Part shown: piece by piece, positions 1-64,000 of the stretch
Numbering within the stretch: position 1 is the first letter of the stretch
Layout: every line of letters begins with the position of its first letter
DNA from: Acidobacteriota bacterium
GTDB taxonomy: Bacteria; Acidobacteriota; Vicinamibacteria; Vicinamibacterales; UBA2999
NCBI GenBank assembly: GCA_030697165.1
Contig: JAUYQQ010000008.1
Location: 67,001-131,000, forward strand
Direction of reading: 5' to 3'
Length of the DNA stretch: 64,000 nucleotides
Position numbers and translations under genes: made by a program
Notes under the pieces: model-generated
Database searches by the model: none
What the model was told of the DNA's origin: nothing
Seen by the model: the letters and a program-made list of their open reading frames with translations, nothing else

Positions 1-1787
<1,787 letters not shown>

Positions 1788-1804
1788 GACGGCAGTATAT
1801 TCCT

Positions 1805-1926
1805 GGTTCAATCACGGTGGTTCAACCACGAAGGTTCAACCACGGAGGTTCAACCACGGAGGTTCTTAGAACCATCGTGATTGAACCCAGTGGTAGAACC
1901 CTCGTGGTTGAACCCTGTGATTGAAC
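1805..1926. repeat. Long inverted repeat of 14-bp units (GGTTCAACCACGGA family)
   Basis: The left arm has four near-identical 14-bp units of the form GGTTCAACCACGGA starting at 1805, 1819, 1833 and 1847. The right arm (1869-1926) carries the same units inverted and more degenerate. The centre is the perfect palindrome GGTTCTTAGAACC at 1861-1873. The element fills nearly all the space between the acs start and the stop codon of the ExeA-like gene at 1926. It could form a cruciform or an RNA hairpin. No open reading frame explains it. Confidence 0.85.
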
Positions 1927-2813
1927 TATCGGGTTTGTGTCCCGAACCAGCGGAAGCGTTTCGGTCGCAGGCTCAGCAGTTGCAGCGCCGAGGCCGCCGA
2001 CTCAATCATCGTCGGCTCAATGCGGCGGGCGTTCTGGGTGGCGCCTTCCTGCAAGGCGCGTTCGGCCAGCAGGTTCACCAGCCGGGGCACCCCGCCCGAC
2101 AGGCCGTAGATGACGTCGATCGCGGGCGGGCTGAAGGTGACGCCGGCGCCGCCGGCAATGGTGAGACGGTGGCTCACGTAGCGTTCGCACTCGTCGCGCT
2201 CGAGCGGCAACAGCTTCGCGCGGGTCGACAGCCGTTCATCGAGCGCGCGCGGCAGCGTCGGGCCGCCGGTGACCGAGGGCTGGCCCGCCAGCAGGATCTG
2301 CAGCACCTTCTCGCGGTTCGACTCGAGCGCCGCCAGTTGCACGATCTGCTCGACCGTGGCCGACGGCAGGCTGTGGGCCTCGTCGATGATCAGCACCGCG
2401 GCGTCCTTGGTCGAGCGCAGCCGAGCCAGGAACTCGTCGAGCATCTGCCGCAGTTCCGGACAGGTGGCGCCGACCAGCCGCCCGTGCAGGACCTCGTCTT
2501 TCGCAATCACCCCCAGGTCCTGCAACAGCAGGCGCAGCAGGTCTTCGGGCGACAACAGCGAGTTGCCGACCAGGGCCGCGCGGGTCTTGCGCTCGAGCAA
2601 CGCCATCACCGTCCGGCAGAGCGTGGTCTTGCCCACCCCGAGGTCGCCGGTCACGAGCAGCAGGCTTTCGCGCCTGGCAATGCCCGCCGACAACGCGTCG
2701 AAGGCGCGGCCGTGCGACCGGCTCCTGAAGTAGTACTTCGGGTCGGGCGTCAGGCTGAACGGCCGCTCGACAAAGCCATAAAAGGCTTCATAGGGCAGCT
2801 TCGAGGAGTCCAC
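1926..2813 (-). CDS. ExeA/GspA-like AAA ATPase
   Basis: Cytosolic AAA+ ATPase of 295 residues resembling ExeA (GspA), which energises assembly of secretion or pilus machinery in Proteobacteria; related proteins are common next to transposition and polysaccharide systems. The N-terminus YEAFYGFVERPFSLTPDP is the typical ExeA opening. Walker A is GDLGVGKTT near residue 57 and Walker B is VLIIDEAH near 140. A C-terminal helical lid follows. The start is GTG at 2813, because no ATG fits. No ExeB partner or secretion gene lies next to it. The stop codon abuts the inverted repeat at 1805-1926. The family is secure; the specific role is unknown. Confidence 0.85.
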   Translation of the reverse strand: MDSSKLPYEAFYGFVERPFSLTPDPKYYFRSRSHGRAFDALSAGIARRESLLLVTGDLGVGKTTLCRTVMALLERKTRAALVGNSLLSPEDLLRLLLQDLGVIAKDEVLHGRLVGATCPELRQMLDEFLARLRSTKDAAVLIIDEAHSLPSATVEQIVQLAALESNREKVLQILLAGQPSVTGGPTLPRALDERLSTRAKLLPLERDECERYVSHRLTIAGGAGVTFSPPAIDVIYGLSGGVPRLVNLLAERALQEGATQNARRIEPTMIESAASALQLLSLRPKRFRWFGTQTR

Positions 2814-2889
2814 AAATCCGGTTATCGGCCCGGCGCCGGCAAACCTTACTCAGTCGGCAGGCCAGGGGGCGTCCTCGCCGTAGCTCCCT

Positions 2890-3396
2890 CTAGAAGGTAG
2901 AGGGAGGAACTGGGGGAGGCAGCGCAGGCGGGGCCTTGCGGAACATCAGCGCGCCAAACAGGCCGCCGACCATGCCGAAGAGGCTGCTGAGGCACAGCAT
3001 CACGAAGAACGAAAAGATCAGGCCCACGCCGATGGCGGGCGCCGCCGACATGCTCTCGAGAAAGGCCCGCGCTTCGGGCGCCATGTCGGGCGCGTTCTGC
3101 AGCGCCCGCTGCATCATCTGGCTCTGGAACGGCGCCAGCGCCGAACTGATCGGGATGGTGAGCACGAGCCACACAAACGCGCCGACGACCCCGGCCAGCG
3201 CGCCGACCACCGCGCCGTCGCCGGCCCGAATCGGCTCAGGGTCGTTCTGCTGGTGCAGGTAAGACGCCAGCGCCCCGCCAAACAGAATCCAGGCACAGCA
3301 GCAGTTGGCGACGTTGATGACCGGCAGTGCCGACAGCACGCCGATCGCCACGCCGCCTAACAGCGCCGGCTGGGTTTTTGACGGGGAAACTACCAA
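2890..3396 (-). CDS. Small four-helix membrane protein of unknown function
   Basis: A 168-residue integral membrane protein with about four hydrophobic segments (roughly residues 11-50, 61-85, 115-135 and 138-155) and a proline-rich tail (PPALPPPVPPSTF). A cysteine cluster NCCCAW lies in the first hydrophobic region. I do not recognise a named family, although similar glycine-rich membrane proteins are common in Acidobacteria. The start is given as TTG at 3396 because no ATG or GTG precedes the first helix. That start lies at the edge of a tandem GTTGAAA repeat, so the true start is uncertain. Same strand as its neighbours; possibly co-transcribed with the inositol phosphate synthase gene. 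Confidence 0.65.
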   Translation of the reverse strand: MVVSPSKTQPALLGGVAIGVLSALPVINVANCCCAWILFGGALASYLHQQNDPEPIRAGDGAVVGALAGVVGAFVWLVLTIPISSALAPFQSQMMQRALQNAPDMAPEARAFLESMSAAPAIGVGLIFSFFVMLCLSSLFGMVGGLFGALMFRKAPPALPPPVPPSTF

Positions 3397-3424
3397 CTAT
3401 CAACCTTCAACTTTCAACTTTCTA
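3391..3424. repeat. Short tandem repeat (GTTGAAA on the minus strand)
   Basis: Consecutive near-copies of GTTGAAA, with variants GTTGAAGG and GTTGATA, read on the minus strand. They fill the 25-bp gap between the inositol phosphate synthase stop and the membrane protein start, and overlap both coding ends. Same style as the other border repeats of the window. Confidence 0.7.
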
Positions 3425-4732
3425 GTCGTAGTCCTCGACCAGGTGCGTGACCATCTCTTCGCCCATGATGTAGCGAAGCGTGTTCTTCAGCTTCATCAAC
3501 TGGATGAACAGGTCGTGCTCGGGATAGAGGTCCTTCGCGTGCATCGGCGCCTTGTAGTAGAACGACAGCCACTCCTGGATGCCGCCGCGGCCGGCGCGCT
3601 TCGCCAGGTCGAGGAACAACGCCGAGTCGAGCACGATCGGCGCCGCCAGGATCGAATCACGGCACAGGAAGTTGATCTTCAGCTGCATCGGGTAGCCGAG
3701 CCAGCCGACGATGTCGATGTTGTCCCAGCCCTCTTTGTTGTCGCCGCGCGGCGGGTAGTAGTTGATGCGGACGACGTGCGAGATGTCCTTGTAGAGATCG
3801 GGATACAGGTGCGGCTGGAAGATGTAGTCGAGCGCCGACTTCTTGCTTTCTTCCTTGGTCTTGAACGATTCCGGATCGTCCAGCACCTCGCCATCGCGGT
3901 TGCCGAGAATGTTGGTCGAGTACCAACCCTTGACCCCGATCAGGCGCGCCTTCAGGCCCGGGGCGATGATCGTCTTGATCAGCGTCTGGCCGGTCTTCAT
4001 GTCGTTGCCGCAAATCGGCGCCTTGGTCTGCGCCGCCAGTTCCAGCATGGCGGGAATGTCGGCGGTCAGGTTCGGCGCGGCGTTGGCGAACGGAATGCCT
4101 TCCTTGAGCGCCGCGTAGGCATAGACCATGCTCGACGGAATCGAGTCGTCGCCGAGCTCGAGCCCCTTTTCGAACGAGGCCAGCGACTGGTGCACCGGGC
4201 CTTCCTTCATGAACACTTCGGTGCTGCCCGCCCACACCATGACCAGGCGTTCGCACTTGTTCGTGGCCTTGAAGGCGCGAATGTCGGCGATCAGCTGATC
4301 AGCGAGGTCCTTCTTGTTCTTGCCCTTCTTGACGTTGGGGCCCGACAGCCGCTTCACGTAGCGCTGGTCGAACACCGCCGACATCGGCTTGATGGCCTCG
4401 AGCTCGGGACGAATCGAATCGAGCAGCTGCCGATCGAGCACGCCGGCCGTGCAGGCGGCGGCGTAGCAGTCTTCTTCGAAGATGTCCCAGCCGCCAAAGA
4501 CGATGTCATCAAGGCTGGCCAGCGGCACGAATTCGTTGATCTTGGGGGAGCGGCCATCGGTGCGCTTGCCGAGGCGGATGGTGCCCATCTGCGTGAGCGA
4601 TCCGATCGGCTTCGCGAGGCCCTTGCGAATGGCGATGACACCGGCAATGGTGGTGGTGCTGACCGCGCCAAGGCCGACGAGCAGGATGCCCAGTTTGCCT
4701 TGGGCAGGGGCGATTTCTAGGGGAAGTTTCAC
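3422..4732 (-). CDS. ino1: Inositol-3-phosphate synthase
   Basis: Converts glucose 6-phosphate to 1D-myo-inositol 3-phosphate using NAD+, the first step towards inositol lipids and related solutes. The protein is 436 residues, normal for bacterial enzymes. The N-terminal Rossmann motif reads GILLVGLGAVSTTTIAG (about 15-31). Other family blocks are GGWDIFEED, PNLTADIPAM, GNDMKTGQTLIKT with the catalytic lysine region, and SKKSALDYIFQPHLYPDLYK split by normal spacing. The start is GTG at 4732; an AAGG just before it is too close to be a good ribosome site. Upstream lies an AGGAG-type inverted repeat (4785-4855) in the divergent gap to the methyltransferase gene. No inositol pathway partner is adjacent. 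Confidence 0.93.
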   Translation of the reverse strand: MKLPLEIAPAQGKLGILLVGLGAVSTTTIAGVIAIRKGLAKPIGSLTQMGTIRLGKRTDGRSPKINEFVPLASLDDIVFGGWDIFEEDCYAAACTAGVLDRQLLDSIRPELEAIKPMSAVFDQRYVKRLSGPNVKKGKNKKDLADQLIADIRAFKATNKCERLVMVWAGSTEVFMKEGPVHQSLASFEKGLELGDDSIPSSMVYAYAALKEGIPFANAAPNLTADIPAMLELAAQTKAPICGNDMKTGQTLIKTIIAPGLKARLIGVKGWYSTNILGNRDGEVLDDPESFKTKEESKKSALDYIFQPHLYPDLYKDISHVVRINYYPPRGDNKEGWDNIDIVGWLGYPMQLKINFLCRDSILAAPIVLDSALFLDLAKRAGRGGIQEWLSFYYKAPMHAKDLYPEHDLFIQLMKLKNTLRYIMGEEMVTHLVEDYD

Positions 4733-4784
4733 CTTGGAAATATATCATGCGCCCTCGCTGACGCCCGCTCGGGCCGACACCTCG

Positions 4785-4855
4785 AACAGGAGATCAGGAG
4801 TCCATGAGCGCCTTTTTCCTGAAGATCTGGTCTCTTGAGCTCTTGACCTCCTGTT
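4785..4855. repeat. AGGAG-family inverted repeat, copy 1
   Basis: The left arm begins AACAGGAGATCAGGAGT. The right arm ends CTCTTGACCTCCTGTT, the complement of the same motif, with a loop region between. It lies in the divergent gap between the ino1 and methyltransferase starts, so here it cannot serve simply as a gene-end terminator. One of six copies in the window. Confidence 0.85.
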
Positions 4856-4867
4856 ACTCTGGAGCCC

Positions 4868-5440
4868 ATGATCGGCATCTTTCTCCGGCTGCTCAAGTCC
4901 AGCCAAGCCCGCGCGATGGACCCGCTCCAGGTGTCGATGACCGGCGTCCGCATGGGCGAGCGGTTCCTGCTGGTGGGCTGCCACGATCGCGCGTTGCTGT
5001 CAGGCCTGGCCGCCAAGGCGGGCTTGAGCGGCACGGCCGCGGTCGCGACCCTGGATGCGGCCTCGGCGAGACGCGCCGCCGCGGTCGGCGCCAAGGTCGG
5101 CGCCCTGATCGACGTGCGGCCGATCGACGACCGCCGCCTGCCCTTCGACGGCGACCAGTTCGACATGGTCGTCATCGACGACACCGACGGCAGCTTCGCC
5201 GCGATCGCGGCGGCCGCGCGCCTCGACTACCTGCGCGACGCGCTGCGCGTGGTGCGCGCGGGTGGGCGGGTTGAAGTGGTGGAAGGTCTCGGCGGTGGCG
5301 GGCTGTTCCGCGGCGCGGTTTCGCGCCCGCCGGGCTACGACATGCTGCGCGACCTCGCGGCCACCGGCTTCAAGCCGTCGCGGCTGCTCGCCGAGAAAGA
5401 CGGTTTCCGCTTTCTCGAAGGCCTGCGCCCCAACTCATAA
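4868..5440 (+). CDS. Methyltransferase-like (class I Rossmann) protein
   Basis: A 190-residue cytosolic protein with the outline of a class I SAM-dependent methyltransferase: a glycine-poor nucleotide loop (RFLLVGCHDRAL, about 32-43), an acidic block at the end of the next strand, FDMVVIDDTDG near residue 103, and a motif resembling post-I loops, LRVVRAGGRVEVVE, near 127. The first motif lacks the usual GxGxG, so cofactor binding is doubtful. The start is ATG at 4868, preceded by TGGAG. It converges with the FHA gene; the two coding ends overlap by 6 bp (5435-5440). Substrate unknown. Confidence 0.65.
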   Translation: MIGIFLRLLKSSQARAMDPLQVSMTGVRMGERFLLVGCHDRALLSGLAAKAGLSGTAAVATLDAASARRAAAVGAKVGALIDVRPIDDRRLPFDGDQFDMVVIDDTDGSFAAIAAAARLDYLRDALRVVRAGGRVEVVEGLGGGGLFRGAVSRPPGYDMLRDLAATGFKPSRLLAEKDGFRFLEGLRPNS

Positions 5441-5740
5441 ATGCGTCGTGGTTGGCGGGTCGTCGGCCGCCTCGACGATGAACCAGCCTTTGACGTTGCC
5501 GAACTCGATCTCGTCGCCATCGGCGAGCACGCGCCGGCCGGCGAGCGGTTCGTTCTGCACCGCGGTGCCGTTCTTGCTCTCGAGGTCTTCGACGTGCGCC
5601 TCGCCGTCTTTGATGGTGATGCGCGCGTGGGCGCGCGAAACGCTGGAGTCGTTGAGGCACACCGTGGACTTCGGATCGCGGCCAATCGTGTTGTTGCCGT
5701 AGGCCAGCACATACCGTCGATGGCCGATGCGCAGGCTCAT
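5435..5740 (-). CDS. FHA domain protein
   Basis: A forkhead-associated domain occupies essentially the whole 101-residue protein. Such domains bind phosphothreonine peptides and usually read Ser/Thr kinase output. Diagnostic motifs are NTIGRDP, SSVSRAHARI and ESKNGTAVQN, the last covering the conserved SKNGT block. The open frame extends upstream to 5833, but I choose ATG at 5740 (MSLRIGHRRY). It has GGGAATGG in front, and the upstream codons run into a degenerate repeat. An ATG at 5746 is an alternative. No kinase is adjacent; the window has one active-looking Ser/Thr kinase at 57.4-60.1 kb. The 3' end overlaps the convergent methyltransferase-like gene. Confidence 0.88.
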   Translation of the reverse strand: MSLRIGHRRYVLAYGNNTIGRDPKSTVCLNDSSVSRAHARITIKDGEAHVEDLESKNGTAVQNEPLAGRRVLADGDEIEFGNVKGWFIVEAADDPPTTTHL

Positions 5741-5919
5741 CACCATTCCCGGATGGTAGCTCAGGACGAACGGCAGGTGACACCGTCCCCAAAGCACCAC
5801 AAAAGACCGGGGACCAGATTGGAAAGATTCCACGAAAACAGGCCGAAAAGGCTGATCATGGAGCCTGAGTCCCCGGCGGCCACAACGGCAAGGCTTTTGC
5901 CTTTACACGAACCGTAGCC
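5741..5919. other. Divergent intergenic region with a degenerate REP-like segment
   Basis: The 179-bp gap between the FHA start and the TonB start. Around 5775-5815 it holds GGTGACACCGTCCCC followed by CCGGGGACC, imperfectly complementary and reminiscent of REP sequences linked to REP-associated transposases. A small hairpin AAGGC-TTTT-GCCTT sits at 5890-5903, 16 bp before the TonB start. I see no confident promoter. Confidence 0.4.
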
Positions 5920-7017
5920 ATGCTTGGAAACCTCCCTCCGGACGTCTATACGGCCCGCGACATCGCGGAGGCGGGCGGGGTGTCTGAGGCCCGGGTGCTG
6001 GACCTGCTGGCCCGCGGCGAGATCCGGTCGGTGTCGGCTCAATCGCCCATCGGCGGGCAGTCCGGGCTGGACGGCTTCGTCGCGCAGGCCGAGGCGGTTC
6101 GCGCGGTGCGGGCGCTGCGGGCCGGAAGCCCGGTCGGCATCGCCGGCGAACTCGGCCTGGGCCGTGAGCTCTTCGCACAAGGTTTTCGCCCGAAGCATTC
6201 AACCACCGTGCCCCTGGTCGTATCGACGAGCCTGCACGGTGCCGCCATCGCCTCCATCCTGTTCATTGCCAGCCTCGGGCTGGCGGTCGCCGACGAGCGA
6301 ACCGAACCGATCAAGGACGAACCCATCCGCATGGTGTTCCTGGTCTCACCGGGACCTGGTGGTGGCGGCGGAGGTGGCGGGTTGATGCAGAAAGCGCCGC
6401 CGCCGAAGGCCGCGCGCAAGGGCGTGGAGAAAATCAGCAGCCCGCTGCCGGCGCGCAAGCTGCCGCCGCCCATGCGCCCCACTCCGAGGCCGCCCGAGCC
6501 GCCGCCGCCGCCCCTCGAGGCGAAGATGTTGCCGCCGGTGATGGCGCCCATCGCCAGCAAGCCCGCGGAAGCCGAGAACCGCGAAGGCGTCCTCGCGAAA
6601 GCACCAGCGACGCCGCCCAGCCAGGGTCCAGGCATCGGCGGTGGCGCGGGCACCGGACGCGGCACCGGCCTTGGCGAAGGTGACGGTAGCGGCGTTGGCG
6701 ATGGATCCGGTGGCGGCACCGGCGGCGGACCGTTCCGTCCCGGCAGCGGCGTGGAACCGCCGCGCCTGCTGCGCGAGGTGAAGGCCGACTACACGGACGA
6801 GGCTCGGCGCGCGAACATCGAAGGCGAAGTGGAACTGGAGATCGTGGTGCGGCGCGACGGCACCGTCGGCGACGTGAAGGTGCTGCGCGGGCTGCGCGGC
6901 GGGTTGAGTGACCGCGCGATCCAGGCGGTGCGCCAGTGGCGCTTCTCGCCGGGCCGCATGAAGGGCACGCCGGTCGATGTCGTCGTGCAGGTCGGCGTCG
7001 AGTTCAGGCTTCGTTAG
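5920..7017 (+). CDS. TonB-family energy transducer with N-terminal helix-turn-helix
   Basis: Couples the proton motive force to outer-membrane TonB-dependent receptors. The 365-residue layout is unusual. Residues 10-40 (YTARDIAEAGGVSEARVLDL) resemble a MerR/excisionase-type helix-turn-helix and would lie in the cytoplasm. One membrane helix spans about 97-124. The periplasmic arm is proline-rich (156-210) and glycine-rich (235-275). The TonB C-terminal domain covers about 276-365, with DYTDEARRANIEGEVELEI and AIQAVRQWRFSPGRMKGTPV. Canonical TonB has only a short cytoplasmic tail. The start is ATG at 5920. ExbB and ExbD are not in the window. The FxLYD-like gene follows after 46 bp in the same direction. 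Confidence 0.88.
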   Translation: MLGNLPPDVYTARDIAEAGGVSEARVLDLLARGEIRSVSAQSPIGGQSGLDGFVAQAEAVRAVRALRAGSPVGIAGELGLGRELFAQGFRPKHSTTVPLVVSTSLHGAAIASILFIASLGLAVADERTEPIKDEPIRMVFLVSPGPGGGGGGGGLMQKAPPPKAARKGVEKISSPLPARKLPPPMRPTPRPPEPPPPPLEAKMLPPVMAPIASKPAEAENREGVLAKAPATPPSQGPGIGGGAGTGRGTGLGEGDGSGVGDGSGGGTGGGPFRPGSGVEPPRLLREVKADYTDEARRANIEGEVELEIVVRRDGTVGDVKVLRGLRGGLSDRAIQAVRQWRFSPGRMKGTPVDVVVQVGVEFRLR

Positions 7018-7063
7018 GGCGGGTCGGACAGGTCGGGCGGGTAAGGTTGTGGGGACGGAGAAC

Positions 7064-7936
7064 ATGGAAACAGCGCTGCTCGGCATAACGGTGATCTCGC
7101 TGGTGGTCGCGCTCGTGATGAGCGTGACGGCGTGGCGTCTGGCGCGCGACGAGAAGCGGCGGTCGGCGGCCCGCGTCGCCGCGCTGTCGATCGCCGCCGC
7201 CGCTCCCGGTGATGCGTCGAACTCCGGCGGCCAGGGCCTGGCGCCGGATGCCATCGGTTTTCAGGCGCACCCTGTGATTGTTGAAAAACCGCGCCCGCGC
7301 GCGCCGTGGGCGCCGGCGCCGGTCGCGGCCGAGGCCATGCGGCGGTCGGCCTTCGTGGCGCCTCCGCCGGTGCCCGAACTGCCGCTGCACACCACTCCGT
7401 CGCGCAACCTTTCGCACGCATCGGGCTTCCTGGGCGCCCAAAGCGAACCGGCGTTGCAGGCCAGTGGCGGGCAACGGTCGCTCGCGGTGGCTGCGGCCGT
7501 GCTGTTGGTCGTCCTGGCTGGCTCGCTGGCGTGGACGATGTCGGCGCCGCGCGGCACGAGCGCGGCCGCCGTGGGCCCCAACAGCCCGCTCGAACTGGTG
7601 TCGCTGCGCCACGATCGGAAGAACGAGAAGATCGCCGTCTCGGGCCTGGTTCGCAATCCGGCCGCCGGCAAGCCGGTGGAACGCCTGGCGGCGGTGGTGT
7701 TCCTGTTCGATCGCCAGGGCACCTTCGTGACCAGCGCCAAGGCCGACGTCGACTTCCTCAAGCTGGGCAGCGGCGACGAGTCGCCGTTCGTGGTGTCGCT
7801 CGACGCACCGGCGACCGTGGCGCGCTATCGCGTAAGCTTCCGGACAGATGAGGGCGTGGTGCCGCACATCGATCGCCGTGGCGCCACCCCGATTGCGACC
7901 GAGGGCGAACAGCCCGTCAGCGTGACGTTGAAGTGA
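7064..7936 (+). CDS. Membrane protein with FxLYD-like C-terminal domain
   Basis: A 290-residue protein with two hydrophobic segments: one at the N-terminus (METALLGITVISLVVALVMS) and one near residues 140-158 (LAVAAAVLLVVLAGSLAW). Between them is a low-complexity Pro/Ala linker. The periplasmic C-terminus, about 175-285, is a beta-rich domain resembling FxLYD domains (SPLELVSLRHDRKNEKIAVS, then VVFLFDRQGTFVTSAKADVD). The start is ATG at 7064 with GGACGGAG eight bases upstream; the open frame extends further 5' but without such a site. It lies between the TonB gene and the VWFA gene and probably forms an operon with them. Function unknown. Confidence 0.72.
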   Translation: METALLGITVISLVVALVMSVTAWRLARDEKRRSAARVAALSIAAAAPGDASNSGGQGLAPDAIGFQAHPVIVEKPRPRAPWAPAPVAAEAMRRSAFVAPPPVPELPLHTTPSRNLSHASGFLGAQSEPALQASGGQRSLAVAAAVLLVVLAGSLAWTMSAPRGTSAAAVGPNSPLELVSLRHDRKNEKIAVSGLVRNPAAGKPVERLAAVVFLFDRQGTFVTSAKADVDFLKLGSGDESPFVVSLDAPATVARYRVSFRTDEGVVPHIDRRGATPIATEGEQPVSVTLK

Positions 7937-7944
7937 GAGGGATT

Positions 7945-9087
7945 ATGAAAGGCCCACGTCGGGAGTCGGGAGTCGGGAGTCGGGCTTGTCCGCCGAAGCC
8001 TTGGCGGAGGTGGAAGTCGCAGAGCGCGCGCGGTCCCCGCGCCCTGGCAATCGCGGCGGTCCTGCTCGCCCTCGCGAGCGTGAGTCCACTCGCGCAGGAA
8101 CAGGACGGCTTCCGGTTCAGGAGCGGCGTCGAGCTGATCAACGTGACGGCCACCGTCACCGACCGGTCGGGGCGCTTTGCCGGCCGGCTGACCAAAGACG
8201 ACTTCATCGTCTACGAAGACAACCAGCCGGTCGAGGTCACGCACTTCAATGCCGACCGCACGCCGGTGAGCCTGGGCATTGTCGTGGACACCAGCGGCAG
8301 CATGGTCGGCGAGAAGTGGTCGGCGGCGGTCAGTTCGATCGATCGCTTCTTCCGCATGATGAACGACGAGCTGGACGAGTTCTTCCTCTACCGCTTCAGC
8401 GCCAACGCCGACCTCGTGCTCGACTGGACCAACGATCGCGACCGATTGGCCGACCGGGTCCGGCGCATCCATCCCAACGGTGGCACCGCGATGTACGACG
8501 GGGTTGCCGAAGCGGTGCCAATGGCCCAGAGCGGCCAGAACCGCAAGAAGGCGGTGGTGATCATCTCCGACGGCAACGACACCAGCAGCCGCACCGACAT
8601 CGCCGATGTCCGCCGCATCATCCGCGAAACCGAGGTGCTGGTCTACGCGGTGGGCATCGACGGCCAGGGTCAGGCCACGTTCCAGCGCCCGGCGCCGCCC
8701 ATTCAGCAACCGCAACCGCGCCTGCCCATTCCGTTCCCGTTTCCCGGCGGTCGCGGCACCGGCGGACGGCCGATGCCGTCACCGCCGCCCATTGGCGGCG
8801 GCGGCGGACGCGGCGGCACCTACTCGATCGGTGGCGCCGACGATCGCCTGAACGTGCTCGCGTTGCGCGAGATGACCGACGACAGCGGCGGCCGCACCGA
8901 GATCGTGCGCGATGCGCGCGACCTGGATCCGGCCGTGGCGAGCATCGCCGACGAACTGAGCCAGCAGTACTACCTGGGTTACCCGAGCCCCGGGCTCAAG
9001 GACGGCCGGTGGCACACCATCCGGGTCGAAGTGCGCGACCCGTCGCTCCGAGTGCGCGCGCGCAAAGGCTACGTGGCGACTCCGTAA
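7945..9087 (+). CDS. Secreted VWFA-related protein of the acidobacterial type
   Basis: Exported protein of about 380 residues with a von Willebrand factor A domain. The segment ELINVTATVTDRSGRFAGRL, then LTKDDFIVYEDNQPVEV, is the hallmark of the acidobacterial VWFA-related family (TIGR03436 type). The MIDAS metal site is DTSGSM, with a conserved GTAMYDG and a later VIISDGNDTSS. A Gly/Pro-rich stretch follows the VWFA fold. The start is ATG at 7945 behind GAGAGGG; a GTG at 7933 overlapping the previous stop is possible. Codons for the first ~25 residues run through a GTCGGGA tandem repeat and a hairpin (7960-8008), giving an odd basic N-terminus (RRESGVGSRACPPKPWRRW) before the hydrophobic signal segment. 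Ligand unknown. Confidence 0.88.
   Translation: MKGPRRESGVGSRACPPKPWRRWKSQSARGPRALAIAAVLLALASVSPLAQEQDGFRFRSGVELINVTATVTDRSGRFAGRLTKDDFIVYEDNQPVEVTHFNADRTPVSLGIVVDTSGSMVGEKWSAAVSSIDRFFRMMNDELDEFFLYRFSANADLVLDWTNDRDRLADRVRRIHPNGGTAMYDGVAEAVPMAQSGQNRKKAVVIISDGNDTSSRTDIADVRRIIRETEVLVYAVGIDGQGQATFQRPAPPIQQPQPRLPIPFPFPGGRGTGGRPMPSPPPIGGGGGRGGTYSIGGADDRLNVLALREMTDDSGGRTEIVRDARDLDPAVASIADELSQQYYLGYPSPGLKDGRWHTIRVEVRDPSLRVRARKGYVATP
7960..8008. repeat. Tandem GTCGGGA units plus hairpin inside the VWFA gene
   Basis: Consecutive GTCGGGA/GTCGGGAGTC units (7960-7985) run into TCCGCC at 7989-7994, an 8-base loop, and GGCGGA at 8003-8008. All of it is translated in frame as part of the protein N-terminus. 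No start codon lies between this repeat and the signal segment, so translation must pass through it. Confidence 0.7.
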
Positions 9088-9124
9088 TAGATCACGAGAT
9101 CACCAGACCGCGAGATCACCAAAT
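9088..9124. repeat. GATCACCAAATC-family repeat, copy 1
   Basis: Near-tandem ATCACGAGATCACCAGACC units directly after the VWFA stop codon. The closing GAGATCACCAAATCC recurs almost exactly at 13226-13263 after polA. Only one arm is evident. Confidence 0.6.
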
Positions 9125-9147
9125 CCGCTGTAGTGGACATATCCGGG

Positions 9148-9163
9148 TGGCATGTTCTTCGCA
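9148..9163 (+). promoter_or_regulatory. Sigma-54-like -24/-12 promoter for the BON gene
   Basis: TGGCATGTTCTTCGCA matches the consensus TGGCACG-N4-TTGCA at all but two positions. It keeps the key GG (9149-9150) and GC (9161-9162) with exactly 10 bp between them. Transcription would begin near 9174, just before the ribosome site GGGAGG and the ATG at 9193. No other evidence; RpoN and its activator lie outside the window. Confidence 0.4.
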
Positions 9164-9192
9164 GTAGTGATGGCCATGTGGGGAGGTCCACT

Positions 9193-9744
9193 ATGAAGTC
9201 AGTTCTCGCATCAGCACTCGTCGCCCTGTTCGTTGTTACCACGCCCGCCTGGGCACAAGAGCGCCAAGACCTGCAGGTGTTCAACGACATCGCCGGCCAG
9301 GTCAATCGCTACACGCAGCTCACGATCTTCGACAGCATCTCGGCCGAAGTGATCGACGGCAAAGTGCGGCTCACCGGCTGGGTGACCATGCCGTACAAGC
9401 GCGACGACCTCGAGAGGCGCGTCCGCAAGGTCGAAGGAGTGGCGTCACTCGACAACCAGATCGGCGTGCTGCCAGTCTCGCAGTTTGACGATGACCTGCG
9501 GTTCAGGATCGCTCGCGCCATCTACGGCCACTCGTCGTTCTGGAACTACGCGATGATGGCCAACCCCCCAATTCGCGTCGTCGTCAACCGCGGGCGCGTG
9601 ACGCTCGAGGGCGTCGTCAACAGCAACGTCGAACGAATGCTGGCACGCTCGCTGGCATCGGGGTTCGGGGCGCTTGAAGTGACGAACGCCCTGAAGACCG
9701 ACGCCGAGGTCCGGGCGTCGATGGAGCCGCGTAGAACGAATTAA
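9193..9744 (+). CDS. Periplasmic BON-domain protein
   Basis: A 183-residue exported protein with a clear signal peptide (MKSVLASALVALFVVTTPAWA). Two BON (OsmY/nodulation) domains follow: about 25-90 (FDSISAEVIDGKVRLTGWVT) and about 95-165 (PIRVVVNRGRVTLEGVVN). BON domains are associated with phospholipid binding and envelope stress. The start is ATG at 9193, chosen for GGGAGG at 9181-9186. The sequence TAGTGGAC near 9131 is repeated inverted as GTCCACTA just before the start, so the 5' leader could fold. The TAA stop (9742-9744) overlaps the left edge of an AGGAG-family inverted repeat. Confidence 0.85.
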   Translation: MKSVLASALVALFVVTTPAWAQERQDLQVFNDIAGQVNRYTQLTIFDSISAEVIDGKVRLTGWVTMPYKRDDLERRVRKVEGVASLDNQIGVLPVSQFDDDLRFRIARAIYGHSSFWNYAMMANPPIRVVVNRGRVTLEGVVNSNVERMLARSLASGFGALEVTNALKTDAEVRASMEPRRTN

Positions 9745-9794
9745 CAGGAGTTCAGGAGATCAAGAATTAACTCTTTAACTCCTGATCTCCTGTT
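9743..9794. repeat. AGGAG-family inverted repeat, copy 2
   Basis: The left arm reads AACAGGAGTTCAGGAGATC and the right arm AACTCCTGATCTCCTGTT. It separates the convergent BON and lipoprotein genes. The BON stop TAA overlaps its left edge, and the last 8 codons of the lipoprotein gene plus its stop are read from its right arm. Confidence 0.88.
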
Positions 9795-10501
9795 TTCCTC
9801 GTTTTCACGAACCAGATGGCCGCCGCGAACGTGAGTGCCGCGGCGACCATCATCAGGCCGAAGAGGGCCAGCGTGCGGAACAGGATCGACTCGGTTTCCA
9901 TCCGCACGGTGAGCTCGAGCGGCGTGCCCTTCAGGCGCTCGACCAGCGGTTGTTCCCACACGATGATGTTGCCGCGCTCGATCGTGCGCGAGGGTGAGTT
10001 GTGGAACTCCACCTTGCTGGGCAGGTGCACGCGGATGGCGACCAACTCGTCGCCCTCCCAGCCGACGTTGCCGACGTCCTGGCCGGCCGCGGCCTGGACG
10101 GTCTGGCTGAACTCGAACAGCCCGTCCGTATCCTGAAAGCGGTACTGCGACCACGCAAACGGTGCGGCGTCGCTCAGCTTGCGGATGTCGGCGACGTCGA
10201 TCCGCACGTGCACGTAGCGGCGGCCGTCGCGTCGCGAGGTGGTGACGTTGGCGACGTCGGTCACCGGCGAGCGGTAGATCTCGCGGACGACCTGCCGGTC
10301 CAGCCTGGCCGACGGATCCACTGGCAGGGCGGCGCCGCGCAGCGCCACCAGCGCCGGCACCGACGCGTTCACGTAGACACTGGCCGATCCATCCAGGGCG
10401 AGAAAGACTTCTTCTTCGTACTCGTACTTGCGCGAAATCACGTTGCCGCACGCGGTCGAAAGCAGCACGGAAGCAAGCACAAGACCAAAAGCAAGGCGCA
10501 C
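9767..10501 (-). CDS. Membrane-anchored lipoprotein of unknown function
   Basis: A 244-residue protein with a lipoprotein signal (LASVLLSTAC, lipid cysteine near residue 18) and a hydrophobic segment near the C-terminus (about 210-232, LFGLMMVAAALTFAAAIWFV). The mature region is mainly beta-rich, with EEEVFLALDGSASVYVNAS near the start. I recognise no domain. The start is GTG at 10501, only 20 bp from the polA start on the other strand. The last residues (TGDQELKS) are encoded by the adjacent AGGAG repeat, so the ancestral C-terminus may have been different. Confidence 0.7.
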   Translation of the reverse strand: MRLAFGLVLASVLLSTACGNVISRKYEYEEEVFLALDGSASVYVNASVPALVALRGAALPVDPSARLDRQVVREIYRSPVTDVANVTTSRRDGRRYVHVRIDVADIRKLSDAAPFAWSQYRFQDTDGLFEFSQTVQAAAGQDVGNVGWEGDELVAIRVHLPSKVEFHNSPSRTIERGNIIVWEQPLVERLKGTPLELTVRMETESILFRTLALFGLMMVAAALTFAAAIWFVKTRKTGDQELKS

Positions 10502-10521
10502 TAAGGAATAATATACGGACG

Positions 10522-13206
10522 GTGCCTCAACCCACGCTGTTCTTGATCGATGGCAGCAACCAGATGTATCGCGCCTACCACGCGATTCGCGGGTTGACCG
10601 GGCCCGACGGCAAGTCGACCAACGCGGTGTATGGCTTCATCACCATGCTCCGCAAGCTCATTACCGACCACCACCCCGACTACATCGCGGCGTCGTTCGA
10701 CGTGCGCGGCCAGACGTTTCGCTCGAAGATGTCGGCCGACTACAAGGCCAACCGCGCCGCCATGCCGGGCGACCTGGTCGAACAGGTACCATGGGTGTTC
10801 GAGGCGTGCGAGGCGCTGGGCGTGCCGATCTTCACCTCCGAGGGCTTCGAGGCCGACGATGTGATTGGGACGCTGGCGAGCAAGGCGGCAGGACACGGGT
10901 TTCAGGCGGCGATCGTCACCGGCGACAAGGACTTCTTCCAGCTGGTGAACGACGGCGTCAAGGTCTACAACCCCAAGGACGAAGGCGCCTGGTTCGACGC
11001 CGCGGGCGTGGCGCTGAAGTTCGGCGTGCCGCCGTCGCAGGTGGTGGACGTGCTGGCGCTGATGGGCGACTCCAGCGACAACGTGAAGGGGGTGCCCGGC
11101 ATTGGCGACAAGGGCGCGCGCGAGCTGATCGGCCAGTACGGAACGCTCGACGCGTTGTTGGAGCACGCCGGCGAGATCAAGCAGAAGAAGTATCGCGACG
11201 GCCTGCTGGCGCACGCAGACGAGGCGCGCCAGAGCCGGGAACTGGTGACCATTCGCACCGACGTGGACGTGCCGTTCGACGCCGAGACGTTCCGCTACCG
11301 CGGCCCCTCGCGTGAACGCTGCTACGAGCTGTTCTCGCGCCTTGGCTTCCGCACCCTTGTTCCCGAGTTCGCGCCCACCGCTTCATCGGTCGTCAAAGAC
11401 TACGCGCTGGTCGGCTCGAGCGACGAGCTGACGGCGCTCGTCGGGCAGCTTCGCGCGGCGAAGCGCTTCAGCCTGAAGGTGATCACCGACGGCACCGCGC
11501 CCGTGCGCGCCACGCTGGTGGGGATTGCGGTGTCAACGGGCCCGGCCATGGCCCGCTACATCCCGCTCGGTCACGAAGGCTTCGGCGGCGGCTTCTCGCT
11601 GGCCAAGTCCGAGGCCCTGGCGCTGCTGGCACCGCTGCTCACGGATCCGGAGGTCGAAAAGATCGGCCACGACATCAAGGCCGACCTGATCGTGCTCGGC
11701 CGGCACGGCGTGGACCTCAAGAACCCCAGGGCGTTCGACACCATGCTGGCCGCCTACCTGCTGGACGCGAACCGCTCGAGCCAGGCGCTGGAACCGATCG
11801 CGCTCGAGCAGCTGGGCTACAAGGCGCTGACCGAGGACGAAGTGCTCGGCAAGGGCGCCAAGGCCATTCCGTTTTCGCAGGTGCCAGTAGACAGCGTGCT
11901 CGACTACGCCGGCGAACGGGCCGACCTGGCGTGGCAGCTGGCGGAGCATTTCCGGCCGTTGCTCGAACGCGATGGCCTGATGCCGGTGTACCTCGAACTC
12001 GAGTTGCCGCTGGTGCCGATCCTGGCGGACATCGAACGCACCGGCGTTCGCGTTGATGTGCGCTCGCTGGCCGCACAGTCGACGCTGCTCGAGCGCGAGA
12101 TGAGCGACTTGAGCCGGCAGATCTTTGCGCTGGCCGGAGGTGAGTTCAACATCAACTCGCCGAAGCAGCTGGCCGAGATCCTGTTCGAGAAGCTGCAGCT
12201 GCCGGTGTTGAAGCGAACGGGCGCGACCCGCACCGCCTCCACGGCGGTCGACGTGCTGGAAGAACTGGCCGCGCAGCATGACATCTGCCGCTTGATTCTC
12301 GACTGGCGCGGCCTGGCCAAGCTGAAGGGCACCTACCTCGACGCGCTGCCGACGCTGGTGAATCCCGAGAGCGGCCGCGTCCATACGCAGATTAGCCAGG
12401 CGGTCGCGGCTACGGGCCGCTTGAGCAGCAGCGATCCCAACCTGCAGAACATCCCGATTCGCACCGAGATCGGCCGGCAGATTCGCGGCGCCTTCATCGC
12501 CGAACCGGGTCACGTGCTGATCTCCGCTGACTACTCACAGATCGAGCTGCGGGTGCTGGCACACCTGTCGGGCGACGAGACGCTGATGGCCGCGTTCGAA
12601 CGCGGCGACGACATTCACGATCAGACCGCCGCCAAGGTGTTCGGCGCCGACAGCACGCTTGATCCACACGAGCTGCGCCGCCGCGCCAAGATCGTCAACT
12701 ACGCCCTGCTCTACGGCAAGACCGCGTTCACGCTGGCCAAGGACATCGGCGTGACCCAGCAGGCCGCACAGACCTTTATCGACGCCTACTTTGCCGGCTT
12801 CCCGCGCGTGCGCGCGTTCATCGACAAGACGCTCGAGGACGCGCGCGTCAGCGGCTTCGTGCAGACCATCTTCGGCCGCCGCCGGCCGGTGCCCGAGCTG
12901 ACGAGCCGCAACGGCATGATCCGCGCTGCATCCGAGCGTGCCGCCGTGAACATGCCGATCCAGGGCACCGCCGCCGACATCCTGAAGAAGGCAATGATCG
13001 ACGTCCACGCGGCGCTGGCCCAGAGCCACCCGCGCGCGAAGATGATCCTTACCGTGCACGACGAGTTGTTGTTTGAAGCGCCTAAGGACGAGGCCGACGC
13101 CGTCGCGGCGATCGTGAAGGAGAAGATGGCCAACGCGGTGCCGCTGCGCGTGCCGCTTGATGTCGATGTCGGGATCGGGGAGAACTGGAAACTCGCGAAA
13201 TCTTGA
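10522..13206 (+). CDS. polA: DNA polymerase I
   Basis: Repair and lagging-strand polymerase, 894 residues, with three domains. The 5' nuclease (about 1-290) has LIDGSNQMYRAYHAI, EADDVIGTL, TGDKDFFQL and GDSSDNVKGVPGIG. The proofreading-type domain (about 300-490) looks inactive: the acidic pair of motif I is Lys319/Ile321 (VITDG context), and the motif III aspartate is Arg466 (YAGER). The polymerase domain (about 500-894) has motif A with Asp670 (SADYSQIELR), the O-helix RRRAKIVNYALLYGK and motif C with Asp847 (VHDELLFE). O-helix position 727 is Tyr where E. coli has Phe762. The start is GTG at 10522, with weak AAGGA 14 bp upstream. Confidence 0.96.
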   Translation: MPQPTLFLIDGSNQMYRAYHAIRGLTGPDGKSTNAVYGFITMLRKLITDHHPDYIAASFDVRGQTFRSKMSADYKANRAAMPGDLVEQVPWVFEACEALGVPIFTSEGFEADDVIGTLASKAAGHGFQAAIVTGDKDFFQLVNDGVKVYNPKDEGAWFDAAGVALKFGVPPSQVVDVLALMGDSSDNVKGVPGIGDKGARELIGQYGTLDALLEHAGEIKQKKYRDGLLAHADEARQSRELVTIRTDVDVPFDAETFRYRGPSRERCYELFSRLGFRTLVPEFAPTASSVVKDYALVGSSDELTALVGQLRAAKRFSLKVITDGTAPVRATLVGIAVSTGPAMARYIPLGHEGFGGGFSLAKSEALALLAPLLTDPEVEKIGHDIKADLIVLGRHGVDLKNPRAFDTMLAAYLLDANRSSQALEPIALEQLGYKALTEDEVLGKGAKAIPFSQVPVDSVLDYAGERADLAWQLAEHFRPLLERDGLMPVYLELELPLVPILADIERTGVRVDVRSLAAQSTLLEREMSDLSRQIFALAGGEFNINSPKQLAEILFEKLQLPVLKRTGATRTASTAVDVLEELAAQHDICRLILDWRGLAKLKGTYLDALPTLVNPESGRVHTQISQAVAATGRLSSSDPNLQNIPIRTEIGRQIRGAFIAEPGHVLISADYSQIELRVLAHLSGDETLMAAFERGDDIHDQTAAKVFGADSTLDPHELRRRAKIVNYALLYGKTAFTLAKDIGVTQQAAQTFIDAYFAGFPRVRAFIDKTLEDARVSGFVQTIFGRRRPVPELTSRNGMIRAASERAAVNMPIQGTAADILKKAMIDVHAALAQSHPRAKMILTVHDELLFEAPKDEADAVAAIVKEKMANAVPLRVPLDVDVGIGENWKLAKS

Positions 13207-13225
13207 GATCGACCAAGTTGCGTCT

Positions 13226-13263
13226 CAAATCACGAAGTCACCAACTCACCAGATCACCAAATC
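13226..13263. repeat. GATCACCAAATC-family repeat, copy 2
   Basis: AATCACGAAGTCACC, then AACTCACCAGATCACC and AAATCC, in near-tandem array between convergent polA and the TPR-like gene. It shares its distal end with the copy at 9088-9124. The stop of the minus-strand gene (13264) is immediately adjacent. Confidence 0.6.
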
Positions 13264-14061
13264 CTATTTCCATCGCTCTTTGACGACCGACCAGTCCGCT
13301 TTCAGGTCCGACTCCGCCTGGCCTCGTTGGTCGGCGGCGAGCAGGCGCACGCGATCGGGAATGATCCCTTCCAGCATCAGCTTGTCGAGGTCGGCGCGCA
13401 GCCGCGCCGATTGGCTGCCGGCCAGCCTGGCCCTAACCCAGCCGGCAATCGCCGCGTCCCAGGCACCAGCCGGGTCGCCGGCGCCGCGCGTGGCGACCGC
13501 CACCCAGTAGCCGGCGGCCGCGGAACCGGGATTCCTCGACAGCTCGCGGGACATGCGATCACGCATCCGGCTGAACGCCGCGGTGCGCTCCTCGCGCGCC
13601 AGCCCGTCGGCATGGCGCTCCATGGCGCTGCCCCACCAATCGAGCATCGCCTCGGCCGTGATCGGGCCCTCGGCAATGGCGCTATCGATGCCGCTTTCAA
13701 ACATCAACGCCGCTGCACCGTAGTCGTCCTCGAAGAACAGCGCGCCGCCGAGGGCCATCAAGAAGTCGATGTGGTCGCGGGGGTCAAGACTGCTGACGCG
13801 GACCGTGCCGAGCGCCGTGCGTGCCGCCGACAGGTCCGCCGGGTTGGCCGATTCGCGGTAGCGCTCCAGGTGCGCGCGGGCCAGGACCACGGTGGCCGCG
13901 TCGAGGGTGGCCGGGGATTTCTGGGCCACGAGAGCCGCCGAGATCGCGGCATCGAACTGCCGCTGATTGTAGAGGGAGCGGGCCCGGGCCAAATCCGCGC
14001 GAGTGGCCGACGCCGGCGTTGCCGCCAGCAGAACCAGTAGCGCCACAGACACCGATCTCAC
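13264..14061 (-). CDS. Exported helical-repeat (TPR-like) protein
   Basis: About 265 residues with a signal peptide (SVALLVLLAATPASA) followed by alpha-helical, TPR-like sequence (ARARSLYNQRQFDAAISAAL, then TLDAATVVLARAHLERYRES). The longest open frame begins at 14106, but its first 15 codons are read from a CACAGAT-type repeat. I therefore prefer GTG at 14061, with GTG at 14052 as a second option. It converges with polA. No catalytic motif is visible; it is probably an envelope scaffold or adaptor. Confidence 0.65.
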   Translation of the reverse strand: MRSVSVALLVLLAATPASATRADLARARSLYNQRQFDAAISAALVAQKSPATLDAATVVLARAHLERYRESANPADLSAARTALGTVRVSSLDPRDHIDFLMALGGALFFEDDYGAAALMFESGIDSAIAEGPITAEAMLDWWGSAMERHADGLAREERTAAFSRMRDRMSRELSRNPGSAAAGYWVAVATRGAGDPAGAWDAAIAGWVRARLAGSQSARLRADLDKLMLEGIIPDRVRLLAADQRGQAESDLKADWSVVKERWK

Positions 14062-14140
14062 AAGGGCCACAGATGACACAGATAACACAGATCTAAACAC
14101 AGCCACAGATTAGACGCAGATTTGCACAGATTACGGGGTA
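14058..14140. repeat. CACAGAT-family repeat, left copy
   Basis: Near-tandem CACAGATGACACAGATAACA and related units ending with GCCACAGATTAGACGCAG. It overlaps the 5' end of the TPR-like gene and lies 64 bp before the VOC gene. An inverted relative occurs at 14926-14988, so the two copies bracket the VOC and DUF2007 genes. Confidence 0.7.
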
Positions 14141-14203
14141 TCGATCGGTTTAGACCACCCCTCCGGACTTGTTATGCTGGGCCAACGATCGCACCCCTGA
14201 CAC

Positions 14204-14605
14204 ATGACGACACCAGAGATCTCCGCGATTGCGCCGTTGTTCATCGTGAAGGATGTCCCAGCCGCCCTGGCGTTCTATCGGGACCGTCTCGGGTTCGAGA
14301 TCACGTTCCAGGGACCCGAACCTGGCGACATTTTCTTTGGCATCGTCCAGCGCGGCGGCGCGATGATCATGGTCAAGGACGTCGGCGTCGAACCGGTGCC
14401 GAACTACACGCGCGACGTCAAGAAAGGCAACGCCCGCTGGGACGCCTACGTCAATGCCCCCGATCCGGACGCGTTGGCGGCGGAGTTCGCGTCGCGCAAC
14501 GTCGAGTTTTCAGAACCGCTGAAAGACACAGACGACGGCCTGCGAGGATTCGAGCTCAAGGACGCGGACGGCTACGTCTTGTTCTTCGGTCGCCCTCGTT
14601 CATAG
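14204..14605 (+). CDS. VOC superfamily (glyoxalase/bleomycin-resistance fold) protein
   Basis: A 133-residue single-domain vicinal oxygen chelate protein with paired beta-alpha-beta-beta-beta modules. The opening APLFIVKDVPAALAFYRDRL is characteristic of the family, as is the ending FELKDADGYVLFFGRP. A glutamate sits in the closing FELKDADGY motif, where many members place a metal ligand, but the usual N-terminal metal histidine is absent, so enzymatic activity is uncertain. Such proteins range from glyoxalases to antibiotic-binding proteins. The start is ATG at 14204. The DUF2007 gene follows 32 bp downstream. Confidence 0.85.
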   Translation: MTTPEISAIAPLFIVKDVPAALAFYRDRLGFEITFQGPEPGDIFFGIVQRGGAMIMVKDVGVEPVPNYTRDVKKGNARWDAYVNAPDPDALAAEFASRNVEFSEPLKDTDDGLRGFELKDADGYVLFFGRPRS

Positions 14606-14637
14606 ACTGGGCCTAGACTGTGAACGGAGGTGCCATC

Positions 14638-14859
14638 GTGAGTTCAGAGTTAATCGCCGTCTCGACATTCCGGTCCGAGGTGGATGCGCAGGTGGCCAAA
14701 GGCATCCTGGACGAGACCGGGATCGAGTCCATGATTCGCGCTGACAATGCGGGCGGCATGTACCCGGCCCTCGGTGCCATCGAGCTGCTGGTCAGGGTGG
14801 ACGACCTCGTGAGGGCCCAGGCCGCGCTTGATCGGCGGCATCCCGGGCGCTCGCGTTGA
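14638..14859 (+). CDS. DUF2007 domain protein (putative signal-transducing protein)
   Basis: A 73-residue protein covering one DUF2007 domain: SELIAVSTFRSEVDAQVAKG, then ILDETGIESMIRADNAGGMY and ELLVRVDDLVRAQAAL. These small ferredoxin-like folds are often fused to membrane or zinc-ribbon domains; here it stands alone. I choose GTG at 14638 because GGAGG lies at 14626-14630; the open frame extends to a GTG at 14620. No partner is evident besides the upstream VOC gene. Confidence 0.8.
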   Translation: MSSELIAVSTFRSEVDAQVAKGILDETGIESMIRADNAGGMYPALGAIELLVRVDDLVRAQAALDRRHPGRSR

Positions 14860-14925
14860 GCGGCGTCGACGGCTACATCGCGAAGCAGCCAATCGAGGTG
14901 CAGCCCATCTTGCACCGGTGTCGTA

Positions 14926-14988
14926 GAATTCTGTGTCTAATCTGTGTTCAATCTGTGGCTGTCGAATCTGGCTGTCTAATCTGTGGCA
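14926..14988. repeat. CACAGAT-family repeat, right (inverted) copy
   Basis: CTGTGTCTAATCTGTGTTCA, then repeated CTGTCTAATCTGTGG units, the inverse complement of the array at 14058-14140 (shared core GCCACAGATTAGAC). The GTG start of the downstream P-loop kinase gene (14983) is inside its last unit. Confidence 0.7.
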
Positions 14989-15486
14989 AAGCTGATCTTC
15001 TTCTGCGGCAAGATGGCCTCTGGCAAGACCACGCTCGCCAGGCAACTGGCGGCTCGTGAGCGCGCCGTGGTCCTGAATCAGGACCAGTTGCTTGAACAGC
15101 TCTTCCCCGGCGAGATCGTCGACGTCGCCAGCTACGTCAAGCACTCCTCGCGGCTGAACAGCGCGATCGGTCCCCTCGTGTGCGCGTTGCTGACCATGGG
15201 CACCGCGGTAGTGCTCGACTTTCCAGGTAACACGAAGCAGCAGCGGGCGTGGTTCCGTGAACTGTTCGAGCAGGCCGGCGTCGCGCACGAACTGCATTTC
15301 ATCGACGCCCCCGATGCCCTGTGCAAGCGCCAGCTTCAAGAGCGCAGCAAGCATCTGCCGCCCGGCACGCCGTGGACGTCGGAAGCGGAGTTCGACTTGA
15401 TCATGGCCCACTTCCTGCCGCCATCAGAAGACGAGGGCTTCAACGTCATCCGTCACCACCATGGCGATTCTCGTGAAGGATCGTAG
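14983..15486 (+). CDS. P-loop small-molecule or nucleotide kinase-like ATPase
   Basis: A 167-residue P-loop NTPase of the zeta-toxin/gluconate-kinase-like AAA_33 type. Walker A is FCGKMASGKTTLARQL (about 6-21). A following VLNQDQLLEQLFPG resembles the substrate or Walker B region, then AVVLDFPGNTKQQR and a lid-like arginine segment (CKRQLQERSKHLPPGTP). Its most likely reaction is phosphoryl transfer to a small substrate that cannot be named. The start is GTG at 14983, lying within the border repeat; no better start precedes the P-loop. No antitoxin-like gene is adjacent, so a toxin role is unlikely. Confidence 0.75.
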   Translation: MAKLIFFCGKMASGKTTLARQLAARERAVVLNQDQLLEQLFPGEIVDVASYVKHSSRLNSAIGPLVCALLTMGTAVVLDFPGNTKQQRAWFRELFEQAGVAHELHFIDAPDALCKRQLQERSKHLPPGTPWTSEAEFDLIMAHFLPPSEDEGFNVIRHHHGDSREGS

Positions 15487-15517
15487 GCACCAGAACCCTT
15501 CTGATTGACAGGACCCC

Positions 15518-16393
15518 ATGCACTTGATCGTAGGAGCTTCCGGTACTGTTGGAACCCGCATCGCCCGTCGTCTCCTGGCTCGTGGGGATGTCGTTCGGGC
15601 GGTCTCGCGTGACGTCAGCAAGCTCGAGCCACTTCGCCGGTTGGGCGCCATTCCCATTCCCGGAGATCTCAAATCTGTGGATTGGATGCCGGACGCGCTG
15701 GCAGGTGTGCGCTCGCTGATCCTCACATCGCACGGATTAGTGCCGCCGACGCGCAACAATCATCCTGGCCTGATCGACGACGTCGGCAATCGGCAGATGA
15801 TCGACGTGGCACAGCAGGCCGGAGTTCAGCACGTGGTCTTCATTTCGGCGGCGCCGGTTGCTGGAAAATCGACGCTGTTCACGGCCGCGAAATACCGGGT
15901 CGAAGAGCACTTGAAAAGAAGCGGCGTTGGATACACAGCGATCCGACCCACGGTGTTCATCGAAACGCACGCCGTGCTTCTGCTCGCGGAGCCACTACGG
16001 GCCAAAGGCTCGGCACTGTTCTTCGGGCCCGGAACGGCGTCGCTGAACTGGATCTCGGCCGACGATGTGGCCGATTACGTGGTTCGCACGTTGGATGCGC
16101 CACCGCGCAACCGCATTGACGTGATCGGCGGGCCCGACAACCTGTCCCGGCGGGAAGTGCTCGCGATGATCGAGCAGCTGATTGGACGAAGAGCTCAACT
16201 CCGACAGGTACCGGTGAGCGTGATGCGTGTCATGAGCGCGGTGGCCGGGCCCTTCCATCCGGGCATGAAGTACCTGCTCGATATGGCGCTGGCTGAAGCC
16301 ACGACCAGCGGCGGAGCGCCCGCTCCGCCGCTCGACTGGACGGGGCCGACCCCAGTGGCGGACGTGATTCAGCGCTGGGCGCAGACCCAATGA
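15518..16393 (+). CDS. NmrA-like NAD(P)-binding protein (atypical SDR)
   Basis: A 291-residue cytosolic Rossmann protein. The N-terminal dinucleotide loop is MHLIVGASGTVGTRIARRL. NmrA/atypical-SDR features follow: TAAKYRVEEHLKRSGVGYTA and the IRPTVFIETHA block. The canonical SDR YxxxK is modified (AKYRVEEHL). Members range from NAD(P)H-dependent reductases to redox-sensing regulators. The start is ATG at 15518. It sits alone between the P-loop kinase and the DUF2161 gene, all on the plus strand. Substrate not predictable. Confidence 0.8.
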   Translation: MHLIVGASGTVGTRIARRLLARGDVVRAVSRDVSKLEPLRRLGAIPIPGDLKSVDWMPDALAGVRSLILTSHGLVPPTRNNHPGLIDDVGNRQMIDVAQQAGVQHVVFISAAPVAGKSTLFTAAKYRVEEHLKRSGVGYTAIRPTVFIETHAVLLLAEPLRAKGSALFFGPGTASLNWISADDVADYVVRTLDAPPRNRIDVIGGPDNLSRREVLAMIEQLIGRRAQLRQVPVSVMRVMSAVAGPFHPGMKYLLDMALAEATTSGGAPAPPLDWTGPTPVADVIQRWAQTQ

Positions 16394-16435
16394 CATCGGG
16401 CGGCCGCGCCGAGCACCTGAGATCTGTGCGAACCC

Positions 16436-17107
16436 ATGCGTGAAACCGACCTCTACGAGCCCATCAAGCGATTCCTCGAGCAGCAGGGTTACGAGGTCAA
16501 GGCCGAGATCGGCGCTGCCGATGTCGTGGGCGTCCGTGGCAGCGAGCCGCCGCTCGTGGTCGAGACCAAGACCGCGTTCTCGCTCTCGCTGTTTCACCAG
16601 GGGACCGAGCGCCAGGCGATCACCGACGTGGTCTACCTCGCCGTCCCGCTCGGCCGCGGAGTGGCGTTCAGGAAAGCCCTGCGAAGAAACCTGAAGCTAT
16701 GCCGGCTTCTTGGACTCGGCCTGATCACGGTGGGCTCGCGCGAACCGCGGGTGCAGGTGCATGCCGATCCCGGCCCCTACCGGCCGCGCCAATCCAAAGG
16801 GAAGAAAGTCCGGCTGCTCGGGGAGTTCGCGCGTCGGGTTGGCGATCCGAATGTGGGCGGCGCCACGCGCAAGGGCCTCGTCACCGCCTATCGGCAAGAG
16901 GCCACGCGGTGCGCCCGGTTCCTGTCGGAGCACGGTGCGACCAAGGCCGCGCTCGTTGCGAAAGGCAGCGGCGTGGCTCACGCCCGGCGAATCATGGCCG
17001 ACAACCACTACGGCTGGTTTCAGCGCGTCGGGACCGGTATTTACGACCTCACTCCGGAATACAATCTAAGGCTGGATGACAGAGCCGGTAATTGTCCCGC
17101 GGGCTGA
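16436..17107 (+). CDS. DUF2161 protein (PD-(D/E)XK nuclease-like)
   Basis: A 223-residue protein of the DUF2161 family. The N-terminal half has a restriction-endonuclease-like core: DLYEPIKRFLEQQGYEVKAE, then ADVVGV and PPLVVETKTAFS, i.e. a D...ExK arrangement typical of PD-(D/E)XK folds. The C-terminal half contains a helix-rich segment ending HYGWFQRVGTGIYDLTPEY, often seen in this family. The start is ATG at 16436. Its 3' end overlaps the poly(A) polymerase start by 32 bp, implying translational coupling. A DNA or RNA cleaving role is inferred, not shown. Confidence 0.75.
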   Translation: MRETDLYEPIKRFLEQQGYEVKAEIGAADVVGVRGSEPPLVVETKTAFSLSLFHQGTERQAITDVVYLAVPLGRGVAFRKALRRNLKLCRLLGLGLITVGSREPRVQVHADPGPYRPRQSKGKKVRLLGEFARRVGDPNVGGATRKGLVTAYRQEATRCARFLSEHGATKAALVAKGSGVAHARRIMADNHYGWFQRVGTGIYDLTPEYNLRLDDRAGNCPAG

Positions 17108-18500
17108 GCACCCGATCTCGCGGCGGGACATCGATGCAGATGCCCTTAAAGTGTTGTACCGATTGAACGAAGGGGGCTACACGGCCTACCTGGTCGGCGG
17201 CAGCGTCCGCGACCTCCTGCTCAGCCGCCGGCCCAAAGACTTCGACATTGGCACCTCGGCCCATCCCTACCAGGTCAAGAAGCTTTTCCGGAACTGTTGG
17301 ATCATCGGCCGCCGCTTTCGCCTGGCCCACGTCCGGTTCGGCCTGAAGGCCATCGAAGTCGCCACCTTCCGCAAGATTATTCCTGCCGGCTCCGAAGGCG
17401 AACCGGCCGAGGTGCCGTCGCCACATGCGACCGACGCGGCCGACCTCCTGATCAAGCACGACAACACCTTCGGCACGCCGGAGGAGGATGCCTTCCGCCG
17501 CGACTTCACCATCAATGCGCTCTTCTACGACATCGCCAACTTCTCGATCATCGACTACGTCGGTGGCCTGCAGGACCTGAAAGACGGACTGATCCGCTGC
17601 ATCGGCGATCCCAACGAGCGCTTCCAGGAAGATCCCGTCCGCATGCTCCGCGCCATCGTCATGGCGTCGCGCCTGGGCTTCCGGATCGACGAGCCGGTGG
17701 TCGAGGCCATTGCCACCCATCGCAAGCTGATGGCGACGGCCTCGCCGGCACGCCTGATCGAGGAGTACTACAAGATCCTGCGTTCGGGCGCCGCCGAAGT
17801 GACCTTCCGCGCCCTGGCCGAACATCGCCTGCTCGAGCCGGTGACGCCCGAAATCCAGCGCGGCGCGAAGAACGTGGCGCTGTGGGAAAGCCTGGCGGCG
17901 CTCGACGCCTACCGCCGCAAGTTCGAGGCGGCGCCGGCGACCATGCGCAACTCGATCCTGCTGGGAGCGCTGCTGCTGCCGCTGGGATTGATGCCCAAGA
18001 AGTCGCACAGCAAGTTTGATGGGGACGACGAAGACGGCGAAACCGACGGCAATCGTGAGCCAGCCGCGGAAGACCCGCCTCTACGACTCGCTGAGGCCGT
18101 CAAGTCCCACAAGTCGCGCTTCACGCGGCCACCGAAGGAACCCATCCTGAAGATCGGATCGCTGCCAATCGCGCGCGGTGACACCGAGCGGCTGCGCCAG
18201 ATCCTGTCGTTGCAAAGCCGTATTGCCGACCTCGAGACGTCGCCGAAGGCCAAGCGCGCGCTGATGCACCGCGGGCCGTTCGAGGATGCGCTGACGTGGT
18301 TCGAGATCCACGGCAACGCACCCGCCGTGCTGGAACACTGGAAGGGATTCATCGAGGCGCTGGGGCCCGACGCGCTGCGCCCGCCGCCGCACGAGCCGGG
18401 CGCGCCAGCCACGGAAGGCCGCGCCCCGGGCACGAACCGGCGGCGCCGGGGACGGCGCCGGGGACGGCGGAGTTTCAACAACAAACCACCCGAATCGTAG
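17076..18500 (+). CDS. pcnB: Poly(A) polymerase I
   Basis: Class II nucleotidyltransferase adding 3' adenylate tails to RNA, which promotes decay. 474 residues. Active-site motifs are YLVGGSVRDLLL (39-50) and the metal-binding DFDIGT (55-60). The segment IIGRRFRLAHVRF (76-88) fits the signature separating bacterial poly(A) polymerases from CCA-adding enzymes. RRDFTINALFYD and DPVRMLRAI are also conserved. The C-terminus is very basic (RRRRGRRRGRR), suited to RNA binding. The start is ATG at 17076, inside the upstream DUF2161 gene. A hairpin (18505-18524) just after the stop may terminate transcription. Confidence 0.9.
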   Translation: MTEPVIVPRAEHPISRRDIDADALKVLYRLNEGGYTAYLVGGSVRDLLLSRRPKDFDIGTSAHPYQVKKLFRNCWIIGRRFRLAHVRFGLKAIEVATFRKIIPAGSEGEPAEVPSPHATDAADLLIKHDNTFGTPEEDAFRRDFTINALFYDIANFSIIDYVGGLQDLKDGLIRCIGDPNERFQEDPVRMLRAIVMASRLGFRIDEPVVEAIATHRKLMATASPARLIEEYYKILRSGAAEVTFRALAEHRLLEPVTPEIQRGAKNVALWESLAALDAYRRKFEAAPATMRNSILLGALLLPLGLMPKKSHSKFDGDDEDGETDGNREPAAEDPPLRLAEAVKSHKSRFTRPPKEPILKIGSLPIARGDTERLRQILSLQSRIADLETSPKAKRALMHRGPFEDALTWFEIHGNAPAVLEHWKGFIEALGPDALRPPPHEPGAPATEGRAPGTNRRRRGRRRGRRSFNNKPPES

Positions 18501-18504
18501 GAAC

Positions 18505-18524
18505 GGCGGCACTAAAGTGCCGCC
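18505..18524. terminator. Perfect hairpin between convergent pcnB and serC
   Basis: GGCGGCAC, loop TAAA, GTGCCGCC: an 8-bp perfect stem 4 bp past the pcnB stop and 9 bp before the serC stop. It could terminate both genes. No T-tract follows, so it may instead be a dispersed palindromic repeat of the same class as 27459-27486 and 49186-49203. Confidence 0.55.
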
Positions 18525-18533
18525 CTCCTGGCA

Positions 18534-19622
18534 TTACCCGTTCTTCTTTTCGAACTCCTGCATGAACGCGACGAGGGCGTCGATGCCGGCTTCCGGGAAC
18601 GCGTTATAGATCGACGCGCGCATGCCGCCGACCGAGCGGTGGCCCTTCAGGCCGTCCAGCCCTGCCGCCGTTGATTCCTTCACGAAGGTCTTCTCGAGGT
18701 CTTCGCTCGGCAGCCGGAACGTGATGTTCATGCGTGAGCGGCTGGCCTTGTCGGCGGTGCCGCGATAGAAGCCGCTTCGGTCGATCTCCGCATACAGCTT
18801 GGCGGCCTTGCGCGTGTTGACGGCGTTGATGGCGTCGAGCCCGCCCTGCGCCAGGCCCCACTTCATCACCAGGCCCATCAGATAAATGCCAAAACACGGC
18901 GGGGTGTTGTACATCGAGCCATTCTCGGCATGCACAGCGTAATTGAGCATGGTGTGCAGCGACTTCTGCGACCGCGCCAGCAGGTCTTCGCGGATGATCA
19001 CCAACGTGACGCCCGAGGGGCCGAGGTTCTTCTGCGCGCCCGCGTAGATCAGGCCGTACTTCGACACGTCGATCGGCCGGCTGAACATGTCCGATGAGGT
19101 GTCCGCGACGAGCGGCGCATCCGCCACGGCCGGCTCGGCCGGCCATTCGGTGCCGAACAGCGTGTTGTTGGTGGTCATGTGGACGTACGCGGCACCCGGC
19201 GTCAGCTTGATCTCGGCCGGGCTCGGGAGGCGCGAGAAATTATCGCTCTCGGTCGTGGCCGCAATGTTCACGGTGCCCACGCGCTGCGCTTCTTTCACGG
19301 CCTTCTGCGACCACGCGCCGGTGACGATGTAGTCGGCGGTGGCGCCGGCGGTCAGCAGGTTGAGCGGCACCATCGAGAACTGCATGGAAGCGCCGCCCTG
19401 CAGGAACAGCACCTTGTAATTCGCCGGCACCTTGCCGAGCGCGCGGACATCGGCTTCGGTCTTGGCCAGGATGTCCTCGAACGTTTTTGAACGGTGGCTG
19501 ATCTCGAGCACCGACATGCCGACGCCCGGCAGTTCGATCAGGTTGCGCTGGGCTTCTTCGAGAACCGGAACCGGCAACACGGCCGGTCCTGCGGAAAAGT
19601 TATAGATGCGGTTGGTAGACAT
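18534..19622 (-). CDS. serC: Phosphoserine aminotransferase
   Basis: PLP enzyme converting 3-phosphohydroxypyruvate to 3-phosphoserine, second step of serine synthesis. 362 residues. The opening RIYNFSAGPAVLPVPVLEEA is diagnostic. The PLP lysine is in YAGAQKNLGPSG, with phosphate-binding MLNYAVHAENGSMYNTPP and a closing GHRSVGGMRASIYNA. I take ATG at 19622 (MSTNRIYNF) as the start; the frame extends 9 codons upstream to 19649. It is the last gene of a DUF1015-serA-serC run on the minus strand, separated from serA by a 109-bp gap holding a repeat. Confidence 0.96.
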   Translation of the reverse strand: MSTNRIYNFSAGPAVLPVPVLEEAQRNLIELPGVGMSVLEISHRSKTFEDILAKTEADVRALGKVPANYKVLFLQGGASMQFSMVPLNLLTAGATADYIVTGAWSQKAVKEAQRVGTVNIAATTESDNFSRLPSPAEIKLTPGAAYVHMTTNNTLFGTEWPAEPAVADAPLVADTSSDMFSRPIDVSKYGLIYAGAQKNLGPSGVTLVIIREDLLARSQKSLHTMLNYAVHAENGSMYNTPPCFGIYLMGLVMKWGLAQGGLDAINAVNTRKAAKLYAEIDRSGFYRGTADKASRSRMNITFRLPSEDLEKTFVKESTAAGLDGLKGHRSVGGMRASIYNAFPEAGIDALVAFMQEFEKKNG

Positions 19623-19644
19623 GGTTTGAGGGCCCGAAATGCAT

Positions 19645-19722
19645 GACACGGAAACACGAAATCACGGAAACGGCCAAGTCTAGATTCTATCTGGTCGGCG
19701 CTTCGGTGTTTCGGTGTTTCTG
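19645..19722. repeat. CGGAAACAC-family inverted repeat
   Basis: The left arm ACACGGAAACACGAAATCAC and the right arm CTTCGGTGTTTCGGTGTTTC are imperfect inverse complements. It separates co-directional serA and serC, so it may lower or modulate serC expression relative to serA. Confidence 0.65.
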
Positions 19723-19731
19723 GGGGAGTAT

Positions 19732-20955
19732 TTACGCAAGTTTCACCAGTTGCAGATCAAGAATATCGGCATTGCCCGACTGCATGGCATCCATCGCCCT
19801 CGGTGAGGGCGCGCCATCGAGGTTGATGCGAGCCACGGCCGCGTGCGCGCCGTCGAAAATGATGTTCTCGGTTTCCTGCACGTTGATGCGGGCGACCCGC
19901 AGGTACTCGAAGACGTGCGCGAGCACGCCGGGCTTGTCGCGGTGGCGCACCACTAGCATGTGGGTGGCCGGCGTCAACTTGGCGAGGTTCACCACGTTGG
20001 GCACCTTGCCGGTGTCCTTGTAGGTGGTGATGATGCGGACGGTCTCCGCGGCGATCGCCTCCTGCGCCTGATCGGTGGAAGCGCCGATGTGGTGGGTGCC
20101 ATACACGCCGGGCTGCGACACCAGTGGGTCGGCAAACGCGGCGGTCGCCTCGGCCGGCTCGTTGGCAAACACGTCGAGGCCCACGCGCAGGCCGTTCTCC
20201 TTCACCGCCGCCTCGAGGGCCGCGTAGTCGACCACTTCGCCACGGGCGGTGTTGATGAAGGTGGCGCCCTGCTTCGCGTGCGCCAGCAGTTCGGCGTTCA
20301 CGAAGTTGCGGGTGTCTTTCGTCAGCGCGAGGTGGACGCTCAGGATGTCGGACTTGGCCACCAATTCCTCGGCCGTGACCACGACCTTGACGCCGAAGGC
20401 CTGCTCGGCGTGTGCCCGCGCCGCGGCATCCTCGGTGAACCGGCGGCTCCACACCAGCACCGGCATGCCGAACGCGCGCGCCCGCGCCGCCACTTCCTGC
20501 CCGATGTGGCCGAAACCGATCAGCCCCAGCGTCTGGCCCAACAGGCCGCGCGCTTTCGAGAACTCCTTCTTATTCCACGTCCCCGCCCGCAGCTCGGCGA
20601 CGTTGTCGGGAATGCGGCGATCCACCGACAGGATCAGGCCCATGGCGAGCTCGGCGACGGCCACCGAGTTCTTGCCCGGGCAGTTCGAGACGTAGATGCC
20701 CCGTTTCGACGCACCGGCCACATCAATGGTGTTCACGCCCGCGCCCGCCCGGACGATCAGCGACAGCCCGCCCGCGTCCAGCATCGGTTCGGTCACCTTG
20801 GTCGAGCGCACCACCAGCACCGGCGCGCCGCTCTGCTTGATGGCCGCGATCAGGCTGTCGCCACTTGCGTCGGGCTGGAAGATCACGTCGCAACCGGCGG
20901 CCGTCAGGCCGTCAAGGCCGGACTTCTCGAACTTGTCAGCGATCAGAACCTTCAC
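19732..20955 (-). CDS. serA: D-3-phosphoglycerate dehydrogenase
   Basis: Oxidises 3-phosphoglycerate with NAD+, the first step of serine synthesis. 407 residues. The N-terminal substrate lobe (KVLIADKFEKSGLDGL) is followed by the nucleotide fold with GLIGFGHIGQEVAARARAFG. The catalytic His lies in YGTHHIGAST, and NTARGEVVDY is conserved. A C-terminal ACT domain occupies about 335-405 (MLVVRHRDKPGVLAHVFEYL), suggesting serine feedback, without the intervening domain of the longest forms. The start is GTG at 20955, 8 bp after the DUF1015 stop, indicating one operon. Confidence 0.95.
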   Translation of the reverse strand: MKVLIADKFEKSGLDGLTAAGCDVIFQPDASGDSLIAAIKQSGAPVLVVRSTKVTEPMLDAGGLSLIVRAGAGVNTIDVAGASKRGIYVSNCPGKNSVAVAELAMGLILSVDRRIPDNVAELRAGTWNKKEFSKARGLLGQTLGLIGFGHIGQEVAARARAFGMPVLVWSRRFTEDAAARAHAEQAFGVKVVVTAEELVAKSDILSVHLALTKDTRNFVNAELLAHAKQGATFINTARGEVVDYAALEAAVKENGLRVGLDVFANEPAEATAAFADPLVSQPGVYGTHHIGASTDQAQEAIAAETVRIITTYKDTGKVPNVVNLAKLTPATHMLVVRHRDKPGVLAHVFEYLRVARINVQETENIIFDGAHAAVARINLDGAPSPRAMDAMQSGNADILDLQLVKLA

Positions 20956-20963
20956 GGGAATAC

Positions 20964-22160
20964 CTACAGGAGATGCGACAAGAGACCGTCGCGCAGCTTG
21001 GGTTCGAACCAGGTGGACTTGGGTGGCATGATCTCGCCCGCGTCCGAGACGCGCATCAGATCTTCGACCGACACCGGGAACATCGAAAACGCCACCGCGA
21101 ACGCCTTGCTGTCAACCAGTTGCTCGAGCGCCGAGGTGCCGCGAATGCCGCCGACGAAGTCGATCCGCTTGTCGGTGCGCACGTCGTGGATGCCCAACAC
21201 CGGCTCGAGAATCGTCGACTCCAGGATGTCGACGTCGAGCGCGGCGACGCCGGCCGGCAGCGTAAGGGTGTGCCAGGCGCCGGCCAGGTACATCGCGACC
21301 TGGCCCTTGCGAGCCGGCGTGGCCGGACCGCCGTCAGTCACGGTCAGCCGCCGCTTGAGCGACGCCAGGAACTCGCCGGCGGTCAGGCCGTACAGGTCGC
21401 GCACCACGCGGTTGTATGGCAGCACCTGCATCTGGTTGTCGGGGAACGCCACAGCGAGAACGCGGTCTCGTTCACCGGCACCCTTGCCGGCGAGCGAACG
21501 GCGGGTGCGGGCGGCGCTGGCCGCGCGGTGGTGACCATCGGCGATATACAGGCTGTCGAGCGCCGCGAACGCCTCCACGATCTGCGCATTCACGACGGCC
21601 GGCACGCGCCACACCTGGTGGCGGACGCCGTCCGGCGCGACGATGTCGTACAGCGGGTCGTCCAGGACCGCCCGCGACACCGCCTCGTCCACGGCGGGCG
21701 ACGACCGGTGCGTCAGGAACACCGGGCCCGTCTGCGCGCCAATCGCCAGCATGTGCCGCGTGCGATCGTCTTCCTTGTCGGGCCGGGTCTTCTCGTGTTT
21801 CTTGATCAGGCCGCGATCGTATTCGTCGATCGAAAAACACGCCGCCACACCGGACTGGACATGGCTGCCCATGTGGAGGCGGTACACGTAGAAGCTGGCC
21901 GCCTCTTCCTCGACCAGGGGCGCCTGCTCTTTCAGCCGCGCGAAGTTCTTCGCCGCAAGGTCGTAAACCGCATCAGCGTGCGCGTCGGCGCCGGCGGGCA
22001 AATCGATCTCGGGCCGCGACACCCGCAGGAAGCTCAGCGGGTTGCCCTCGGCCAACGCCCGGGCCTCTTCGGTACTCACCACGTCGTACGGCACCGACGC
22101 AACGGCGGCGGCCGCCTTGGGCGCCGGCCGCAGCGCCCGGAAGGGGTAGATGGCTGACAT
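20964..22160 (-). CDS. DUF1015 protein in the serine operon
   Basis: A 398-residue cytosolic DUF1015 protein. The N-terminus YPFRALRPAP, then VPYDVVSTEEARAL, is family-typical. The segment YIADGHHRAASAA (205-217) resembles the DGxHR motif of ParB/sulfiredoxin-fold enzymes, a superfamily that includes the archaeal free-serine kinase SerK. It lies directly upstream of serA and serC with an 8-bp gap. From memory, clostridia have the same DUF1015-serA-serC neighbourhood. That suggests a serine-related role, possibly as a kinase or regulator, but this is inference. The start is ATG at 22160. Confidence 0.85.
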   Translation of the reverse strand: MSAIYPFRALRPAPKAAAAVASVPYDVVSTEEARALAEGNPLSFLRVSRPEIDLPAGADAHADAVYDLAAKNFARLKEQAPLVEEEAASFYVYRLHMGSHVQSGVAACFSIDEYDRGLIKKHEKTRPDKEDDRTRHMLAIGAQTGPVFLTHRSSPAVDEAVSRAVLDDPLYDIVAPDGVRHQVWRVPAVVNAQIVEAFAALDSLYIADGHHRAASAARTRRSLAGKGAGERDRVLAVAFPDNQMQVLPYNRVVRDLYGLTAGEFLASLKRRLTVTDGGPATPARKGQVAMYLAGAWHTLTLPAGVAALDVDILESTILEPVLGIHDVRTDKRIDFVGGIRGTSALEQLVDSKAFAVAFSMFPVSVEDLMRVSDAGEIMPPKSTWFEPKLRDGLLSHLL

Positions 22161-22175
22161 GCTTCTGAATTATCG

Positions 22176-22230
22176 AACAGGAGGGGAGGAGATCAGGAGT
22201 TGTTTTTCTCCTAAGCTCCTGGTCTCTTGT
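22176..22230. repeat. AGGAG-family inverted repeat, copy 3
   Basis: The left arm is AACAGGAGGGGAGGAGATCA and the right arm CTCCTAAGCTCCTGGTCTCT. It lies between two co-directional minus-strand genes, upstream of the DUF1015-serA-serC run and downstream of the M23 peptidase stop. Confidence 0.82.
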
Positions 22231-22235
22231 GAAAC

Positions 22236-23486
22236 TTAGTTGTTGGCGGCGCGGGCGGCCGGCGAGCTGAACAGCAGCGACATGTAACGGTCGCGCTCGG
22301 ACGAGAACACGTTCTGCAGTCCGGCCGGAACGGGATCGCCGGGCGGCATGTTGCGGTGCTCGAGAACCGGGTTCACGTACCGCCCGCCCTTCTTCAAGCC
22401 GTAGTGCAGGTGAGGCCCGGTTGCGAGGCCGGTCATGCCGACCAGGCCGACCAGCTGGCCCTGGCTGATTCGCGCGCCCTGGCGAACCGCAATCGACGAC
22501 AGGTGCAAATACTCCGTCTCGTACCCGTTCGGGTGCCGCACCTTCACCGTTCGCCCGCCGCCGTTGGTCCAGCCGGCCAGCGTGACGACGCCGGGGGCGA
22601 CCGAAACCACCGGGGCACCGGTGTTGGCACTGTAGTCCACGCCGTTGTGGGCGCGCGCGTAGCCGAGCACGGGATGCTTGCGCGAAGTCGAGAATCGCGA
22701 GGTCACGCGCGGTTCGAACTTGAGCGGCGACTTCAGGAAGAAGCGCTTCAGCGAGCGACCCTGATCGTCGTAGTACGCCGCCGCGCCGCCCTCGGGCGTG
22801 AAGCGGATGGCGCGCAGCTGGCGGCCGACGTTCACGAACTCCGCGGCCAGGATGGGGCCATAGCCCGCCAGCTTGCCTTCGCGGGTCTGGCGCTCGACCA
22901 GCAGTCGGAAACTGTCGCCGGGCTGCAGGCCGGAGTTGAAGTCAATCTCGCCCGAGAACACATCGGCCAGTCCGAGCGCCAGGTCAATGCGTTCGCCTGC
23001 CTTGTCGAGCGCGGCCGACAGCGAGTTGGTGTCGCGATCGATCGCGCCTTCCACCATCACCACGGCCGTTTCCTTGGGGATGGGTTCGATCGCAGTGTGG
23101 AACCGCGGTGTGCCGTCGAGGGATCCGCGCGTCGCGGTCAGCCGCCGGTCGCCGTCAATTTCGTACTCGAAGCGGCGGACGCGGCCATCGAGCAGGCGAT
23201 CGATCAGGTAGGCCTGGCCGGCGCGGATGCGCCGCAGGTCGAACGCGCCGCCGATCGACGCCACCAGCACGGCCTTCTCGGGCCCTTCGATCAGGTGGCG
23301 ATCGAGCACCGCTGCAATGGTGGTACGCATGGGCACGAGCCCGGTCAGGTAGTCGGCATCACGCGCGAGCGCGATGTCGGTGCCGAGGCGTGCGATCGAG
23401 ACCGGATTGGCCGCCGACAGCCACATGGGCAGTGACGCGGCGGCGACAAGCAGGACGACAGCCGGGACCAGGAACCGTTTGCGCAT
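22236..23486 (-). CDS. M23 family murein endopeptidase
   Basis: Exported or membrane-anchored zinc peptidase that cuts peptidoglycan cross-links, similar to MepM. 416 residues from ATG at 23486. An N-terminal hydrophobic helix (RFLVPAVVLLVAAASLPMW) anchors or exports it. A middle region (about 60-270) resembles the non-catalytic domain of MepM. The LytM domain at about 280-390 has ligands in AHNGVDYSA and GPHLHYGL, and VAPGVVTLAGW is conserved. The open frame extends to 23543, but the extra residues add no recognisable feature. It is followed on the same strand by serine genes and preceded by the PEGA pseudokinase. Confidence 0.9.
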   Translation of the reverse strand: MRKRFLVPAVVLLVAAASLPMWLSAANPVSIARLGTDIALARDADYLTGLVPMRTTIAAVLDRHLIEGPEKAVLVASIGGAFDLRRIRAGQAYLIDRLLDGRVRRFEYEIDGDRRLTATRGSLDGTPRFHTAIEPIPKETAVVMVEGAIDRDTNSLSAALDKAGERIDLALGLADVFSGEIDFNSGLQPGDSFRLLVERQTREGKLAGYGPILAAEFVNVGRQLRAIRFTPEGGAAAYYDDQGRSLKRFFLKSPLKFEPRVTSRFSTSRKHPVLGYARAHNGVDYSANTGAPVVSVAPGVVTLAGWTNGGGRTVKVRHPNGYETEYLHLSSIAVRQGARISQGQLVGLVGMTGLATGPHLHYGLKKGGRYVNPVLEHRNMPPGDPVPAGLQNVFSSERDRYMSLLFSSPAARAANN

Positions 23487-23546
23487 TTTGGAAAGGACGG
23501 CCGATCCTAACAGAAAGCACCGTGCAAATGCATGCAAAAACACGGG

Positions 23547-25085
23547 TTAGCGCCGAGGTAAGGGGACGACCAGCTGCGCAGTAATGCCCGCGTCGATACG
23601 GACAGACTGGGTAACTTTGCGGCCACCAGATGCCTCGAGCACCACCTGGTGGTCGCCCGGGGCCAGGTCGCGAACCGTCACCGGCGTCGTCCCCCGGTTT
23701 TGGCCATCGATGGTCACCCGCGCGCCGGGCGGGTCGCTGCGCACGTCCAGGCCGCCCGTCTGGGCCACGTTCTGCAACTCGATGTACTGCGCGGTTTGCA
23801 CACCGGCCTGGATGGTCAGCGGAATGACGCGCGGTTCGGACTTGCCGCTCTGGACCTCGAGCACATACGCGCCCGACGGCAGCGAGAGGGTGAGCGGAGT
23901 CACGCCGCGTTCCTCTCCATCGATCGAGACGCGGGCCGCCACCGGCCGCGACTGCACGACCAGTTCGCCTTCGCCGGCGCGGGGCCCGCCGGAATCGCGG
24001 GTCCAGAGCCACAGGACCACGCCCGATAGCGCGATCACGAAGAGCATCAGCGCGAGCACCAACGGGTTTCGTGCCAGAGGTGCCAGAGGTGCCAGAGGTG
24101 CCAGGGGTGCCAGGGGTGCCTCGGGGGCGCTGGTGCCGAGTGCCGGTGCTACTGGGGTCGAGGCCGTGGGCGACTGCTCGAGCAGTGCGCCGACCTTGGC
24201 GACCCACTCGTCGAGGGCCGGGGACGAAGTCACGTAGGCACGATCGCTCGCCAGCACCGACTCGAACGCCACCTGGGCCTCGTGCGGCGACTGGAACGAG
24301 TTGCTGATGTCGAACTGCAGGGCGCGCGTCAGCCAGCTCGACAGTGCTTTTGAAAGCGGTGCCTTCGACAACGGTGCCGTCTCGCCGGCGCGGTGCTCGA
24401 CGGCCGAGTCGACGAGCGCGGACAGCTGGTTCGGGTATTCGTCCTCGGCCAGCGAACGGCCGAGCAGCAGCGACAGCGCGACCACGCCAATGGCATGGGC
24501 GTCGGCGCGCGGGTTGGCGCGCGGCAGGCCCGCCGATGGCGCCATGGTCACGCGGAAGTCGCGCCACAGCCGCTCGCGCCCGAAGTTCAACTTCTCGAGC
24601 GCCGGCCCAAACGCATGCTCCGCGATCACGAGCCGGCCCTGCGGCGTCACGATCAGCCGGTCGGGCGCCAGCGCACCAATGGCGGTCTCACGATTGTGGC
24701 GGCCAAACAGCGCGACCGCCGGCAGCAGCTGCCGCAGCAGGCCAATCACGACGGTGATATCGAGCGGCAGCCCGGTTGACGAAGCGACGGCCAGCATCTG
24801 CGAGAGGCGCCACCCGCCGGTGTCGTCGGAGACGAGCGTCAGCCGATCGGCTGACGGCCGATCGAGACGCCGCAGGTGCACGTAGGAGGCATGGCGGACG
24901 GCGGCAAACCGCGCCACGCGGTCGGCGAGCGCCGACACGAACCCGGCATGTTCGACGAGTGCCGGCGCCAGCTCGAGAATCTCGACTTCGTCGCCGCTAT
25001 CTGGATCGAGCCCGCGCACACGACGGCCAAAGCCATCGACGGCGCCGAGAGTGGGTTCGCTGACAGCTGGGAGCACTCGGATCAT
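23547..25085 (-). CDS. Pseudokinase-like protein with membrane helix and two PEGA domains
   Basis: 512 residues. The N-terminal half (about 20-280) has the layout of a bacterial Ser/Thr kinase but lacks its catalytic residues: the HRDxKxxN loop is IGALAPDRLIV and the DFG is EHAFG (157-160). One membrane helix spans about 341-361, preceded by an APLAPLAP run (323-337) encoded by a 9-bp tandem repeat. Two C-terminal PEGA domains follow (about 374-438 and 445-510; SRPVAARVSIDGEERGVTPL and SDPPGARVTIDGQNRGTTPV). It could be a cytoplasmic scaffold with a surface-binding exterior. The start is ATG at 25085. Confidence 0.75.
   Translation of the reverse strand: MIRVLPAVSEPTLGAVDGFGRRVRGLDPDSGDEVEILELAPALVEHAGFVSALADRVARFAAVRHASYVHLRRLDRPSADRLTLVSDDTGGWRLSQMLAVASSTGLPLDITVVIGLLRQLLPAVALFGRHNRETAIGALAPDRLIVTPQGRLVIAEHAFGPALEKLNFGRERLWRDFRVTMAPSAGLPRANPRADAHAIGVVALSLLLGRSLAEDEYPNQLSALVDSAVEHRAGETAPLSKAPLSKALSSWLTRALQFDISNSFQSPHEAQVAFESVLASDRAYVTSSPALDEWVAKVGALLEQSPTASTPVAPALGTSAPEAPLAPLAPLAPLAPLARNPLVLALMLFVIALSGVVLWLWTRDSGGPRAGEGELVVQSRPVAARVSIDGEERGVTPLTLSLPSGAYVLEVQSGKSEPRVIPLTIQAGVQTAQYIELQNVAQTGGLDVRSDPPGARVTIDGQNRGTTPVTVRDLAPGDHQVVLEASGGRKVTQSVRIDAGITAQLVVPLPRR
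24071..24115. repeat. 9-bp tandem repeat inside the pseudokinase gene
   Basis: Five head-to-tail copies of GTGCCAGAG/GTGCCAGGG, encoding on the minus strand the (Ala-Pro-Leu)n linker just before the membrane helix. Length variation would change linker length without a frameshift. Confidence 0.9.
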
Positions 25086-25321
25086 GGTGCAACGGCCCTT
25101 CCAGACTCGGTGGGATGGGCGTGGCTATGCTAACCCGAAGCAGGCCAGCCAGTTACCGGAAAAGCCGAGCGAACTTGGCCACAACCCGGCCGACGAATTT
25201 CTCCGGCCGGCGACAGTAGGGTAATCACAGGAGTTCAGGAGACCATGAGCTAACCAGGTCAAACCGGTGAACTCCTTAACTCCTGAACTCTTGTTACTTC
25301 CCGGGTTACGATCCGATCGAA
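25086..25321. other. Divergent intergenic region
   Basis: 236 bp between the pseudokinase and rmuC starts. The right half contains AGGAG-family copy 4. In the left half (25086-25225) I see only GC-rich sequence with CTCCGGCCGGCGAC and no promoter I can defend. Confidence 0.5.
25226..25295. repeat. AGGAG-family inverted repeat, copy 4
   Basis: The left arm is CACAGGAGTTCAGGAGACCA and the right arm CTTAACTCCTGAACTCTTGT. It ends 26 bp before the rmuC start in a divergent gap and would be part of the rmuC leader or promoter. Confidence 0.85.
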
Positions 25322-26536
25322 TTGGAATCAGCCCTCCCGATTGTGCTCGCCCTGGTGTTCGGCTTTACCGCCGGGTGGCTGCTGGCGTCTCGTTCCCGCG
25401 TTTCCCAGGACACCCATCTGCGCGAGTCGTTCGCGTCGCTCGCGGCCGCCACGCTCAAGTCGAGCACCGACGAGTTCATCAAGCTGGCCGACCAGAAGAT
25501 CGGCAACGTCCACAAGGAAGCGACCATCGACCTGACGCGCCGCCAGCAGGAACTGGGCTCGCTGGTGGCGCCGATCAAGGACACGCTGATCCAGGTCGAC
25601 GCCAAGCTGAAGGAGGTCGAGAAGAGCCGCGTCGACGACAGCGCCAGCATGCGGACCATGCTGAGCCTGGTCGGCCAGACGCAGCAGCAACTGCAACAGG
25701 AGACCCAGAACCTGGTGCGCGCGCTGCGCTCACCCGGCGTGCGCGGCCGCTGGGGCGAGGTGCAGTTGCGCAAGGTCGTCGAGCTCGCGGGCATGATGTC
25801 GCACTGCGACTTCGACGAGCAGCCAACCATCTTCACCGAATCGGGCCGGCTGCGGCCCGACATGATCATCAACCTGCCCGGCGGCCGCTCGATCGTCGTC
25901 GACGCCAAGGCGCCGCTCGAGGCGTTTCTCGACGCCCAGAGCGCGACCGACGATGGCGTGCGCAGCGGCAAGCTGGCCGACCACGTGCGCCAGGTGAAAG
26001 ACCACGTCACGAAGCTCGGCGCCAAGACCTACTGGGACCAGTTTCCGGCATCGCCCGAGATGGTGGTGCTGTTCCTGCCGGCCGAGGCTATTTACATGGC
26101 CGCGCTCGAGCAGGACGCGCTGCTGATCGACTACGGCGTGACGCGAAACGTGATCATCGCCAGCCCCCTGACCCTGATTGCGCTGCTAAGGGCCGCGGCC
26201 TTCGGTTGGAAGCAGGAGCGGCTGACCCTTAACGCCGAAGAGATCAGCCGGCTTGGAAAGCACCTGCACGATAGTGTAGCGACCATGGCGGAGCATCTTG
26301 AAGACCTGCGCAAGCGGATGGACGGCACGTTCGCGACCTTCAACAAGGTGGTTGGCTCGTTCGAGAGCAATGTTCTTGTGAAGGCCCGCCGGTTCCGCGA
26401 GCTCGGGGCGGGCAGCGCCAAGGAGATTCCGTTAATCGATCCGCTCGAGACGGTGGCGCGCAAACTCGACGCGCCGACACAACAGGGCCTACTGGACCAC
26501 GAAGCAACCGAAACTACCACAGGAGAGCGTTCATGA
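25322..26536 (+). CDS. rmuC: RmuC-family DNA recombination protein
   Basis: 404 residues, membrane-anchored by an N-terminal helix (LPIVLALVFGFTAGWLLA). A long coiled coil follows (about 40-130), then the conserved nuclease-like core: RSPGVRGRWGEVQLRKVVEL, MIINLPGGRSIVVDAKAPLE and YWDQFPASPEMVVLFLP. RmuC proteins limit inversions at short inverted repeats in E. coli. That is notable in a region full of inverted repeats, although the link here is only suggestive. The start is TTG at 25322; no better start precedes the helix. The stop overlaps the TPR gene start by 4 bp. Confidence 0.92.
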   Translation: MESALPIVLALVFGFTAGWLLASRSRVSQDTHLRESFASLAAATLKSSTDEFIKLADQKIGNVHKEATIDLTRRQQELGSLVAPIKDTLIQVDAKLKEVEKSRVDDSASMRTMLSLVGQTQQQLQQETQNLVRALRSPGVRGRWGEVQLRKVVELAGMMSHCDFDEQPTIFTESGRLRPDMIINLPGGRSIVVDAKAPLEAFLDAQSATDDGVRSGKLADHVRQVKDHVTKLGAKTYWDQFPASPEMVVLFLPAEAIYMAALEQDALLIDYGVTRNVIIASPLTLIALLRAAAFGWKQERLTLNAEEISRLGKHLHDSVATMAEHLEDLRKRMDGTFATFNKVVGSFESNVLVKARRFRELGAGSAKEIPLIDPLETVARKLDAPTQQGLLDHEATETTTGERS

Positions 26537-27453
26537 AGCGACTTGCGTTTGCCCTCGCCGCGATTGTTGCGGCCTCTGCGATCACCCTGCCCGCCCAGGG
26601 CGGCAAGCCCGAAGCCACGTCGCTGGCCGGCCAGCCGCTGATGGTGCCGGCCACGATTCCGAACCAGCAGAAGCTCGACGCCGACCTGGCGCAGGCCGAA
26701 AAGACGCTGGCGGCCAATCCCAAGGATGCCGAGGCCATCATCTGGGTCGGGCGCCGGCTGGGCTACCTCTGGCGATACAACGAGGCGATCGCCATGTTCA
26801 CCAAGGGCATCGAGCTGCACCCGAACAATCCCAAGATGTACCGGCATCGGGGTCACCGGTACATCACGGTTCGCCAATTTGCCAAGGCGCAAGCCGACTT
26901 CGAGAAGGCGGCGCAGTTGTTCAAGGGTCAGCCCGACGAGATCGAGCCCGATGGCGCTCCTAACCCCGCCGGCCAGCCGCGCAGCACGCTGCAGTTCAAC
27001 ACCTGGTATCACCTCGCGCTCGCGCGCTATTTGCAGGGCGACAATGCCGGGGCGCACGACGCCTGGGTCGAGTGCATGAAGGTGTCGAACAATGACGACT
27101 CGATCGTGGCCACCAGCGACTGGATGTGGATGACGCTGATGCGCCTGAACCGCAAGGCCGAGGCGGCCAAGGTGCTGGACCGCATCACGCCGAAGATGGA
27201 CATCCTCGAGAACGCGGCTTATCACCGGCGGCTCCTGATGTACAAGGGCCTCGAGAAGCCGGAGGCGCTGCTGAACACGGACACGCCGGAACCGTTGCAG
27301 ATTGCCACGCAGGGCTATGGCGTCGCGAACTACTACTTGGTGACGGGTGATGCCACGCGCGCGCGGCAGGTCCTCACCACCATCGTCTCTGGCACCGCCT
27401 GGAACGCCTTCGGCTACATTGCGGCCGAGGCGGACCTGCACCGCATGAAGTAG
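26533..27453 (+). CDS. Exported TPR protein
   Basis: 306 residues with a signal peptide (KRLAFALAAIVAASAITLPA). The TPR-type repeats are DADLAQAEKTLAANPKDAEA, NEAIAMFTKGIELHPNNPKM and AKAQADFEKAAQLFKG. The later part contains further helical pairs (WYHLALARYLQGDNAGAHDA). It is probably a periplasmic protein-protein adaptor. The ATG at 26533 overlaps the rmuC stop (ATGA), so the two are translationally coupled, an odd pairing since RmuC acts on DNA. A 12-bp-stem hairpin lies 6 bp after the stop. Confidence 0.8.
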   Translation: MKRLAFALAAIVAASAITLPAQGGKPEATSLAGQPLMVPATIPNQQKLDADLAQAEKTLAANPKDAEAIIWVGRRLGYLWRYNEAIAMFTKGIELHPNNPKMYRHRGHRYITVRQFAKAQADFEKAAQLFKGQPDEIEPDGAPNPAGQPRSTLQFNTWYHLALARYLQGDNAGAHDAWVECMKVSNNDDSIVATSDWMWMTLMRLNRKAEAAKVLDRITPKMDILENAAYHRRLLMYKGLEKPEALLNTDTPEPLQIATQGYGVANYYLVTGDATRARQVLTTIVSGTAWNAFGYIAAEADLHRMK

Positions 27454-27458
27454 CGCCA

Positions 27459-27486
27459 GAAGGCCGGGACTTCAGTCCCGGCCTTC
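27459..27486. terminator. Perfect 12-bp hairpin after the TPR gene
   Basis: GAAGGCCGGGAC, loop TTCA, GTCCCGGCCTTC. Very stable and placed 6 bp after the stop codon, so it can act as a terminator, but no T-run follows (ACCAAAA). Its ACTTCAGT tip resembles the ACTAAAGT tip at 18505-18524, suggesting a dispersed palindrome class. Confidence 0.65.
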
Positions 27487-27601
27487 ACCAAAATGGTCGG
27501 CCGCTGACATTTTTGTACGCGCCGGGCAACCCGTGGCGCCCGTATCTGCCTGACAACGAAGCACATGTGGGCGAGGAACGCGGCTTGCAATCCTTCCCCA
27601 C

Positions 27602-28288
27602 ATGGCATTGCTGGAGCGTATTGGCGTCGCCTGCCCGATTCTTGGCGAACGCGCCGCCTTCCTGGATTGGCTGAGCGCTGCCGGCTACGAACCCGTACCG
27701 ATGCTCGACCTCGACGTGCTGGCGCGCGACCTGTCCACCCGCCCGGTCGAGGCACTCATTGCCGATGTCGCGCTCGTGCCGGTGGTCGACCTGCCGCGGC
27801 TCATTCGCATCCTGGGCGCCAACCGGCCACTGCTCGTCGTCGGCGAGCCCGCCAAGTCCCTTGAGGCCGTGCCGCGCGATGTCACGTGGATCGATCGGCC
27901 GATCAGCCGCGACAACTTTCTGCTGTCGGTCGCCCTCGCGCTGGCTGAGGGCCGGCCGGCGCGCCGGTCGCCGCGCAAGCGGGTGCCGCGGCTGATGTCG
28001 CAAATCGACGGCGTGTCCTCGAAGGTGATGGATGTCAGCAGCGAGGGCGTGCGCCTGGAAGTGACCGGCGCCGCGCCCTCGGTGTTGCCGCCCTACTTCA
28101 CGCTCAAGGTGAATGCCTTCGGCATTGCCACCCGCGTGAAGCGCGTGTGGGTGGCCTCGCCGGCACAGGGCTCGCTGTGGTGCGGCGGCATCATCGAGCG
28201 CGGCCAGCCGGCCAAGACCGAGGCATCCTGGCTGCGCTTCATCGACACGGCGCCGACGACCGGCGACATCACCATGCGGCAGTCGTAG
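27602..28288 (+). CDS. Receiver-like plus PilZ domain protein
   Basis: 228 residues. Residues 1-115 have the alternating helix/strand pattern of a receiver domain (GERAAFLDWLSAAGYEPVPM, then EALIADVALVPVVDL, where the central Asp is present as ADV). The normal acidic triad is incomplete, so phosphorylation is uncertain. The C-terminal PilZ domain (about 120-225) has a basic lead-in (ARRSPRKRVPR) and the DVSSEGVRLE motif, the usual cyclic-di-GMP binding elements. It probably responds to c-di-GMP, perhaps in motility or surface behaviour. The start is ATG at 27602; it stands alone between opposing genes. Confidence 0.8.
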   Translation: MALLERIGVACPILGERAAFLDWLSAAGYEPVPMLDLDVLARDLSTRPVEALIADVALVPVVDLPRLIRILGANRPLLVVGEPAKSLEAVPRDVTWIDRPISRDNFLLSVALALAEGRPARRSPRKRVPRLMSQIDGVSSKVMDVSSEGVRLEVTGAAPSVLPPYFTLKVNAFGIATRVKRVWVASPAQGSLWCGGIIERGQPAKTEASWLRFIDTAPTTGDITMRQS

Positions 28289-28311
28289 GCCGCGGCCCTC
28301 GACCGTCGCGG

Positions 28312-29070
28312 TTACTTCGGCACCTTGTCCTTCGACTTCTCGTCCCACTCGATCGAACCCTTGCCTGACGGCTCGAGTTCCATAAGGGCGTTCGACACGC
28401 GATCGGTCCGCAGCGCGCGGGGCGCGGTCGCCAGGTACGACACTTCATCCTCGGCCGAGGTGCGCAGCTCGTACTTCACCTTGTAGCGGCGCAGCACTTC
28501 CTCGATCTTCGGCCGCAGGCTCTGGGTCTTGTCGCCAAACTTGATCTGCAGCTCGAAGATGCGGGTCTGCGGCTCGAAGCCCTCGATCACCCACAGGCAG
28601 GCGGTGATGAACACCGTGCCGATGGCCGCCAGCCCATACAGGCCGACCCCCGAGGCCAGGCCCACCGACAGCGCACACAGCATGACCACCGCGTCCTTGG
28701 GATCGTCGATTCTGGAACGGTAGCGAATCAGGTTAGCCGCGCCGACGATGCCGAACGCGCGCGCGAGACTGGCGCCCACCACCAGCATGATCAGGGCGCC
28801 GACGACGGCGAGGATGATCTGGGTTTGCACCACGGCCGGCTGGCGTTCGGGAGTGCCGGCGCGCTTTGGGCGCAACGCCAGGATGGTGCCGAGCAATGCT
28901 GCCAGCGGGAGTCGGACGACCGAGGCCTGGAGTTCCTCCTGGAGGTTGTCCATGACTCCCGGCAGGTCGACAGCCTGCTGGGCCGGTGGCGCGGTTGGCA
29001 ACTGCTCCTGGGCGAGCACGCCGACCGGCAACACGAGCAAGTAGACGATTACGAGGACGATTCTGGTCAT
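28312..29070 (-). CDS. DUF4956 membrane protein
   Basis: 252 residues: signal or first helix (RIVLVIVYLLVLPVGVLA), then three to four membrane segments (about 50-65, 85-110 and 130-165), and a soluble C-terminal domain (about 175-250). The block SLARAFGIVGAANLIRYRSR, followed by DPKDAVVMLCALSVGLASG, is the DUF4956 hallmark. This family frequently accompanies CotH-like kinases and VTC polyphosphate polymerases. Here its ATG (29070) overlaps the stop of a secreted kinase-like gene (ATGA), as the last gene of a four-gene coupled operon. Confidence 0.85.
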   Translation of the reverse strand: MTRIVLVIVYLLVLPVGVLAQEQLPTAPPAQQAVDLPGVMDNLQEELQASVVRLPLAALLGTILALRPKRAGTPERQPAVVQTQIILAVVGALIMLVVGASLARAFGIVGAANLIRYRSRIDDPKDAVVMLCALSVGLASGVGLYGLAAIGTVFITACLWVIEGFEPQTRIFELQIKFGDKTQSLRPKIEEVLRRYKVKYELRTSAEDEVSYLATAPRALRTDRVSNALMELEPSGKGSIEWDEKSKDKVPK

Positions 29071-30020
29071 GATTGATTCACCGTGTCCGCTTGCAAGGCA
29101 AGCCCCTCCTGGATTTTCGATTTGATCTTGCGGATATACCGCGCGCTGACGTCGTCAGGCATGGCTGCCGCCGCGAAGACGTCGGACCACTGCCTGTCGG
29201 TGATGCGAGAGAGCAACTGCGTGATCCACACCACATCGGCCGGCGTGAGGTCTTCGAGCAGGTGCCGGCGCCGGGCGTGGTAGTCGAGCTGGACCCGGCC
29301 GTCCTGCACGCCGACAATGAAGTCCTGGCTCTCGTAGCCGTCGACCCGATTGCGGTTGCCCAGCGGCCACGCGGTCTTGCCGAACGACGCCCCAAGGTCC
29401 TGGACGACGAACCAGCGCTCGCTGCCGGTGGCGGAGGTCAGCGCGTAGATCTTGTTGTTGCTGGTCTTCAGGTCCCAGTTGTTAATCAGCAGGTTGGCGA
29501 GAAGCAGGCCCTTCAACTCGCGCGTCCCCTTGAACGGGTTGTCGGTCCATGACCACTCGCCGACGGTGACGTGATCCGAGTCGAGGCGAAAACGGCCGGG
29601 CAGGGGCGTGTCCTCTGGACCGTTCGTGAGCCGCCACCCGGAAACGAAGTAGACGATCGGCTGTTGAAAACCAATCGCCCACAGCACCCGGCTGGCGATC
29701 AGTTCGGGCTGGGCTTCTTCACCGGTCTTCACGTCCCACCGGCGCCCTTCGGGATCGACGACATCGTAACCGCCGCTGTACCCAACGTCGTCAATGGCCT
29801 GGAACTGGTAGTCCACGTCAGGCGAGGGCAGCAAGTCCTGGCCGCCGCGCCCCCAACGCAGGTCGCGAGCGGCTACGTCGCCGGGGTCCTGCCAGAGTTC
29901 GCGGATCCCGGCCGTCGCCGGCTCGAGCGGGGCGGGGCCCGGTCCAGTGAGGACAACGGCCACGACGGCGCCCGCGATCATGGCGACGGCCAGCCGCACG
30001 GATGAGGGCGGCACCGTCAT
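29067..30020 (-). CDS. Exported protein with atypical-kinase-like motifs
   Basis: 317 residues with an N-terminal signal or anchor (VAMIAGAVVAVVLTG). I know no named family, but motif order fits an atypical kinase fold (HipA/Fam20/CotH-like): Lys98 in RRWDVKTGEE (ATP lysine), Glu106 in QPELIASRVL (helix C), the loop LLINNWDLKTSNNKIY with Asp183 and Asn188, like HRDxKxxN, and VVQDLGASFG with Asp208, like DFG. If correct, it would phosphorylate proteins or cell-surface polymers outside the cytoplasm, or be a pseudoenzyme. It overlaps both neighbours by 4 bp: a metallophosphatase upstream and DUF4956 downstream. Start ATG at 30020. Confidence 0.6.
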   Translation of the reverse strand: MTVPPSSVRLAVAMIAGAVVAVVLTGPGPAPLEPATAGIRELWQDPGDVAARDLRWGRGGQDLLPSPDVDYQFQAIDDVGYSGGYDVVDPEGRRWDVKTGEEAQPELIASRVLWAIGFQQPIVYFVSGWRLTNGPEDTPLPGRFRLDSDHVTVGEWSWTDNPFKGTRELKGLLLANLLINNWDLKTSNNKIYALTSATGSERWFVVQDLGASFGKTAWPLGNRNRVDGYESQDFIVGVQDGRVQLDYHARRRHLLEDLTPADVVWITQLLSRITDRQWSDVFAAAAMPDDVSARYIRKIKSKIQEGLALQADTVNQS

Positions 30021-30937
30021 GAGCTGCCAGCGGGTTTGGCCTGGCGGGTGATCTCGCCCGAGTCGACCACCTTGCCGCGTCGCGAAATGGCCTGGAACCG
30101 CATGACCTCGCCGTCGATCTCGACCACCATGTAGCTCTGCTCGGAGTCAAAGCCCTTGGCCGTGAGCGGGCCGATGCGAATGTCGCCGCTACGCAGCTTG
30201 GCGGAGCCCCCGGCGGTGAAGTAGTGAATGCCCTTCTGCGGCTTCAAGCGCTCATAGAAATGCTCGTGGCCCGCAAAGACCACATTCACGCCGTACTTGA
30301 TGAACAGGGGCTCGATGATCTCGCGCAAGTCAACCTCGGAGCCGTGACGGCCGCCCGACGAGTAGAGGGGATGGTGGAAGTAGGCAATCTTCCACTTCTC
30401 GTTCGACTCGCGCAGCGCGCGCTCGAGCCACGCCTGTTGGTCGCGGTCCATGTAGTTGCTGTCGAGCGCGAAGAACCGGACGTCCTTCTTCTGGTAGGTG
30501 TAGTAGCGCTGGCCGCCCATGCCGAACGGCTTGTAGTAGCGCTGGTTCGGATCGTCGTGGTTGCCGAGCGACGCGTGGAACTGGACGTTTGCCTCGAGCA
30601 GCGGCTGGTAGGGCCGTTCGAACTTGTTAGCGTAGTCTTGCGGCCGCTCTGACCCGTAGAGGTTGTCGCCGAGCATGATGGCGAACTCGTACGGGAACAC
30701 CTGGCGCGACTTCCAGGCCTGCGCCGCCACCTCGAACTGCGCCCGGTCGCCGGTGCCGGTGTCGCCGAGCACGAGAAACTTCACCGAATCCGTGCCGCCG
30801 GGCGGCCGGGTTTCGGTCACCGCCGACATCTGGGGGGTCGGCCGCTGGGGTGGCTCGGCCATCGTGGCCGCGACCGCCGTGGCCACGACCAGCAGCACCA
30901 ACGCCGGTGCAAATCTGCTCACACGGTCGTTGTTCAT
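30017..30937 (-). CDS. Exported metallophosphatase (purple acid phosphatase-like)
   Basis: 306 residues from ATG at 30937, with a signal peptide (APALVLLVVATAVAATMA). The dinuclear metal site is complete: FLVLGDTGTGD, FAIMLGDNLYG, ASLGNHDD, IAYFHHPLYSS and VFAGHEHFYER. The GNHD and GHxH pattern plus the overall length fit tartrate-resistant acid phosphatase-like enzymes. It acts on phosphomonoesters in the periplasm or outside. It overlaps the kinase-like gene by 4 bp, which pairs an exported phosphatase with an exported kinase candidate. A lipoprotein gene ends 13 bp upstream. Confidence 0.9.
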   Translation of the reverse strand: MNNDRVSRFAPALVLLVVATAVAATMAEPPQRPTPQMSAVTETRPPGGTDSVKFLVLGDTGTGDRAQFEVAAQAWKSRQVFPYEFAIMLGDNLYGSERPQDYANKFERPYQPLLEANVQFHASLGNHDDPNQRYYKPFGMGGQRYYTYQKKDVRFFALDSNYMDRDQQAWLERALRESNEKWKIAYFHHPLYSSGGRHGSEVDLREIIEPLFIKYGVNVVFAGHEHFYERLKPQKGIHYFTAGGSAKLRSGDIRIGPLTAKGFDSEQSYMVVEIDGEVMRFQAISRRGKVVDSGEITRQAKPAGSS

Positions 30938-30950
30938 CGCGCGTTCCACA

Positions 30951-31562
30951 TCAGCTGGGTATCGTCGGCACGACATCGCGCAGGATATCGACGATCAGGT
31001 TGGCTTTGACGTCCCTGAGAATCAGGCTGCGGCCGACGAGACGGTACTCGAGTTCGGGCGGCAGGTTGGGCAGCTTGCGGAGCAGGCCCGCCGGAAAGGT
31101 GGCAAGCGCGATCGTCGTCGGATAGACGGTGTTGACGTCCACCTTCATGTGCTTCGGCAACTCGTTGATGATGGCCTTGCGGTCGACGGCCGGGCGCCTC
31201 GCGAAGTCGTCCTGAACGATCTTGATGAAGTACGGCTGGTACTCCGGCGCGAACACCTCGCCGATCGTGGCGCCAGCGCGAAGCGTCTGGATGGCCTTGG
31301 CCAGCAACGCCTCGCGGTCCGAGATTTCTTGCGGATCGTCGGTGCGCTTCAGGTTCGGCACCTTGCCCTCGGCCTGGTGGTGGATCTCCAGGTACGCCTT
31401 GATCCGCTCCTGGAACTGCAGCGTCGCGGCGCCCTGCGCGTTGACGGCGGGCTGGCCGTCGGTTGCGTCGGCCACGGCCGAGCCCGCGTGTTCCTCGCGC
31501 TCGCAGCCGACGACAAGAACGGCACACGACAGGACCAACGCCGCGCTCCTCAGAATTCTCAT
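30951..31562 (-). CDS. Lipoprotein of unknown function, first gene of the kinase/phosphatase operon
   Basis: 203 residues from ATG at 31562. The lipoprotein signal is MRILRSAALVLSCAVLVVGC, lipid cysteine at 20. The mature part is mixed alpha/beta (ATLQFQERIKAYLEIHHQAE, then EYQPYFIKIVQDDFA and a closing RSLILRDVKANLIVDILRDV). I recognise no domain. The open frame extends upstream to 31736, but those codons are GC-rich with no signal for translation. It precedes the phosphatase gene by 13 bp and probably leads the operon. Confidence 0.72.
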   Translation of the reverse strand: MRILRSAALVLSCAVLVVGCEREEHAGSAVADATDGQPAVNAQGAATLQFQERIKAYLEIHHQAEGKVPNLKRTDDPQEISDREALLAKAIQTLRAGATIGEVFAPEYQPYFIKIVQDDFARRPAVDRKAIINELPKHMKVDVNTVYPTTIALATFPAGLLRKLPNLPPELEYRLVGRSLILRDVKANLIVDILRDVVPTIPS

Positions 31563-31739
31563 GGCAGCCACCTTGACTACAAGGGCTATGCCAGCCGTCC
31601 GGCTACCATTACGGGTGCTGTAACCCCAGCCGCACCGCAGGGCGCCGGGGCCGCGACCGGCCCCCTGCATCAGGATAGGCGACCCGCTGCCTAATCTGGC
31701 GCGCTCGCTACCCAGTCGGCACGGCCTGCTCGGCACCCC
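31563..31739. other. Intergenic region with a GC hairpin
   Basis: 177 bp upstream of the lipoprotein gene and downstream of the tetR relic. GGGGCCG-CGAC-CGGCCCC at 31647-31664 is a perfect 7-bp stem with an outer CAGG/CCTG pair, a terminator-like hairpin without a T-run. The operon promoter should lie between it and 31562, but I cannot identify one. Confidence 0.5.
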
Positions 31740-32130
31740 TCAGCGCTTCTTGCTCGGCTTCAAGTACGGCTTCAGCACGGCATCGAAGTCGGCGCGCATC
31801 CTCTGGGCGGCGGTGCCTTCCACGTGGTACGCCCACGACATCATCGACCCGGCCAGAATGGCCTCGACGGTCCTCGCCAGCCGGGTCGGGCTGGTGCCGC
31901 GCACCAGCTCGCCGGCCGCGACCGCGTCCCTGATCAGTGCCTGTAATTCCAGGCGCGAGGCCCGCGCCTGCGACACGAGGTGCTGGCGCAGATCCGGATC
32001 GGTGAGGTCGATCTGCAACTACGACAGGTTGCGCGCCAGGGCCTGCGGAGAGGTGGCAAGGCCGGACAGGCAGCGGCCGTAGGCCCGCAGGGCGGCCAGC
32101 GGCGACGGATGGGCCTTGCGGATTTGTCGC
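31740..32130 (-). pseudogene. tetR-family regulator relic, N-terminus lost and interrupted by TAG
   Basis: The 92-residue frame LQIDLTDPDLRQHLVSQARA, ending VLKPYLKPSKKR, is the ligand-binding half of a TetR-family repressor. In the same frame upstream, RAYGRCLSGLATSPQALARN continues the domain but is separated by an in-frame TAG (32019-32021). The DNA-binding helix-turn-helix (first ~80 residues) is absent; in its place the DNA belongs to a relic on the other strand. Not functional as a repressor. A short protein from the TTG after the stop is possible but unlikely. Confidence 0.75.
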
Positions 32131-32303
32131 CGGCCCGGACGGGCCCTCGACTGGCAGCACTTCAGCGAGAACGTGCAGCAGGTGATGGCGAAGTCGTGGG
32201 CCTCAACCGACACCATCCTGATGGGCCGCAAGACCTGGGAGTGACGGAATGCCGCCAGCTCGAGGGTGGTTGCGTGCTGGTCACTTACACGGTGCAGCAC
32301 TAG
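32128..32303 (+). pseudogene. Dihydrofolate reductase-family (RibD-C-like) relic with internal deletion
   Basis: LDWQHFSENVQQVMAKSWAS, then TDTILMGRKTWE and TGA (32242-32244), matches the region around residues 20-50 of DHFR-family proteins. In another frame, VTECRQLEGGCVLVTYTVQH then TAG at 32301 matches their C-terminus. About 100 residues between the parts and the N-terminal strand are missing. It lies divergently against the tetR relic, the usual arrangement of a regulator and its target, with both 5' ends removed. Confidence 0.65.
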
Positions 32304-33010
32304 GTCGCCAGGCGCACCTGGGCGACCGGCGCGGGACCCACACTCATGCGGTAGCCCATCCACGTGAGCAACAGCCCGGCGAGTTCGGTGACATACAGCA
32401 CCTCGACGTGTCCCATGCGGGTGGCCGTGCCGCCGATGCCGGGCAGGATCGCGCCGGTCGCGATCAGCACGTTGGCGTAGACACGATGCCGGGTCGCCGG
32501 ATCGGCGCTGTAACGGAGGGCCGAGAGAATGGCGCCGCCGATCAGGAACACTACCGCGTAGAGGTTGACGACGGGGCTGAAGCCACGGACCCACTGCCAC
32601 TCGAACACCCGCCCGGTGAGCCGGTGCCCCTCGACCTGCGCGTAGTCGATCGGCGACAGCAGGACGAACACCGACGCCACGATCACGTAGGTAATCAGCA
32701 GCGCGGTCAGCAGGTGCGCGGTTCGACGGCCGAGCAGCAGGTAGACGGTGCCCTGGGCGAGGGGGGCGCCGCCAAGCAGCGCCCCCGAGATGTACCACGC
32801 CCGAAAGGTCGGTTCGTTCCAGCCCACCAGCGTGGTGGCCGCTTCGGTGAAGGTCCCGATGCCGTAGGTCGCGATTCCGAGCGCCCACCACAGCAGGTGC
32901 AAACGTTCGGGGTGCTCGCGATAGCGCCGGAAGATCTCGAGCGCGAACGGCACGGCCAGGATGGTCGTGACGATCGGCACGTAGTGAACGAGCGAGGCCG
33001 AGGCGTTCAT
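32300..33010 (-). CDS. Seven-helix membrane protein of unknown function
   Basis: 236 residues, almost wholly hydrophobic, with about seven membrane helices (for example HYVPIVTTILAVPFALEIF, LHLLWWALGIATYGIGTF, AHLLTALLITYVIVASVFVL and VVNLYAVVFLIGGAILSAL). No catalytic motif recognised. Its start overlaps the TonB receptor stop (TAATG at 33010), so it is translationally coupled to that receptor. That suggests a role in the same uptake or sensing process. Its stop overlaps the DHFR-family relic stop on the other strand. Confidence 0.75.
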   Translation of the reverse strand: MNASASLVHYVPIVTTILAVPFALEIFRRYREHPERLHLLWWALGIATYGIGTFTEAATTLVGWNEPTFRAWYISGALLGGAPLAQGTVYLLLGRRTAHLLTALLITYVIVASVFVLLSPIDYAQVEGHRLTGRVFEWQWVRGFSPVVNLYAVVFLIGGAILSALRYSADPATRHRVYANVLIATGAILPGIGGTATRMGHVEVLYVTELAGLLLTWMGYRMSVGPAPVAQVRLAT

Positions 33011-35652
33011 TAGAACGCCCCCACGTTGAGCCCGATCGTGAAGCTGCGGCCGCGCGCCGGCGCGAACTGGAACTGCTCGCGGTAGAACGTGTCGGTCAGG
33101 TTCTCGACCGCAAACACCAGGCTCACGCGGTCGCGACCGCGCGCCAGGTTGACGCCGAATGCGGCGCGCTGGATGGCAAAGCCGTCAAGCGACAGCAGGT
33201 CCTGCGCAATCAGGAACGGCGAATCGAGCAGGGTCTCGGCCACCCGCGTCACTTCGGCCTGGCTGCGCAGGCCGTACTCCGCCCACCAGAGCCCGCTCGC
33301 CCTGGTGAAACGCGCGTTCAGGATCAGCTTGGCCGGCGTGATGTTGTCGAACGGCGTGCCGTCGAGCGAGCTGTTGTCGAGCGGGTTGACGCCGTCGGTG
33401 ATCGTCCCCCGGGTCAAGGCCGCCGCGCCGGTCAGCGTCAACACGCCGGGCCGGAGCACCAGCGGGGCCGCCGCGGACAGTTCGACGCCGGTCACGCGCA
33501 CGTCGCCGTAGTTGGTGGCCTGCGCCAGCGCGCCGGAGGAGTTGGTCGCCACGACCAGGTCCTGGGCGATGAAGTTCTGGTACTGGTTCAGGAAGTAGTA
33601 GGCGCCGCCCGACACGCTGCCGGCGCGGAACTTCACGCCGACATCGAAGTTGTTGCCGGTCTCGGGTTTGACCAGCACGTTCGGCACAATGCTGCCGGTC
33701 GTCGCCGGACCTGCAAACAACATCTCTTCGAGATTGGGGTGGCGATAGCTGCGGCCGAGGCGAACGAACGGGTTGAGGGCGCCGTCGGGATTCGAGACGA
33801 TGCCGATGTCGCCGGTCAGGGCCTTGCGCGAGTAGGTGGTGCCGGCCGGGTCGGGCAGCGTCGCCGGATCAATCGACGGCGTCGCGTTGCCGATGACGCT
33901 GACGACGCTGTAGCCGGGCGTCGCCTCGGTGACCACGGTGTAGAAGTCACCGCGCAGGCCGGCGACGACCGACAGCGACGGCGTCACCCGCCACTCATCC
34001 TGCGCGAAGATGGCGATGTCGCGCAGGCTCGCGTCAGGCACGCGCACGGGGTGCGCGATCGAGGCGGGGCCGAGCGCCACCGGCGACAGTAGCGGCAGCG
34101 CGGCCGGGCCCCTCGCCCCCATGACCACCTGGCCAACCAGCGAGGTGGTGGTCTCGGTCGTGCGCTGGTCGCTGCTGCGGTCCCGGTAGAACGTGGCGCC
34201 GGCCGTCAGCAGGTGGTTGGTGGCCGGCACGAACACGGCGTGCAGATCGACGCCAGGGGTCCAGACGCGCTGCTCGGTGTCCGACTTGATGTCGAGGCGC
34301 ATCACGTTGATCGGGAAGAACCGCACCGCCGTCGGCGCCGGGAACTGCACCGGCAGCGTCGTCCGCAGCAGACGCTCGGTGCGCTGGTAATACGCGGTCA
34401 GTGACAGGTTGGCGAGCCACGGCGTCAGCGCCTGGGCTTCGTAGCGGGCCGAGAAGCGATCCAGGTTGCTGTGCGCCAGCGACGTGTCGTTGAAGAAGTA
34501 CGGCTGCTCGAAGTCGGGGTAGCCGATGTCGGCCATCCGGCGGCTCTGGTAGCGAACGCGCAGCGCGCGACGGTCACCGAGCTTGACGAGCGACGACGCG
34601 TTGATGAATTTGCCGTCGGCCTGCGAGTTCAGGATCTCGTTGTCGGTCCTCACGTACGGCGCGTTGAACGGGTCGGGAAACGCGTTGAAGTTGAAGCCGA
34701 AGTTGTCGTCGATGGTGTCGGCCCGGTTCAGTGTGCCGTCGGCGAAGAACGGCCGCGTGTCTTCGACGTCGAACCGGCCCGCCTGGTAGTTGTCGTACTG
34801 CTCGGCGCCGGCCTGCACGCGGAAGGTGAAGCGCGGGGTCGTGCCGCCGAGCGTCATGGTCCCGCGCATGCCGTTTTCATTCGAGCTGTAGAAGCCGTTG
34901 AACCCGTAGATCAGCTGCCTGGTCGGCGTGAACACCGGCTCGTTGGTGATGATGTTGATCGTGCCGGCCAGCGCGTCGGAGCCATACATCAGCGTGCCGG
35001 CGCCGTTGACGATCTCCATCCGGGAGATCGAGTCGGGCGACACCAGGCCGACTTCGGCGCCCGTGCGATCGGTCGCCTGGCGGGCGGTGTTCAGGCGTTC
35101 GCCGTCCACCAGCACCAGCAGGCGCGTCGAGTCGAGGCCGCGCAGCCGCGGGCGGACCCCAAACGGGCCGCTGCCGACCGGCGTGATGTTGACGGCGGTC
35201 GTCAGCGCGTCGCCCGTCGACAGGGTGTTCGCCTGTTCGATGGCCGCCGCCGAAATGGTCTCGACGTGCAGGGGAATCTGACGCACTTCCCGCTCCGACA
35301 GGCTGGCCGTCACGCTGACCTCGGCGCTCAGCACGCCCACCTCGAGCGTCATCGGCACCTCGACGTCGGCCTCGAGCGTCCCGACCATCACAGTGCGCGC
35401 GATCTCCGAAAAGCCGCTCCGTGTCACGACCAGCAAATAGGTACCAGGAGCCGGCGCATCGAACCGATACCGCCCTTCCCCGTCGGTCTCGGCGATGGTC
35501 TCCTGTCCGGTGGAGACGAGGCGCAGGACGACCCGCGCGTCCGGCACGGCGGCGCCGGTGGAGTCGGAAACAGTGCCGCGAATGGTGGCGGCAAGAGCCG
35601 GGGACGCGGCCAACAGCGCCGCTAACAGCATGAACAGACGAATCGTACGCAT
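33010..35652 (-). CDS. TonB-dependent receptor with carboxypeptidase-like regulatory domain
   Basis: 880-residue outer-membrane receptor. Signal peptide RLFMLLAALLAASPALA; carboxypeptidase-regulatory-like domain about 22-105 (ATIRGTVSDSTGAAVPDARV); plug about 125-235 (VRPRLRGLDSTRLLVLVDGE and GTLMYGSDALAGTINII); then a 22-strand barrel, ending in the C-terminal aromatic-rich strand FTIGLNVGAF. The plug has the vitamin B12/siderophore type of LVDGERLN and GSDALAG motifs. Substrate not deducible. Start ATG at 35652. A perfect hairpin (35666-35683) lies 14 bp upstream. It is coupled to a membrane protein downstream, with another membrane protein gene upstream. Confidence 0.93.
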   Translation of the reverse strand: MRTIRLFMLLAALLAASPALAATIRGTVSDSTGAAVPDARVVLRLVSTGQETIAETDGEGRYRFDAPAPGTYLLVVTRSGFSEIARTVMVGTLEADVEVPMTLEVGVLSAEVSVTASLSEREVRQIPLHVETISAAAIEQANTLSTGDALTTAVNITPVGSGPFGVRPRLRGLDSTRLLVLVDGERLNTARQATDRTGAEVGLVSPDSISRMEIVNGAGTLMYGSDALAGTINIITNEPVFTPTRQLIYGFNGFYSSNENGMRGTMTLGGTTPRFTFRVQAGAEQYDNYQAGRFDVEDTRPFFADGTLNRADTIDDNFGFNFNAFPDPFNAPYVRTDNEILNSQADGKFINASSLVKLGDRRALRVRYQSRRMADIGYPDFEQPYFFNDTSLAHSNLDRFSARYEAQALTPWLANLSLTAYYQRTERLLRTTLPVQFPAPTAVRFFPINVMRLDIKSDTEQRVWTPGVDLHAVFVPATNHLLTAGATFYRDRSSDQRTTETTTSLVGQVVMGARGPAALPLLSPVALGPASIAHPVRVPDASLRDIAIFAQDEWRVTPSLSVVAGLRGDFYTVVTEATPGYSVVSVIGNATPSIDPATLPDPAGTTYSRKALTGDIGIVSNPDGALNPFVRLGRSYRHPNLEEMLFAGPATTGSIVPNVLVKPETGNNFDVGVKFRAGSVSGGAYYFLNQYQNFIAQDLVVATNSSGALAQATNYGDVRVTGVELSAAAPLVLRPGVLTLTGAAALTRGTITDGVNPLDNSSLDGTPFDNITPAKLILNARFTRASGLWWAEYGLRSQAEVTRVAETLLDSPFLIAQDLLSLDGFAIQRAAFGVNLARGRDRVSLVFAVENLTDTFYREQFQFAPARGRSFTIGLNVGAF

Positions 35653-35665
35653 GGCAAAGCTCCGC

Positions 35666-35683
35666 GAACTCGATCACGAGTTC
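35666..35683. promoter_or_regulatory. Inverted repeat just upstream of the TonB receptor start
   Basis: GAACTCG-ATCA-CGAGTTC, a perfect 7-bp dyad, 13 bp from the start codon. It may be an operator for a dimeric repressor or a leader hairpin occluding translation. The window holds no obvious cognate regulator. Confidence 0.45.
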
Positions 35684-35718
35684 AGAGACAACGAACTACG
35701 GGTTAAGCAGGAACCGGC

Positions 35719-36252
35719 TTAACGCAGTCGCGGAGGGGGGCGAGAGGAGTACTGCGGAGAGAAGGCCGCACCGAAGATGCCGGCGAGCGACGCCGCGGCA
35801 ACGGGCCCGGAATAGAGACGGACGTGACGATCGCGCCGGGCCAGCAGGCCGGCGAGCATCCACAGGGTGATGGCGAGGGCCGACACCGAAAGCAACTGCT
35901 GCAACACCGACGTCGCGGCCGTCTCGGGCAGCGCCATCGGGTTGACCGCACCCAGGTCGGCGGCAACCGCGGGACCGTGCAGCAGGGCAGCCAACACCCA
36001 CACCGCGATGCCGGGCCGGCTCCAGGTCGATCGGCCGCCGCGGCGAATGGCCACGAGCGCCGCGACCAGGCCGGCCGCCACCATCCAGCGGAAGACCAGC
36101 CACGGGTCCACCAGCGCACCGGTCACCACCTGCGAGGCAAACAGCCAGCCATGGAACGCGACCAGCACGGCGCCGGCCAGCACGGTCGTCGTCCGCGTCA
36201 CCGAGCGGAATCGCTCGAGACGCGGCGGCGACGTGAAGGCGCGGGCAAGCAT
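35719..36252 (-). CDS. Membrane protein upstream of the TonB receptor
   Basis: 177 residues from ATG at 36252 with about four membrane helices (TVLAGAVLVAFHGWLFASQV, WLVFRWMVAAGLVAALVAI, GIAVWVLAALLHGPAVAADL and VLQQLLSVSALAITLWMLAG). The C-terminus is alanine/arginine-rich. I recognise no family. It precedes the receptor gene by 66 bp on the same strand, and with the seven-helix protein it brackets the receptor. The open frame extends to 36294, but MLARAFTSPPRLERF is a better start. Confidence 0.65.
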   Translation of the reverse strand: MLARAFTSPPRLERFRSVTRTTTVLAGAVLVAFHGWLFASQVVTGALVDPWLVFRWMVAAGLVAALVAIRRGGRSTWSRPGIAVWVLAALLHGPAVAADLGAVNPMALPETAATSVLQQLLSVSALAITLWMLAGLLARRDRHVRLYSGPVAAASLAGIFGAAFSPQYSSRPPPRLR

Positions 36253-36433
36253 CACTGCATTGTACTTGAGAGCCTGGACCCGGCAATCGGCCACGCCCGG
36301 CAGACAGCAAGAACTCGGCCATTCGTCCTGCCCCTGTCAGCGGGCCAGACCGTGGAATATCCCGCAGCGAATCGGCCTGGAAAACCGGATAATTCCGCAC
36401 CCGGCCCCGGCCCGGCGGCCGTCCGGCGCATCG
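36253..36433. other. Intergenic region
   Basis: 181 bp between the MFS stop and the membrane protein start, both on the minus strand. It presumably holds the promoter for the membrane protein/TonB receptor group. I see no repeat or convincing promoter elements. Confidence 0.4.
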
Positions 36434-37741
36434 TCACGTCCGCTCCTGCAACACGTGGCCGCCGTAGCGATCGACCCACCAGCTGCCGACAAGCGCGAGC
36501 GCGGCGGCAAACATCATCAGGAACGCCGGCGACGCCATCCGATCTGTATCGCGAATCAGCGTGGTCGCCACAAGTGGCGCGGTGCCGCTGAAGATGGTGA
36601 AGCTGATGTTGAAGACCAGCGCCACGCCGGTAAACCGGATGCGCGTGGGGAACAGGTCGGTCAGCAGCACCGCGAACGAGCCGTTGGTGAAGCCGGCGGC
36701 CAGCCCGGCGAGCACGAGGAGCAGCGTGAGGTTCACCGACCGCGACTCGAGCGCGAGGTAGAACGGATACGAGAACACCAGCAGCAACGTCACGCCGGTG
36801 CGCAGCAGGTAGCGCGGCGGGATGCGATCGCCGATCCAGCCGACCAGCAGAATGCCGGCCGCTGACGCGATCACGCCCACGGTTTGCGAGAAAACCGCCT
36901 GGCGCGGATCGTACTGCAGGACGCCCGAGAGGTACGCCGGCAGGTGCGAGAAGAACAGGCCGTTGAAGCACGCCGTGCCTGCCAGCAGCGCGCACCCCAC
37001 CAGGACCTGCGTCTTGTGGGTGCGCAGCAGGTCGCCAAACGGCTGGCGCGACGCCAGGCTGCGCATGCGTTCGAACTCCGGCGATTCTTCGAGTGAACGC
37101 CGCAGCACGTAGGTGAGGACACCGCCGAGACCGCCAATCACGAAGGCGATGCGCCAGCCGTAGACAGGCACGAGCTCGGCGGGGAGCCACGTCCGCACCG
37201 ACAAGCTCACCGCCGTCGCCGCCGCCACGCCCATGGTGACGCACGAGAACACCACGCCGCAGACGAGCGGGGCAATGCGCGGCGCGGTCTCCACGACGTA
37301 GGTCAGCGCCCCGGGCAATTCGCCGCCCAGGCAGAAACCTTGCAGCAACCTGAGCACCACCATCAACGCACTGGCGGCCACACCCCATTGGGCGTACGAC
37401 GGCACCAGGCCCATGCCCAGGGTCGCCGCCGACATCACGAACACCGACCACAGGAACACCTGGCGGCGCCCGTAGCGGTCGCCGTAGTGGGCCAGGATGA
37501 TGCCGCCGAATGGGCGGGCGAGGTAACCGGCGGCAAACGCCGCGAACGAGGCCATCAACGACGCGATCGGCGACGCGCTGGGAAAGATCGTCGCGGCAAT
37601 GTCCCTGGCGAACACGCCAAAAATCACGAAATCGTAGAACTCGAGCGTGCCGCCCAGGCTGGCCAGCAGCACGATGCGCCAGCCGGCAGGAGTGATGCGA
37701 TCGGCGGCCTGGTGATTCTGCGGTAGAGGTGTCGACGCCAT
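36434..37741 (-). CDS. MFS transporter of the metabolite:H+ symporter (MHS) type
   Basis: 435 residues, 12 predicted membrane helices. The opening WRIVLLASLGGTLEFYDFVI is typical of MHS/ProP-like carriers; the loop HYGDRYGRRQVFLWSVF is the MFS signature between helices 2 and 3, and LQGFCLGGELPGALTYVVE is conserved in the same subfamily. It imports organic acids or compatible solutes by proton symport; the substrate is unknown. Start ATG at 37741, overlapping the stop of the phosphodiesterase gene (TAATG), so the two are coupled and may act in one salvage pathway. Confidence 0.88.
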   Translation of the reverse strand: MASTPLPQNHQAADRITPAGWRIVLLASLGGTLEFYDFVIFGVFARDIAATIFPSASPIASLMASFAAFAAGYLARPFGGIILAHYGDRYGRRQVFLWSVFVMSAATLGMGLVPSYAQWGVAASALMVVLRLLQGFCLGGELPGALTYVVETAPRIAPLVCGVVFSCVTMGVAAATAVSLSVRTWLPAELVPVYGWRIAFVIGGLGGVLTYVLRRSLEESPEFERMRSLASRQPFGDLLRTHKTQVLVGCALLAGTACFNGLFFSHLPAYLSGVLQYDPRQAVFSQTVGVIASAAGILLVGWIGDRIPPRYLLRTGVTLLLVFSYPFYLALESRSVNLTLLLVLAGLAAGFTNGSFAVLLTDLFPTRIRFTGVALVFNISFTIFSGTAPLVATTLIRDTDRMASPAFLMMFAAALALVGSWWVDRYGGHVLQERT

Positions 37742-38970
37742 TATCGCAACATGTCCTTGATGACGGCCGGGTCGCCGTCGTTTGGTGAGGGTTCGATGCC
37801 TATCAAAGCGCACATGAGGTTGTAGAGGTGAATACTCTCGAACGGCGCGACCACCACGCCGCTTCGAAAACGCGGTCCGGCGCCGATGAACAGGCCCTGC
37901 ATCGACTTGTCGCGCGCGTCGTAGCCATGCGTGCCACCTGGCGAATCGCGCTCGTGCCGATCCCAGCGCGCCGTTTCCGTTCTCGACGTGATGTACCAGC
38001 CGTCGTCGGCAATGCCGACGATGGGCGAGACGCGCGGGTGCCCGGCCAGACCATAGACGGCCGGGATCTCGTCGCGGCGATACACCTGCAGGTGTGGATG
38101 CTTGCCCTTGAGCGCGGCGTACATCTTCTCGACGTCGCCGTCCTTTGGCGAGAGCCCCAGCACCGGCGCCCAGTCGATGATCTCGGCGGTGGCCGGATCG
38201 ATGTAGTCGTCCACGACGATCATCCGATCCCGGCTGAGCGCGGCCATGCCGTGGTCGCTCACCAACACGTAGTGGACGCGGCCGGCCAGACCCGCGGCGG
38301 CGACGCCGGCCACCAGGTCGCCAACCGATCGGTCGGCGCTGAGCGCTGCTTCGCGGGTCTGCGCGGCATCGGGACCAAACCGGTGCCCGGCGCTGTCGAC
38401 GTCGCTGAAATACAGCGTGAGAAATGACGGCCGCTTGCCTTCGGGCAGCTTCAGCCACTCGAGCAACTGGTCCACCCGCGCGCTATTTGGCAGGTCGTCG
38501 TCGAACGGCCGCCAGTAAGTGGCGTGGCGACCGCCAATCGCCGCCTCGGATCCAGGCCAGAACATCGGCGCTGCCACCCTGCCCTGCCGCTCAGCGGTAT
38601 TCCAGATCGGGTCGCCTCCCCACCAGCGGGGATCGGCCAGCACCTCGCGGTTCGACATCGCGTAGCGGCCGGGAATGGCCGGGTCGCGCATGTTGTTCGA
38701 CACGATGCCGTGGTGAGCCACCGTCAGGCCGGTGACGATCGTGTAGTGATTGGGGAACGTCTTCGACGGAAACTGCGGGATCAGGCCCTCGGCGCGCACG
38801 CCGCCGGCCGCCAGCTTCGACAGCGTCGGCGGCGCGAACCGCTCCAGGTAGTCCCAGCCCCAGCCGTCGATGGAAATCAGGATGACGATGGGCTGATCGC
38901 CGGCCGGCGGCGGCGCGGGGCGGCACGCTGCCAGCAGCAACAAGAACGCGGCTAACGCCGAACGCCACAT
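37741..38970 (-). CDS. ENPP-like alkaline-phosphatase-superfamily lipoprotein
   Basis: About 409 residues with a lipoprotein signal (MWRSALAAFLLLLAAC). The family is nucleotide pyrophosphatase/phosphodiesterase-like. The nucleophile Thr is in FPSKTFPNHYTIVTGL; metal ligands are in ILISIDGWGWDYL, YFSDVDSAGHRFGP, VLVSDHGM and GGTHGYD. It hydrolyses phosphodiester or pyrophosphate bonds at the cell surface. It is coupled to an MHS transporter whose start overlaps its stop, consistent with hydrolysis followed by uptake. I choose ATG at 38970; GTG at 38997 is an alternative adding nine residues. Confidence 0.9.
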   Translation of the reverse strand: MWRSALAAFLLLLAACRPAPPPAGDQPIVILISIDGWGWDYLERFAPPTLSKLAAGGVRAEGLIPQFPSKTFPNHYTIVTGLTVAHHGIVSNNMRDPAIPGRYAMSNREVLADPRWWGGDPIWNTAERQGRVAAPMFWPGSEAAIGGRHATYWRPFDDDLPNSARVDQLLEWLKLPEGKRPSFLTLYFSDVDSAGHRFGPDAAQTREAALSADRSVGDLVAGVAAAGLAGRVHYVLVSDHGMAALSRDRMIVVDDYIDPATAEIIDWAPVLGLSPKDGDVEKMYAALKGKHPHLQVYRRDEIPAVYGLAGHPRVSPIVGIADDGWYITSRTETARWDRHERDSPGGTHGYDARDKSMQGLFIGAGPRFRSGVVVAPFESIHLYNLMCALIGIEPSPNDGDPAVIKDMLR

Positions 38971-39032
38971 CGGTCTCGCCTGGTTCCCGACCTTCACGGC
39001 AAAGAGTGTAATGCGAGGGGCATCGAAATGGG

Positions 39033-40637
39033 TCAGTCCGGGCGACGAAGGTAGCTCCAGATCGCCGGCGGCGTCAGCCCGGCGATGGCCAGCGTGCCCA
39101 CCTGCTTCGTCGCGAGGTCGATCGTGCGGATGGCGTGGTTGTTGGTGTCGGCGATGTACAGCGTATTGCCCGCGACCGACAGCCCGCCCGGCTCGAAGAA
39201 CTGCGCGGTCTTCGCCGCGCCATCGACATGACCCGCCGCGCCCGTGCCGGCCAACGTGGTCACCTGCCGCGTCGCCGGGTCGAGCATCCTGATCTTGTGG
39301 TTGTAGGTGTCGGCAATGAACACGCAGCCACGCATTGGTGGAGGCAACCCTTCAGGGTTGCCTACGGCCACCCCCAGCGGATGTTGTAATCGCGCCGAGT
39401 CGCCGGGGCCATCAACGTCGCCGAACTTGAACAAATCGCCGCCGGCGAGCGTCGTCACGGCGTTGCCGGGCGGCAAGTCCAGTCCGCGGATTACGTTGGC
39501 TTCCGCATCGGCGACGTACAGGGTGTTGCCGTCGAGCGCGAGCCCCGATGGCTGCGCGAAGGTGGCCGTGTTCACCGGGCCGTCCTTGCGCGCCTCTTCA
39601 CCGGTGCCGGCATAGGGATAGGCCTGGCCGTGCAGCAGATCGACCACCCAGATCTGGTGCGGGCCGGCCATGGCGACGATCAGGATGCCGGGCTTCAGCG
39701 CCAGGTCCCACGGCGAGTTGAGGTCGATCCGCAGGGCGTCACCGCCCTCGCCGCTCCACGCGCCCTGCTTGCCGGTGCCGGCCAGCGTGTGGACGGCCCG
39801 CGCCTGGAAGTCGACGACCCGAACCTGGTGGTTCTCGGTGTCCGCAACATAGAGCTCGTGGTCGGGACCGAGCGCGAGTCCTTGCGGCCGATAGAACCGC
39901 GCTTGCGTGAAGATGCCGTCGTTGTCGCCCTGCAGGCCCGAGCCGATCGTCTCGATCAATTGCGCAGTGGTCCGGCTGAAGCCGGACGCTACATTGATGG
40001 AGGCCACCACGATGCGGTTGTGATTCGAGTCGGCAATGAACAGGCGCCCCGATGCTTCATCCGCCAGCACCTTGCCTGGATACAGCAACGGGCGGTCAGC
40101 GTGGCGGGCGCGTTCCAGATCGAGTGGGAGCGGCGCGCGGTTGATCTGTCCCTGTTCGTCGAAGACCCGAACCACGGTGCGAATGGCGCTGATGAACCCT
40201 TCGAGGTTGCCTTCGCCCATCGCGGTGCCGACCACGTTGCCGGCCGGGTCGATGATCACCCGCGTCGGCCACGCCTGCACGCCGTAGCGGCGCCAAATGG
40301 CGTGCTCCGCATCGTTCGCCACCGGGTGCTCGATCTCGTAGCGCACCAGGATGCGCTTCAGGTTCTCAGTGTCCTTCTCGTTGGTGAACTTCGGCGAGTG
40401 GACCCCCACCACCACGAGCTCGTCGGGAAAGCGCTGCTCGAGCGTCTCGAGGTCCCGCAGGATGTGCATGCAGTTGACGCAGCCGTAAGTCCAGAAGTCG
40501 AGCACCACGACCTTGCCGCGCAACTGCGCCATCGTGATGGGCGACGCGACGTTCAACCACGCGACCGCGCCATCGAGGCTCGGCGCGGGAATCGGACCGT
40601 CGGGAACGGGCGGAGTCGGGCTTTCAGATTCGCTCAT
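39033..40637 (-). CDS. Thioredoxin-like plus NHL-repeat protein
   Basis: 534 residues similar in plan to NHLRC2. The N-terminal thioredoxin-fold domain (about 18-160) has the redox motif YGCVNC (51-56) and WPTRVIID with the cis-proline. Five or six NHL blades follow (about 185-525), with repeated FIADSNHNRI, YVADTENHQVRV, YVADAEANVIRG and YIADTNNHAIRT. No signal peptide is apparent. Two short palindromic repeats are translated inside the propeller: one giving NVASGFSRTT (215-224), the other GNPEGLPPP near 425-433. They interrupt otherwise regular blades. Start ATG at 40637. Role probably redox-linked, otherwise unknown. Confidence 0.85.
   Translation of the reverse strand: MSESESPTPPVPDGPIPAPSLDGAVAWLNVASPITMAQLRGKVVVLDFWTYGCVNCMHILRDLETLEQRFPDELVVVGVHSPKFTNEKDTENLKRILVRYEIEHPVANDAEHAIWRRYGVQAWPTRVIIDPAGNVVGTAMGEGNLEGFISAIRTVVRVFDEQGQINRAPLPLDLERARHADRPLLYPGKVLADEASGRLFIADSNHNRIVVASINVASGFSRTTAQLIETIGSGLQGDNDGIFTQARFYRPQGLALGPDHELYVADTENHQVRVVDFQARAVHTLAGTGKQGAWSGEGGDALRIDLNSPWDLALKPGILIVAMAGPHQIWVVDLLHGQAYPYAGTGEEARKDGPVNTATFAQPSGLALDGNTLYVADAEANVIRGLDLPPGNAVTTLAGGDLFKFGDVDGPGDSARLQHPLGVAVGNPEGLPPPMRGCVFIADTYNHKIRMLDPATRQVTTLAGTGAAGHVDGAAKTAQFFEPGGLSVAGNTLYIADTNNHAIRTIDLATKQVGTLAIAGLTPPAIWSYLRRPD
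39342..39363. repeat. In-frame palindrome inside the thioredoxin-NHL gene, site 1
   Basis: AGGCAACCC, loop TTCA, GGGTTGCCT, a 9-bp perfect stem preceded by GGTGG. A nearly identical element (GGTGGAGGCAGCCCC...GGGGTTGCCT) lies in the beta-CASP gene at 48251-48279. Here it is read on the minus strand as GNPEGLPPP between two NHL strands. Confidence 0.8.
39970..39987. repeat. In-frame palindrome inside the thioredoxin-NHL gene, site 2
   Basis: GTCCGGC, loop TGAA, GCCGGAC, a perfect 7-bp stem with flank GCTAC. It is read on the minus strand as VASGFSRT. Its architecture matches the intergenic GTCCGCC-TTTA-GGCGGAC element at 49186-49203. Confidence 0.8.
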
Positions 40638-40648
40638 CGTCTAATGCA

Positions 40649-40712
40649 ACCACGAAGTTCACGAGGGACACGAAGCAAACTATTTCTTCGTGTGCTTCGC
40701 GTCCTCCGTGGT
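40649..40712. repeat. CCACGAAG-family inverted repeat
   Basis: The left arm ACCACGAAGTTCACGAGGGA and the right arm GCTTCGCGTCCTCCGTGGT, with flanking CACGAAG/CTTCGTG, form a 27-bp imperfect stem around a 10-bp loop. It lies between the co-directional malQ stop and the thioredoxin-NHL start. Confidence 0.85.
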
Positions 40713-40718
40713 CATCGG

Positions 40719-42209
40719 TTAGCGATCGGCATCGCGCGTCCACGCGCGGAGCCGATCGGCGGGCTCGACCGTGACCGGACCATCGAGCCACTTGTCCACC
40801 GGCAACGGCACCCGCCAGGTCCAGTTAATCTCGTCCACCACCGCCGGTGTGTTGATGCGATCGGTCCACCCGAACACGTCCTGCAGCGGGATCAACGTCA
40901 GCCGCGAGCCCGCCGACAGCAGCGAGCGCACAATCGCCGTCCGCTGCTCGTCGGTCTGGCCGTCCTCGGTGGCCGCCAACGGCTCAATATCGTGGGTGCC
41001 CGTGGTGGCGACCGAGCAGTCGGGAAACCCTTTCGGATCAATCGCCGGGTGTCCCGGGCGATCCCAGTGCTTTTCCCACCGCAGCACCTTCAGGCCGGGC
41101 AGGTCCAACCGCGCCATCGACGCGCGCACGAACGGCGGGATGACGCCAAGGTCCTCGGCAATCAGCATCGGCGTGGGCGACCCGGAGCCGAGCACGCCAA
41201 TCATCGTTTCGCCCAGGTGCGTTTGCGTCGGCTCGTCGCCCGGCTCGAAGAACGCGGGCTCCGCCTGGTCGAGCGGCCGGATGTACATGCGATAGAGGCC
41301 GACCAGGTGATCGATGCGGAAGCCGTCGTAGAGCGCGGCATAACGCCGCGCCCGCGCCCGCATCCACGCAAACTCGGACTCGGCCATCACGTCCCAGCGC
41401 CAGGGCGGCAGGCCCCAGTCCTGGCCGGTCTCACTAAAGGCGTCGGGGGGGACACCAATCGTGGCGTCGAAGCGAAACTCGCGTTGCCGCGCCCACACAT
41501 CGGGGCTGTCGGCCGAATTCATGAACGGCAGGTCGCCGAAAATGCGCAGCGGCCAGGCCAGCCGCTTGGCCTCGGCCCACTGCTCGGCGGCGAGCCACTG
41601 CAGGTACATCCGGTAGTCGATCTCCGAACGCAGGGCCTGTCGGGCGGCGCCAACGGCCGTGGCCTCGGCGCGCGCCAGCGGTTCGGGCCAGAGGTGCCAC
41701 GGCAGCTCTTCGTGCAACGCGTGCAGGGCCCGGAACACGGCGTACTCGTCGAGCCACCACGCCTCGTCTGCGACGAACGTGGCAAACCGCGAGGCCCGGG
41801 GCGTGCCGCGCGACACTTCGAGGCGGAGGAACCGGTCGTACGAATGCCGGAGCCAGCGTTGCTTGAGCGTGCGGATCTCGGAATAGCGAATGCGTGCCGA
41901 ACTGCGCAGCGACTCCACCGCCGCGCGGTCGGCGGCGTCGAGCGCCAGCTCTCCGCCCAACCCGGCAAAATCCACCACCTGCGGCAGCGAGATGTAGATC
42001 GGGTCGAGAGCCATCGCCGACATCGCCGAGTACGGCGACCGCTCGACCGGCGGCATCTCGTTGATCGGCAGGATCTGCAGCACCGACTGCCCCGCTTCGC
42101 CGGCCCACTTCGCGAACATCGGGAGGTCGTGAAACTCGCCGAGGCCCCAGCTCTCGGTCGAGGCCAGCGCGAACAGCGGCACGCTGATGCCGCTTTGACG
42201 CCGCGTCAT
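40719..42209 (-). CDS. malQ: 4-alpha-glucanotransferase
   Basis: Transfers alpha-1,4-glucan segments, disproportionating maltodextrins during glycogen/maltose metabolism in the cytoplasm. 496 residues, the usual size for GH77. Motifs are GISVPLFAL with SWGLGEF, LPINEM, FGDLPFMNSADSPDVWA, DGFRIDHLVGLYRMYI containing the nucleophile Asp, LIAEDLGVIPP with the acid/base Glu, and TGTHDIEPLAA. The start is ATG at 42209, overlapping the aminotransferase stop (ATGA). The longer open frame to 42416 is an artefact over that gene. Its operon partners, an aminotransferase and a cyclophilin, are not metabolically related. Confidence 0.93.
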   Translation of the reverse strand: MTRRQSGISVPLFALASTESWGLGEFHDLPMFAKWAGEAGQSVLQILPINEMPPVERSPYSAMSAMALDPIYISLPQVVDFAGLGGELALDAADRAAVESLRSSARIRYSEIRTLKQRWLRHSYDRFLRLEVSRGTPRASRFATFVADEAWWLDEYAVFRALHALHEELPWHLWPEPLARAEATAVGAARQALRSEIDYRMYLQWLAAEQWAEAKRLAWPLRIFGDLPFMNSADSPDVWARQREFRFDATIGVPPDAFSETGQDWGLPPWRWDVMAESEFAWMRARARRYAALYDGFRIDHLVGLYRMYIRPLDQAEPAFFEPGDEPTQTHLGETMIGVLGSGSPTPMLIAEDLGVIPPFVRASMARLDLPGLKVLRWEKHWDRPGHPAIDPKGFPDCSVATTGTHDIEPLAATEDGQTDEQRTAIVRSLLSAGSRLTLIPLQDVFGWTDRINTPAVVDEINWTWRVPLPVDKWLDGPVTVEPADRLRAWTRDADR

Positions 42210-43378
42210 GACGACGCCCCCGCGGCGCGACGCAAGACCTTGGTGACGGCCGACTCGAACACCGTCGCCGCCGGCAGCAGGCTGAGCACCAGGTAGGCCT
42301 CGCGGGGAAAATCGAAGAAGTAGCCCGGGTGCACGAGCACGTCGTCGCGGTCGAGCAACTCGAGCGCCAGCGCGTCCTCGGCGCGGACGGCCGGCACCTG
42401 CAGCACCGCGGACCATCCGCCCTCAACCGGCAGCAGGTCGATCGACGGGTACGCCGCCGACAACGTCCGCAGGGTGGCCAGGTTCTGCCGGACGCGGGCC
42501 AGGAGCTGCGCGCGCACGCCAGCGCCGTGCTCGATCAGCGAGGCCGCCGCCACCTGGACGGGGGTCGATACCGACAGGTAGGTGTCGGCGACCATCTCGA
42601 ACGCCGCCATGGCCGCATCCACCTTTGCCGCCGGACCGCCGAAGCCGATCCATCCCAGCTTCACCTGCGGCAGGCCCGCTGACTTCGACAGGCCGCCCAG
42701 GCTGAGGCTGAGCACGTCGCCCGCCGCCATTACATGGGTCGCCCCCGGTGCCGGGTCAAGGGGGTAGTCGGCGAACACTTCGTCGCCGATGATCGGCCAG
42801 TCGTGCGCGGCCGCCAGTTCCGACAGCGCGGCGAGGTCGTCGCGGTGCAGGAACGACCCGGTCGGGTTGTTGGGCGAGACAATCAGCAAGGCTTTCACCC
42901 GGGGACTCGCGGCGCGGCGCACCGAGCCGAGATCGATGCGCCAGGCGCCGTGATACTCGAGGTCGTAGGGAATCGCGGTCACCGACTCGAGGCGCGCGAG
43001 GTGCTCGAACAGCGGGTAACTCGGGCGCGGCACCAGCACGGCGTCGCCGGCATCGCAGAACAACTTGAACAGCAGCGCGTATGCCTCGCTGGTGCTCGCG
43101 GTGATCGCCACGCGATCCGCCGAGATGACAATGCCGCGGCGGCGAAAATCCGCGGCGACGGCGGCCCGCGCCGTCCACAGGCCGAGCGGTTGCGGCTCGT
43201 AGACGAGTCCCTGAGGGTGGGACATCCCCGCCAGCAGCGCCGGCGGGTAGTGCAGGCCGACCCTGGTCGGGTTCGACTCGGTCAGGTCTGCCACGGGCAC
43301 GCCGCGACGGCGCTTGGCGTCGATCGCGCGCGAGAGGGCGTTGGGTTCAAGGCTCGCGGGGAGGCGTGACCAAGTCAT
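42206..43378 (-). CDS. Class I/II PLP-dependent aminotransferase
   Basis: 390 residues of fold-type I aminotransferase. Family blocks are DLTESNPTRVGLHYP, ITASTSEAYALLFKLFCDAG, VSPNNPTGSFLH (the NNPTG motif), IGDEVFADYPLD and SLGGLSKSAGLPQVKLGW with the PLP lysine in SLSK. It transfers amino groups between amino and keto acids; the aspartate/alanine aminotransferase or aminocyclase group cannot be separated by eye. Start ATG at 43378 directly abuts the cyclophilin gene stop, and its own stop overlaps malQ, so the three genes form one operon. Confidence 0.9.
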   Translation of the reverse strand: MTWSRLPASLEPNALSRAIDAKRRRGVPVADLTESNPTRVGLHYPPALLAGMSHPQGLVYEPQPLGLWTARAAVAADFRRRGIVISADRVAITASTSEAYALLFKLFCDAGDAVLVPRPSYPLFEHLARLESVTAIPYDLEYHGAWRIDLGSVRRAASPRVKALLIVSPNNPTGSFLHRDDLAALSELAAAHDWPIIGDEVFADYPLDPAPGATHVMAAGDVLSLSLGGLSKSAGLPQVKLGWIGFGGPAAKVDAAMAAFEMVADTYLSVSTPVQVAAASLIEHGAGVRAQLLARVRQNLATLRTLSAAYPSIDLLPVEGGWSAVLQVPAVRAEDALALELLDRDDVLVHPGYFFDFPREAYLVLSLLPAATVFESAVTKVLRRAAGASS

Positions 43379-45415
43379 TCAGCGCGCAACCAGCTCCACC
43401 CGCTGAATGACATCGCCTTCGAGAATGCCGTCAACCACATTCATGCCGGCGATCACGCTGCCGAACACGGTGTAGGTGTGATCGAGCCGCGGCGAGTCGA
43501 TGGTGTTGACGAAGATCTGCGCGTCGCCGGTGTCGCGGCCGCGCGTCGAAATGCCCACCGTGCCACGCAGGTGCAGACCCACCTCGTCGCGCATGTAGAA
43601 CGGCTCGCCGGCGTACTCGTTGGCACCCGGGCTGCCGCCCTGGATGACGAAGTTCGGCGCAATGCGATGAAACGTGAGGCCGTCGTAATAACCCTCACCG
43701 GCGCGGCGGGCCACCCGGGCCGCCGACAACGGCGCGGCGTCAACCTCGAGGGCGACGTCGAAAGAGCCGCGGCCGGCCATGTGGAAGCGCAGGGACTTGC
43801 CCCGCAACGCAGTGACGGCCGCCATGGTCACCGTCGGGCCGGTCAGCGGCTGCGGCGTGGCCGTGCGGGGCTTGCCGGTCCACGCGGTCAACATCTCGGC
43901 GGCCTTTGCCGCCACGGCTGGATCGAAGTCCCTGAGGTAGCCCTCCAGGTGCACGGCCTGCGATGCATCGCCGTACGCCTGCAGGCGGTTCAGGATCGCC
44001 ATGCGCGGATCGCGCGAGGTGTCCTTGTGTTCCTTGGTGATCCGGCCGAGCGCCGTGACCAGCGCGGTGGTGGCCTTCGCGGCGTGGGTCTTGTCTTCGA
44101 GCGCACGGACCGCGGTCAGCACCAGCTGGTAGTCGGCGCGCGACAGCGAGTCGATGGCGGCCGACACGGCCTCGGGGCGCTTCAACTCGACGAGCGCGGT
44201 GAGCGCGGCCTCGCGCACGTTATCCGAGGGATCACCCATCAGCGCAGTCAGCGTCGCGGCATCGGCCAGCCACGCGGCGGCGCGAGCGGCGTACATCCGC
44301 ACCTGCCAGGTCGCGTGCGCCGCGAAGGCCGGCAAGGCCTTGGCCGCCTCCGCCGGTTGCGTGCGCGCCAGCGACACCAGCGCGTGGGCGGGCGCGTGCC
44401 AGGTGCGCGGCCGCGTGGACAGCGCGCCGGCGATCGACACCAGGTCCGACGGCCCGTCAGCGGCCGGGCAACCGGCGCCGAGCTGATCGATCGCCTGCAG
44501 GCGCACGTGGGGGTCGGCGTCCTTCACCGCCGCGCGCACCGGTGCGCACGAGGTCTTCTGCAGCTGCCGGCCCCACCCGCGCAGGGCCTCGAGCCGCACG
44601 CGAGGATCCCTGTCGGCCATGGCGCGCTTGAGCAGCACGTCGCGGTCGCTGATCGCCGCGTCGGTGGCCGCGGCGGCGGCCGCGAACCGCCGCACTTCGG
44701 CATCAACATCCAGCAGGCCGCGTTCAATCACGGACGCGGTGGCCTCGTTGCCGGTGACGAGCGCCGCCATCGCCAGCCGCCGGGTGAGCACCGAGCGCGG
44801 GTCCGCCGGCGGCCGTTGCGCCGTGGCCGCCCAGCGCAGCAAGTCCCAGGTTCGCGGGCCAAGCGGCGGCAGCTTCTTCGCGCGCACGGTGCGGGCCAGC
44901 GACTCGAAGCCGCGGGCGGATCCGATGAGCGCCGCAGAATCCACGTCGTTCAACGAGTCAGGCGACGGCAGGCCGGTAATCAGGACGTCCTCGGCCGCCG
45001 CCACCTGCTCGGCGGTGTCGTATGGCAGGCGTCCGAGCGCCGCCGCGATCTCGCCCCAGGGCTCCCACGTGTTCAGGTTGGCATCCACGGCCGCGCGGTC
45101 GATCAGCAGCTTCTGCACCTCGATGACGGCCGCGGGCGTCCGCGCCATCTGCGCCAGGGCATTGGCGGCTTCGGCGCGAATGCCCACGCCGTCGGCCAGC
45201 GCGGGGGCGACGAGCGGAATCATCACCGGGCGCTCGAGGCGTCCAATCGCGCGGATCGCCGTGCGCCTGGTGTTGCCCTTCAGGCCCTCCATCAGCGGCG
45301 CGAGCCCCGCCTCGGTGGTGGGCCGCGCATCCTCGGCCTGCAGCATCCGCTCTTGCAGAGACTGCGCGCTCGCCGGGGTGGCGATACAGATCAAGAGGAT
45401 CAAGAATTTCTGCAT
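43379..45415 (-). CDS. Exported HEAT-repeat protein with cyclophilin-type peptidyl-prolyl isomerase domain
   Basis: About 678 residues. A signal peptide (KFLILLICIATPASAQ) precedes roughly 500 residues of HEAT-type helical repeats (TRRTAIRAIGRLERPVMIPL, VRLEALRGWGRQLQ and VREAALTALVELKRPEAVSA). The C-terminal cyclophilin domain (about 540-675) has YYDGLTFHRIAPNFVIQGG, GTVGISTRGRDTGDAQIFVN and DHTYTVFGSVIAGMNVVD, with the catalytic Arg in FHRI. It assists folding in the periplasm, the HEAT solenoid probably holding clients. Start ATG at 45415; a GTG four codons upstream lies next to the repeat. Confidence 0.9.
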   Translation of the reverse strand: MQKFLILLICIATPASAQSLQERMLQAEDARPTTEAGLAPLMEGLKGNTRRTAIRAIGRLERPVMIPLVAPALADGVGIRAEAANALAQMARTPAAVIEVQKLLIDRAAVDANLNTWEPWGEIAAALGRLPYDTAEQVAAAEDVLITGLPSPDSLNDVDSAALIGSARGFESLARTVRAKKLPPLGPRTWDLLRWAATAQRPPADPRSVLTRRLAMAALVTGNEATASVIERGLLDVDAEVRRFAAAAAATDAAISDRDVLLKRAMADRDPRVRLEALRGWGRQLQKTSCAPVRAAVKDADPHVRLQAIDQLGAGCPAADGPSDLVSIAGALSTRPRTWHAPAHALVSLARTQPAEAAKALPAFAAHATWQVRMYAARAAAWLADAATLTALMGDPSDNVREAALTALVELKRPEAVSAAIDSLSRADYQLVLTAVRALEDKTHAAKATTALVTALGRITKEHKDTSRDPRMAILNRLQAYGDASQAVHLEGYLRDFDPAVAAKAAEMLTAWTGKPRTATPQPLTGPTVTMAAVTALRGKSLRFHMAGRGSFDVALEVDAAPLSAARVARRAGEGYYDGLTFHRIAPNFVIQGGSPGANEYAGEPFYMRDEVGLHLRGTVGISTRGRDTGDAQIFVNTIDSPRLDHTYTVFGSVIAGMNVVDGILEGDVIQRVELVAR

Positions 45416-45424
45416 CAGGTTATC

Positions 45425-45480
45425 CACAGGAGACCAGGAGCTCAGGAGAAACTTTACTCCTGACCTCTTGACCTTCTGTT
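45425..45480. repeat. AGGAG-family inverted repeat, copy 5
   Basis: The left arm is CACAGGAGACCAGGAGCTCA and the right arm CTCCTGACCTCTTGACCTTC, ending TGTT. It lies between co-directional minus-strand genes: 2 bp from the dipeptidyl peptidase stop and 10 bp upstream of the HEAT-cyclophilin start, in that gene's 5' leader. Confidence 0.85.
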
Positions 45481-45481
45481 A

Positions 45482-47401
45482 TCAGAGCCTCGAATATTCG
45501 AGCATTTGCGCCGTGAGATCGCAAGGATACGAGATCTTCACGTCGATAATTGCGCCCGAGCCGTCGGTCACGGGCGCGAGCTTCGGCATCACGAAGCCAG
45601 TGTACGACGGCAATTTCAGGTGATCCACGCGGGCCACCACTTCGTCCCTCAGATCCGGGTCGAAATGCACGCCGTAGGTTTCGAACAGGTCACGAGCGGC
45701 GGCGTAGTCGCCTTCGGACTTGATGCGCTGCACTTCGGCCAGCAGCCGCGCCACGCCCGACCGGAACGCGTCGGAATCGTTCAGGACGAAAAAGGTCTTA
45801 CCGTCCCGCCGGCGCACGTCGATGGCCTTGGTGTTGGCGAGCAGCCAGTGAACAATCGCCTGGCGGTTGCGCATGTGGTCCTCTTCGAGCTGCGCGCCGA
45901 CGCGGACCCGGCGCAACTGCACGAGCGCGTTGCGCGCATACGCCTCGTACTCGGTCTGCACCACCGCCTGCTGCTCGTCGGCCGGCACCAGCCCGATTTT
46001 CGCGAGGTATGGGTCGGCGACGAAGTACAGCGCGACCAGGTCGGCGCGCGACTCCTCGAGCGCCGAATACTGCTCTTTCAGCAGGTCCTGCGGCGTCTGC
46101 TGGATGTGATCGGCCATGCGGCCGGAGCCGTGGCCGAGCACCTCGTGGATCTCGGTCGTCAACTCGCTCGCAAACGCACCCCACCGCTTCGCCCGCTCCA
46201 CCTCCGCATCGTCCCACGCAAACTCGTGGCGGTAGCTGTCGGGCATGGACTTCTCGTATGCCTCGAGGACGTTCGACAGCGACACCGACTTGCTGCCGTG
46301 CTCTTCGCGGATGCGCTGGTCGTTCGGCAGGTTGACGCCAATGGGCGTGATCGGCCCGGAGTCGCCAATTTCGATCACGACTTCAATCGCCATGGCTGAG
46401 ACGCCCTGCACCTTCGGCTTGCGGTACCGGGGATTGACGGGCAAGTGGTCCTCGAACCGCTGGGCGTGGGTCGCCAGCGCGCGGATCTTCTCGGTGCGCT
46501 CGTGGTTGGCGTAGTAGACGAGGCCCTCCCACGCGCCCTTCATGCCGCGGGCGTCCATGTAGACCTCGATGAAGCCGTTCATGGTGTCAACCGCGGTGTC
46601 GCGGTTCTGCACCCAGGCAATGTCGAACGCTTCGCGCTCGGCGTCGGCACCGGTTTCGTAGAACCGGATCAGCGCGGCGAGTGCCTTGCCCAGTGCCAGC
46701 GGCGCAAACGGCAGCGCGTCGCGCAGGTGGCCGACAATGCGGCGAATCTCGGCGTCGTAGAGGCCGCCGACCTTGTAGACCTCTTCGACGAGCGCGCCGT
46801 CGCGCATGGCCACGCGCGAGTTCAGCTGGTGCTGTTCGGTAAAGCCTTCGAGGTCGGCCATGGTCACGCCGTCGTAAAGGTTGTTGGCGCTCGCGACCAG
46901 GATGTCCTGGCCCTCGCCCGGGGTCTTGTTGGTGACCATGGGCTCGTAGTCGGGATCGAAGAACATGCGCGCGTACTTCTCGACGCGATCGCCGATGGTC
47001 TCGCCTTCGGCCAGCCCGAAGTCGGCGCCGTTGCGGGTGGCGATCTCCATCGCCTCCTTGACGCGGGCGCGATCGAGATTCAACAGGAACTTGCGCGCGG
47101 TCAGGTTGTTGTATGGACCGGTGTTGAGCCAGAACAGCTTGGTGTAGCGGGTCAGCTCGGCGAGCGTGTCGGCCGGCACCCCGTCGGCGTGCGTCAGCAC
47201 GCCTTCGAGCAGCGCACGCATGCCCAGGTTGTGACGGTGACGCTGATCGTAATAGATGTCGCGCCCGGCAATGGCCGCCTGGTAGAGGTGCCAGACGAGC
47301 GTCTTCTCCTTGAGCGTCAGCTCGTCAAAGCCATCCGCATACAACTGGACGACAGCCGCTTCGTCAATCTGCTCGAGAAGATACGGACGTTCAGTAGTCA
47401 T
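45482..47401 (-). CDS. Dipeptidyl peptidase III family (M49) metallopeptidase
   Basis: 639 residues, cytosolic (no signal peptide). It releases dipeptides from peptide N-termini. The zinc signature is HEVLGH (419-424), the HExxGH of family M49 with its extra residue, and the third ligand is in EESRAD (449-454). Other conserved blocks are LFWLNTGPYNNLTARKF and IGVNLPNDQRIREEHGSKS. The usual EECRAE has Ser for Cys here. I choose ATG at 47401 (MTTERPYLLEQ); the open frame to 47557 runs into the neighbouring gene. The beta-CASP gene stop is 2 bp upstream, so the two are co-transcribed. Confidence 0.92.
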   Translation of the reverse strand: MTTERPYLLEQIDEAAVVQLYADGFDELTLKEKTLVWHLYQAAIAGRDIYYDQRHRHNLGMRALLEGVLTHADGVPADTLAELTRYTKLFWLNTGPYNNLTARKFLLNLDRARVKEAMEIATRNGADFGLAEGETIGDRVEKYARMFFDPDYEPMVTNKTPGEGQDILVASANNLYDGVTMADLEGFTEQHQLNSRVAMRDGALVEEVYKVGGLYDAEIRRIVGHLRDALPFAPLALGKALAALIRFYETGADAEREAFDIAWVQNRDTAVDTMNGFIEVYMDARGMKGAWEGLVYYANHERTEKIRALATHAQRFEDHLPVNPRYRKPKVQGVSAMAIEVVIEIGDSGPITPIGVNLPNDQRIREEHGSKSVSLSNVLEAYEKSMPDSYRHEFAWDDAEVERAKRWGAFASELTTEIHEVLGHGSGRMADHIQQTPQDLLKEQYSALEESRADLVALYFVADPYLAKIGLVPADEQQAVVQTEYEAYARNALVQLRRVRVGAQLEEDHMRNRQAIVHWLLANTKAIDVRRRDGKTFFVLNDSDAFRSGVARLLAEVQRIKSEGDYAAARDLFETYGVHFDPDLRDEVVARVDHLKLPSYTGFVMPKLAPVTDGSGAIIDVKISYPCDLTAQMLEYSRL

Positions 47402-47403
47402 GA

Positions 47404-48801
47404 TCAGAGCGGGAGGGCGACGGTCTGGCCGTGAGACGGAATCTCGACGTTCCACGAGAGCTCGTTCTCGATCCGGGTCTTCAACGCCTCTTGCGCCGGC
47501 GGCTCGCCGTGCACCAGGTAGGTGACCTTCGGCGCGCGCGGGAACGTGCGCAGCCACTTGATGATCTCCGCCGCGTCGGCATGCGACGACATGCCGTTGA
47601 TCTTGGCGATGCGCGCCTTGACAGGTACCTCCTGCCCGTACATCTTCACGTAACGCGCGCCTTCGATCATCACGCGTCCGCGCGTGCCGGCGGCCTGGAA
47701 GCCGACGAACAGCACGGTGTTGCGCGGGTCGCCCAACCCGGCAAAGAGATGATGAACCACGCGGCCACCAGTGGCCATGCCGCTCGAGGCAATGATGATG
47801 GCGGGGTCGTCGTTCTGGACCAGGTCTTTCGAGTCCTGCGCCGAGGCGGTGGCGGTGAACCGCTGGAGGTGGCGGCCGACAAACTCGATGCCGGGATCCA
47901 GATCTTTCGCGTGCCTCTGGTAGTAATCAATGCCCTTGATGGCCATGGGGCTGTCCACGTAGATCGGCATCACCGGCACGCGCTTCTGGTCTTCGAGCCG
48001 GAACAGCCAGTAGAGCAACTCCTCGACCCGGCCGATCGCGAAGGCCGGGATGATCAGCTTGCCGCGCCGCGCAAACGTATCAGCCACAATCTTCGCGAGT
48101 TCCTCGCCATCGTCGTCCACTGGGTGGAGGCGATTGCCGTAGGTGGACTCGACCAGCAGGACATCGGCTTCGACCCCCGGTGAGGGATCGGGCAGTACCG
48201 GCCGTCCGTAGCGGCCCAGGTCGCCCCCAAACAGGATGCCGCCCGTGCTGGTGGAGGCAGCCCCTTCTTGGGGTTGCCTGCTGCGAGTCACATGCACATA
48301 GGCTGAACCCAGCAGGTGGCCGGCGTTGATGAACTCGGCGGCGATGCCAGGGGCGACCGAAAACTTCTGCCGGAAGGGCTTGGTCGTCAGCCGCGACAGC
48401 GCTTCGGCGGCATCGTCCTTGGTGTACAGCGGCATGGCCGGGTGATGCTTGGAGTAGCCGCGCTTGTTGGCGAACTTCGCGTCCTCTTCCTGGATGTGCG
48501 CAGCGTCCGGCAATACCAGCTTGCAGATATCGGCGGTGCCTTCGGTGCAGTGGATCGGACCCTTGAAGCCTTGCGCGACCAGCCGCGGCAACCAGCCGGA
48601 GTGGTCGATGTGAGCGTGGGTGAGGACCACGGCGTCAATCGAGCCGGGCGGAACCGACAAGGGCGACCAGTTGCGCAGCCGCAATTCCTTGAGGCCCTGG
48701 AACAGGCCGCAGTCGAAAAGGATTCGCCGTCCGTCGATCTCGAGGAGGTGCTTGGAACCGGTCACCGTTCGGGCGGCCCCAAGAAATGTGAGCGAGGGCA
48801 T
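47404..48801 (-). CDS. Beta-CASP metallo-beta-lactamase RNA-processing-type nuclease
   Basis: 465 residues, cytosolic, of the CPSF73/RNase-J-like metallo-beta-lactamase group. Zinc motifs are THAHIDHSGWLP (61-72), INAGHLLGSAYV (159-170) and FGGDLGRYGRP. Beta-CASP motifs include ESTYGNR, IPAFAIGRVEELLYWL, SSGMATGGRVVHHL and a closing HGEP. A 14-residue stretch around RSRQPQEGAASTST (173-186) is encoded by a palindromic repeat and separates strands that normally adjoin. Start ATG at 48801; the open frame to 48885 reads a repeat (WLCVLCVLCGYD) and is rejected. It is coupled to the M49 peptidase. Confidence 0.92.
   Translation of the reverse strand: MPSLTFLGAARTVTGSKHLLEIDGRRILFDCGLFQGLKELRLRNWSPLSVPPGSIDAVVLTHAHIDHSGWLPRLVAQGFKGPIHCTEGTADICKLVLPDAAHIQEEDAKFANKRGYSKHHPAMPLYTKDDAAEALSRLTTKPFRQKFSVAPGIAAEFINAGHLLGSAYVHVTRSRQPQEGAASTSTGGILFGGDLGRYGRPVLPDPSPGVEADVLLVESTYGNRLHPVDDDGEELAKIVADTFARRGKLIIPAFAIGRVEELLYWLFRLEDQKRVPVMPIYVDSPMAIKGIDYYQRHAKDLDPGIEFVGRHLQRFTATASAQDSKDLVQNDDPAIIIASSGMATGGRVVHHLFAGLGDPRNTVLFVGFQAAGTRGRVMIEGARYVKMYGQEVPVKARIAKINGMSSHADAAEIIKWLRTFPRAPKVTYLVHGEPPAQEALKTRIENELSWNVEIPSHGQTVALPL
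48251..48279. repeat. In-frame palindrome inside the beta-CASP nuclease gene
   Basis: GTGGAGGCAGCCCC, loop TTCTT, GGGGTTGCCT, a 10-bp stem with one G/T-type mismatch. It is nearly identical to 39342-39363 but read in a different frame (QPQEGAAST). Confidence 0.78.
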
Positions 48802-48920
48802 AGCCGTATCATAGCCACAGAGGACACAGAGGACGCAGAGCCAATTCTTCAAAATGCGGCCGGTTCGAAGCCTGATCGCATTCAAAAGACTTAACTTTGT
48901 GTCCTCTGTGTCCTCTGTGG
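48802..48920. repeat. CCACAGAGG-family inverted repeat
   Basis: The left arm CCACAGAGGACACAGAGGAC with following GCAGAG (48815-48840) and the right arm GTGTCCTCTGTGTCCTCTGT ending GG (to 48920) enclose a 56-bp middle. The repeat covers nearly the whole gap between the beta-CASP start and the small membrane protein stop, whose TAA (48921-48923) directly abuts the right arm. Confidence 0.85.
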
Positions 48921-49172
48921 TTAAAGTACGTTCATCACCACGGTGATGGCCCGGCCGATCATCTTGAGCAGGGACTCGAGCACGGGCAGCAGATCACCGC
49001 GTTCCATCACCGCGGCCGCCGTGACCGGGTCGCTGACGAGCAACCACAACGCGAGCGCCGCGACCGGCGCCAACACGACGGCGCCGACGCTGACGGTGCT
49101 GAACACACGCCCCCAGAAGCGGCTCTTTGGCAGCTCGCGGCGGCGGTCGGTGGCGGCGTTCGTAAACGGCAT
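48921..49172 (-). CDS. Small one-helix membrane protein
   Basis: 83 residues from ATG at 49172. A basic, polar N-terminus (TDRRRELPKSRFWGR) is followed by a hydrophobic helix (about 25-47, TVSVGAVVLAPVAALALWLL) and an amphipathic C-terminal segment (LLPVLESLLKMIGRAITVV). No family recognised. There is no clear ribosome site; a perfect hairpin (49186-49203) lies 13 bp upstream. Support comes only from a plausible start, membrane topology and position, so it could be spurious. Confidence 0.5.
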   Translation of the reverse strand: MPFTNAATDRRRELPKSRFWGRVFSTVSVGAVVLAPVAALALWLLVSDPVTAAAVMERGDLLPVLESLLKMIGRAITVVMNVL

Positions 49173-49185
49173 GGTCCAATGTGGT

Positions 49186-49203
49186 GTCCGCCTTTAGGCG
49201 GAC
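49186..49203. repeat. Perfect hairpin GTCCGCC-TTTA-GGCGGAC
   Basis: A 7-bp perfect stem with a 4-base loop immediately upstream of the small membrane protein gene. On the minus strand it would read VRLKADTT in one frame. Same architecture as the in-gene element at 39970-39987. Confidence 0.75.
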
Positions 49204-49344
49204 CTGATCCCACCATAAAGCGAGGACCGTACCAACGAGTGTCGATCCGGTAAATCGCTGTATCTATGTGTGTTACAGGATTACGTCGATTCTGGCGGCC
49301 ACTGAAAGTGTCCGTTCGTGGGACTGAAGTATCCTGTTTCGCAT

Positions 49345-49641
49345 ATGTATGGAATGGTGATCGTCCGCTACCGCCGCCCGATTGAAGAAGTGCTCGTCCA
49401 CCAGGAAGCCCACCGCGCGTTCCAGCGGAAGCTGAGGGAAGACGGCGTCATGCTCGCGGGCGGCCCGCATGAACCCCGCTTCGGCGGCATGTTCCTGGTC
49501 CGCGTGCCGGACGACAACCCGCAGCAGGCGCTCGACGCCATCCGCGACGCCGACCCGTACTACCAGGCAGGCGTGGCGCAGTACGAACTGCTGGCGTGGA
49601 ATGTGGTGATTGGGAAAGAGGGTTTGGACAGTATTCAGTAG
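49345..49641 (+). CDS. YciI-like small protein
   Basis: 98 residues from ATG at 49345 (MYGMVIVRYRRPIEEVLVHQ). The ferredoxin-like YCII fold is suggested by an early VxxHxxH-like segment (EVLVHQEAHRAFQRKL), GVMLAGGPHEPRFGGMFLV and ALDAIRDADPYYQAGVAQYE. The histidine and aspartate of the latter are typical active-site positions in YciI proteins. Function unknown in general. The TAG stop is part of the first GTAGCCA unit of the inverted repeat at 49638-49711. A GTG at 49318 is an alternative start. Confidence 0.75.
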   Translation: MYGMVIVRYRRPIEEVLVHQEAHRAFQRKLREDGVMLAGGPHEPRFGGMFLVRVPDDNPQQALDAIRDADPYYQAGVAQYELLAWNVVIGKEGLDSIQ

Positions 49642-49711
49642 CCAGTAGCCAGTAGCCAGAAGCCAGAAGAGCTCATGTCTTCCTGGCATCTGGATACTGG
49701 CATCTGGCTAC
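49638..49711. repeat. GTAGCCA-family inverted repeat between convergent genes
   Basis: The left arm is (GTAGCCA)3 followed by GAAGCCAGAAGA; the right arm is TCTTCCTGGCATCTGGATAC, then TGGCATCTGGCTAC. The outermost TAG on each strand is the stop codon of the flanking gene: 49639-49641 plus, 49708-49710 minus. Confidence 0.88.
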
Positions 49712-49809
49712 TTGTCTTTGCGCTGACGGATCCATTCGCCGAGCGCCCAGGACGCGACCATCAGCGCGACCACGGCCACCAGGGCGATGAGAATTGGGCG
49801 GCTGGCCAT
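49708..49809 (-). CDS. 33-residue membrane micro-protein downstream of the symporter
   Basis: A single hydrophobic helix (RPILIALVAVVALMVASWAL) with a charged tail (GEWIRQRKDK). Its ATG overlaps the symporter stop (TGATG), so translation is probably coupled. Likely a small accessory subunit of the sodium symporter, by context. Its TAG stop lies in a repeat unit. Confidence 0.6.
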   Translation of the reverse strand: MASRPILIALVAVVALMVASWALGEWIRQRKDK

Positions 49810-51533
49810 CAGGCCTTGCCGGCGGGCTCTCGCACGGCCGACTGCGGCCGGCGCGGGCCGGTCAGCTCGCTCACGATCATCCCGGTCACGAACACCACCA
49901 CCGCGCCGATCAGGTTGTGCCACAGGAACGCGATCGTGGTGTTAACAGTGACCCATCCCACCACGCCCATGCCCGTGAGCAGGCCCACGAAGGCGCCGGT
50001 CGAGTTGGCGCGCTTCCACCCAATCGCCAGCAGGAACACGCCCAGGATCGATCCATAGAAGAAGGATCCGAAGCGGTTGACCACCTCGATCAGCGATCCG
50101 AGTTCCGACGCCCAGATGGCGACGACCGACGCAAACACCGCCCAGAACAACGTGGCCAGCTTCGACACCCACAACAAATGCTTCTGATCGCCATCGTCTC
50201 TCACCCAGCGGCGATAGAAGTCGATCACGGTGGACGTCGAGAGCGCCGACAACTCGCCCGCGACGGTTGACATCGCGGCGGCGAAGATCGCCGCCATCAG
50301 CAGGCCGATCAGGCCAATCGGCAGGTGGTTGACGACGAATGTCGGGAAGACATAGTTGATGTCGTTGTACGACGAATCGCCTGACACCGCTTTCACCAGC
50401 GCGACCGCCTCGGCCCGCACGCCCAACACCCGCTGCTCTTCGGCGTTGAACGCCGCCGCCTGCGCCGTCTTCGCAGCAGCATCGCCGGACCGCTGGGCGA
50501 CCGCCAGTTGTTCGGCCGCCGCCTTGCGCGCGGCCACGGCCTCGCCGAACCTCTGTTCGATGGCCACGTACTCGCCGGCCCGGGCGCTCTCCCGCACGCG
50601 CTGATCGTGGGCGCGGTTGAACAGCATGGGCGGCGGTGTGAAGATGTAGAACAGGAACATGAACACGCCGATGATCATGACCAGCGCCTGCAGCGGGATC
50701 TTCCAGTAGGCGCTCATGAACAGCGACGTGCGCGCGTCATCGATCGACTTGGCGGTGAGGTAGCGCTGCACCTGGCTCTGGTCGGTGCCGAAGTACGAGA
50801 GGAACAAGAACATGGCGCCGATCGTGCCGGTCCAGAAGGTGTAGCGTGCGCTCGGGTCGGTCGAGAAATCAAACACCTGCAGGCGGCCGGTGGTGCCGGC
50901 AATGTGCAGTGCCTCGCCGACGCTGACGTTGTCGGGCAACCCCATCATCAGGGCGATGCAGGCCGCGGTCAGGCCAAACACGATCAGGTACATCTGTTTG
51001 ACGTCGGTCCAGGCCACGGCCTGCACGCCGCCCAGCATGGTGTAGACCGCGGTCGGCAGCGCCAGCAGCAGACAGGTGGTCGTGACGTCGAGGCCCAGCA
51101 TCACTGACAGGACCACCGCCGGGGCCGAGATCACGACACCGGTCGCCATGCCGCGCGAGAACAGGAACAGCAGGGCGGTGAACGAACGGGTCTTGGCGTC
51201 GAAGCGCCGCTCCAGAAACTCGTAGGCGGTGAAAATCCGTGCGTGGTGAAAGAACGGCACGAACGTCACGGCGATGATGATCATCGCGATCGGCAGGGCG
51301 TAGTACTGCTGCAGCAGCCCCATGCCCACGGCATACCCCTGGCCGGTGGTGCCGATCATCGTGATGGCCGACAGCTGCGTCGCCATCACCGACAACCCTA
51401 CCGCCCACCACGGCAGGCTGCGGCTGGCGAGGAAGTAGCCCTCGATCTCGTTGGTGTTCTTGCTGAGGCGAATGCCGTCCCAGACGATCCACGAGAGATA
51501 GACGGCGATGATGGTCCAGTCGAGGGCCGACAT
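49809..51533 (-). CDS. Sodium:solute symporter (SSS family)
   Basis: 574 residues with about 13 membrane helices. SSS features: LSWIVWDGIRLSKNTNEIEG, FLASRSLPWWAVGLSVMATQ, IGTTGQGYAVG and YFGTDQSQVQRYLTAKS. It uses the sodium gradient to import an organic solute; identity unknown. An alanine-rich hydrophilic insert, about 340-425 (REARAGEY-type, coiled-coil-like; AARKAAAEQLAVAQRSGDAA), breaks the helix pattern. Start ATG at 51533. It is flanked by a 28-residue and a 33-residue membrane micro-protein, each overlapping by one base. The argininosuccinate-lyase-like gene lies just upstream in the same operon. Confidence 0.9.
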   Translation of the reverse strand: MSALDWTIIAVYLSWIVWDGIRLSKNTNEIEGYFLASRSLPWWAVGLSVMATQLSAITMIGTTGQGYAVGMGLLQQYYALPIAMIIIAVTFVPFFHHARIFTAYEFLERRFDAKTRSFTALLFLFSRGMATGVVISAPAVVLSVMLGLDVTTTCLLLALPTAVYTMLGGVQAVAWTDVKQMYLIVFGLTAACIALMMGLPDNVSVGEALHIAGTTGRLQVFDFSTDPSARYTFWTGTIGAMFLFLSYFGTDQSQVQRYLTAKSIDDARTSLFMSAYWKIPLQALVMIIGVFMFLFYIFTPPPMLFNRAHDQRVRESARAGEYVAIEQRFGEAVAARKAAAEQLAVAQRSGDAAAKTAQAAAFNAEEQRVLGVRAEAVALVKAVSGDSSYNDINYVFPTFVVNHLPIGLIGLLMAAIFAAAMSTVAGELSALSTSTVIDFYRRWVRDDGDQKHLLWVSKLATLFWAVFASVVAIWASELGSLIEVVNRFGSFFYGSILGVFLLAIGWKRANSTGAFVGLLTGMGVVGWVTVNTTIAFLWHNLIGAVVVFVTGMIVSELTGPRRPQSAVREPAGKA

Positions 51534-51619
51534 CAGCGGGTGAAGTACGCCTGGAAAAGGTAGAGGACCGTCAAGGTGACGACCCAGACCACTGTCACCT
51601 TGATGTAAGTCTTGCCCAT
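51533..51619 (-). CDS. 28-residue membrane micro-protein upstream of the symporter
   Basis: Too short for usual gene callers. It encodes MGKTYIKVTVVWVVTLTVLY, then LFQAYFTR: a single helix with a YFTR end, resembling small symporter accessory proteins I recall as an annotated class. Its stop overlaps the symporter ATG (TGATG), and its ATG follows the upstream gene's stop by 5 bp. Context supports translation. Confidence 0.6.
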   Translation of the reverse strand: MGKTYIKVTVVWVVTLTVLYLFQAYFTR

Positions 51620-51624
51620 CGCTG

Positions 51625-53079
51625 TCACAGCTGCTGTACCCGTGCCTTGAGATTGGCGTCGGCGCGGTCGAGCGCCTCGCGCCGAAGGACCCAGCTCTCG
51701 CGATCGGTGTCGAGCAGCCGCCGCGACGCGCCAATGGCCCGGCCGGCCTCTTCGGGCGCCGGACCGCCGTAGGTCTTGCGCACGTTCACGAAATGCGCCG
51801 GGCTCAACACCTTCTGCAGGTCAGCCTCAGTGTATTCGAGCCGCCGCCCCAGAATGGCGCTCGACGCGCTGCCCAGCGCCGCCGACAGCGAGACCCCCGG
51901 ATCCTCGGTGAACGCCTTGAGCAGCAACGCGGCAATGGCGTGCGCCGAGCTGAATGGCAGGTCGTGATCCCGGACCAGCGTGTCGGCCAGCTCGGTCATG
52001 GTCGTGCCGCCATGCGCGGCGCGCGACGCCAGCTGTTCCACGTTGAAGTCGGCCAGCCGCATGGCCGCCGCGACCAGCGTGACCATGCGGATCGCATCGC
52101 CGAACATCGACGCCACCAGCGGCTGCAGGTCGTCTTCGGTGTCAACGATGTCGCCAAATGGGGTGTTGTGGACGGTGGTCACGATCGCCTGCGCCTGGCC
52201 CACCGCCTTGCTGCCAATGGCCCGCGCGTGCTCGAGCGCCACGGGGTTGCGCTTCTGCGGCATGATGCTGCTGCCCTGCACGAACCCGTCGCTCAGGCGC
52301 AGGTAGCCGAACTCCATCGTGCACCACAGCAGCAGGTCCTGGACGACGCGGCCGAGGCCGACGATGAGCGTGCTCGTGGCCGACACGCTTTCGAGCAGGT
52401 AATCGACCGTGGCAATGCTGCCGTAGGTGTTGCCGGTCGGCCCGCTGAAGCCCAGCAGTTCGCTGGTGCGGGTGCGATCGATCGGGAAGCCGGTGCCGGT
52501 AATGGCGCAGGCACCGAGCGGATTGCGGTTGGTGGACTCGAACGCCGCCGCCAGCCGCGTGGTGTCGCGCTCGAGCTGCTCGATCACGGCCAGCAGGTAA
52601 TGCGCAATGGTCGAGGGCTGGGCCGGCTGGGTGTGCGTGTGCGCGCCGTAGACGGTGTGCGTGTGGCGTTCGGCCAGCGCCAGCAGCGCGTCGCGCAGGT
52701 CCAGCGTCGCCGACGCCACCGCCGCGATGAACTCGCGCTGCCGAATCCGGTACATCGTCATGTCGATGTCGTTGCGGCTGCGGGCGGTGTGCAGGCGGCC
52801 GGCGACATCCTCGTCGCACGACTGCTTGATCAGCCGTTCGATGTAGAAGAACAGGTCTTCGTAGGTGCCGTCGTACAGCACCTGGCGCACGCGGTCGACC
52901 GAAATCCCGTCGAGCGCGGTGCGCAGCGAGCGGGCGTCTTCGTTTGTAATGATGCCCTGCTCGGTGAGCATCACCAGGTGGGCGTAGTTGATCGACATCA
53001 AGGGCGTGAGCAGCAGCTCCTTGGCGTCCTCGAAGTTCTCGTTGAGTACGTTGGCGACGTACTCGGGGGCAAATCTCAT
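51625..53079 (-). CDS. argH: Argininosuccinate lyase family enzyme
   Basis: 484 residues of the fumarase/aspartase superfamily. Conserved regions are LHTARSRNDID, HTHTQPAQPS, ITGTGFPIDR and the signature GSSIMPQKRNPVALE, with the catalytic serine loop. It cleaves argininosuccinate to arginine and fumarate if a true ArgH. The N-terminus lacks the usual WGGRF opening and begins MRFAPEYVANVLNENFEDAK, and RSRND is followed by Ile rather than Gln. No other arginine gene is nearby; it sits with a sodium symporter. A related lyase activity is therefore possible. Start ATG at 53079, 22 bp from the divergent acylase start. Confidence 0.8.
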   Translation of the reverse strand: MRFAPEYVANVLNENFEDAKELLLTPLMSINYAHLVMLTEQGIITNEDARSLRTALDGISVDRVRQVLYDGTYEDLFFYIERLIKQSCDEDVAGRLHTARSRNDIDMTMYRIRQREFIAAVASATLDLRDALLALAERHTHTVYGAHTHTQPAQPSTIAHYLLAVIEQLERDTTRLAAAFESTNRNPLGACAITGTGFPIDRTRTSELLGFSGPTGNTYGSIATVDYLLESVSATSTLIVGLGRVVQDLLLWCTMEFGYLRLSDGFVQGSSIMPQKRNPVALEHARAIGSKAVGQAQAIVTTVHNTPFGDIVDTEDDLQPLVASMFGDAIRMVTLVAAAMRLADFNVEQLASRAAHGGTTMTELADTLVRDHDLPFSSAHAIAALLLKAFTEDPGVSLSAALGSASSAILGRRLEYTEADLQKVLSPAHFVNVRKTYGGPAPEEAGRAIGASRRLLDTDRESWVLRREALDRADANLKARVQQL

Positions 53080-53101
53080 TACTAGCAGTATATTGCGGGT
53101 C

Positions 53102-55573
53102 ATGAAGCCACGACGCCCCCTCGCCGGCGCGCTATTCCTGATACTGGCCCTGACCTCGGCCGGGAGCACCCCCACCTCGGCCCAGCGGCCGGTCACCAGC
53201 ATCCAGGTCATGGGACTCAGCCAACCGGTGGAGATCCTGCGCGATCACTGGGGCATCAATCACATCTATGCCCAGAACGAAGCCGATCTCTTCTTCGCTC
53301 AAGGTTACGCGGCGGCTAAGGACCGGCTGTTCCAGTTCGAGATGTGGCGCCGCCAGGCAACCGGCACCGTCGCCGAAATCCTGGGGCCACGCGAGGCGCG
53401 GCGCGACCAGGGCGCCCGCCTCCACATGTTTCGTGGCGACCTGGACGATGAGCTGAACCGGTATCACCCACGCGGCAAGACGATCGTCGAGTCGTATGTG
53501 CGGGGCGTCAATGCCTACATCGCCGAGACCGAACAGAACGCGGCGCTCCTGCCGATGGAGTTCCGGATGCTCGGCATCACGCCGGGCCGCTGGACCCCCG
53601 CGGCGGTGATCTCGCGCCACCAGGCGCTGGCGGCGAATGCCGGCGAAGAAGCGCGATCGATGCGCGCGATCAAGGCAATTGGCATCGACGAGACCCGCGC
53701 GCTCATGTACTTCCAGGGCGGCAATCCCCGTTTCGAACTCGACGCCGCCATCGACCCGAAAACGTTTCCCGACAACGTGCTGGAGCTCTACACCGCGTTT
53801 CGCACCGCCATTCAGTTCCAGCCCGAAGATGTTTTGCCGGAGTTTCGAGGATCAGCGCAGGTCGCGGGTGGCCTGCCGAACCCGATTGCCGCTGACCCGG
53901 CCGGCCCGCTTTCGCTCGAGGCCGATCCGCGCGACATCGGGTCCAACAACTGGGTCGTGTCGGGATCGAAGACCGTCAGCACCAGGCCGATCATGGCCAA
54001 CGATCCGCACCGGGTGGTCGCGGCGCCGTCGCTGCGCTACTGGGTGCACCTGGTGGCCCCGGGCTGGAACGTAATCGGCGGTGGCGAGCCCGTACTGCCC
54101 GGCGTGTCGATTGGCCACAACGAACATGGCGCGTGGGGCCTCACGATCTTCGGCCAGGACACGGAGGACCTCTACGTGTACGACACCAACCCCGCCAATG
54201 CCAACGAGTATCGATACAAGGGCGGCTGGGAGCCCATGCGGGTGATCGCCGACACCATTCCCGTGAAGGGCGCGAAGCCCGAAGCCGTGCAGTTGAAGTA
54301 CACGCGCCACGGTCCCGTGGTGTTCGAAGACCGCGCCAACCGCAAGGCCTACGCCCTGCGCGCGGGCTGGATGGAACCGGGCAGCGCGCCCTACCTGGCC
54401 AGCCTCCGCATGAACCAGGCCCGCAACTGGGAGGAGTTCCTCGAGGCGTGCAGCCACAACCAGATGCCCTCGGAGAACATGGTGTGGGCGGATCGCAGCG
54501 GCACGATCGGCTGGCAGGCGTCGGGCATCCAGCCAATCCGCCGCAACTGGAGCGGCGTGCTGCCGGTTCCGGGTGATGGCCGGTACGAATGGGATGGCTA
54601 CCTGCCGATCAAGGCGCTGCCGTCCGAGACCAATCCGTCGCGCGGCTTCATTGCCACGGCCAATAACTACCTGCTGCCCGAGACCTATCCCTACAAGGAT
54701 CTGCTGCACGTCACCAACTGGGCCGATGCGTTCCGCGCCTCGCGCATCACCGAAGTGCTTGGGTCAGGCCGGCTCTTCACCATTCCGGAGATGGCGCGGT
54801 TGCAAAACGACGATCTGTCGGTCGTGGCTCGTGCGCTGACACCGCTGTTGATGCGCGTGGCGCTGTCGAATCCTGCGAGCGCGAAGGCGCGCGACCTGCT
54901 GGCGAACTGGGACTTCGTCCTCGACCAGGATTCAACCGCCGCCGGCGTCTACGCGATGTGGCAGCGGCGAATCCTCGCCAACACGCGCGACGTGGTCGTG
55001 CCGGAGGCACTCCGCAAGGCGGGCATCACGCCGGTCGCGACCAAGCGGATGATTGACTGGCTGCACGCGCCCGATGGCCGCTTTGGCCCCAACCCCATCG
55101 CCGGCCGGGACGCGCTGGTCGCACGCAGCATGGATGAAGCCGTCGCGGAACTCACGAAGCGGTTCGGTCCCGACATGCAGGGCTGGCAGTACGGACAGGA
55201 GCGGTATCACCACGCGCGGCTCACGCACCCGTTGTCGGCAGCGGTCAACGCCGCCACGCGCGCCAGGCTTGAAGTTGGTCCGCTGCCCAGGGGCGGCGAC
55301 AGCATGACGGTGAGCGCGACGGGCGCCGGCGACAACCAGACCGCTGGCGGGTCGCTCAAGATCATCGCCGACACGGACGACTGGGACAACTCCGTGGGCA
55401 TCAATACCCCGGGACAGTCGGGCGATCCCGACAGCCCGCACTACCGAGATCTGTTTGAACTGTGGGCGCAGGGCTCGTACTTCCCCGTCGCCTACTCGCG
55501 CACGAAGGTTGAGTCAGTAACCAAGGGCGTCACCCGGCTTACCCCAGCGACGCCCGGCGCCCAAAGAGAATAA
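53102..55573 (+). CDS. Penicillin acylase-family amidohydrolase
   Basis: 823-residue exported Ntn hydrolase precursor (signal peptide ALFLILALTSAGSTPTSA). It should self-cleave into alpha and beta subunits before the nucleophile Ser in DIGSNNWVVSGSKT, near residue 280. Typical blocks are DHWGINHIYAQNEADLFFAQ, GYAAAKDRLFQFEMWRRQ, PIMANDPHR and IGHNEHGAWGLT. It hydrolyses N-acyl bonds, such as beta-lactam side chains, acyl-homoserine lactones or other amides; the specific substrate is unknown. Start ATG at 53102. The TAA stop (55571-55573) overlaps an AGGAG-family repeat. Confidence 0.92.
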   Translation: MKPRRPLAGALFLILALTSAGSTPTSAQRPVTSIQVMGLSQPVEILRDHWGINHIYAQNEADLFFAQGYAAAKDRLFQFEMWRRQATGTVAEILGPREARRDQGARLHMFRGDLDDELNRYHPRGKTIVESYVRGVNAYIAETEQNAALLPMEFRMLGITPGRWTPAAVISRHQALAANAGEEARSMRAIKAIGIDETRALMYFQGGNPRFELDAAIDPKTFPDNVLELYTAFRTAIQFQPEDVLPEFRGSAQVAGGLPNPIAADPAGPLSLEADPRDIGSNNWVVSGSKTVSTRPIMANDPHRVVAAPSLRYWVHLVAPGWNVIGGGEPVLPGVSIGHNEHGAWGLTIFGQDTEDLYVYDTNPANANEYRYKGGWEPMRVIADTIPVKGAKPEAVQLKYTRHGPVVFEDRANRKAYALRAGWMEPGSAPYLASLRMNQARNWEEFLEACSHNQMPSENMVWADRSGTIGWQASGIQPIRRNWSGVLPVPGDGRYEWDGYLPIKALPSETNPSRGFIATANNYLLPETYPYKDLLHVTNWADAFRASRITEVLGSGRLFTIPEMARLQNDDLSVVARALTPLLMRVALSNPASAKARDLLANWDFVLDQDSTAAGVYAMWQRRILANTRDVVVPEALRKAGITPVATKRMIDWLHAPDGRFGPNPIAGRDALVARSMDEAVAELTKRFGPDMQGWQYGQERYHHARLTHPLSAAVNAATRARLEVGPLPRGGDSMTVSATGAGDNQTAGGSLKIIADTDDWDNSVGINTPGQSGDPDSPHYRDLFELWAQGSYFPVAYSRTKVESVTKGVTRLTPATPGAQRE

Positions 55574-55635
55574 ACAGGAGATCAGGAGACAAAGAGAAAG
55601 AATTGGGTTCCTCCTGAACTCTTGATCTCCTGTTT
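55572..55635. repeat. AGGAG-family inverted repeat, copy 6
   Basis: The left arm is AAACAGGAGATCAGGAGAC and the right arm CTCCTGAACTCTTGATCTCC, ending TGTTT. It lies between convergent acylase and DinB genes; the acylase stop TAA overlaps its left edge. Confidence 0.88.
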
Positions 55636-55638
55636 GAA

Positions 55639-56160
55639 TCAAATCCCGACGGAGTAGCGGTCTTGCAGGATGCCCAGGTGATGCTGGGCGTGGCCGGCGA
55701 TGATCCAGCAGATGGCGCGGGCGGAGACCGGGTTGTTGTTGGCCACGCCGACATTGCCAAGCGCGGTGGCGTCGAGCGATTCGACCAGCGTGATCGTGGC
55801 ACGGCGGACGGCAATCAGGTCGTCCACGACCTCGACCAGCGTGCGCCGGCCGTGGGGCGCCACCTCGGCCCAGGCGTTTTCATCGAAGCCGGCCAGGGGC
55901 GTCTGGTCGGCGCGGGCAATGCGCAGCAGCCGATAGGCAAACACGCGCTCGGCGTCGGCCAGGTGACCCAGTAGTTCCTTCACGCTCCACTTGCCTTCGG
56001 CATAGCGGTGGTCGCCCTTGGCGTCGGCCAGGCCGCGGATCCGCTCGAACTCGGTCACCTGGGCGTTCAGGAACGCCAGCGGGCCGCGATCGCCGACCTT
56101 GGCGACATAACTGGCATAGAAGGGCGCGAACTCATTTTCGGCCGGGCGAGGGATGATCAT
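55639..56160 (-). CDS. DinB-family protein
   Basis: 173 residues, four-helix-bundle DinB/YfiT-like metal-dependent protein. Metal-site histidines fit KWSVKELLGHLADAERVFAY (first His) and IIAGHAQHHLGIL (His pair). Members include thiol transferases (bacillithiol/mycothiol S-transferase-like) and hydrolases. It was named after a DNA-damage-inducible gene but is not the DinB polymerase. The start is ATG at 56160, overlapping the ArsA gene stop by 4 bp (ATGA), so it is the last gene of a cory-CC-star/ArsA/DinB operon. The longer open frame to 56610 overlaps ArsA and is rejected. Confidence 0.88.
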   Translation of the reverse strand: MIIPRPAENEFAPFYASYVAKVGDRGPLAFLNAQVTEFERIRGLADAKGDHRYAEGKWSVKELLGHLADAERVFAYRLLRIARADQTPLAGFDENAWAEVAPHGRRTLVEVVDDLIAVRRATITLVESLDATALGNVGVANNNPVSARAICWIIAGHAQHHLGILQDRYSVGI

Positions 56161-57089
56161 CGGGAGAGTGCTCCGTTGGGGACGAGGATCTGTGACAAGG
56201 TTTCCAGTGTTTTGATGCCGTGGACGTCGGAAGGTAACTGCGGCACCTTCACGCGCGACAGTTTTGCGAAACGGCGGTCGATCTCGTCGAGGTAGATCAC
56301 TTCCTGCGCGTGACGCGACTGCAGGAACGGATCCGGGCTCGTGGCCGGCAGAATGCGGTTCACGACCAGGCCGCCAATGGTGACGCCGGCTTCGGTCAAC
56401 TGTTCGATCGCACGGGCGGTCTCTTCGATCGGCAGGCGCTCGGCAACGAGCACCAGCATGAAGGCGCTGATGCGGGGGCTCAGCAGCCGCGCCCGGAACT
56501 CGCGCAGGCCTTCGAGGCGCCCGGTCAGCGAGATCATCACCGGGTCGGTCTTGTCGTCCTGCTCGATGCCGAGCATGGCCTGCCGCGAGCGCGACAGCGC
56601 GCGGATCCACGCCTCCATCAACTCGGGCATGCGAATCAGCCGCAGCGTGTGTCCGGTCGGCGCGGTATCAAACACGATCAGGTCGAACCGGGTGTCTTCG
56701 CCGCGGATCAATCCGCCGATGCGATCGAACAGCGCCATCTCCTCGGCACCGGGCATGCTCGCGGCCAGGTCGATCTGCTTGTTCGCTTCCTTCAGGATGT
56801 GATGGCCGAACAGCCCCTGGATGTTTTCCTTGACGTGGGCGACATAGCGTTGCGATTCGATCGCGCCGTCAATCTCCAGGCCCCACAGGTTCGGCAGCAG
56901 CTCCACCGGCTCGGGACCGATCTTGCGTTCGAAGATGTCGGAGGTCGAATGCGCCGGATCGGTGGACACCAGCAGCACGCGCTTGCCGGCATGACTCGCC
57001 GCCAGCGCCGTCGCCGACGCGCAGGTCGTCTTGCCGACGCCGCCCTTGCCGCCGAAGAACAGGACCTTCTTCTCGAGGAGGTGGCGCAT
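56157..57089 (-). CDS. ArsA-family (GET3-like) ATPase
   Basis: 310 residues. Deviant Walker A GGKGGVGKTT (13-22), switch I STDPAHSTSDIF and switch II VFDTAPTGHTLRLIRMPEL identify the ArsA/GET3 family. The ATPase couples hydrolysis to arsenite efflux (ArsA) or to tail-anchored protein handling (GET3). No arsB, arsC or arsR lies nearby, so arsenite transport is unlikely. It is a single-domain form, expected to act as a homodimer. Start ATG at 57089, 2 bp after the cory-CC-star stop. The DinB-family gene overlaps its 3' end. Confidence 0.9.
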   Translation of the reverse strand: MRHLLEKKVLFFGGKGGVGKTTCASATALAASHAGKRVLLVSTDPAHSTSDIFERKIGPEPVELLPNLWGLEIDGAIESQRYVAHVKENIQGLFGHHILKEANKQIDLAASMPGAEEMALFDRIGGLIRGEDTRFDLIVFDTAPTGHTLRLIRMPELMEAWIRALSRSRQAMLGIEQDDKTDPVMISLTGRLEGLREFRARLLSPRISAFMLVLVAERLPIEETARAIEQLTEAGVTIGGLVVNRILPATSPDPFLQSRHAQEVIYLDEIDRRFAKLSRVKVPQLPSDVHGIKTLETLSQILVPNGALSR

Positions 57090-57091
57090 CG

Positions 57092-57346
57092 CTAGCAACA
57101 GGGCAGGTTGCCGAGCGGCGAACGGTCCATGCCCATGCGCTTGTGCCACAGGTGGAACTGCTCGAGCAGGTACGGATAGACGTCCAGCAGGTACAGCGTG
57201 GCCGGATTCGGGAGGCCGACCACTTCCATGTAGCAGAGCAGCAGGAACATGTCGTTCAGTTCCGCGGCCTGCATCCGCAGCTCCCGCTCGTACGAGCCAT
57301 AGGCGGCGCCGTGGAAGAAGTCGGCGATGTTCTGGCGGATGGACAC
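57092..57346 (-). CDS. Cory-CC-star protein
   Basis: 84 residues from GTG at 57346. It is named for its C-terminus, which ends in two cysteines directly before the stop (GNLPCC). It contains a hydrophobic middle (NDMFLLLCYMEVVGLPNPAT, then LYLLDVYPYLLEQFHLWHKR) and an N-terminal RQNIADFFHGAAYGSYEREL. Family members occur beside ArsA-type ATPases, as here, so the pair probably acts together, perhaps as metal- or membrane-protein handling factors; the biochemical role is unknown. The long open frame above it (to 57778) is not coding. Confidence 0.78.
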   Translation of the reverse strand: MSIRQNIADFFHGAAYGSYERELRMQAAELNDMFLLLCYMEVVGLPNPATLYLLDVYPYLLEQFHLWHKRMGMDRSPLGNLPCC

Positions 57347-57372
57347 AGACCGATCATAGTCTCGGACGGTTC

Positions 57373-57436
57373 CGGACGGGAGGGCATCACTGGTCGGGAG
57401 GGAACTTCCTGTCGGGAGGGCACATCCCGTCGGGAG
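57373..57436. repeat. GTCGGGAGGG tandem repeat, left of the kinase gene
   Basis: Four near-tandem units of about 18 bp with the core GTCGGGAGGGCACATCCC, between the kinase stop and the cory-CC-star start. The same unit recurs at 60154-60258 on the far side of the kinase gene. Confidence 0.75.
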
Positions 57437-57453
57437 CCGCCGCTCGATCCCGG

Positions 57454-60099
57454 CTACTTCTTGAGCAGCGCCGGCCAGTTGACGATGACGGAAATCGACG
57501 GCGGCGGCGCGTTGCGGTCGTTGACGTAGATTAGGAACCGCTGGCCATCGGCGGACACCGCGTAGGGAAAACGATGGCCGCTCCCGAGCGGTCCCGCCAC
57601 CGCTGTCTGAAACAAACGAATTGGCGTGCCGGCCCGGAACCCCTTTGCGGCATCGATGGAGACCGCCATCAGCTCGCGCGTGGGGCTGAGGAAAAACAGC
57701 TCTCTGCCGTCGGCGCGCCAGCGGCCATCGGTCGCCCCATCGGTGGACACCTGCCACTTCTCGCCAGTCTGCGGCCACGGCTGCACGTAGATCTCGGCCC
57801 GGCCGGATTCATCGGAACTGTATGAAATGAAACGCCCATCCGGCGAGAACTGCAGTTCGAGCGATGTGAATGCATCCGCCACAATCGGCGTGGGCGTCAG
57901 GCTTGCCCCAGCTTCGTAGCCGATCAGGTCTTGTGTGCCACCCTCGAGCACGACAATGCTCTTGCCGTCAGGCGACCAGGCCATCACCGGCGTGCTGCCT
58001 GGCGTTTCCATCATCAGCTCCTCGCTGGTCGCACCGCCAAGGCTCTTGCGAAACACATCCGCGGCACCTTTCCGGTTCGAGGAGAAGACGAGGGTCCTGC
58101 CGTCGGGCGACCACACCGGGTCTGAATCGTCGGCAGGGTCCGTCGTGAATCGGGACACCGCGTCGCGAGCGAGGTCGTACAGCCAGATGTCGCGGGTGGC
58201 GCCCTCGTAACACTCCATCGCCACTCGCCGGTAGTCGCGCGAGAGCTCTGGATTCCGGCAATGGCGGGTGAGCTTGAGTTGGGCACCCTCTGTTCCGCGC
58301 CGGTCGAACCACGTGAGCTGCGTGACCTCGCTGGCCGCATCGTTGCGCACGGCCAGCACGCCGGTCTGGGATGCCGAGAACAGGCGACCGCCAAGACCGC
58401 CGCGCGTCCGTATCCCGCTACTGATCACCTTCGGCGGTCCCTCGACGACGGCACCAACCGGGTCGAACTGCCAGGCAAGTAACTGCTGCCCCCGCACGGC
58501 GAGGAGCCAGTTCGGCGCCGCGAAGGCGGGTTGACTTCCCTTCTCCAGGGCGCGGGGTGGTTCGGAACCATCAAGTTTGGCTATGAAGATGTCGCCCGTC
58601 GGATCACTGGCCTCGCCGATCAGTAACTGCTTCCCATCGGGCAGCGCCCAGGGCCACTGCAGCAAACGCAACGTCTCGCTGGCTTCAATCACAGTGTGCG
58701 CCGGCGCACCCGGTGCGCGAATGGCGATCAGGCGGCCGTCTGTCACGCGCAGAAGTTCCCCGGAAGGCGACCAACTAACTCCGCCGAAAGCGGCGCCCCG
58801 ATTCGACATGGCTTCCAGCCGGGTGTCGTCAATGGCGAGCTTGTGGAGAGTGGACTGGCGGGCAAACACAATCCAATCGCTGTCGGGCGACCAGGCGGCC
58901 CAGCCCGTCGCGCCTTGGGTGCTGCTGAGGCGGCGTAGTGTGCCGGTCGCCAGGTCTTTGACGTACCAGTACGCGATGCCCTGGTCGAAACCCCTGAGCA
59001 GGATACTGCGGCCGTTTGGCGACACGGCGAAGTTCGGCGGGTCTTCCAGGGCCACGCCGTCGGCCGGCGTGATCAGGAACGTGTATGCCCGATCACTGTC
59101 CTGGGCTGCGGTCGGCGCGCTACTGGTCATCCACGCGGCGCCGCCCGCGAACGTCACTGCCGCGCCGGCAACAAAGGTTGCCACCAGGCGTAGCCACGGT
59201 GTGCGCACCGGGGCCGACGGGGACAGGGCAACGACATCATGAGCGCCACCCTCGCTGAGCTCGAGGCGCGCATCACCGATGTCCTGCAGCCGCTGCTTGC
59301 GATCGCGCGCGAGGCAATGGCGCAGCAGACGACGAACCGACGCCGGCGTTTCGTTCGGCAGCCGCGACCAGTCAACGTCGGTCTTCAGCACACTCGCCAG
59401 CGTGTCGGATACCGTCTCACCATCAAACAGTCGCTGCCCGGTCAGCATTTCGTAGAGCACGACGCCGAACGCCCAGATGTCGGCGCGCTTGTCGACGATG
59501 GCGCCGCGGGCCTGCTCGGGTGACATGTAGGCGGCGGTGCCGAGGATCATCCCCGCCTGCGTCGCGTGGATCGACAAGGTCGGGGAGTTCATCGCATTCG
59601 CGGTCGACGAGCCCGGCGGGTCCATTGCCTTGGCCAAGCCGAAGTCGAGCACCTTCACGGTGCCGTCGGTGCGCACCTTGATGTTTGCAGGCTTGAGATC
59701 GCGGTGGATGATCCCCTGCCCGTGGGCGGCTTCGAGCGCCTCGGCGATCTGCCTCGCGAGCGGCAGCGCGTCATCAAGAGCAATGGCGCCGCGCGCGATT
59801 CGCTCGGAAAGGTCTTCACCCTCGACCAGTTCCATCACGAGCGCAGTCGTGGAGCCGGACCGCTCCAAACCATAAATCGCCGCGATGTGCGGATGATTCA
59901 GGGCCGCGAGGACCTCAGCTTCGCGCTGGAAACGCGCCAGCCGTTCCGCGTCGCCGGCCACCGAGTCTGGCAGCACCTTGAGCGCGACCTGGCGCTTGAG
60001 GTTGGTGTCGGTCGCCCGATACACCTGGCCCATACCACCCTCGCCGAGCAGGCCGAGGATCTCGTAGGCGCCGATCCGGGAGCTTGGTGGAAGCGCCAT
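57454..60099 (-). CDS. Ser/Thr protein kinase with WD40/TolB-like sensor
   Basis: 881 residues. An active Hanks-type kinase domain spans about 10-285: glycine loop GEGGMGQVY, Lys41 in VALKVL, HRDLKPANIKV (132-142) and DFGLAK (152-157), with APE-equivalent YMSPEQARG. One membrane helix follows near 303-323 (LVATFVAGAAVTFAGGAAWM). The external part is a beta-propeller of WD40-like PD40/TolB repeats (WSPDSDWIVFARQ, WSPDGRTLVFSSNRKG and FSPDGRFISYSSDESGRAEI). It probably senses an outside ligand and phosphorylates cytosolic targets, for example FHA proteins. Start ATG at 60099. GTCGGGAGG repeats flank the gene on both sides. Confidence 0.95.
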   Translation of the reverse strand: MALPPSSRIGAYEILGLLGEGGMGQVYRATDTNLKRQVALKVLPDSVAGDAERLARFQREAEVLAALNHPHIAAIYGLERSGSTTALVMELVEGEDLSERIARGAIALDDALPLARQIAEALEAAHGQGIIHRDLKPANIKVRTDGTVKVLDFGLAKAMDPPGSSTANAMNSPTLSIHATQAGMILGTAAYMSPEQARGAIVDKRADIWAFGVVLYEMLTGQRLFDGETVSDTLASVLKTDVDWSRLPNETPASVRRLLRHCLARDRKQRLQDIGDARLELSEGGAHDVVALSPSAPVRTPWLRLVATFVAGAAVTFAGGAAWMTSSAPTAAQDSDRAYTFLITPADGVALEDPPNFAVSPNGRSILLRGFDQGIAYWYVKDLATGTLRRLSSTQGATGWAAWSPDSDWIVFARQSTLHKLAIDDTRLEAMSNRGAAFGGVSWSPSGELLRVTDGRLIAIRAPGAPAHTVIEASETLRLLQWPWALPDGKQLLIGEASDPTGDIFIAKLDGSEPPRALEKGSQPAFAAPNWLLAVRGQQLLAWQFDPVGAVVEGPPKVISSGIRTRGGLGGRLFSASQTGVLAVRNDAASEVTQLTWFDRRGTEGAQLKLTRHCRNPELSRDYRRVAMECYEGATRDIWLYDLARDAVSRFTTDPADDSDPVWSPDGRTLVFSSNRKGAADVFRKSLGGATSEELMMETPGSTPVMAWSPDGKSIVVLEGGTQDLIGYEAGASLTPTPIVADAFTSLELQFSPDGRFISYSSDESGRAEIYVQPWPQTGEKWQVSTDGATDGRWRADGRELFFLSPTRELMAVSIDAAKGFRAGTPIRLFQTAVAGPLGSGHRFPYAVSADGQRFLIYVNDRNAPPPSISVIVNWPALLKK

Positions 60100-60153
60100 C
60101 AGGATGAGGTGGCGAGATTATAGCTCTGCTGATCCTGACGCGAGCGCGCCACT

Positions 60154-60258
60154 CGTCGGGAGGGGACGGCTGGTCGGGAGGTGCTCCTGCGGTCCCGACA
60201 AGAGGTGCCCTCCCGTCGAGGAGTGCCTTCCCGACAAGGAGTGCCCTCCCGGCAAGAA
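60154..60258. repeat. GTCGGGAGG direct and inverted repeat, right of the kinase gene
   Basis: Two direct units (GTCGGGAGGGGACGGCTG and GTCGGGAGGTGCTCCTGC) followed by three inverted units of the form GACAAGGAGTGCCCTCCC. The array lies in the 165-bp gap between the kinase start and the DUF5916 gene stop, covering most of the kinase upstream region. Confidence 0.78.
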
Positions 60259-60264
60259 GTTTTC

Positions 60265-62826
60265 TTACATATTCAACCAGTAAGAAAACTTTACGAGAAA
60301 CGTGTTGTGCGACGGCGCCGAGAACACGCCGCTGAAGTCGCGGCCGAAGCGGAAGTCACCGACGTTCTCGTAGCCCTGCTTGCCCGCCTGCCACACCACG
60401 AACAGCGCCGAGCCGGGCTTGTACTCCCACCGCAGCACGTTGGTCGTGCGGAACGAGCGGATGTTGAAGTCCGGATTGCCGGTGTGTTCGACCGGGCGGT
60501 AGCGGTCGCCGTACTCGGGCGCGCGGCCGTCAACCAGTTCCTTGAAATTGGAGTAATCGCCGGCCGACACGAACGGCTCCGCATACACCTGCAGCGACAG
60601 GGTCGGCGTCATCGTGTAGTTGAAACGCGTGTTGATCGATACGGTCTTCTGGTCGATCCGGGCGAACAGGTAACGGGTCGCGCCGCTCTCCAGGGTCGAG
60701 TTTCTGACCCACTGCGACTGATCGTGGTTCACGCTGTAGCGCACGCCCATGCTGAGCGACATCGACGAAGAGGCGCGCCAGTTGAATCCAGGACTGAAGC
60801 CGTAGCGGGACGAACCAAGGCGGTCGCCGCCGAAGTCGCCGTTGTAATAGAACGACAAGTCCTTGCGGTTGTCGGTGTTGGCGTAATACCAGACGCTGTT
60901 GCCGGGATTGCCGAGCACGCCCGGTCCGCCACGGGTCACGCGGTCGCGGAACGGCGCCGCGTCGATGTTGTAGCCGCCGCCGATGCTGAAGAAGTTAGTG
61001 AACGTCCAGTGCGAGTTGAGGTTGATGCCCGAATACAACCGATCGCCACCAAAGTTCCAGGCCGCGTACTGGTTCAGGTTGAAATTGCGCGTCCGCACGT
61101 ACTTGCCGGGTGTGAAGTTGCGCCACTGGAACCAGTTGCTTACCGTCTTCTCGTCGGCGCGCCGCAGGAAGCCCAGGTCGTTGCTGTCGAAACCAGGGCT
61201 CTTGTAGCCGAAGTTCGAGTTGAACCGCGTACGCTCGCCCGAAATCTTGCCGAACCCAATGGCGCCGGCATGGCCCCGCAGGGTCGTCGCCGCGGCATCG
61301 ACCTCGACATAATCGGCATCGGGACGCTGATAGCCGTGAACAGTGTTCTGCTGCAGTCGCGTGATCGATTCCGGACTGCCTTCGATGCGGGTGCCGGCCA
61401 GGTAGCCACTGATGCTGTACATCCGTGACAACCGGAAGTCGTAGTCGAGGCCGGTCGCCAGCGCGTTGTCGGACAGGAACGAGGTATGAGCATCGTTCTG
61501 GCGGATCGTCGCGGTGGTCATCAGCCCGAGCGACGACTGGTTCGCGTACTCCTTGCGCGCACGCAACACCGTGAAGCTGCTGAGCGGTTCCACGGTCTGG
61601 CTGCGGTAGCCCACCGAGTCAGCGCCCGCTATCTCGGCATCTTCACGGGCAGTCACCGCCGTCAGCGCGCCGAGCGAGAACCCGGCGAGACGGCCCGTCA
61701 GCTTGCCGGCACCAATGATCGTGGCCGCGCCCGGCGCCTTCGAGAATTCACCTTCCCCGGCATTCGCCGACCCCTGCGGCGCACGGCCGATGCGCCGCGA
61801 GTAGAAGAGCCCGGTGCAGCTGCCGTCGTTGCAGTCCATGTTGAAACGGAACGTGCCGGACCCTTCGACGAAGAAGGGCCGCCGCTCGGGGAAGAACGTT
61901 TCAAAGGCATCGAGGTTCACCACGGCCGGGTCGGCTTCGACCTGGCCAAAGTCTGGGTTCGCCGTGGCGGTCAAGGTCAGGCCCGGCGTGACCGCGTACT
62001 TCATGTCGAGGCCCACCGTGGCGCCAGGATCGACCGACCGGTTGAGTGGGTCGTTCCCGGATACGGCCTGGGTCTCAAGCTTGCCAACGCTGTAGGGCAG
62101 CAGCTCGAACTTGTTCGGCGTGCCGACCGTCTTCAAGCCGCGCATCTCGCCGAACTGCGACACGAAGCCGTTGGCGTTACGCGACAGCAGCGGCCAGCTG
62201 GACGTCTCGGCGAGCCGGCCGACCTCGCGAATCACCGCGAACCCGACCGGGCCGCCCGAGAGCACATTGAAGCGCAGCTGCGAGAACGGAATCCGGAACT
62301 CGGCGCTCCAGCCGTCGCCATCCCTGGTGATCTCGACATCCCAGACCGCGTCCCAGCTCTCGTCGCTCTGGCCGTCGTTGAAGTAGTAGCGGTCGGACTT
62401 CACGCCGACCGGGTTGACGCCAAACTCGTAGGCCGAGCGCTTGTCGAAGTACGAGTCGATGACAATGCGGATCCAGTCCGACGGTGAGCGCTGATCGCGG
62501 CGGGTCAGGATGCCGACGAGCCGGCTCGCGTCGGTGTCGAAGGCACGGACCGCCACGTATACCGCATCCGCGTCGTACGCCACGCGGGCTTCGGTGCGCA
62601 TGGTCGGCGCCTCGCCCTCGGCCGGTTCGCGCTGCACGAACTCGTTGATCACGGGCGCCTGCTGCCAGATCTCTTCGTTCAGCTTGCCGTCCACGAGGAT
62701 GGGGCCATTCGCGGGGACAGCGACGGCTTCGATCGCCAGCGTGACGCGCCGCTCGTTGGCGGCCGTTGCGAACGTGGGGACGAGAAGGACAAGAGCGGCG
62801 CACAGGCCGCCACGCATGAATTGCAT
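60265..62826 (-). CDS. DUF5916 outer-membrane protein with CBM9-like domain
   Basis: About 853 residues. A signal peptide (GLCAALVLLVPTFATAAN) precedes a CBM9-like carbohydrate-binding domain, about 40-220 (GPILVDGKLNEEIWQQAPVI, AVYVAVRAFDTDASRLVGI and WSAEFRIPFSQLRF). The DUF5916 region follows (PDFGQVEADPAVVNLDAFET, FFPERRPFFVEGSGTFRF), then a beta-barrel ending in an aromatic C-terminal strand (FLVKFSYWLNM), as in outer-membrane proteins. It probably binds or passes oligosaccharide-like ligands. Start ATG at 62826; a GTG two codons upstream is possible. Confidence 0.9.
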   Translation of the reverse strand: MQFMRGGLCAALVLLVPTFATAANERRVTLAIEAVAVPANGPILVDGKLNEEIWQQAPVINEFVQREPAEGEAPTMRTEARVAYDADAVYVAVRAFDTDASRLVGILTRRDQRSPSDWIRIVIDSYFDKRSAYEFGVNPVGVKSDRYYFNDGQSDESWDAVWDVEITRDGDGWSAEFRIPFSQLRFNVLSGGPVGFAVIREVGRLAETSSWPLLSRNANGFVSQFGEMRGLKTVGTPNKFELLPYSVGKLETQAVSGNDPLNRSVDPGATVGLDMKYAVTPGLTLTATANPDFGQVEADPAVVNLDAFETFFPERRPFFVEGSGTFRFNMDCNDGSCTGLFYSRRIGRAPQGSANAGEGEFSKAPGAATIIGAGKLTGRLAGFSLGALTAVTAREDAEIAGADSVGYRSQTVEPLSSFTVLRARKEYANQSSLGLMTTATIRQNDAHTSFLSDNALATGLDYDFRLSRMYSISGYLAGTRIEGSPESITRLQQNTVHGYQRPDADYVEVDAAATTLRGHAGAIGFGKISGERTRFNSNFGYKSPGFDSNDLGFLRRADEKTVSNWFQWRNFTPGKYVRTRNFNLNQYAAWNFGGDRLYSGINLNSHWTFTNFFSIGGGYNIDAAPFRDRVTRGGPGVLGNPGNSVWYYANTDNRKDLSFYYNGDFGGDRLGSSRYGFSPGFNWRASSSMSLSMGVRYSVNHDQSQWVRNSTLESGATRYLFARIDQKTVSINTRFNYTMTPTLSLQVYAEPFVSAGDYSNFKELVDGRAPEYGDRYRPVEHTGNPDFNIRSFRTTNVLRWEYKPGSALFVVWQAGKQGYENVGDFRFGRDFSGVFSAPSHNTFLVKFSYWLNM

Positions 62827-62940
62827 AACCACGTGGAATAGACGGAATTGGAGATGGAAAGGTTGGGGGCGGGTCGGGCTGGCGTCTCCTGGGTGGCCTT
62901 CGAACCCAGGAAACGCTCCCGATTCAGCGAAAAGTAACGG
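62827..62940. other. Intergenic gap with hairpin
   Basis: 114 bp between the M61 stop and the DUF5916 start. CCTGGGT (62888-62894) pairs with ACCCAGG (62904-62910) around a 9-base loop, a weak terminator candidate for the M61 gene. No T-run is seen. Confidence 0.4.
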
Positions 62941-64000
62941 TTACTGCCCGGTCCACGCCATCAGCCGCGCCCGCTGCTCGGCGGTGGCCGTGGGCGAAAC
63001 TTCGAGACGCCACGGGCGGCCCGGATCGGCGCCCAGCGTGACCTCGAGCCGGGTCAACTTGTCGCGTCGGGCCACGAGCACCGAGATCTTGTCGCCCGGC
63101 TTGTAGAGCTCGAGGCGGGCGGCCAGCCCGTCGGCGCGAACGCGCACGTCATCGATCGCCAGGATTTCGTCATCCACGTTCAAGCCCGCGTCGATCGCGG
63201 GCGTGCCGCGGCGAACTGAAGTCACGACCAGCCGGCCGGCGTCGTTGCGGGTGCCGCCGCCGATGAACGCGCGGGCACTACGCGTGTCAACCGGGCGGAA
63301 GCGCAGGCCGAAGTAGTCGAGCGCTTCGCGGTAGTCCAGTTCGTCGGTCGACTCGGCTGCCGAGGCGAACCAGCCCCTCAAGTCGGTCCCCGCAGCCTCG
63401 CTCATCACCTGGTAGAACTGGCCGGGGGTGAAGCCCTTGTCGCCGGAGTAGCGCTGCATGGCCCACTGCATGCCGGTGTCGAGCGTGCGCGCGGCGTTGC
63501 TCGACTTGCGGATCTTCGCATCCAGCAGGAACGCGATCACCGCGCCCTTCGGGTAGTAGTTCACGCTGGTGTTGGCGGTGTTCTCGTCGGGACGATACTG
63601 CTTGATCCAGGTGTCGTACGACGACATGTCCACCGGCGTCACCAGGCGGCCCGGCGTGGTCTGCACCGCCTCGATCGCATCCGACAGGCCATCAAGAAAC
63701 TCGTCTCGGGTCGCCAACCCGGCGCGGCGCGGCAACACCTCCGCGTAGTAGTCGGTGAAGCCCTCGGCGACCCACAGCGTCTTGACGTAGTTCTCGTTCT
63801 CGTAATCGAACGGCCCCAGCTCCACCGGGCGCAGGCGCTTGATGTTCCAGGCGTGGAAGTGCTCGTGCGCCACCAGGCCCAGCCACCCCATGTAGGCGCG
63901 ATGGTTGCGCGTGGTGTAGCGGCCCGACATGGTCAGGAAGCTGTTCTTGTGCTCGAGGCCGCCGCCGGCTTCGACCACCATGTTCAGCATGTAGTAGTGC
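62941..64000 (-). CDS. M61-family metallopeptidase with PDZ domain, 5' end beyond window
   Basis: Exported glycyl aminopeptidase-like zinc peptidase; about 353 C-terminal residues are visible and the frame stays open to the right edge. GGGLEHKNS is family-typical. The zinc motif HEHFHAWNIKRLRP (HExxH) is followed by the third ligand Glu in LWVAEGFTDYYAEV. A C-terminal PDZ domain, about 235-330 (RLVVTSVRRGTPAIDAGLNV, then DDEILAIDDVRV), is the usual M61 arrangement. The missing N-terminus would hold the signal peptide and beta-domain. The ATG at 63990 is internal. Confidence 0.92.
   Translation of the reverse strand, partial: HYYMLNMVVEAGGGLEHKNSFLTMSGRYTTRNHRAYMGWLGLVAHEHFHAWNIKRLRPVELGPFDYENENYVKTLWVAEGFTDYYAEVLPRRAGLATRDEFLDGLSDAIEAVQTTPGRLVTPVDMSSYDTWIKQYRPDENTANTSVNYYPKGAVIAFLLDAKIRKSSNAARTLDTGMQWAMQRYSGDKGFTPGQFYQVMSEAAGTDLRGWFASAAESTDELDYREALDYFGLRFRPVDTRSARAFIGGGTRNDAGRLVVTSVRRGTPAIDAGLNVDDEILAIDDVRVRADGLAARLELYKPGDKISVLVARRDKLTRLEVTLGADPGRPWRLEVSPTATAEQRARLMAWTGQ

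Follow-up and report, generated by a model that had tools for sequence, protein, structure and literature searches.

Dispersed short palindromes of bacterial genomes have been described as REP and BIME elements, together with RAYT transposases (PMC2817692, PMC3733652). For E. coli, one study proposed that 260 of 496 REPs act at a stop codon close by, and in RepRanger 446 of 4,072 REPs are located no more than 15 nt from one, as reported in PMC12306157. TIRtrons, which carry TIRYT transposases, have been reported in Acidobacteria such as Koribacter (PMC3733652), and inverted pairs of uptake sequences are described as forming hairpins that act as terminators (PMC2267715). For intrinsic terminators, one source sets the U-tract at 4 or more U in 8 nt (PMC13289151).

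Here we analyze a hairpin family in an Acidobacteriota bacterium (GCA_030697165.1), starting from six copies in a 64,000-nt stretch of contig JAUYQQ010000008.1 (positions 67,001 to 131,000), hereafter the window. Like REP and BIME elements, the copies are short extragenic palindromes in high number. Unlike REPs, which measure 20–40 nt, they consist of 48 nt plus a loop with arms of three 8-nt units, carry no GTAG or CGTC tag, end in AAC/GTT, lie within 15 nt of a stop codon or overlap one in 68 of 85 cases, and are absent from the Y1 transposase loci examined. They resemble the inverted repeats (TIRs) of TIRtrons, as far as these are described, in being dispersed, unrelated to REPs and found in the same phylum, where some TIRs also form families; TIRs flank a Y1 gene, whereas the hairpin was found at 0 of 35 examined Y1 loci, a separation made on location and not on TIR sequence. 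The lack of target-site duplication sets the copies apart from DDE-type MITEs. With bidirectional intrinsic terminators they share a stem directly behind stops, followed at many ends by a modest T-rich tract, and enrichment between convergent genes, but they differ in their one fixed stem sequence, weak T-tract and occasional divergent copies. Like the paired DNA uptake sequences of PMC2267715, they place a sequence-specific short unit in hairpin-forming inverted pairs, although here each arm holds three units, which are hardly ever single or coding. It looks like a new family within an established class of bacterial repeats, not like a novel type of system.

Architecture and Copy Number

All six inverted repeats of the original prediction are present, the sixth spanning 55573–55634, and genes called with a codon model that was trained on this genome agree that two are divergent, two convergent and two co-directional (Table 1). 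As predicted, their loops differ in both length and sequence. A covariance model with four of the six copies in its seed scored all six at 45–67 bits on the better strand, including 22176 and 25226, which were absent from the seed (45.3 and 47.6 bits); the next match in the window, at 48816 with 24.2 bits, belongs to another repeat. Rfam models gave 0 matches across the window at gathering score, a literature search by three motif strings matched two papers, both unrelated by title, and one for Vicinamibacter and repeats found nothing.

Table 1. The six hairpins of the window, their gene contexts and the state of their sites in related genomes (G numbers)
Hairpin	Position	Strand	Arms	Gene context	Site in relatives
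c1	4785..4855	.	4785-4808, 4832-4855	divergent gap, inositol-1-phosphate-synthase-like gene (3422-4732, -) / gene 4868-5440 (+); ends 12 nt upstream of called start of the latter	
c2	9743..9794	.	9743-9766, 9771-9794	convergent genes; TAA stop of + gene (9742-9744) overlaps first two bases; called stop of - gene (9767-9769) inside	intact in G008
c3	22176..22231	.	22176-22199, 22208-22231	co-directional (-) gap; 4 nt behind stop of 22236-23486	intact in G002; one arm in G003; CACAGAGG-type array in G008, G005 and G006
c4	25226..25295	.	25226-25249, 25272-25295	divergent gap; precedes RmuC-family gene (25343-26536, +)	intact on one contig of G006
c5	45425..45480	.	45425-45448, 45457-45480	co-directional (-) gap; 1 nt behind stop of 45482-47401	erosion in G008 (left arm plus part kept) and in G003 (only right arm kept)
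c6	55573..55634	.	55573-55596, 55611-55634	convergent genes; occupies whole 65-nt gap; TAA stop 55571-55573 runs into hairpin	different inverted array in G008

The consensus consists of an arm, AACAGGAGNTCAGGAGNTCARGAG, a loop of 0–50 nt and the mirror arm. Each arm is built of three 8-nt units of the CARGAG type between fixed ends AAC...GTT, and free variation falls mainly on the linker bases and the second base of units 2 and 3. The copies thus do vary, as had been claimed, but their apparent unit shuffling is mostly free variation at these positions. Outside the hairpins, the flanks show A/T bias only.

That this is a dispersed multi-copy family was borne out genome-wide, where exact AGGAGATCAGGAG occurs 60 times against 0 for the reversed pattern, and by copies gained or lost at orthologous sites. 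Two-unit motifs (≤2 mismatches) number 22 in the window against 1.8 expected from dinucleotide shuffles, and 21 of them lie in or overlap the six hairpins. Across 800 kb, 52 two-unit motifs lie in hairpins and 3 outside, two of these 3 belonging to one eroded hairpin. A symmetric scan of this DNA, whose pattern presupposes three units per arm, found 18 copies in C8:1-400000 (six of them the window's own, C8 having been picked because the window sits on it) and 9 in C15:1-400000. With these 27 and a further 58 from stretches around model or pattern hits, 85 copies were observed, 84 of them outside called genes when overlap with gene ends is allowed. The scan density corresponds to 182 copies per genome, or 154 without the window, and we estimate the family at ~150–180 copies, an extrapolation for which candidate scoring covered 150 of 1,194.

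The loops of 52 copies of this genome share 18 7-mers against 3.4 in shuffles (maximum 12), and pooling them with loops of other genomes gives 124 against 29.6 (maximum 58); the copies therefore probably descend from common full-length elements. The two arms of one copy match each other no better than they match arms of other copies. A common TTTT-N-AAAA loop centre was considered and rejected, since it is not enriched in this genome's loops (4.42 vs 4.49 shuffled), which are enriched for AAAA-N-TTTT instead, whereas loops of other genomes are enriched for TTTT-N-AAAA.

Placement at Gene Ends

By context, the 85 copies divide into 31 convergent, 44 co-directional, 9 divergent and 1 inside a called gene. 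Among the 21 unselected copies outside the window, 10 are convergent, 10 co-directional and 1 divergent, and at 20 of them a stop codon overlaps the hairpin or lies no more than 15 nt away. From its divergent cases (two of six in the window) the original prediction had argued that the repeats are not simply terminators; with such copies scarce in the larger sets, that argument is not supported. Convergent gaps, which make up 8.6 of the 74.9 kb of intergenic DNA in the 800 kb, hold 12 of the 29 model matches there (window included). Co-directional copies lie closer to the stop than to the start in 40 of 44 cases, and on the stop side in all 11 gaps of at least 200 nt; 29 of the 44 overlap the stop or come within 5 nt of it, whereas 5,000 random placements gave 13.3 such copies on average and never more than 23. 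The stop shares two bases with the element at 21 of 106 stop-facing ends, and it is then always TAA, with which 163 of 642 genes end in the background. This placement was replicated in G002 and G008, where the stop is within 5 nt at 13 of 20 non-divergent copies.

The convergent gaps of this genome also hold many other tandem or inverted arrays of short units, some embedding a stop codon. Strict classical terminators are rare at gene ends, at 1 of 92 with the hairpin and, without it, at 3 of 169 convergent and 2 of 187 co-directional ends, and are too rare for these counts to assess a replacement by hairpins.

Fold, T-Tract, and Sequence Constraint

Computed folding, a check put forward with the original prediction, places the window copies above most shuffles: five are beaten by only 0–2 of 200, and c3 by 7. 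Behind the hairpin, T is found at 3.0 per 8 nt against 1.5 in intergenic 8-mers; counted from the last TT, 66 of 106 ends have at least 4 T of 8 and 40 fall below. In co-directional copies, the T-tract occurs on the other side nearly as often (28 vs 20 of 44).

In 110 opposite arms, the consensus is matched at 97% on average in the core and at 72% in linkers and first base, the core figure being somewhat inflated as core positions belonged to the scan pattern; 106 of the 110 score 17–20 of 20, and ~13–14 would have passed the scan. No covariation between arms was found in either the pattern-seeded set (n = 27) or the symmetric-scan copies (n = 85), and the transcript strand of co-directional copies shows barely more G.U pairs than A.C mismatches (82 vs 68), so that base-by-base selection on RNA pairing is not apparent. 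Furthermore, two orthologous arm pairs match at 40/48 and 39/48 positions, no better than random copies do (mean 81%); the free positions have thus turned over while the core stayed. The conserved feature of the family is its sequence rather than its base pairing. A CAGGAG core kept as sequence in arms without covariation hints at a sequence-specific reader.

Position 13, the most extreme of six retested positions, is mismatched above chance, with 27 of 85 copies concordant against 40.9 expected (p 0.0006), an excess that a gene-end terminator does not predict. The asymmetry of the middle unit was not replicated in the few copies of G002 and G008 (9 of 21 discordant), and its G/A form has no orientation to the transcript strand (11 with, 14 against).

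Site Turnover and Mobility

Compared within the genus, three of the six window sites have intact orthologues, and other orthologous sites among sister species hold fragments, other short-unit arrays, or nothing. Sites therefore turn over among sister species, and the genus-level comparison did not show the conservation as ordinary terminators across distant relatives that would have refuted the original prediction. The two-unit motif occurs in 7 of 8 genus relatives; of 16 further genomes in the family, 5 have 1–3 matches, and two genomes from other families of the order have 12 and 21. One of these two, G032, has a clear but imperfect hairpin, L039. A phylum scan with a strict full-hairpin pattern was positive in 3 of 396 genomes, all of the own genus; this pattern catches only 12 of the estimated 150–180 copies of the genome itself and would miss L039, so that the apparent absence elsewhere in the phylum is weak evidence.

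We also considered whether orthologous gaps keep some repeat even where the repeat family differs. Relatives carried a repeat opposite own gaps with vs without one in 6/23 vs 11/56 co-directional, 2/13 vs 2/4 convergent and 0/2 vs 3/9 divergent gaps, as counted by a detector that missed three of the six window copies. The effect is not above chance, and we accordingly describe repeat swaps and claim no rule.

There is no sign of recent spread, and the suggestion of an expanding, mobile or gene-converting repeat found no support: the most similar whole copies are 87% identical (arms alone up to 94%), orthologous arms are like those of random copies, and no target-site duplication was seen (2–9 bp at four boundary offsets, with values near those of shuffles). 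None of the genome's six Y1 transposase domains lies in the window, which agrees, for this sole type checked, with the earlier remark that the window holds no complete transposase. A trans-acting Y1 enzyme had been suspected, and candidates exist, two of which we take to be RAYT-like from their motifs; however, no hairpin was found (model E ≤ 1, ~1.5 kb each side) at the 6 own loci or at 29 examined among 83 matches in relatives. The number of Y1 domains does not track that of motifs, with 13 Y1 and 0 motifs in G007 and 1 Y1 and 81 motifs in G002.

Discussion

With the family, its placement, its predicted fold, the T enrichment and the conserved core shown, we consider it narrowly probable that the copies form one family of short palindromic gene-end elements whose main job is making transcript 3′ ends. 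Most copies sit directly behind a stop codon, sometimes sharing its TAA; the transcript would fold three 8-nt CARGAG units against their complement and continue into a T-rich tract, and the hairpin would act as a bidirectional element resembling an intrinsic terminator or blocking decay, which would suit convergent gene pairs. Stop-side placement, the T-rich tract and the pairing of motifs in hairpins point to terminator-like or 3′-end hairpins, and termination or 3′-end protection is the candidate function. A sequence-specific factor may read CARGAG as a fixed sequence and not simply any stem. In divergent gaps a terminator has no obvious task.

The copies could instead be selfish REP- or MITE-like elements that a trans-acting enzyme copies and that survive best behind stops, where they do least harm. 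Presence, absence and erosion at orthologous sites, the patchy phylogeny of the two-unit motif, the defined AAC/GTT ends, the 7-mers shared among loops and the Y1 transposases in the genome all fit such an origin, which we regard as possible while leaning against it. Recent whole copies are missing, the Y1 loci examined lack the hairpin and Y1 numbers are out of step with copy numbers; neutral decay accounts for a conserved core and free linkers less well than constraint does. The missing target-site duplication also speaks against selfish elements but is not decisive, as Y1 enzymes are not known to leave any.

Conservation that falls on sequence and not on pairing would also suit DNA signals that come in pairs and serve a different protein, such as uptake-signal-like motifs doubling as terminators near stops. 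DNA uptake sequences also occur singly and inside genes. Here only 3 of the 55 two-unit motifs in the 800 kb lie outside scanned hairpins, none wholly coding, so that this explanation appears very unlikely despite the resemblance to the uptake-sequence terminators described in PMC2267715. Slippage and template switching might build short-unit inverted arrays in general, the family being one of many, and the numerous other arrays in the convergent gaps of the same genome are in keeping with such by-products. It is hard to reconcile with arms of three units with special ends (three being presupposed by the scan), with loops sharing k-mers between copies, and with arms that are no closer within a copy than between copies, and we give slippage hardly any credence.

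Returning to the gene-end reading, a bolder and rather doubtful form of it is a sequence-coded signal in which three CARGAG units 8 nt apart per arm, with a preferred mismatch in the middle unit, are recognized, at the DNA or RNA level, by a putative dedicated factor that ends transcription or shields 3′ ends, while sites pass among unrelated short-unit repeat families as species diverge.

The hairpins make up a large set of palindromes at gene ends in a phylum that has received little study, with no link to the REP-type transposases examined. If they make transcript ends, they would offer a testable case of repeats that serve as terminators and are replaced by other repeats at the same borders, and such replacement, if true, would bear on the origin and turnover of bacterial terminators.

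Results

All six AGGAG-unit hairpins of the original prediction (c1 to c6) are present in the window at the positions listed in the table, and its assignment of the copies to divergent, convergent and co-directional gene contexts is correct. Each arm is 24 nt long, AAC-AGGAG-NTC-AGGAG-NTC-ARGAG, and the opposite arm is its mirror. With up to two mismatches, the two-unit motif was seen 22 times in the window versus 1.8 by chance, and 21 of these 22 lie in or overlap the hairpins. Predicted folds of five hairpins have z scores of −2.7 to −7.3 (0 to 2 of 200 shuffles as good), and that of c3 is weaker (z −2.4; 7 of 200). A Pfam scan of 10 of the 12 adjoining genes gave an inositol-phosphate synthase, a weak methyltransferase match, a BON-domain protein, DUF1015, an M23 peptidase, RmuC, cyclophilin/HEAT, a penicillin amidase, DinB and one gene with no match.

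Repeats in and outside the window (C8 and C15, contigs of the source genome; L213, a Y1 locus of the source genome; G-numbers, genus relatives)
Feature	Position	Observation	Orthologous sites
c1	window 4785-4855		no AGGAG hairpin in any of four aligned relatives; GGTTCCTCACGAGG arrays in G002, similar-looking to the 14-nt units
c2	window 9743-9794		intact in G008
c3	window 22176-22231		intact in G002; fragment in G003; CACAGAGG-type array instead in G008, G005, G006
c4	window 25226-25295		intact on one G006 contig; fragments on another G006 contig and in G005
c5	window 45425-45480		fragments in G003 and G008
c6	window 55573-55634		no AGGAG hairpin in G008, the sole relative compared; GATCTGGTGATTTGG-type inverted array there
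14-nt units	window 1805-1914	GGTTCAACCACGGA, tandem and inverted	
BLAST repeat	window 24071-24149	within called gene 23547-25085; by repeated BLAST matches alone, several similar places in the source genome and about thirty in G006	
Short-unit repeat	window 48805-48930	inverted, CCACAGAGGACACAGAGGACGCAGAG and complement; same type as the arrays at the c3 site	
CAGTAGC-type inverted array	window 49642-49808	fills convergent gap	AGGAG hairpin in G008
CAGTAGC-type inverted array	C8:260015	fills convergent gap	
CAGTAGC-type inverted array	C15:176783	fills convergent gap	
Other palindrome	L213 1198-1325	GGCGATGGCTTCAGCCGTCGCC copies beside a Y1 domain	

In the source genome, AGGAGATCAGGAG occurs 60 times and the reversed pattern not once. 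A covariance-model search of the genome had 1,194 candidates, of which 150 were scored. In two 400-kb stretches (C8:1-400000 and C15:1-400000), the model found 29 places, and a strand-symmetric scan of the same stretches found 27 copies, with none in the reversed sequence; the window's own six are among those found. The scan count extrapolates to 182 copies per genome, or 154 when the window is left out. For placement and constraint, we used an 85-copy set from the symmetric scan, which includes stretches picked around hits.

Among the 85 copies, 31 are convergent, 44 co-directional and 9 divergent, and 1 lies inside a called gene. Of the 75 copies in convergent or co-directional gaps, 51 have a stop codon no more than 5 nt away; over all contexts, 68 of the 85 overlap a stop or have one at 15 nt or less. 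The control on unselected copies outside the window strengthens this result, since 20 of 21 have a stop within 15 nt or overlapping; only one is divergent, so that the two divergent copies among six make the window unusual. Stop-side placement exceeds what small gaps alone explain: in co-directional gaps of at least 200 nt, 11 of 11 copies are nearer the stop than the start, and of all 44 co-directional copies, 29 overlap the stop or come no farther than 5 nt from it, versus a mean of 13.3 for random placements in the same gaps. At 21 of 106 ends, the first two bases of the element are the last two of the stop, TAA in every case. In G002 and G008, a stop lies within 5 nt of 13 of 20 non-divergent copies.

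The palindromes are preceded by an A-rich and followed by a T-rich stretch, with a mean of 3.0 T in the following 8 nt versus 1.5 in intergenic 8-mers; from the terminal TT on, four or more of eight bases are T at 66 of 106 ends. Since the T-tract occurs downstream of 28 of the 44 co-directional copies and, on the other strand, upstream of 20 of the 44, the element looks terminator-like and symmetric, and its tract is modest. A strict classical rule finds few terminators at C8 and C15 gene ends.

Convergent gaps of these contigs (L071-L110) hold, by eye, many unrelated short-unit arrays and REP-like palindromes at gene ends, GTCCGGCTTTAGCCGGAC, GTAGGGGCGCACTTTAGTGCGCCCCTAC and AGGGTGCCTAAGGTGCC among others. 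In the CAGTAGC-type arrays, the repeat unit includes TAG stop codons.

The two-unit motif is practically confined to pairs, with 52 matches in 800 kb inside hairpins, 3 outside and none wholly coding (about 1 expected). When copies were picked by one good arm, the opposite arm matched the consensus at 97% in the core, a figure somewhat inflated because most core positions belonged to the scan pattern, and at 72% in the linkers and first base; 106 of 110 opposite arms scored 17-20 of 20, where about 13-14 would have sufficed. Covariance tests on the hairpin copies gave no covariation between arms. In 51 of 85 copies, the two arms differ at the second base of the middle unit, one having G and the other A (concordance 27 versus 40.9 expected; p 0.0006). 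This asymmetry does not follow the direction of transcription (11 with, 14 against) and is not replicated in the small set from G002 and G008 (9 of 21 discordant); it may arise because long perfect palindromes are unstable or because one strand has to be marked.

A scan of named genomes gave 42 stretches with a three-unit arm. The titles of 33 name Acidobacteria, Acidobacteriota, Acidobacterium or Vicinamibacteria; the remaining nine are from cyanobacteria and others, some lacking the mirror arm. The two-unit motif occurs in 7 of 8 genus relatives, in 5 of 16 genomes from the rest of the family (1-3 matches each) and in 5 of 15 from the rest of the order, two of which have 12 and 21 matches; the single locus inspected from the latter is a full hairpin. 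Of 396 phylum genomes, three, each from the source genus, matched a strict but insensitive full-hairpin pattern.

Discussion

The window shares long syntenic stretches with several genus members, and median protein identity to the five compared is 73-85%. A test of whether different repeats coincide at orthologous sites more often than by chance gave a negative result. Two orthologous hairpin pairs are identical at 40 and 39 of 48 arm positions, no different from random copies within the source genome (mean 81%, better orientation). Taken with the arm conservation above, this shows turnover at free arm positions with the core retained, which we read as selection on the arm sequence itself; the alternative is continued copying from a conserved source. 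The source genome encodes six Y1 domains, the tyrosine transposase type of RAYTs and TIRYTs, and the window none; two translated ones look RAYT-like from their motifs. No AGGAG hairpin was found at the six Y1 loci or at 29 fetched from relatives, out of 83 matches there, and neither target-site duplications around copies nor young whole copies were seen. Loops within the genome share 18 k-mers versus 3.4 in shuffles, and sharing also exceeds shuffles with loops of other genomes pooled, above all TTTTGAA/TTCAAAA; the copies thus probably descend from common ancestors. The L213 palindrome differs from the AGGAG family and possibly forms a genuine REP/RAYT pair with its Y1 domain in this genome.

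The AGGAG hairpins resemble REPs in placement and number but fail the defining tests both of the REPs of RAYTs and of the TIR repeats of TIRYTs. They are a new family of gene-end palindromes, most likely acting as terminator-like or 3′-end hairpins and possibly read by a sequence-specific factor.
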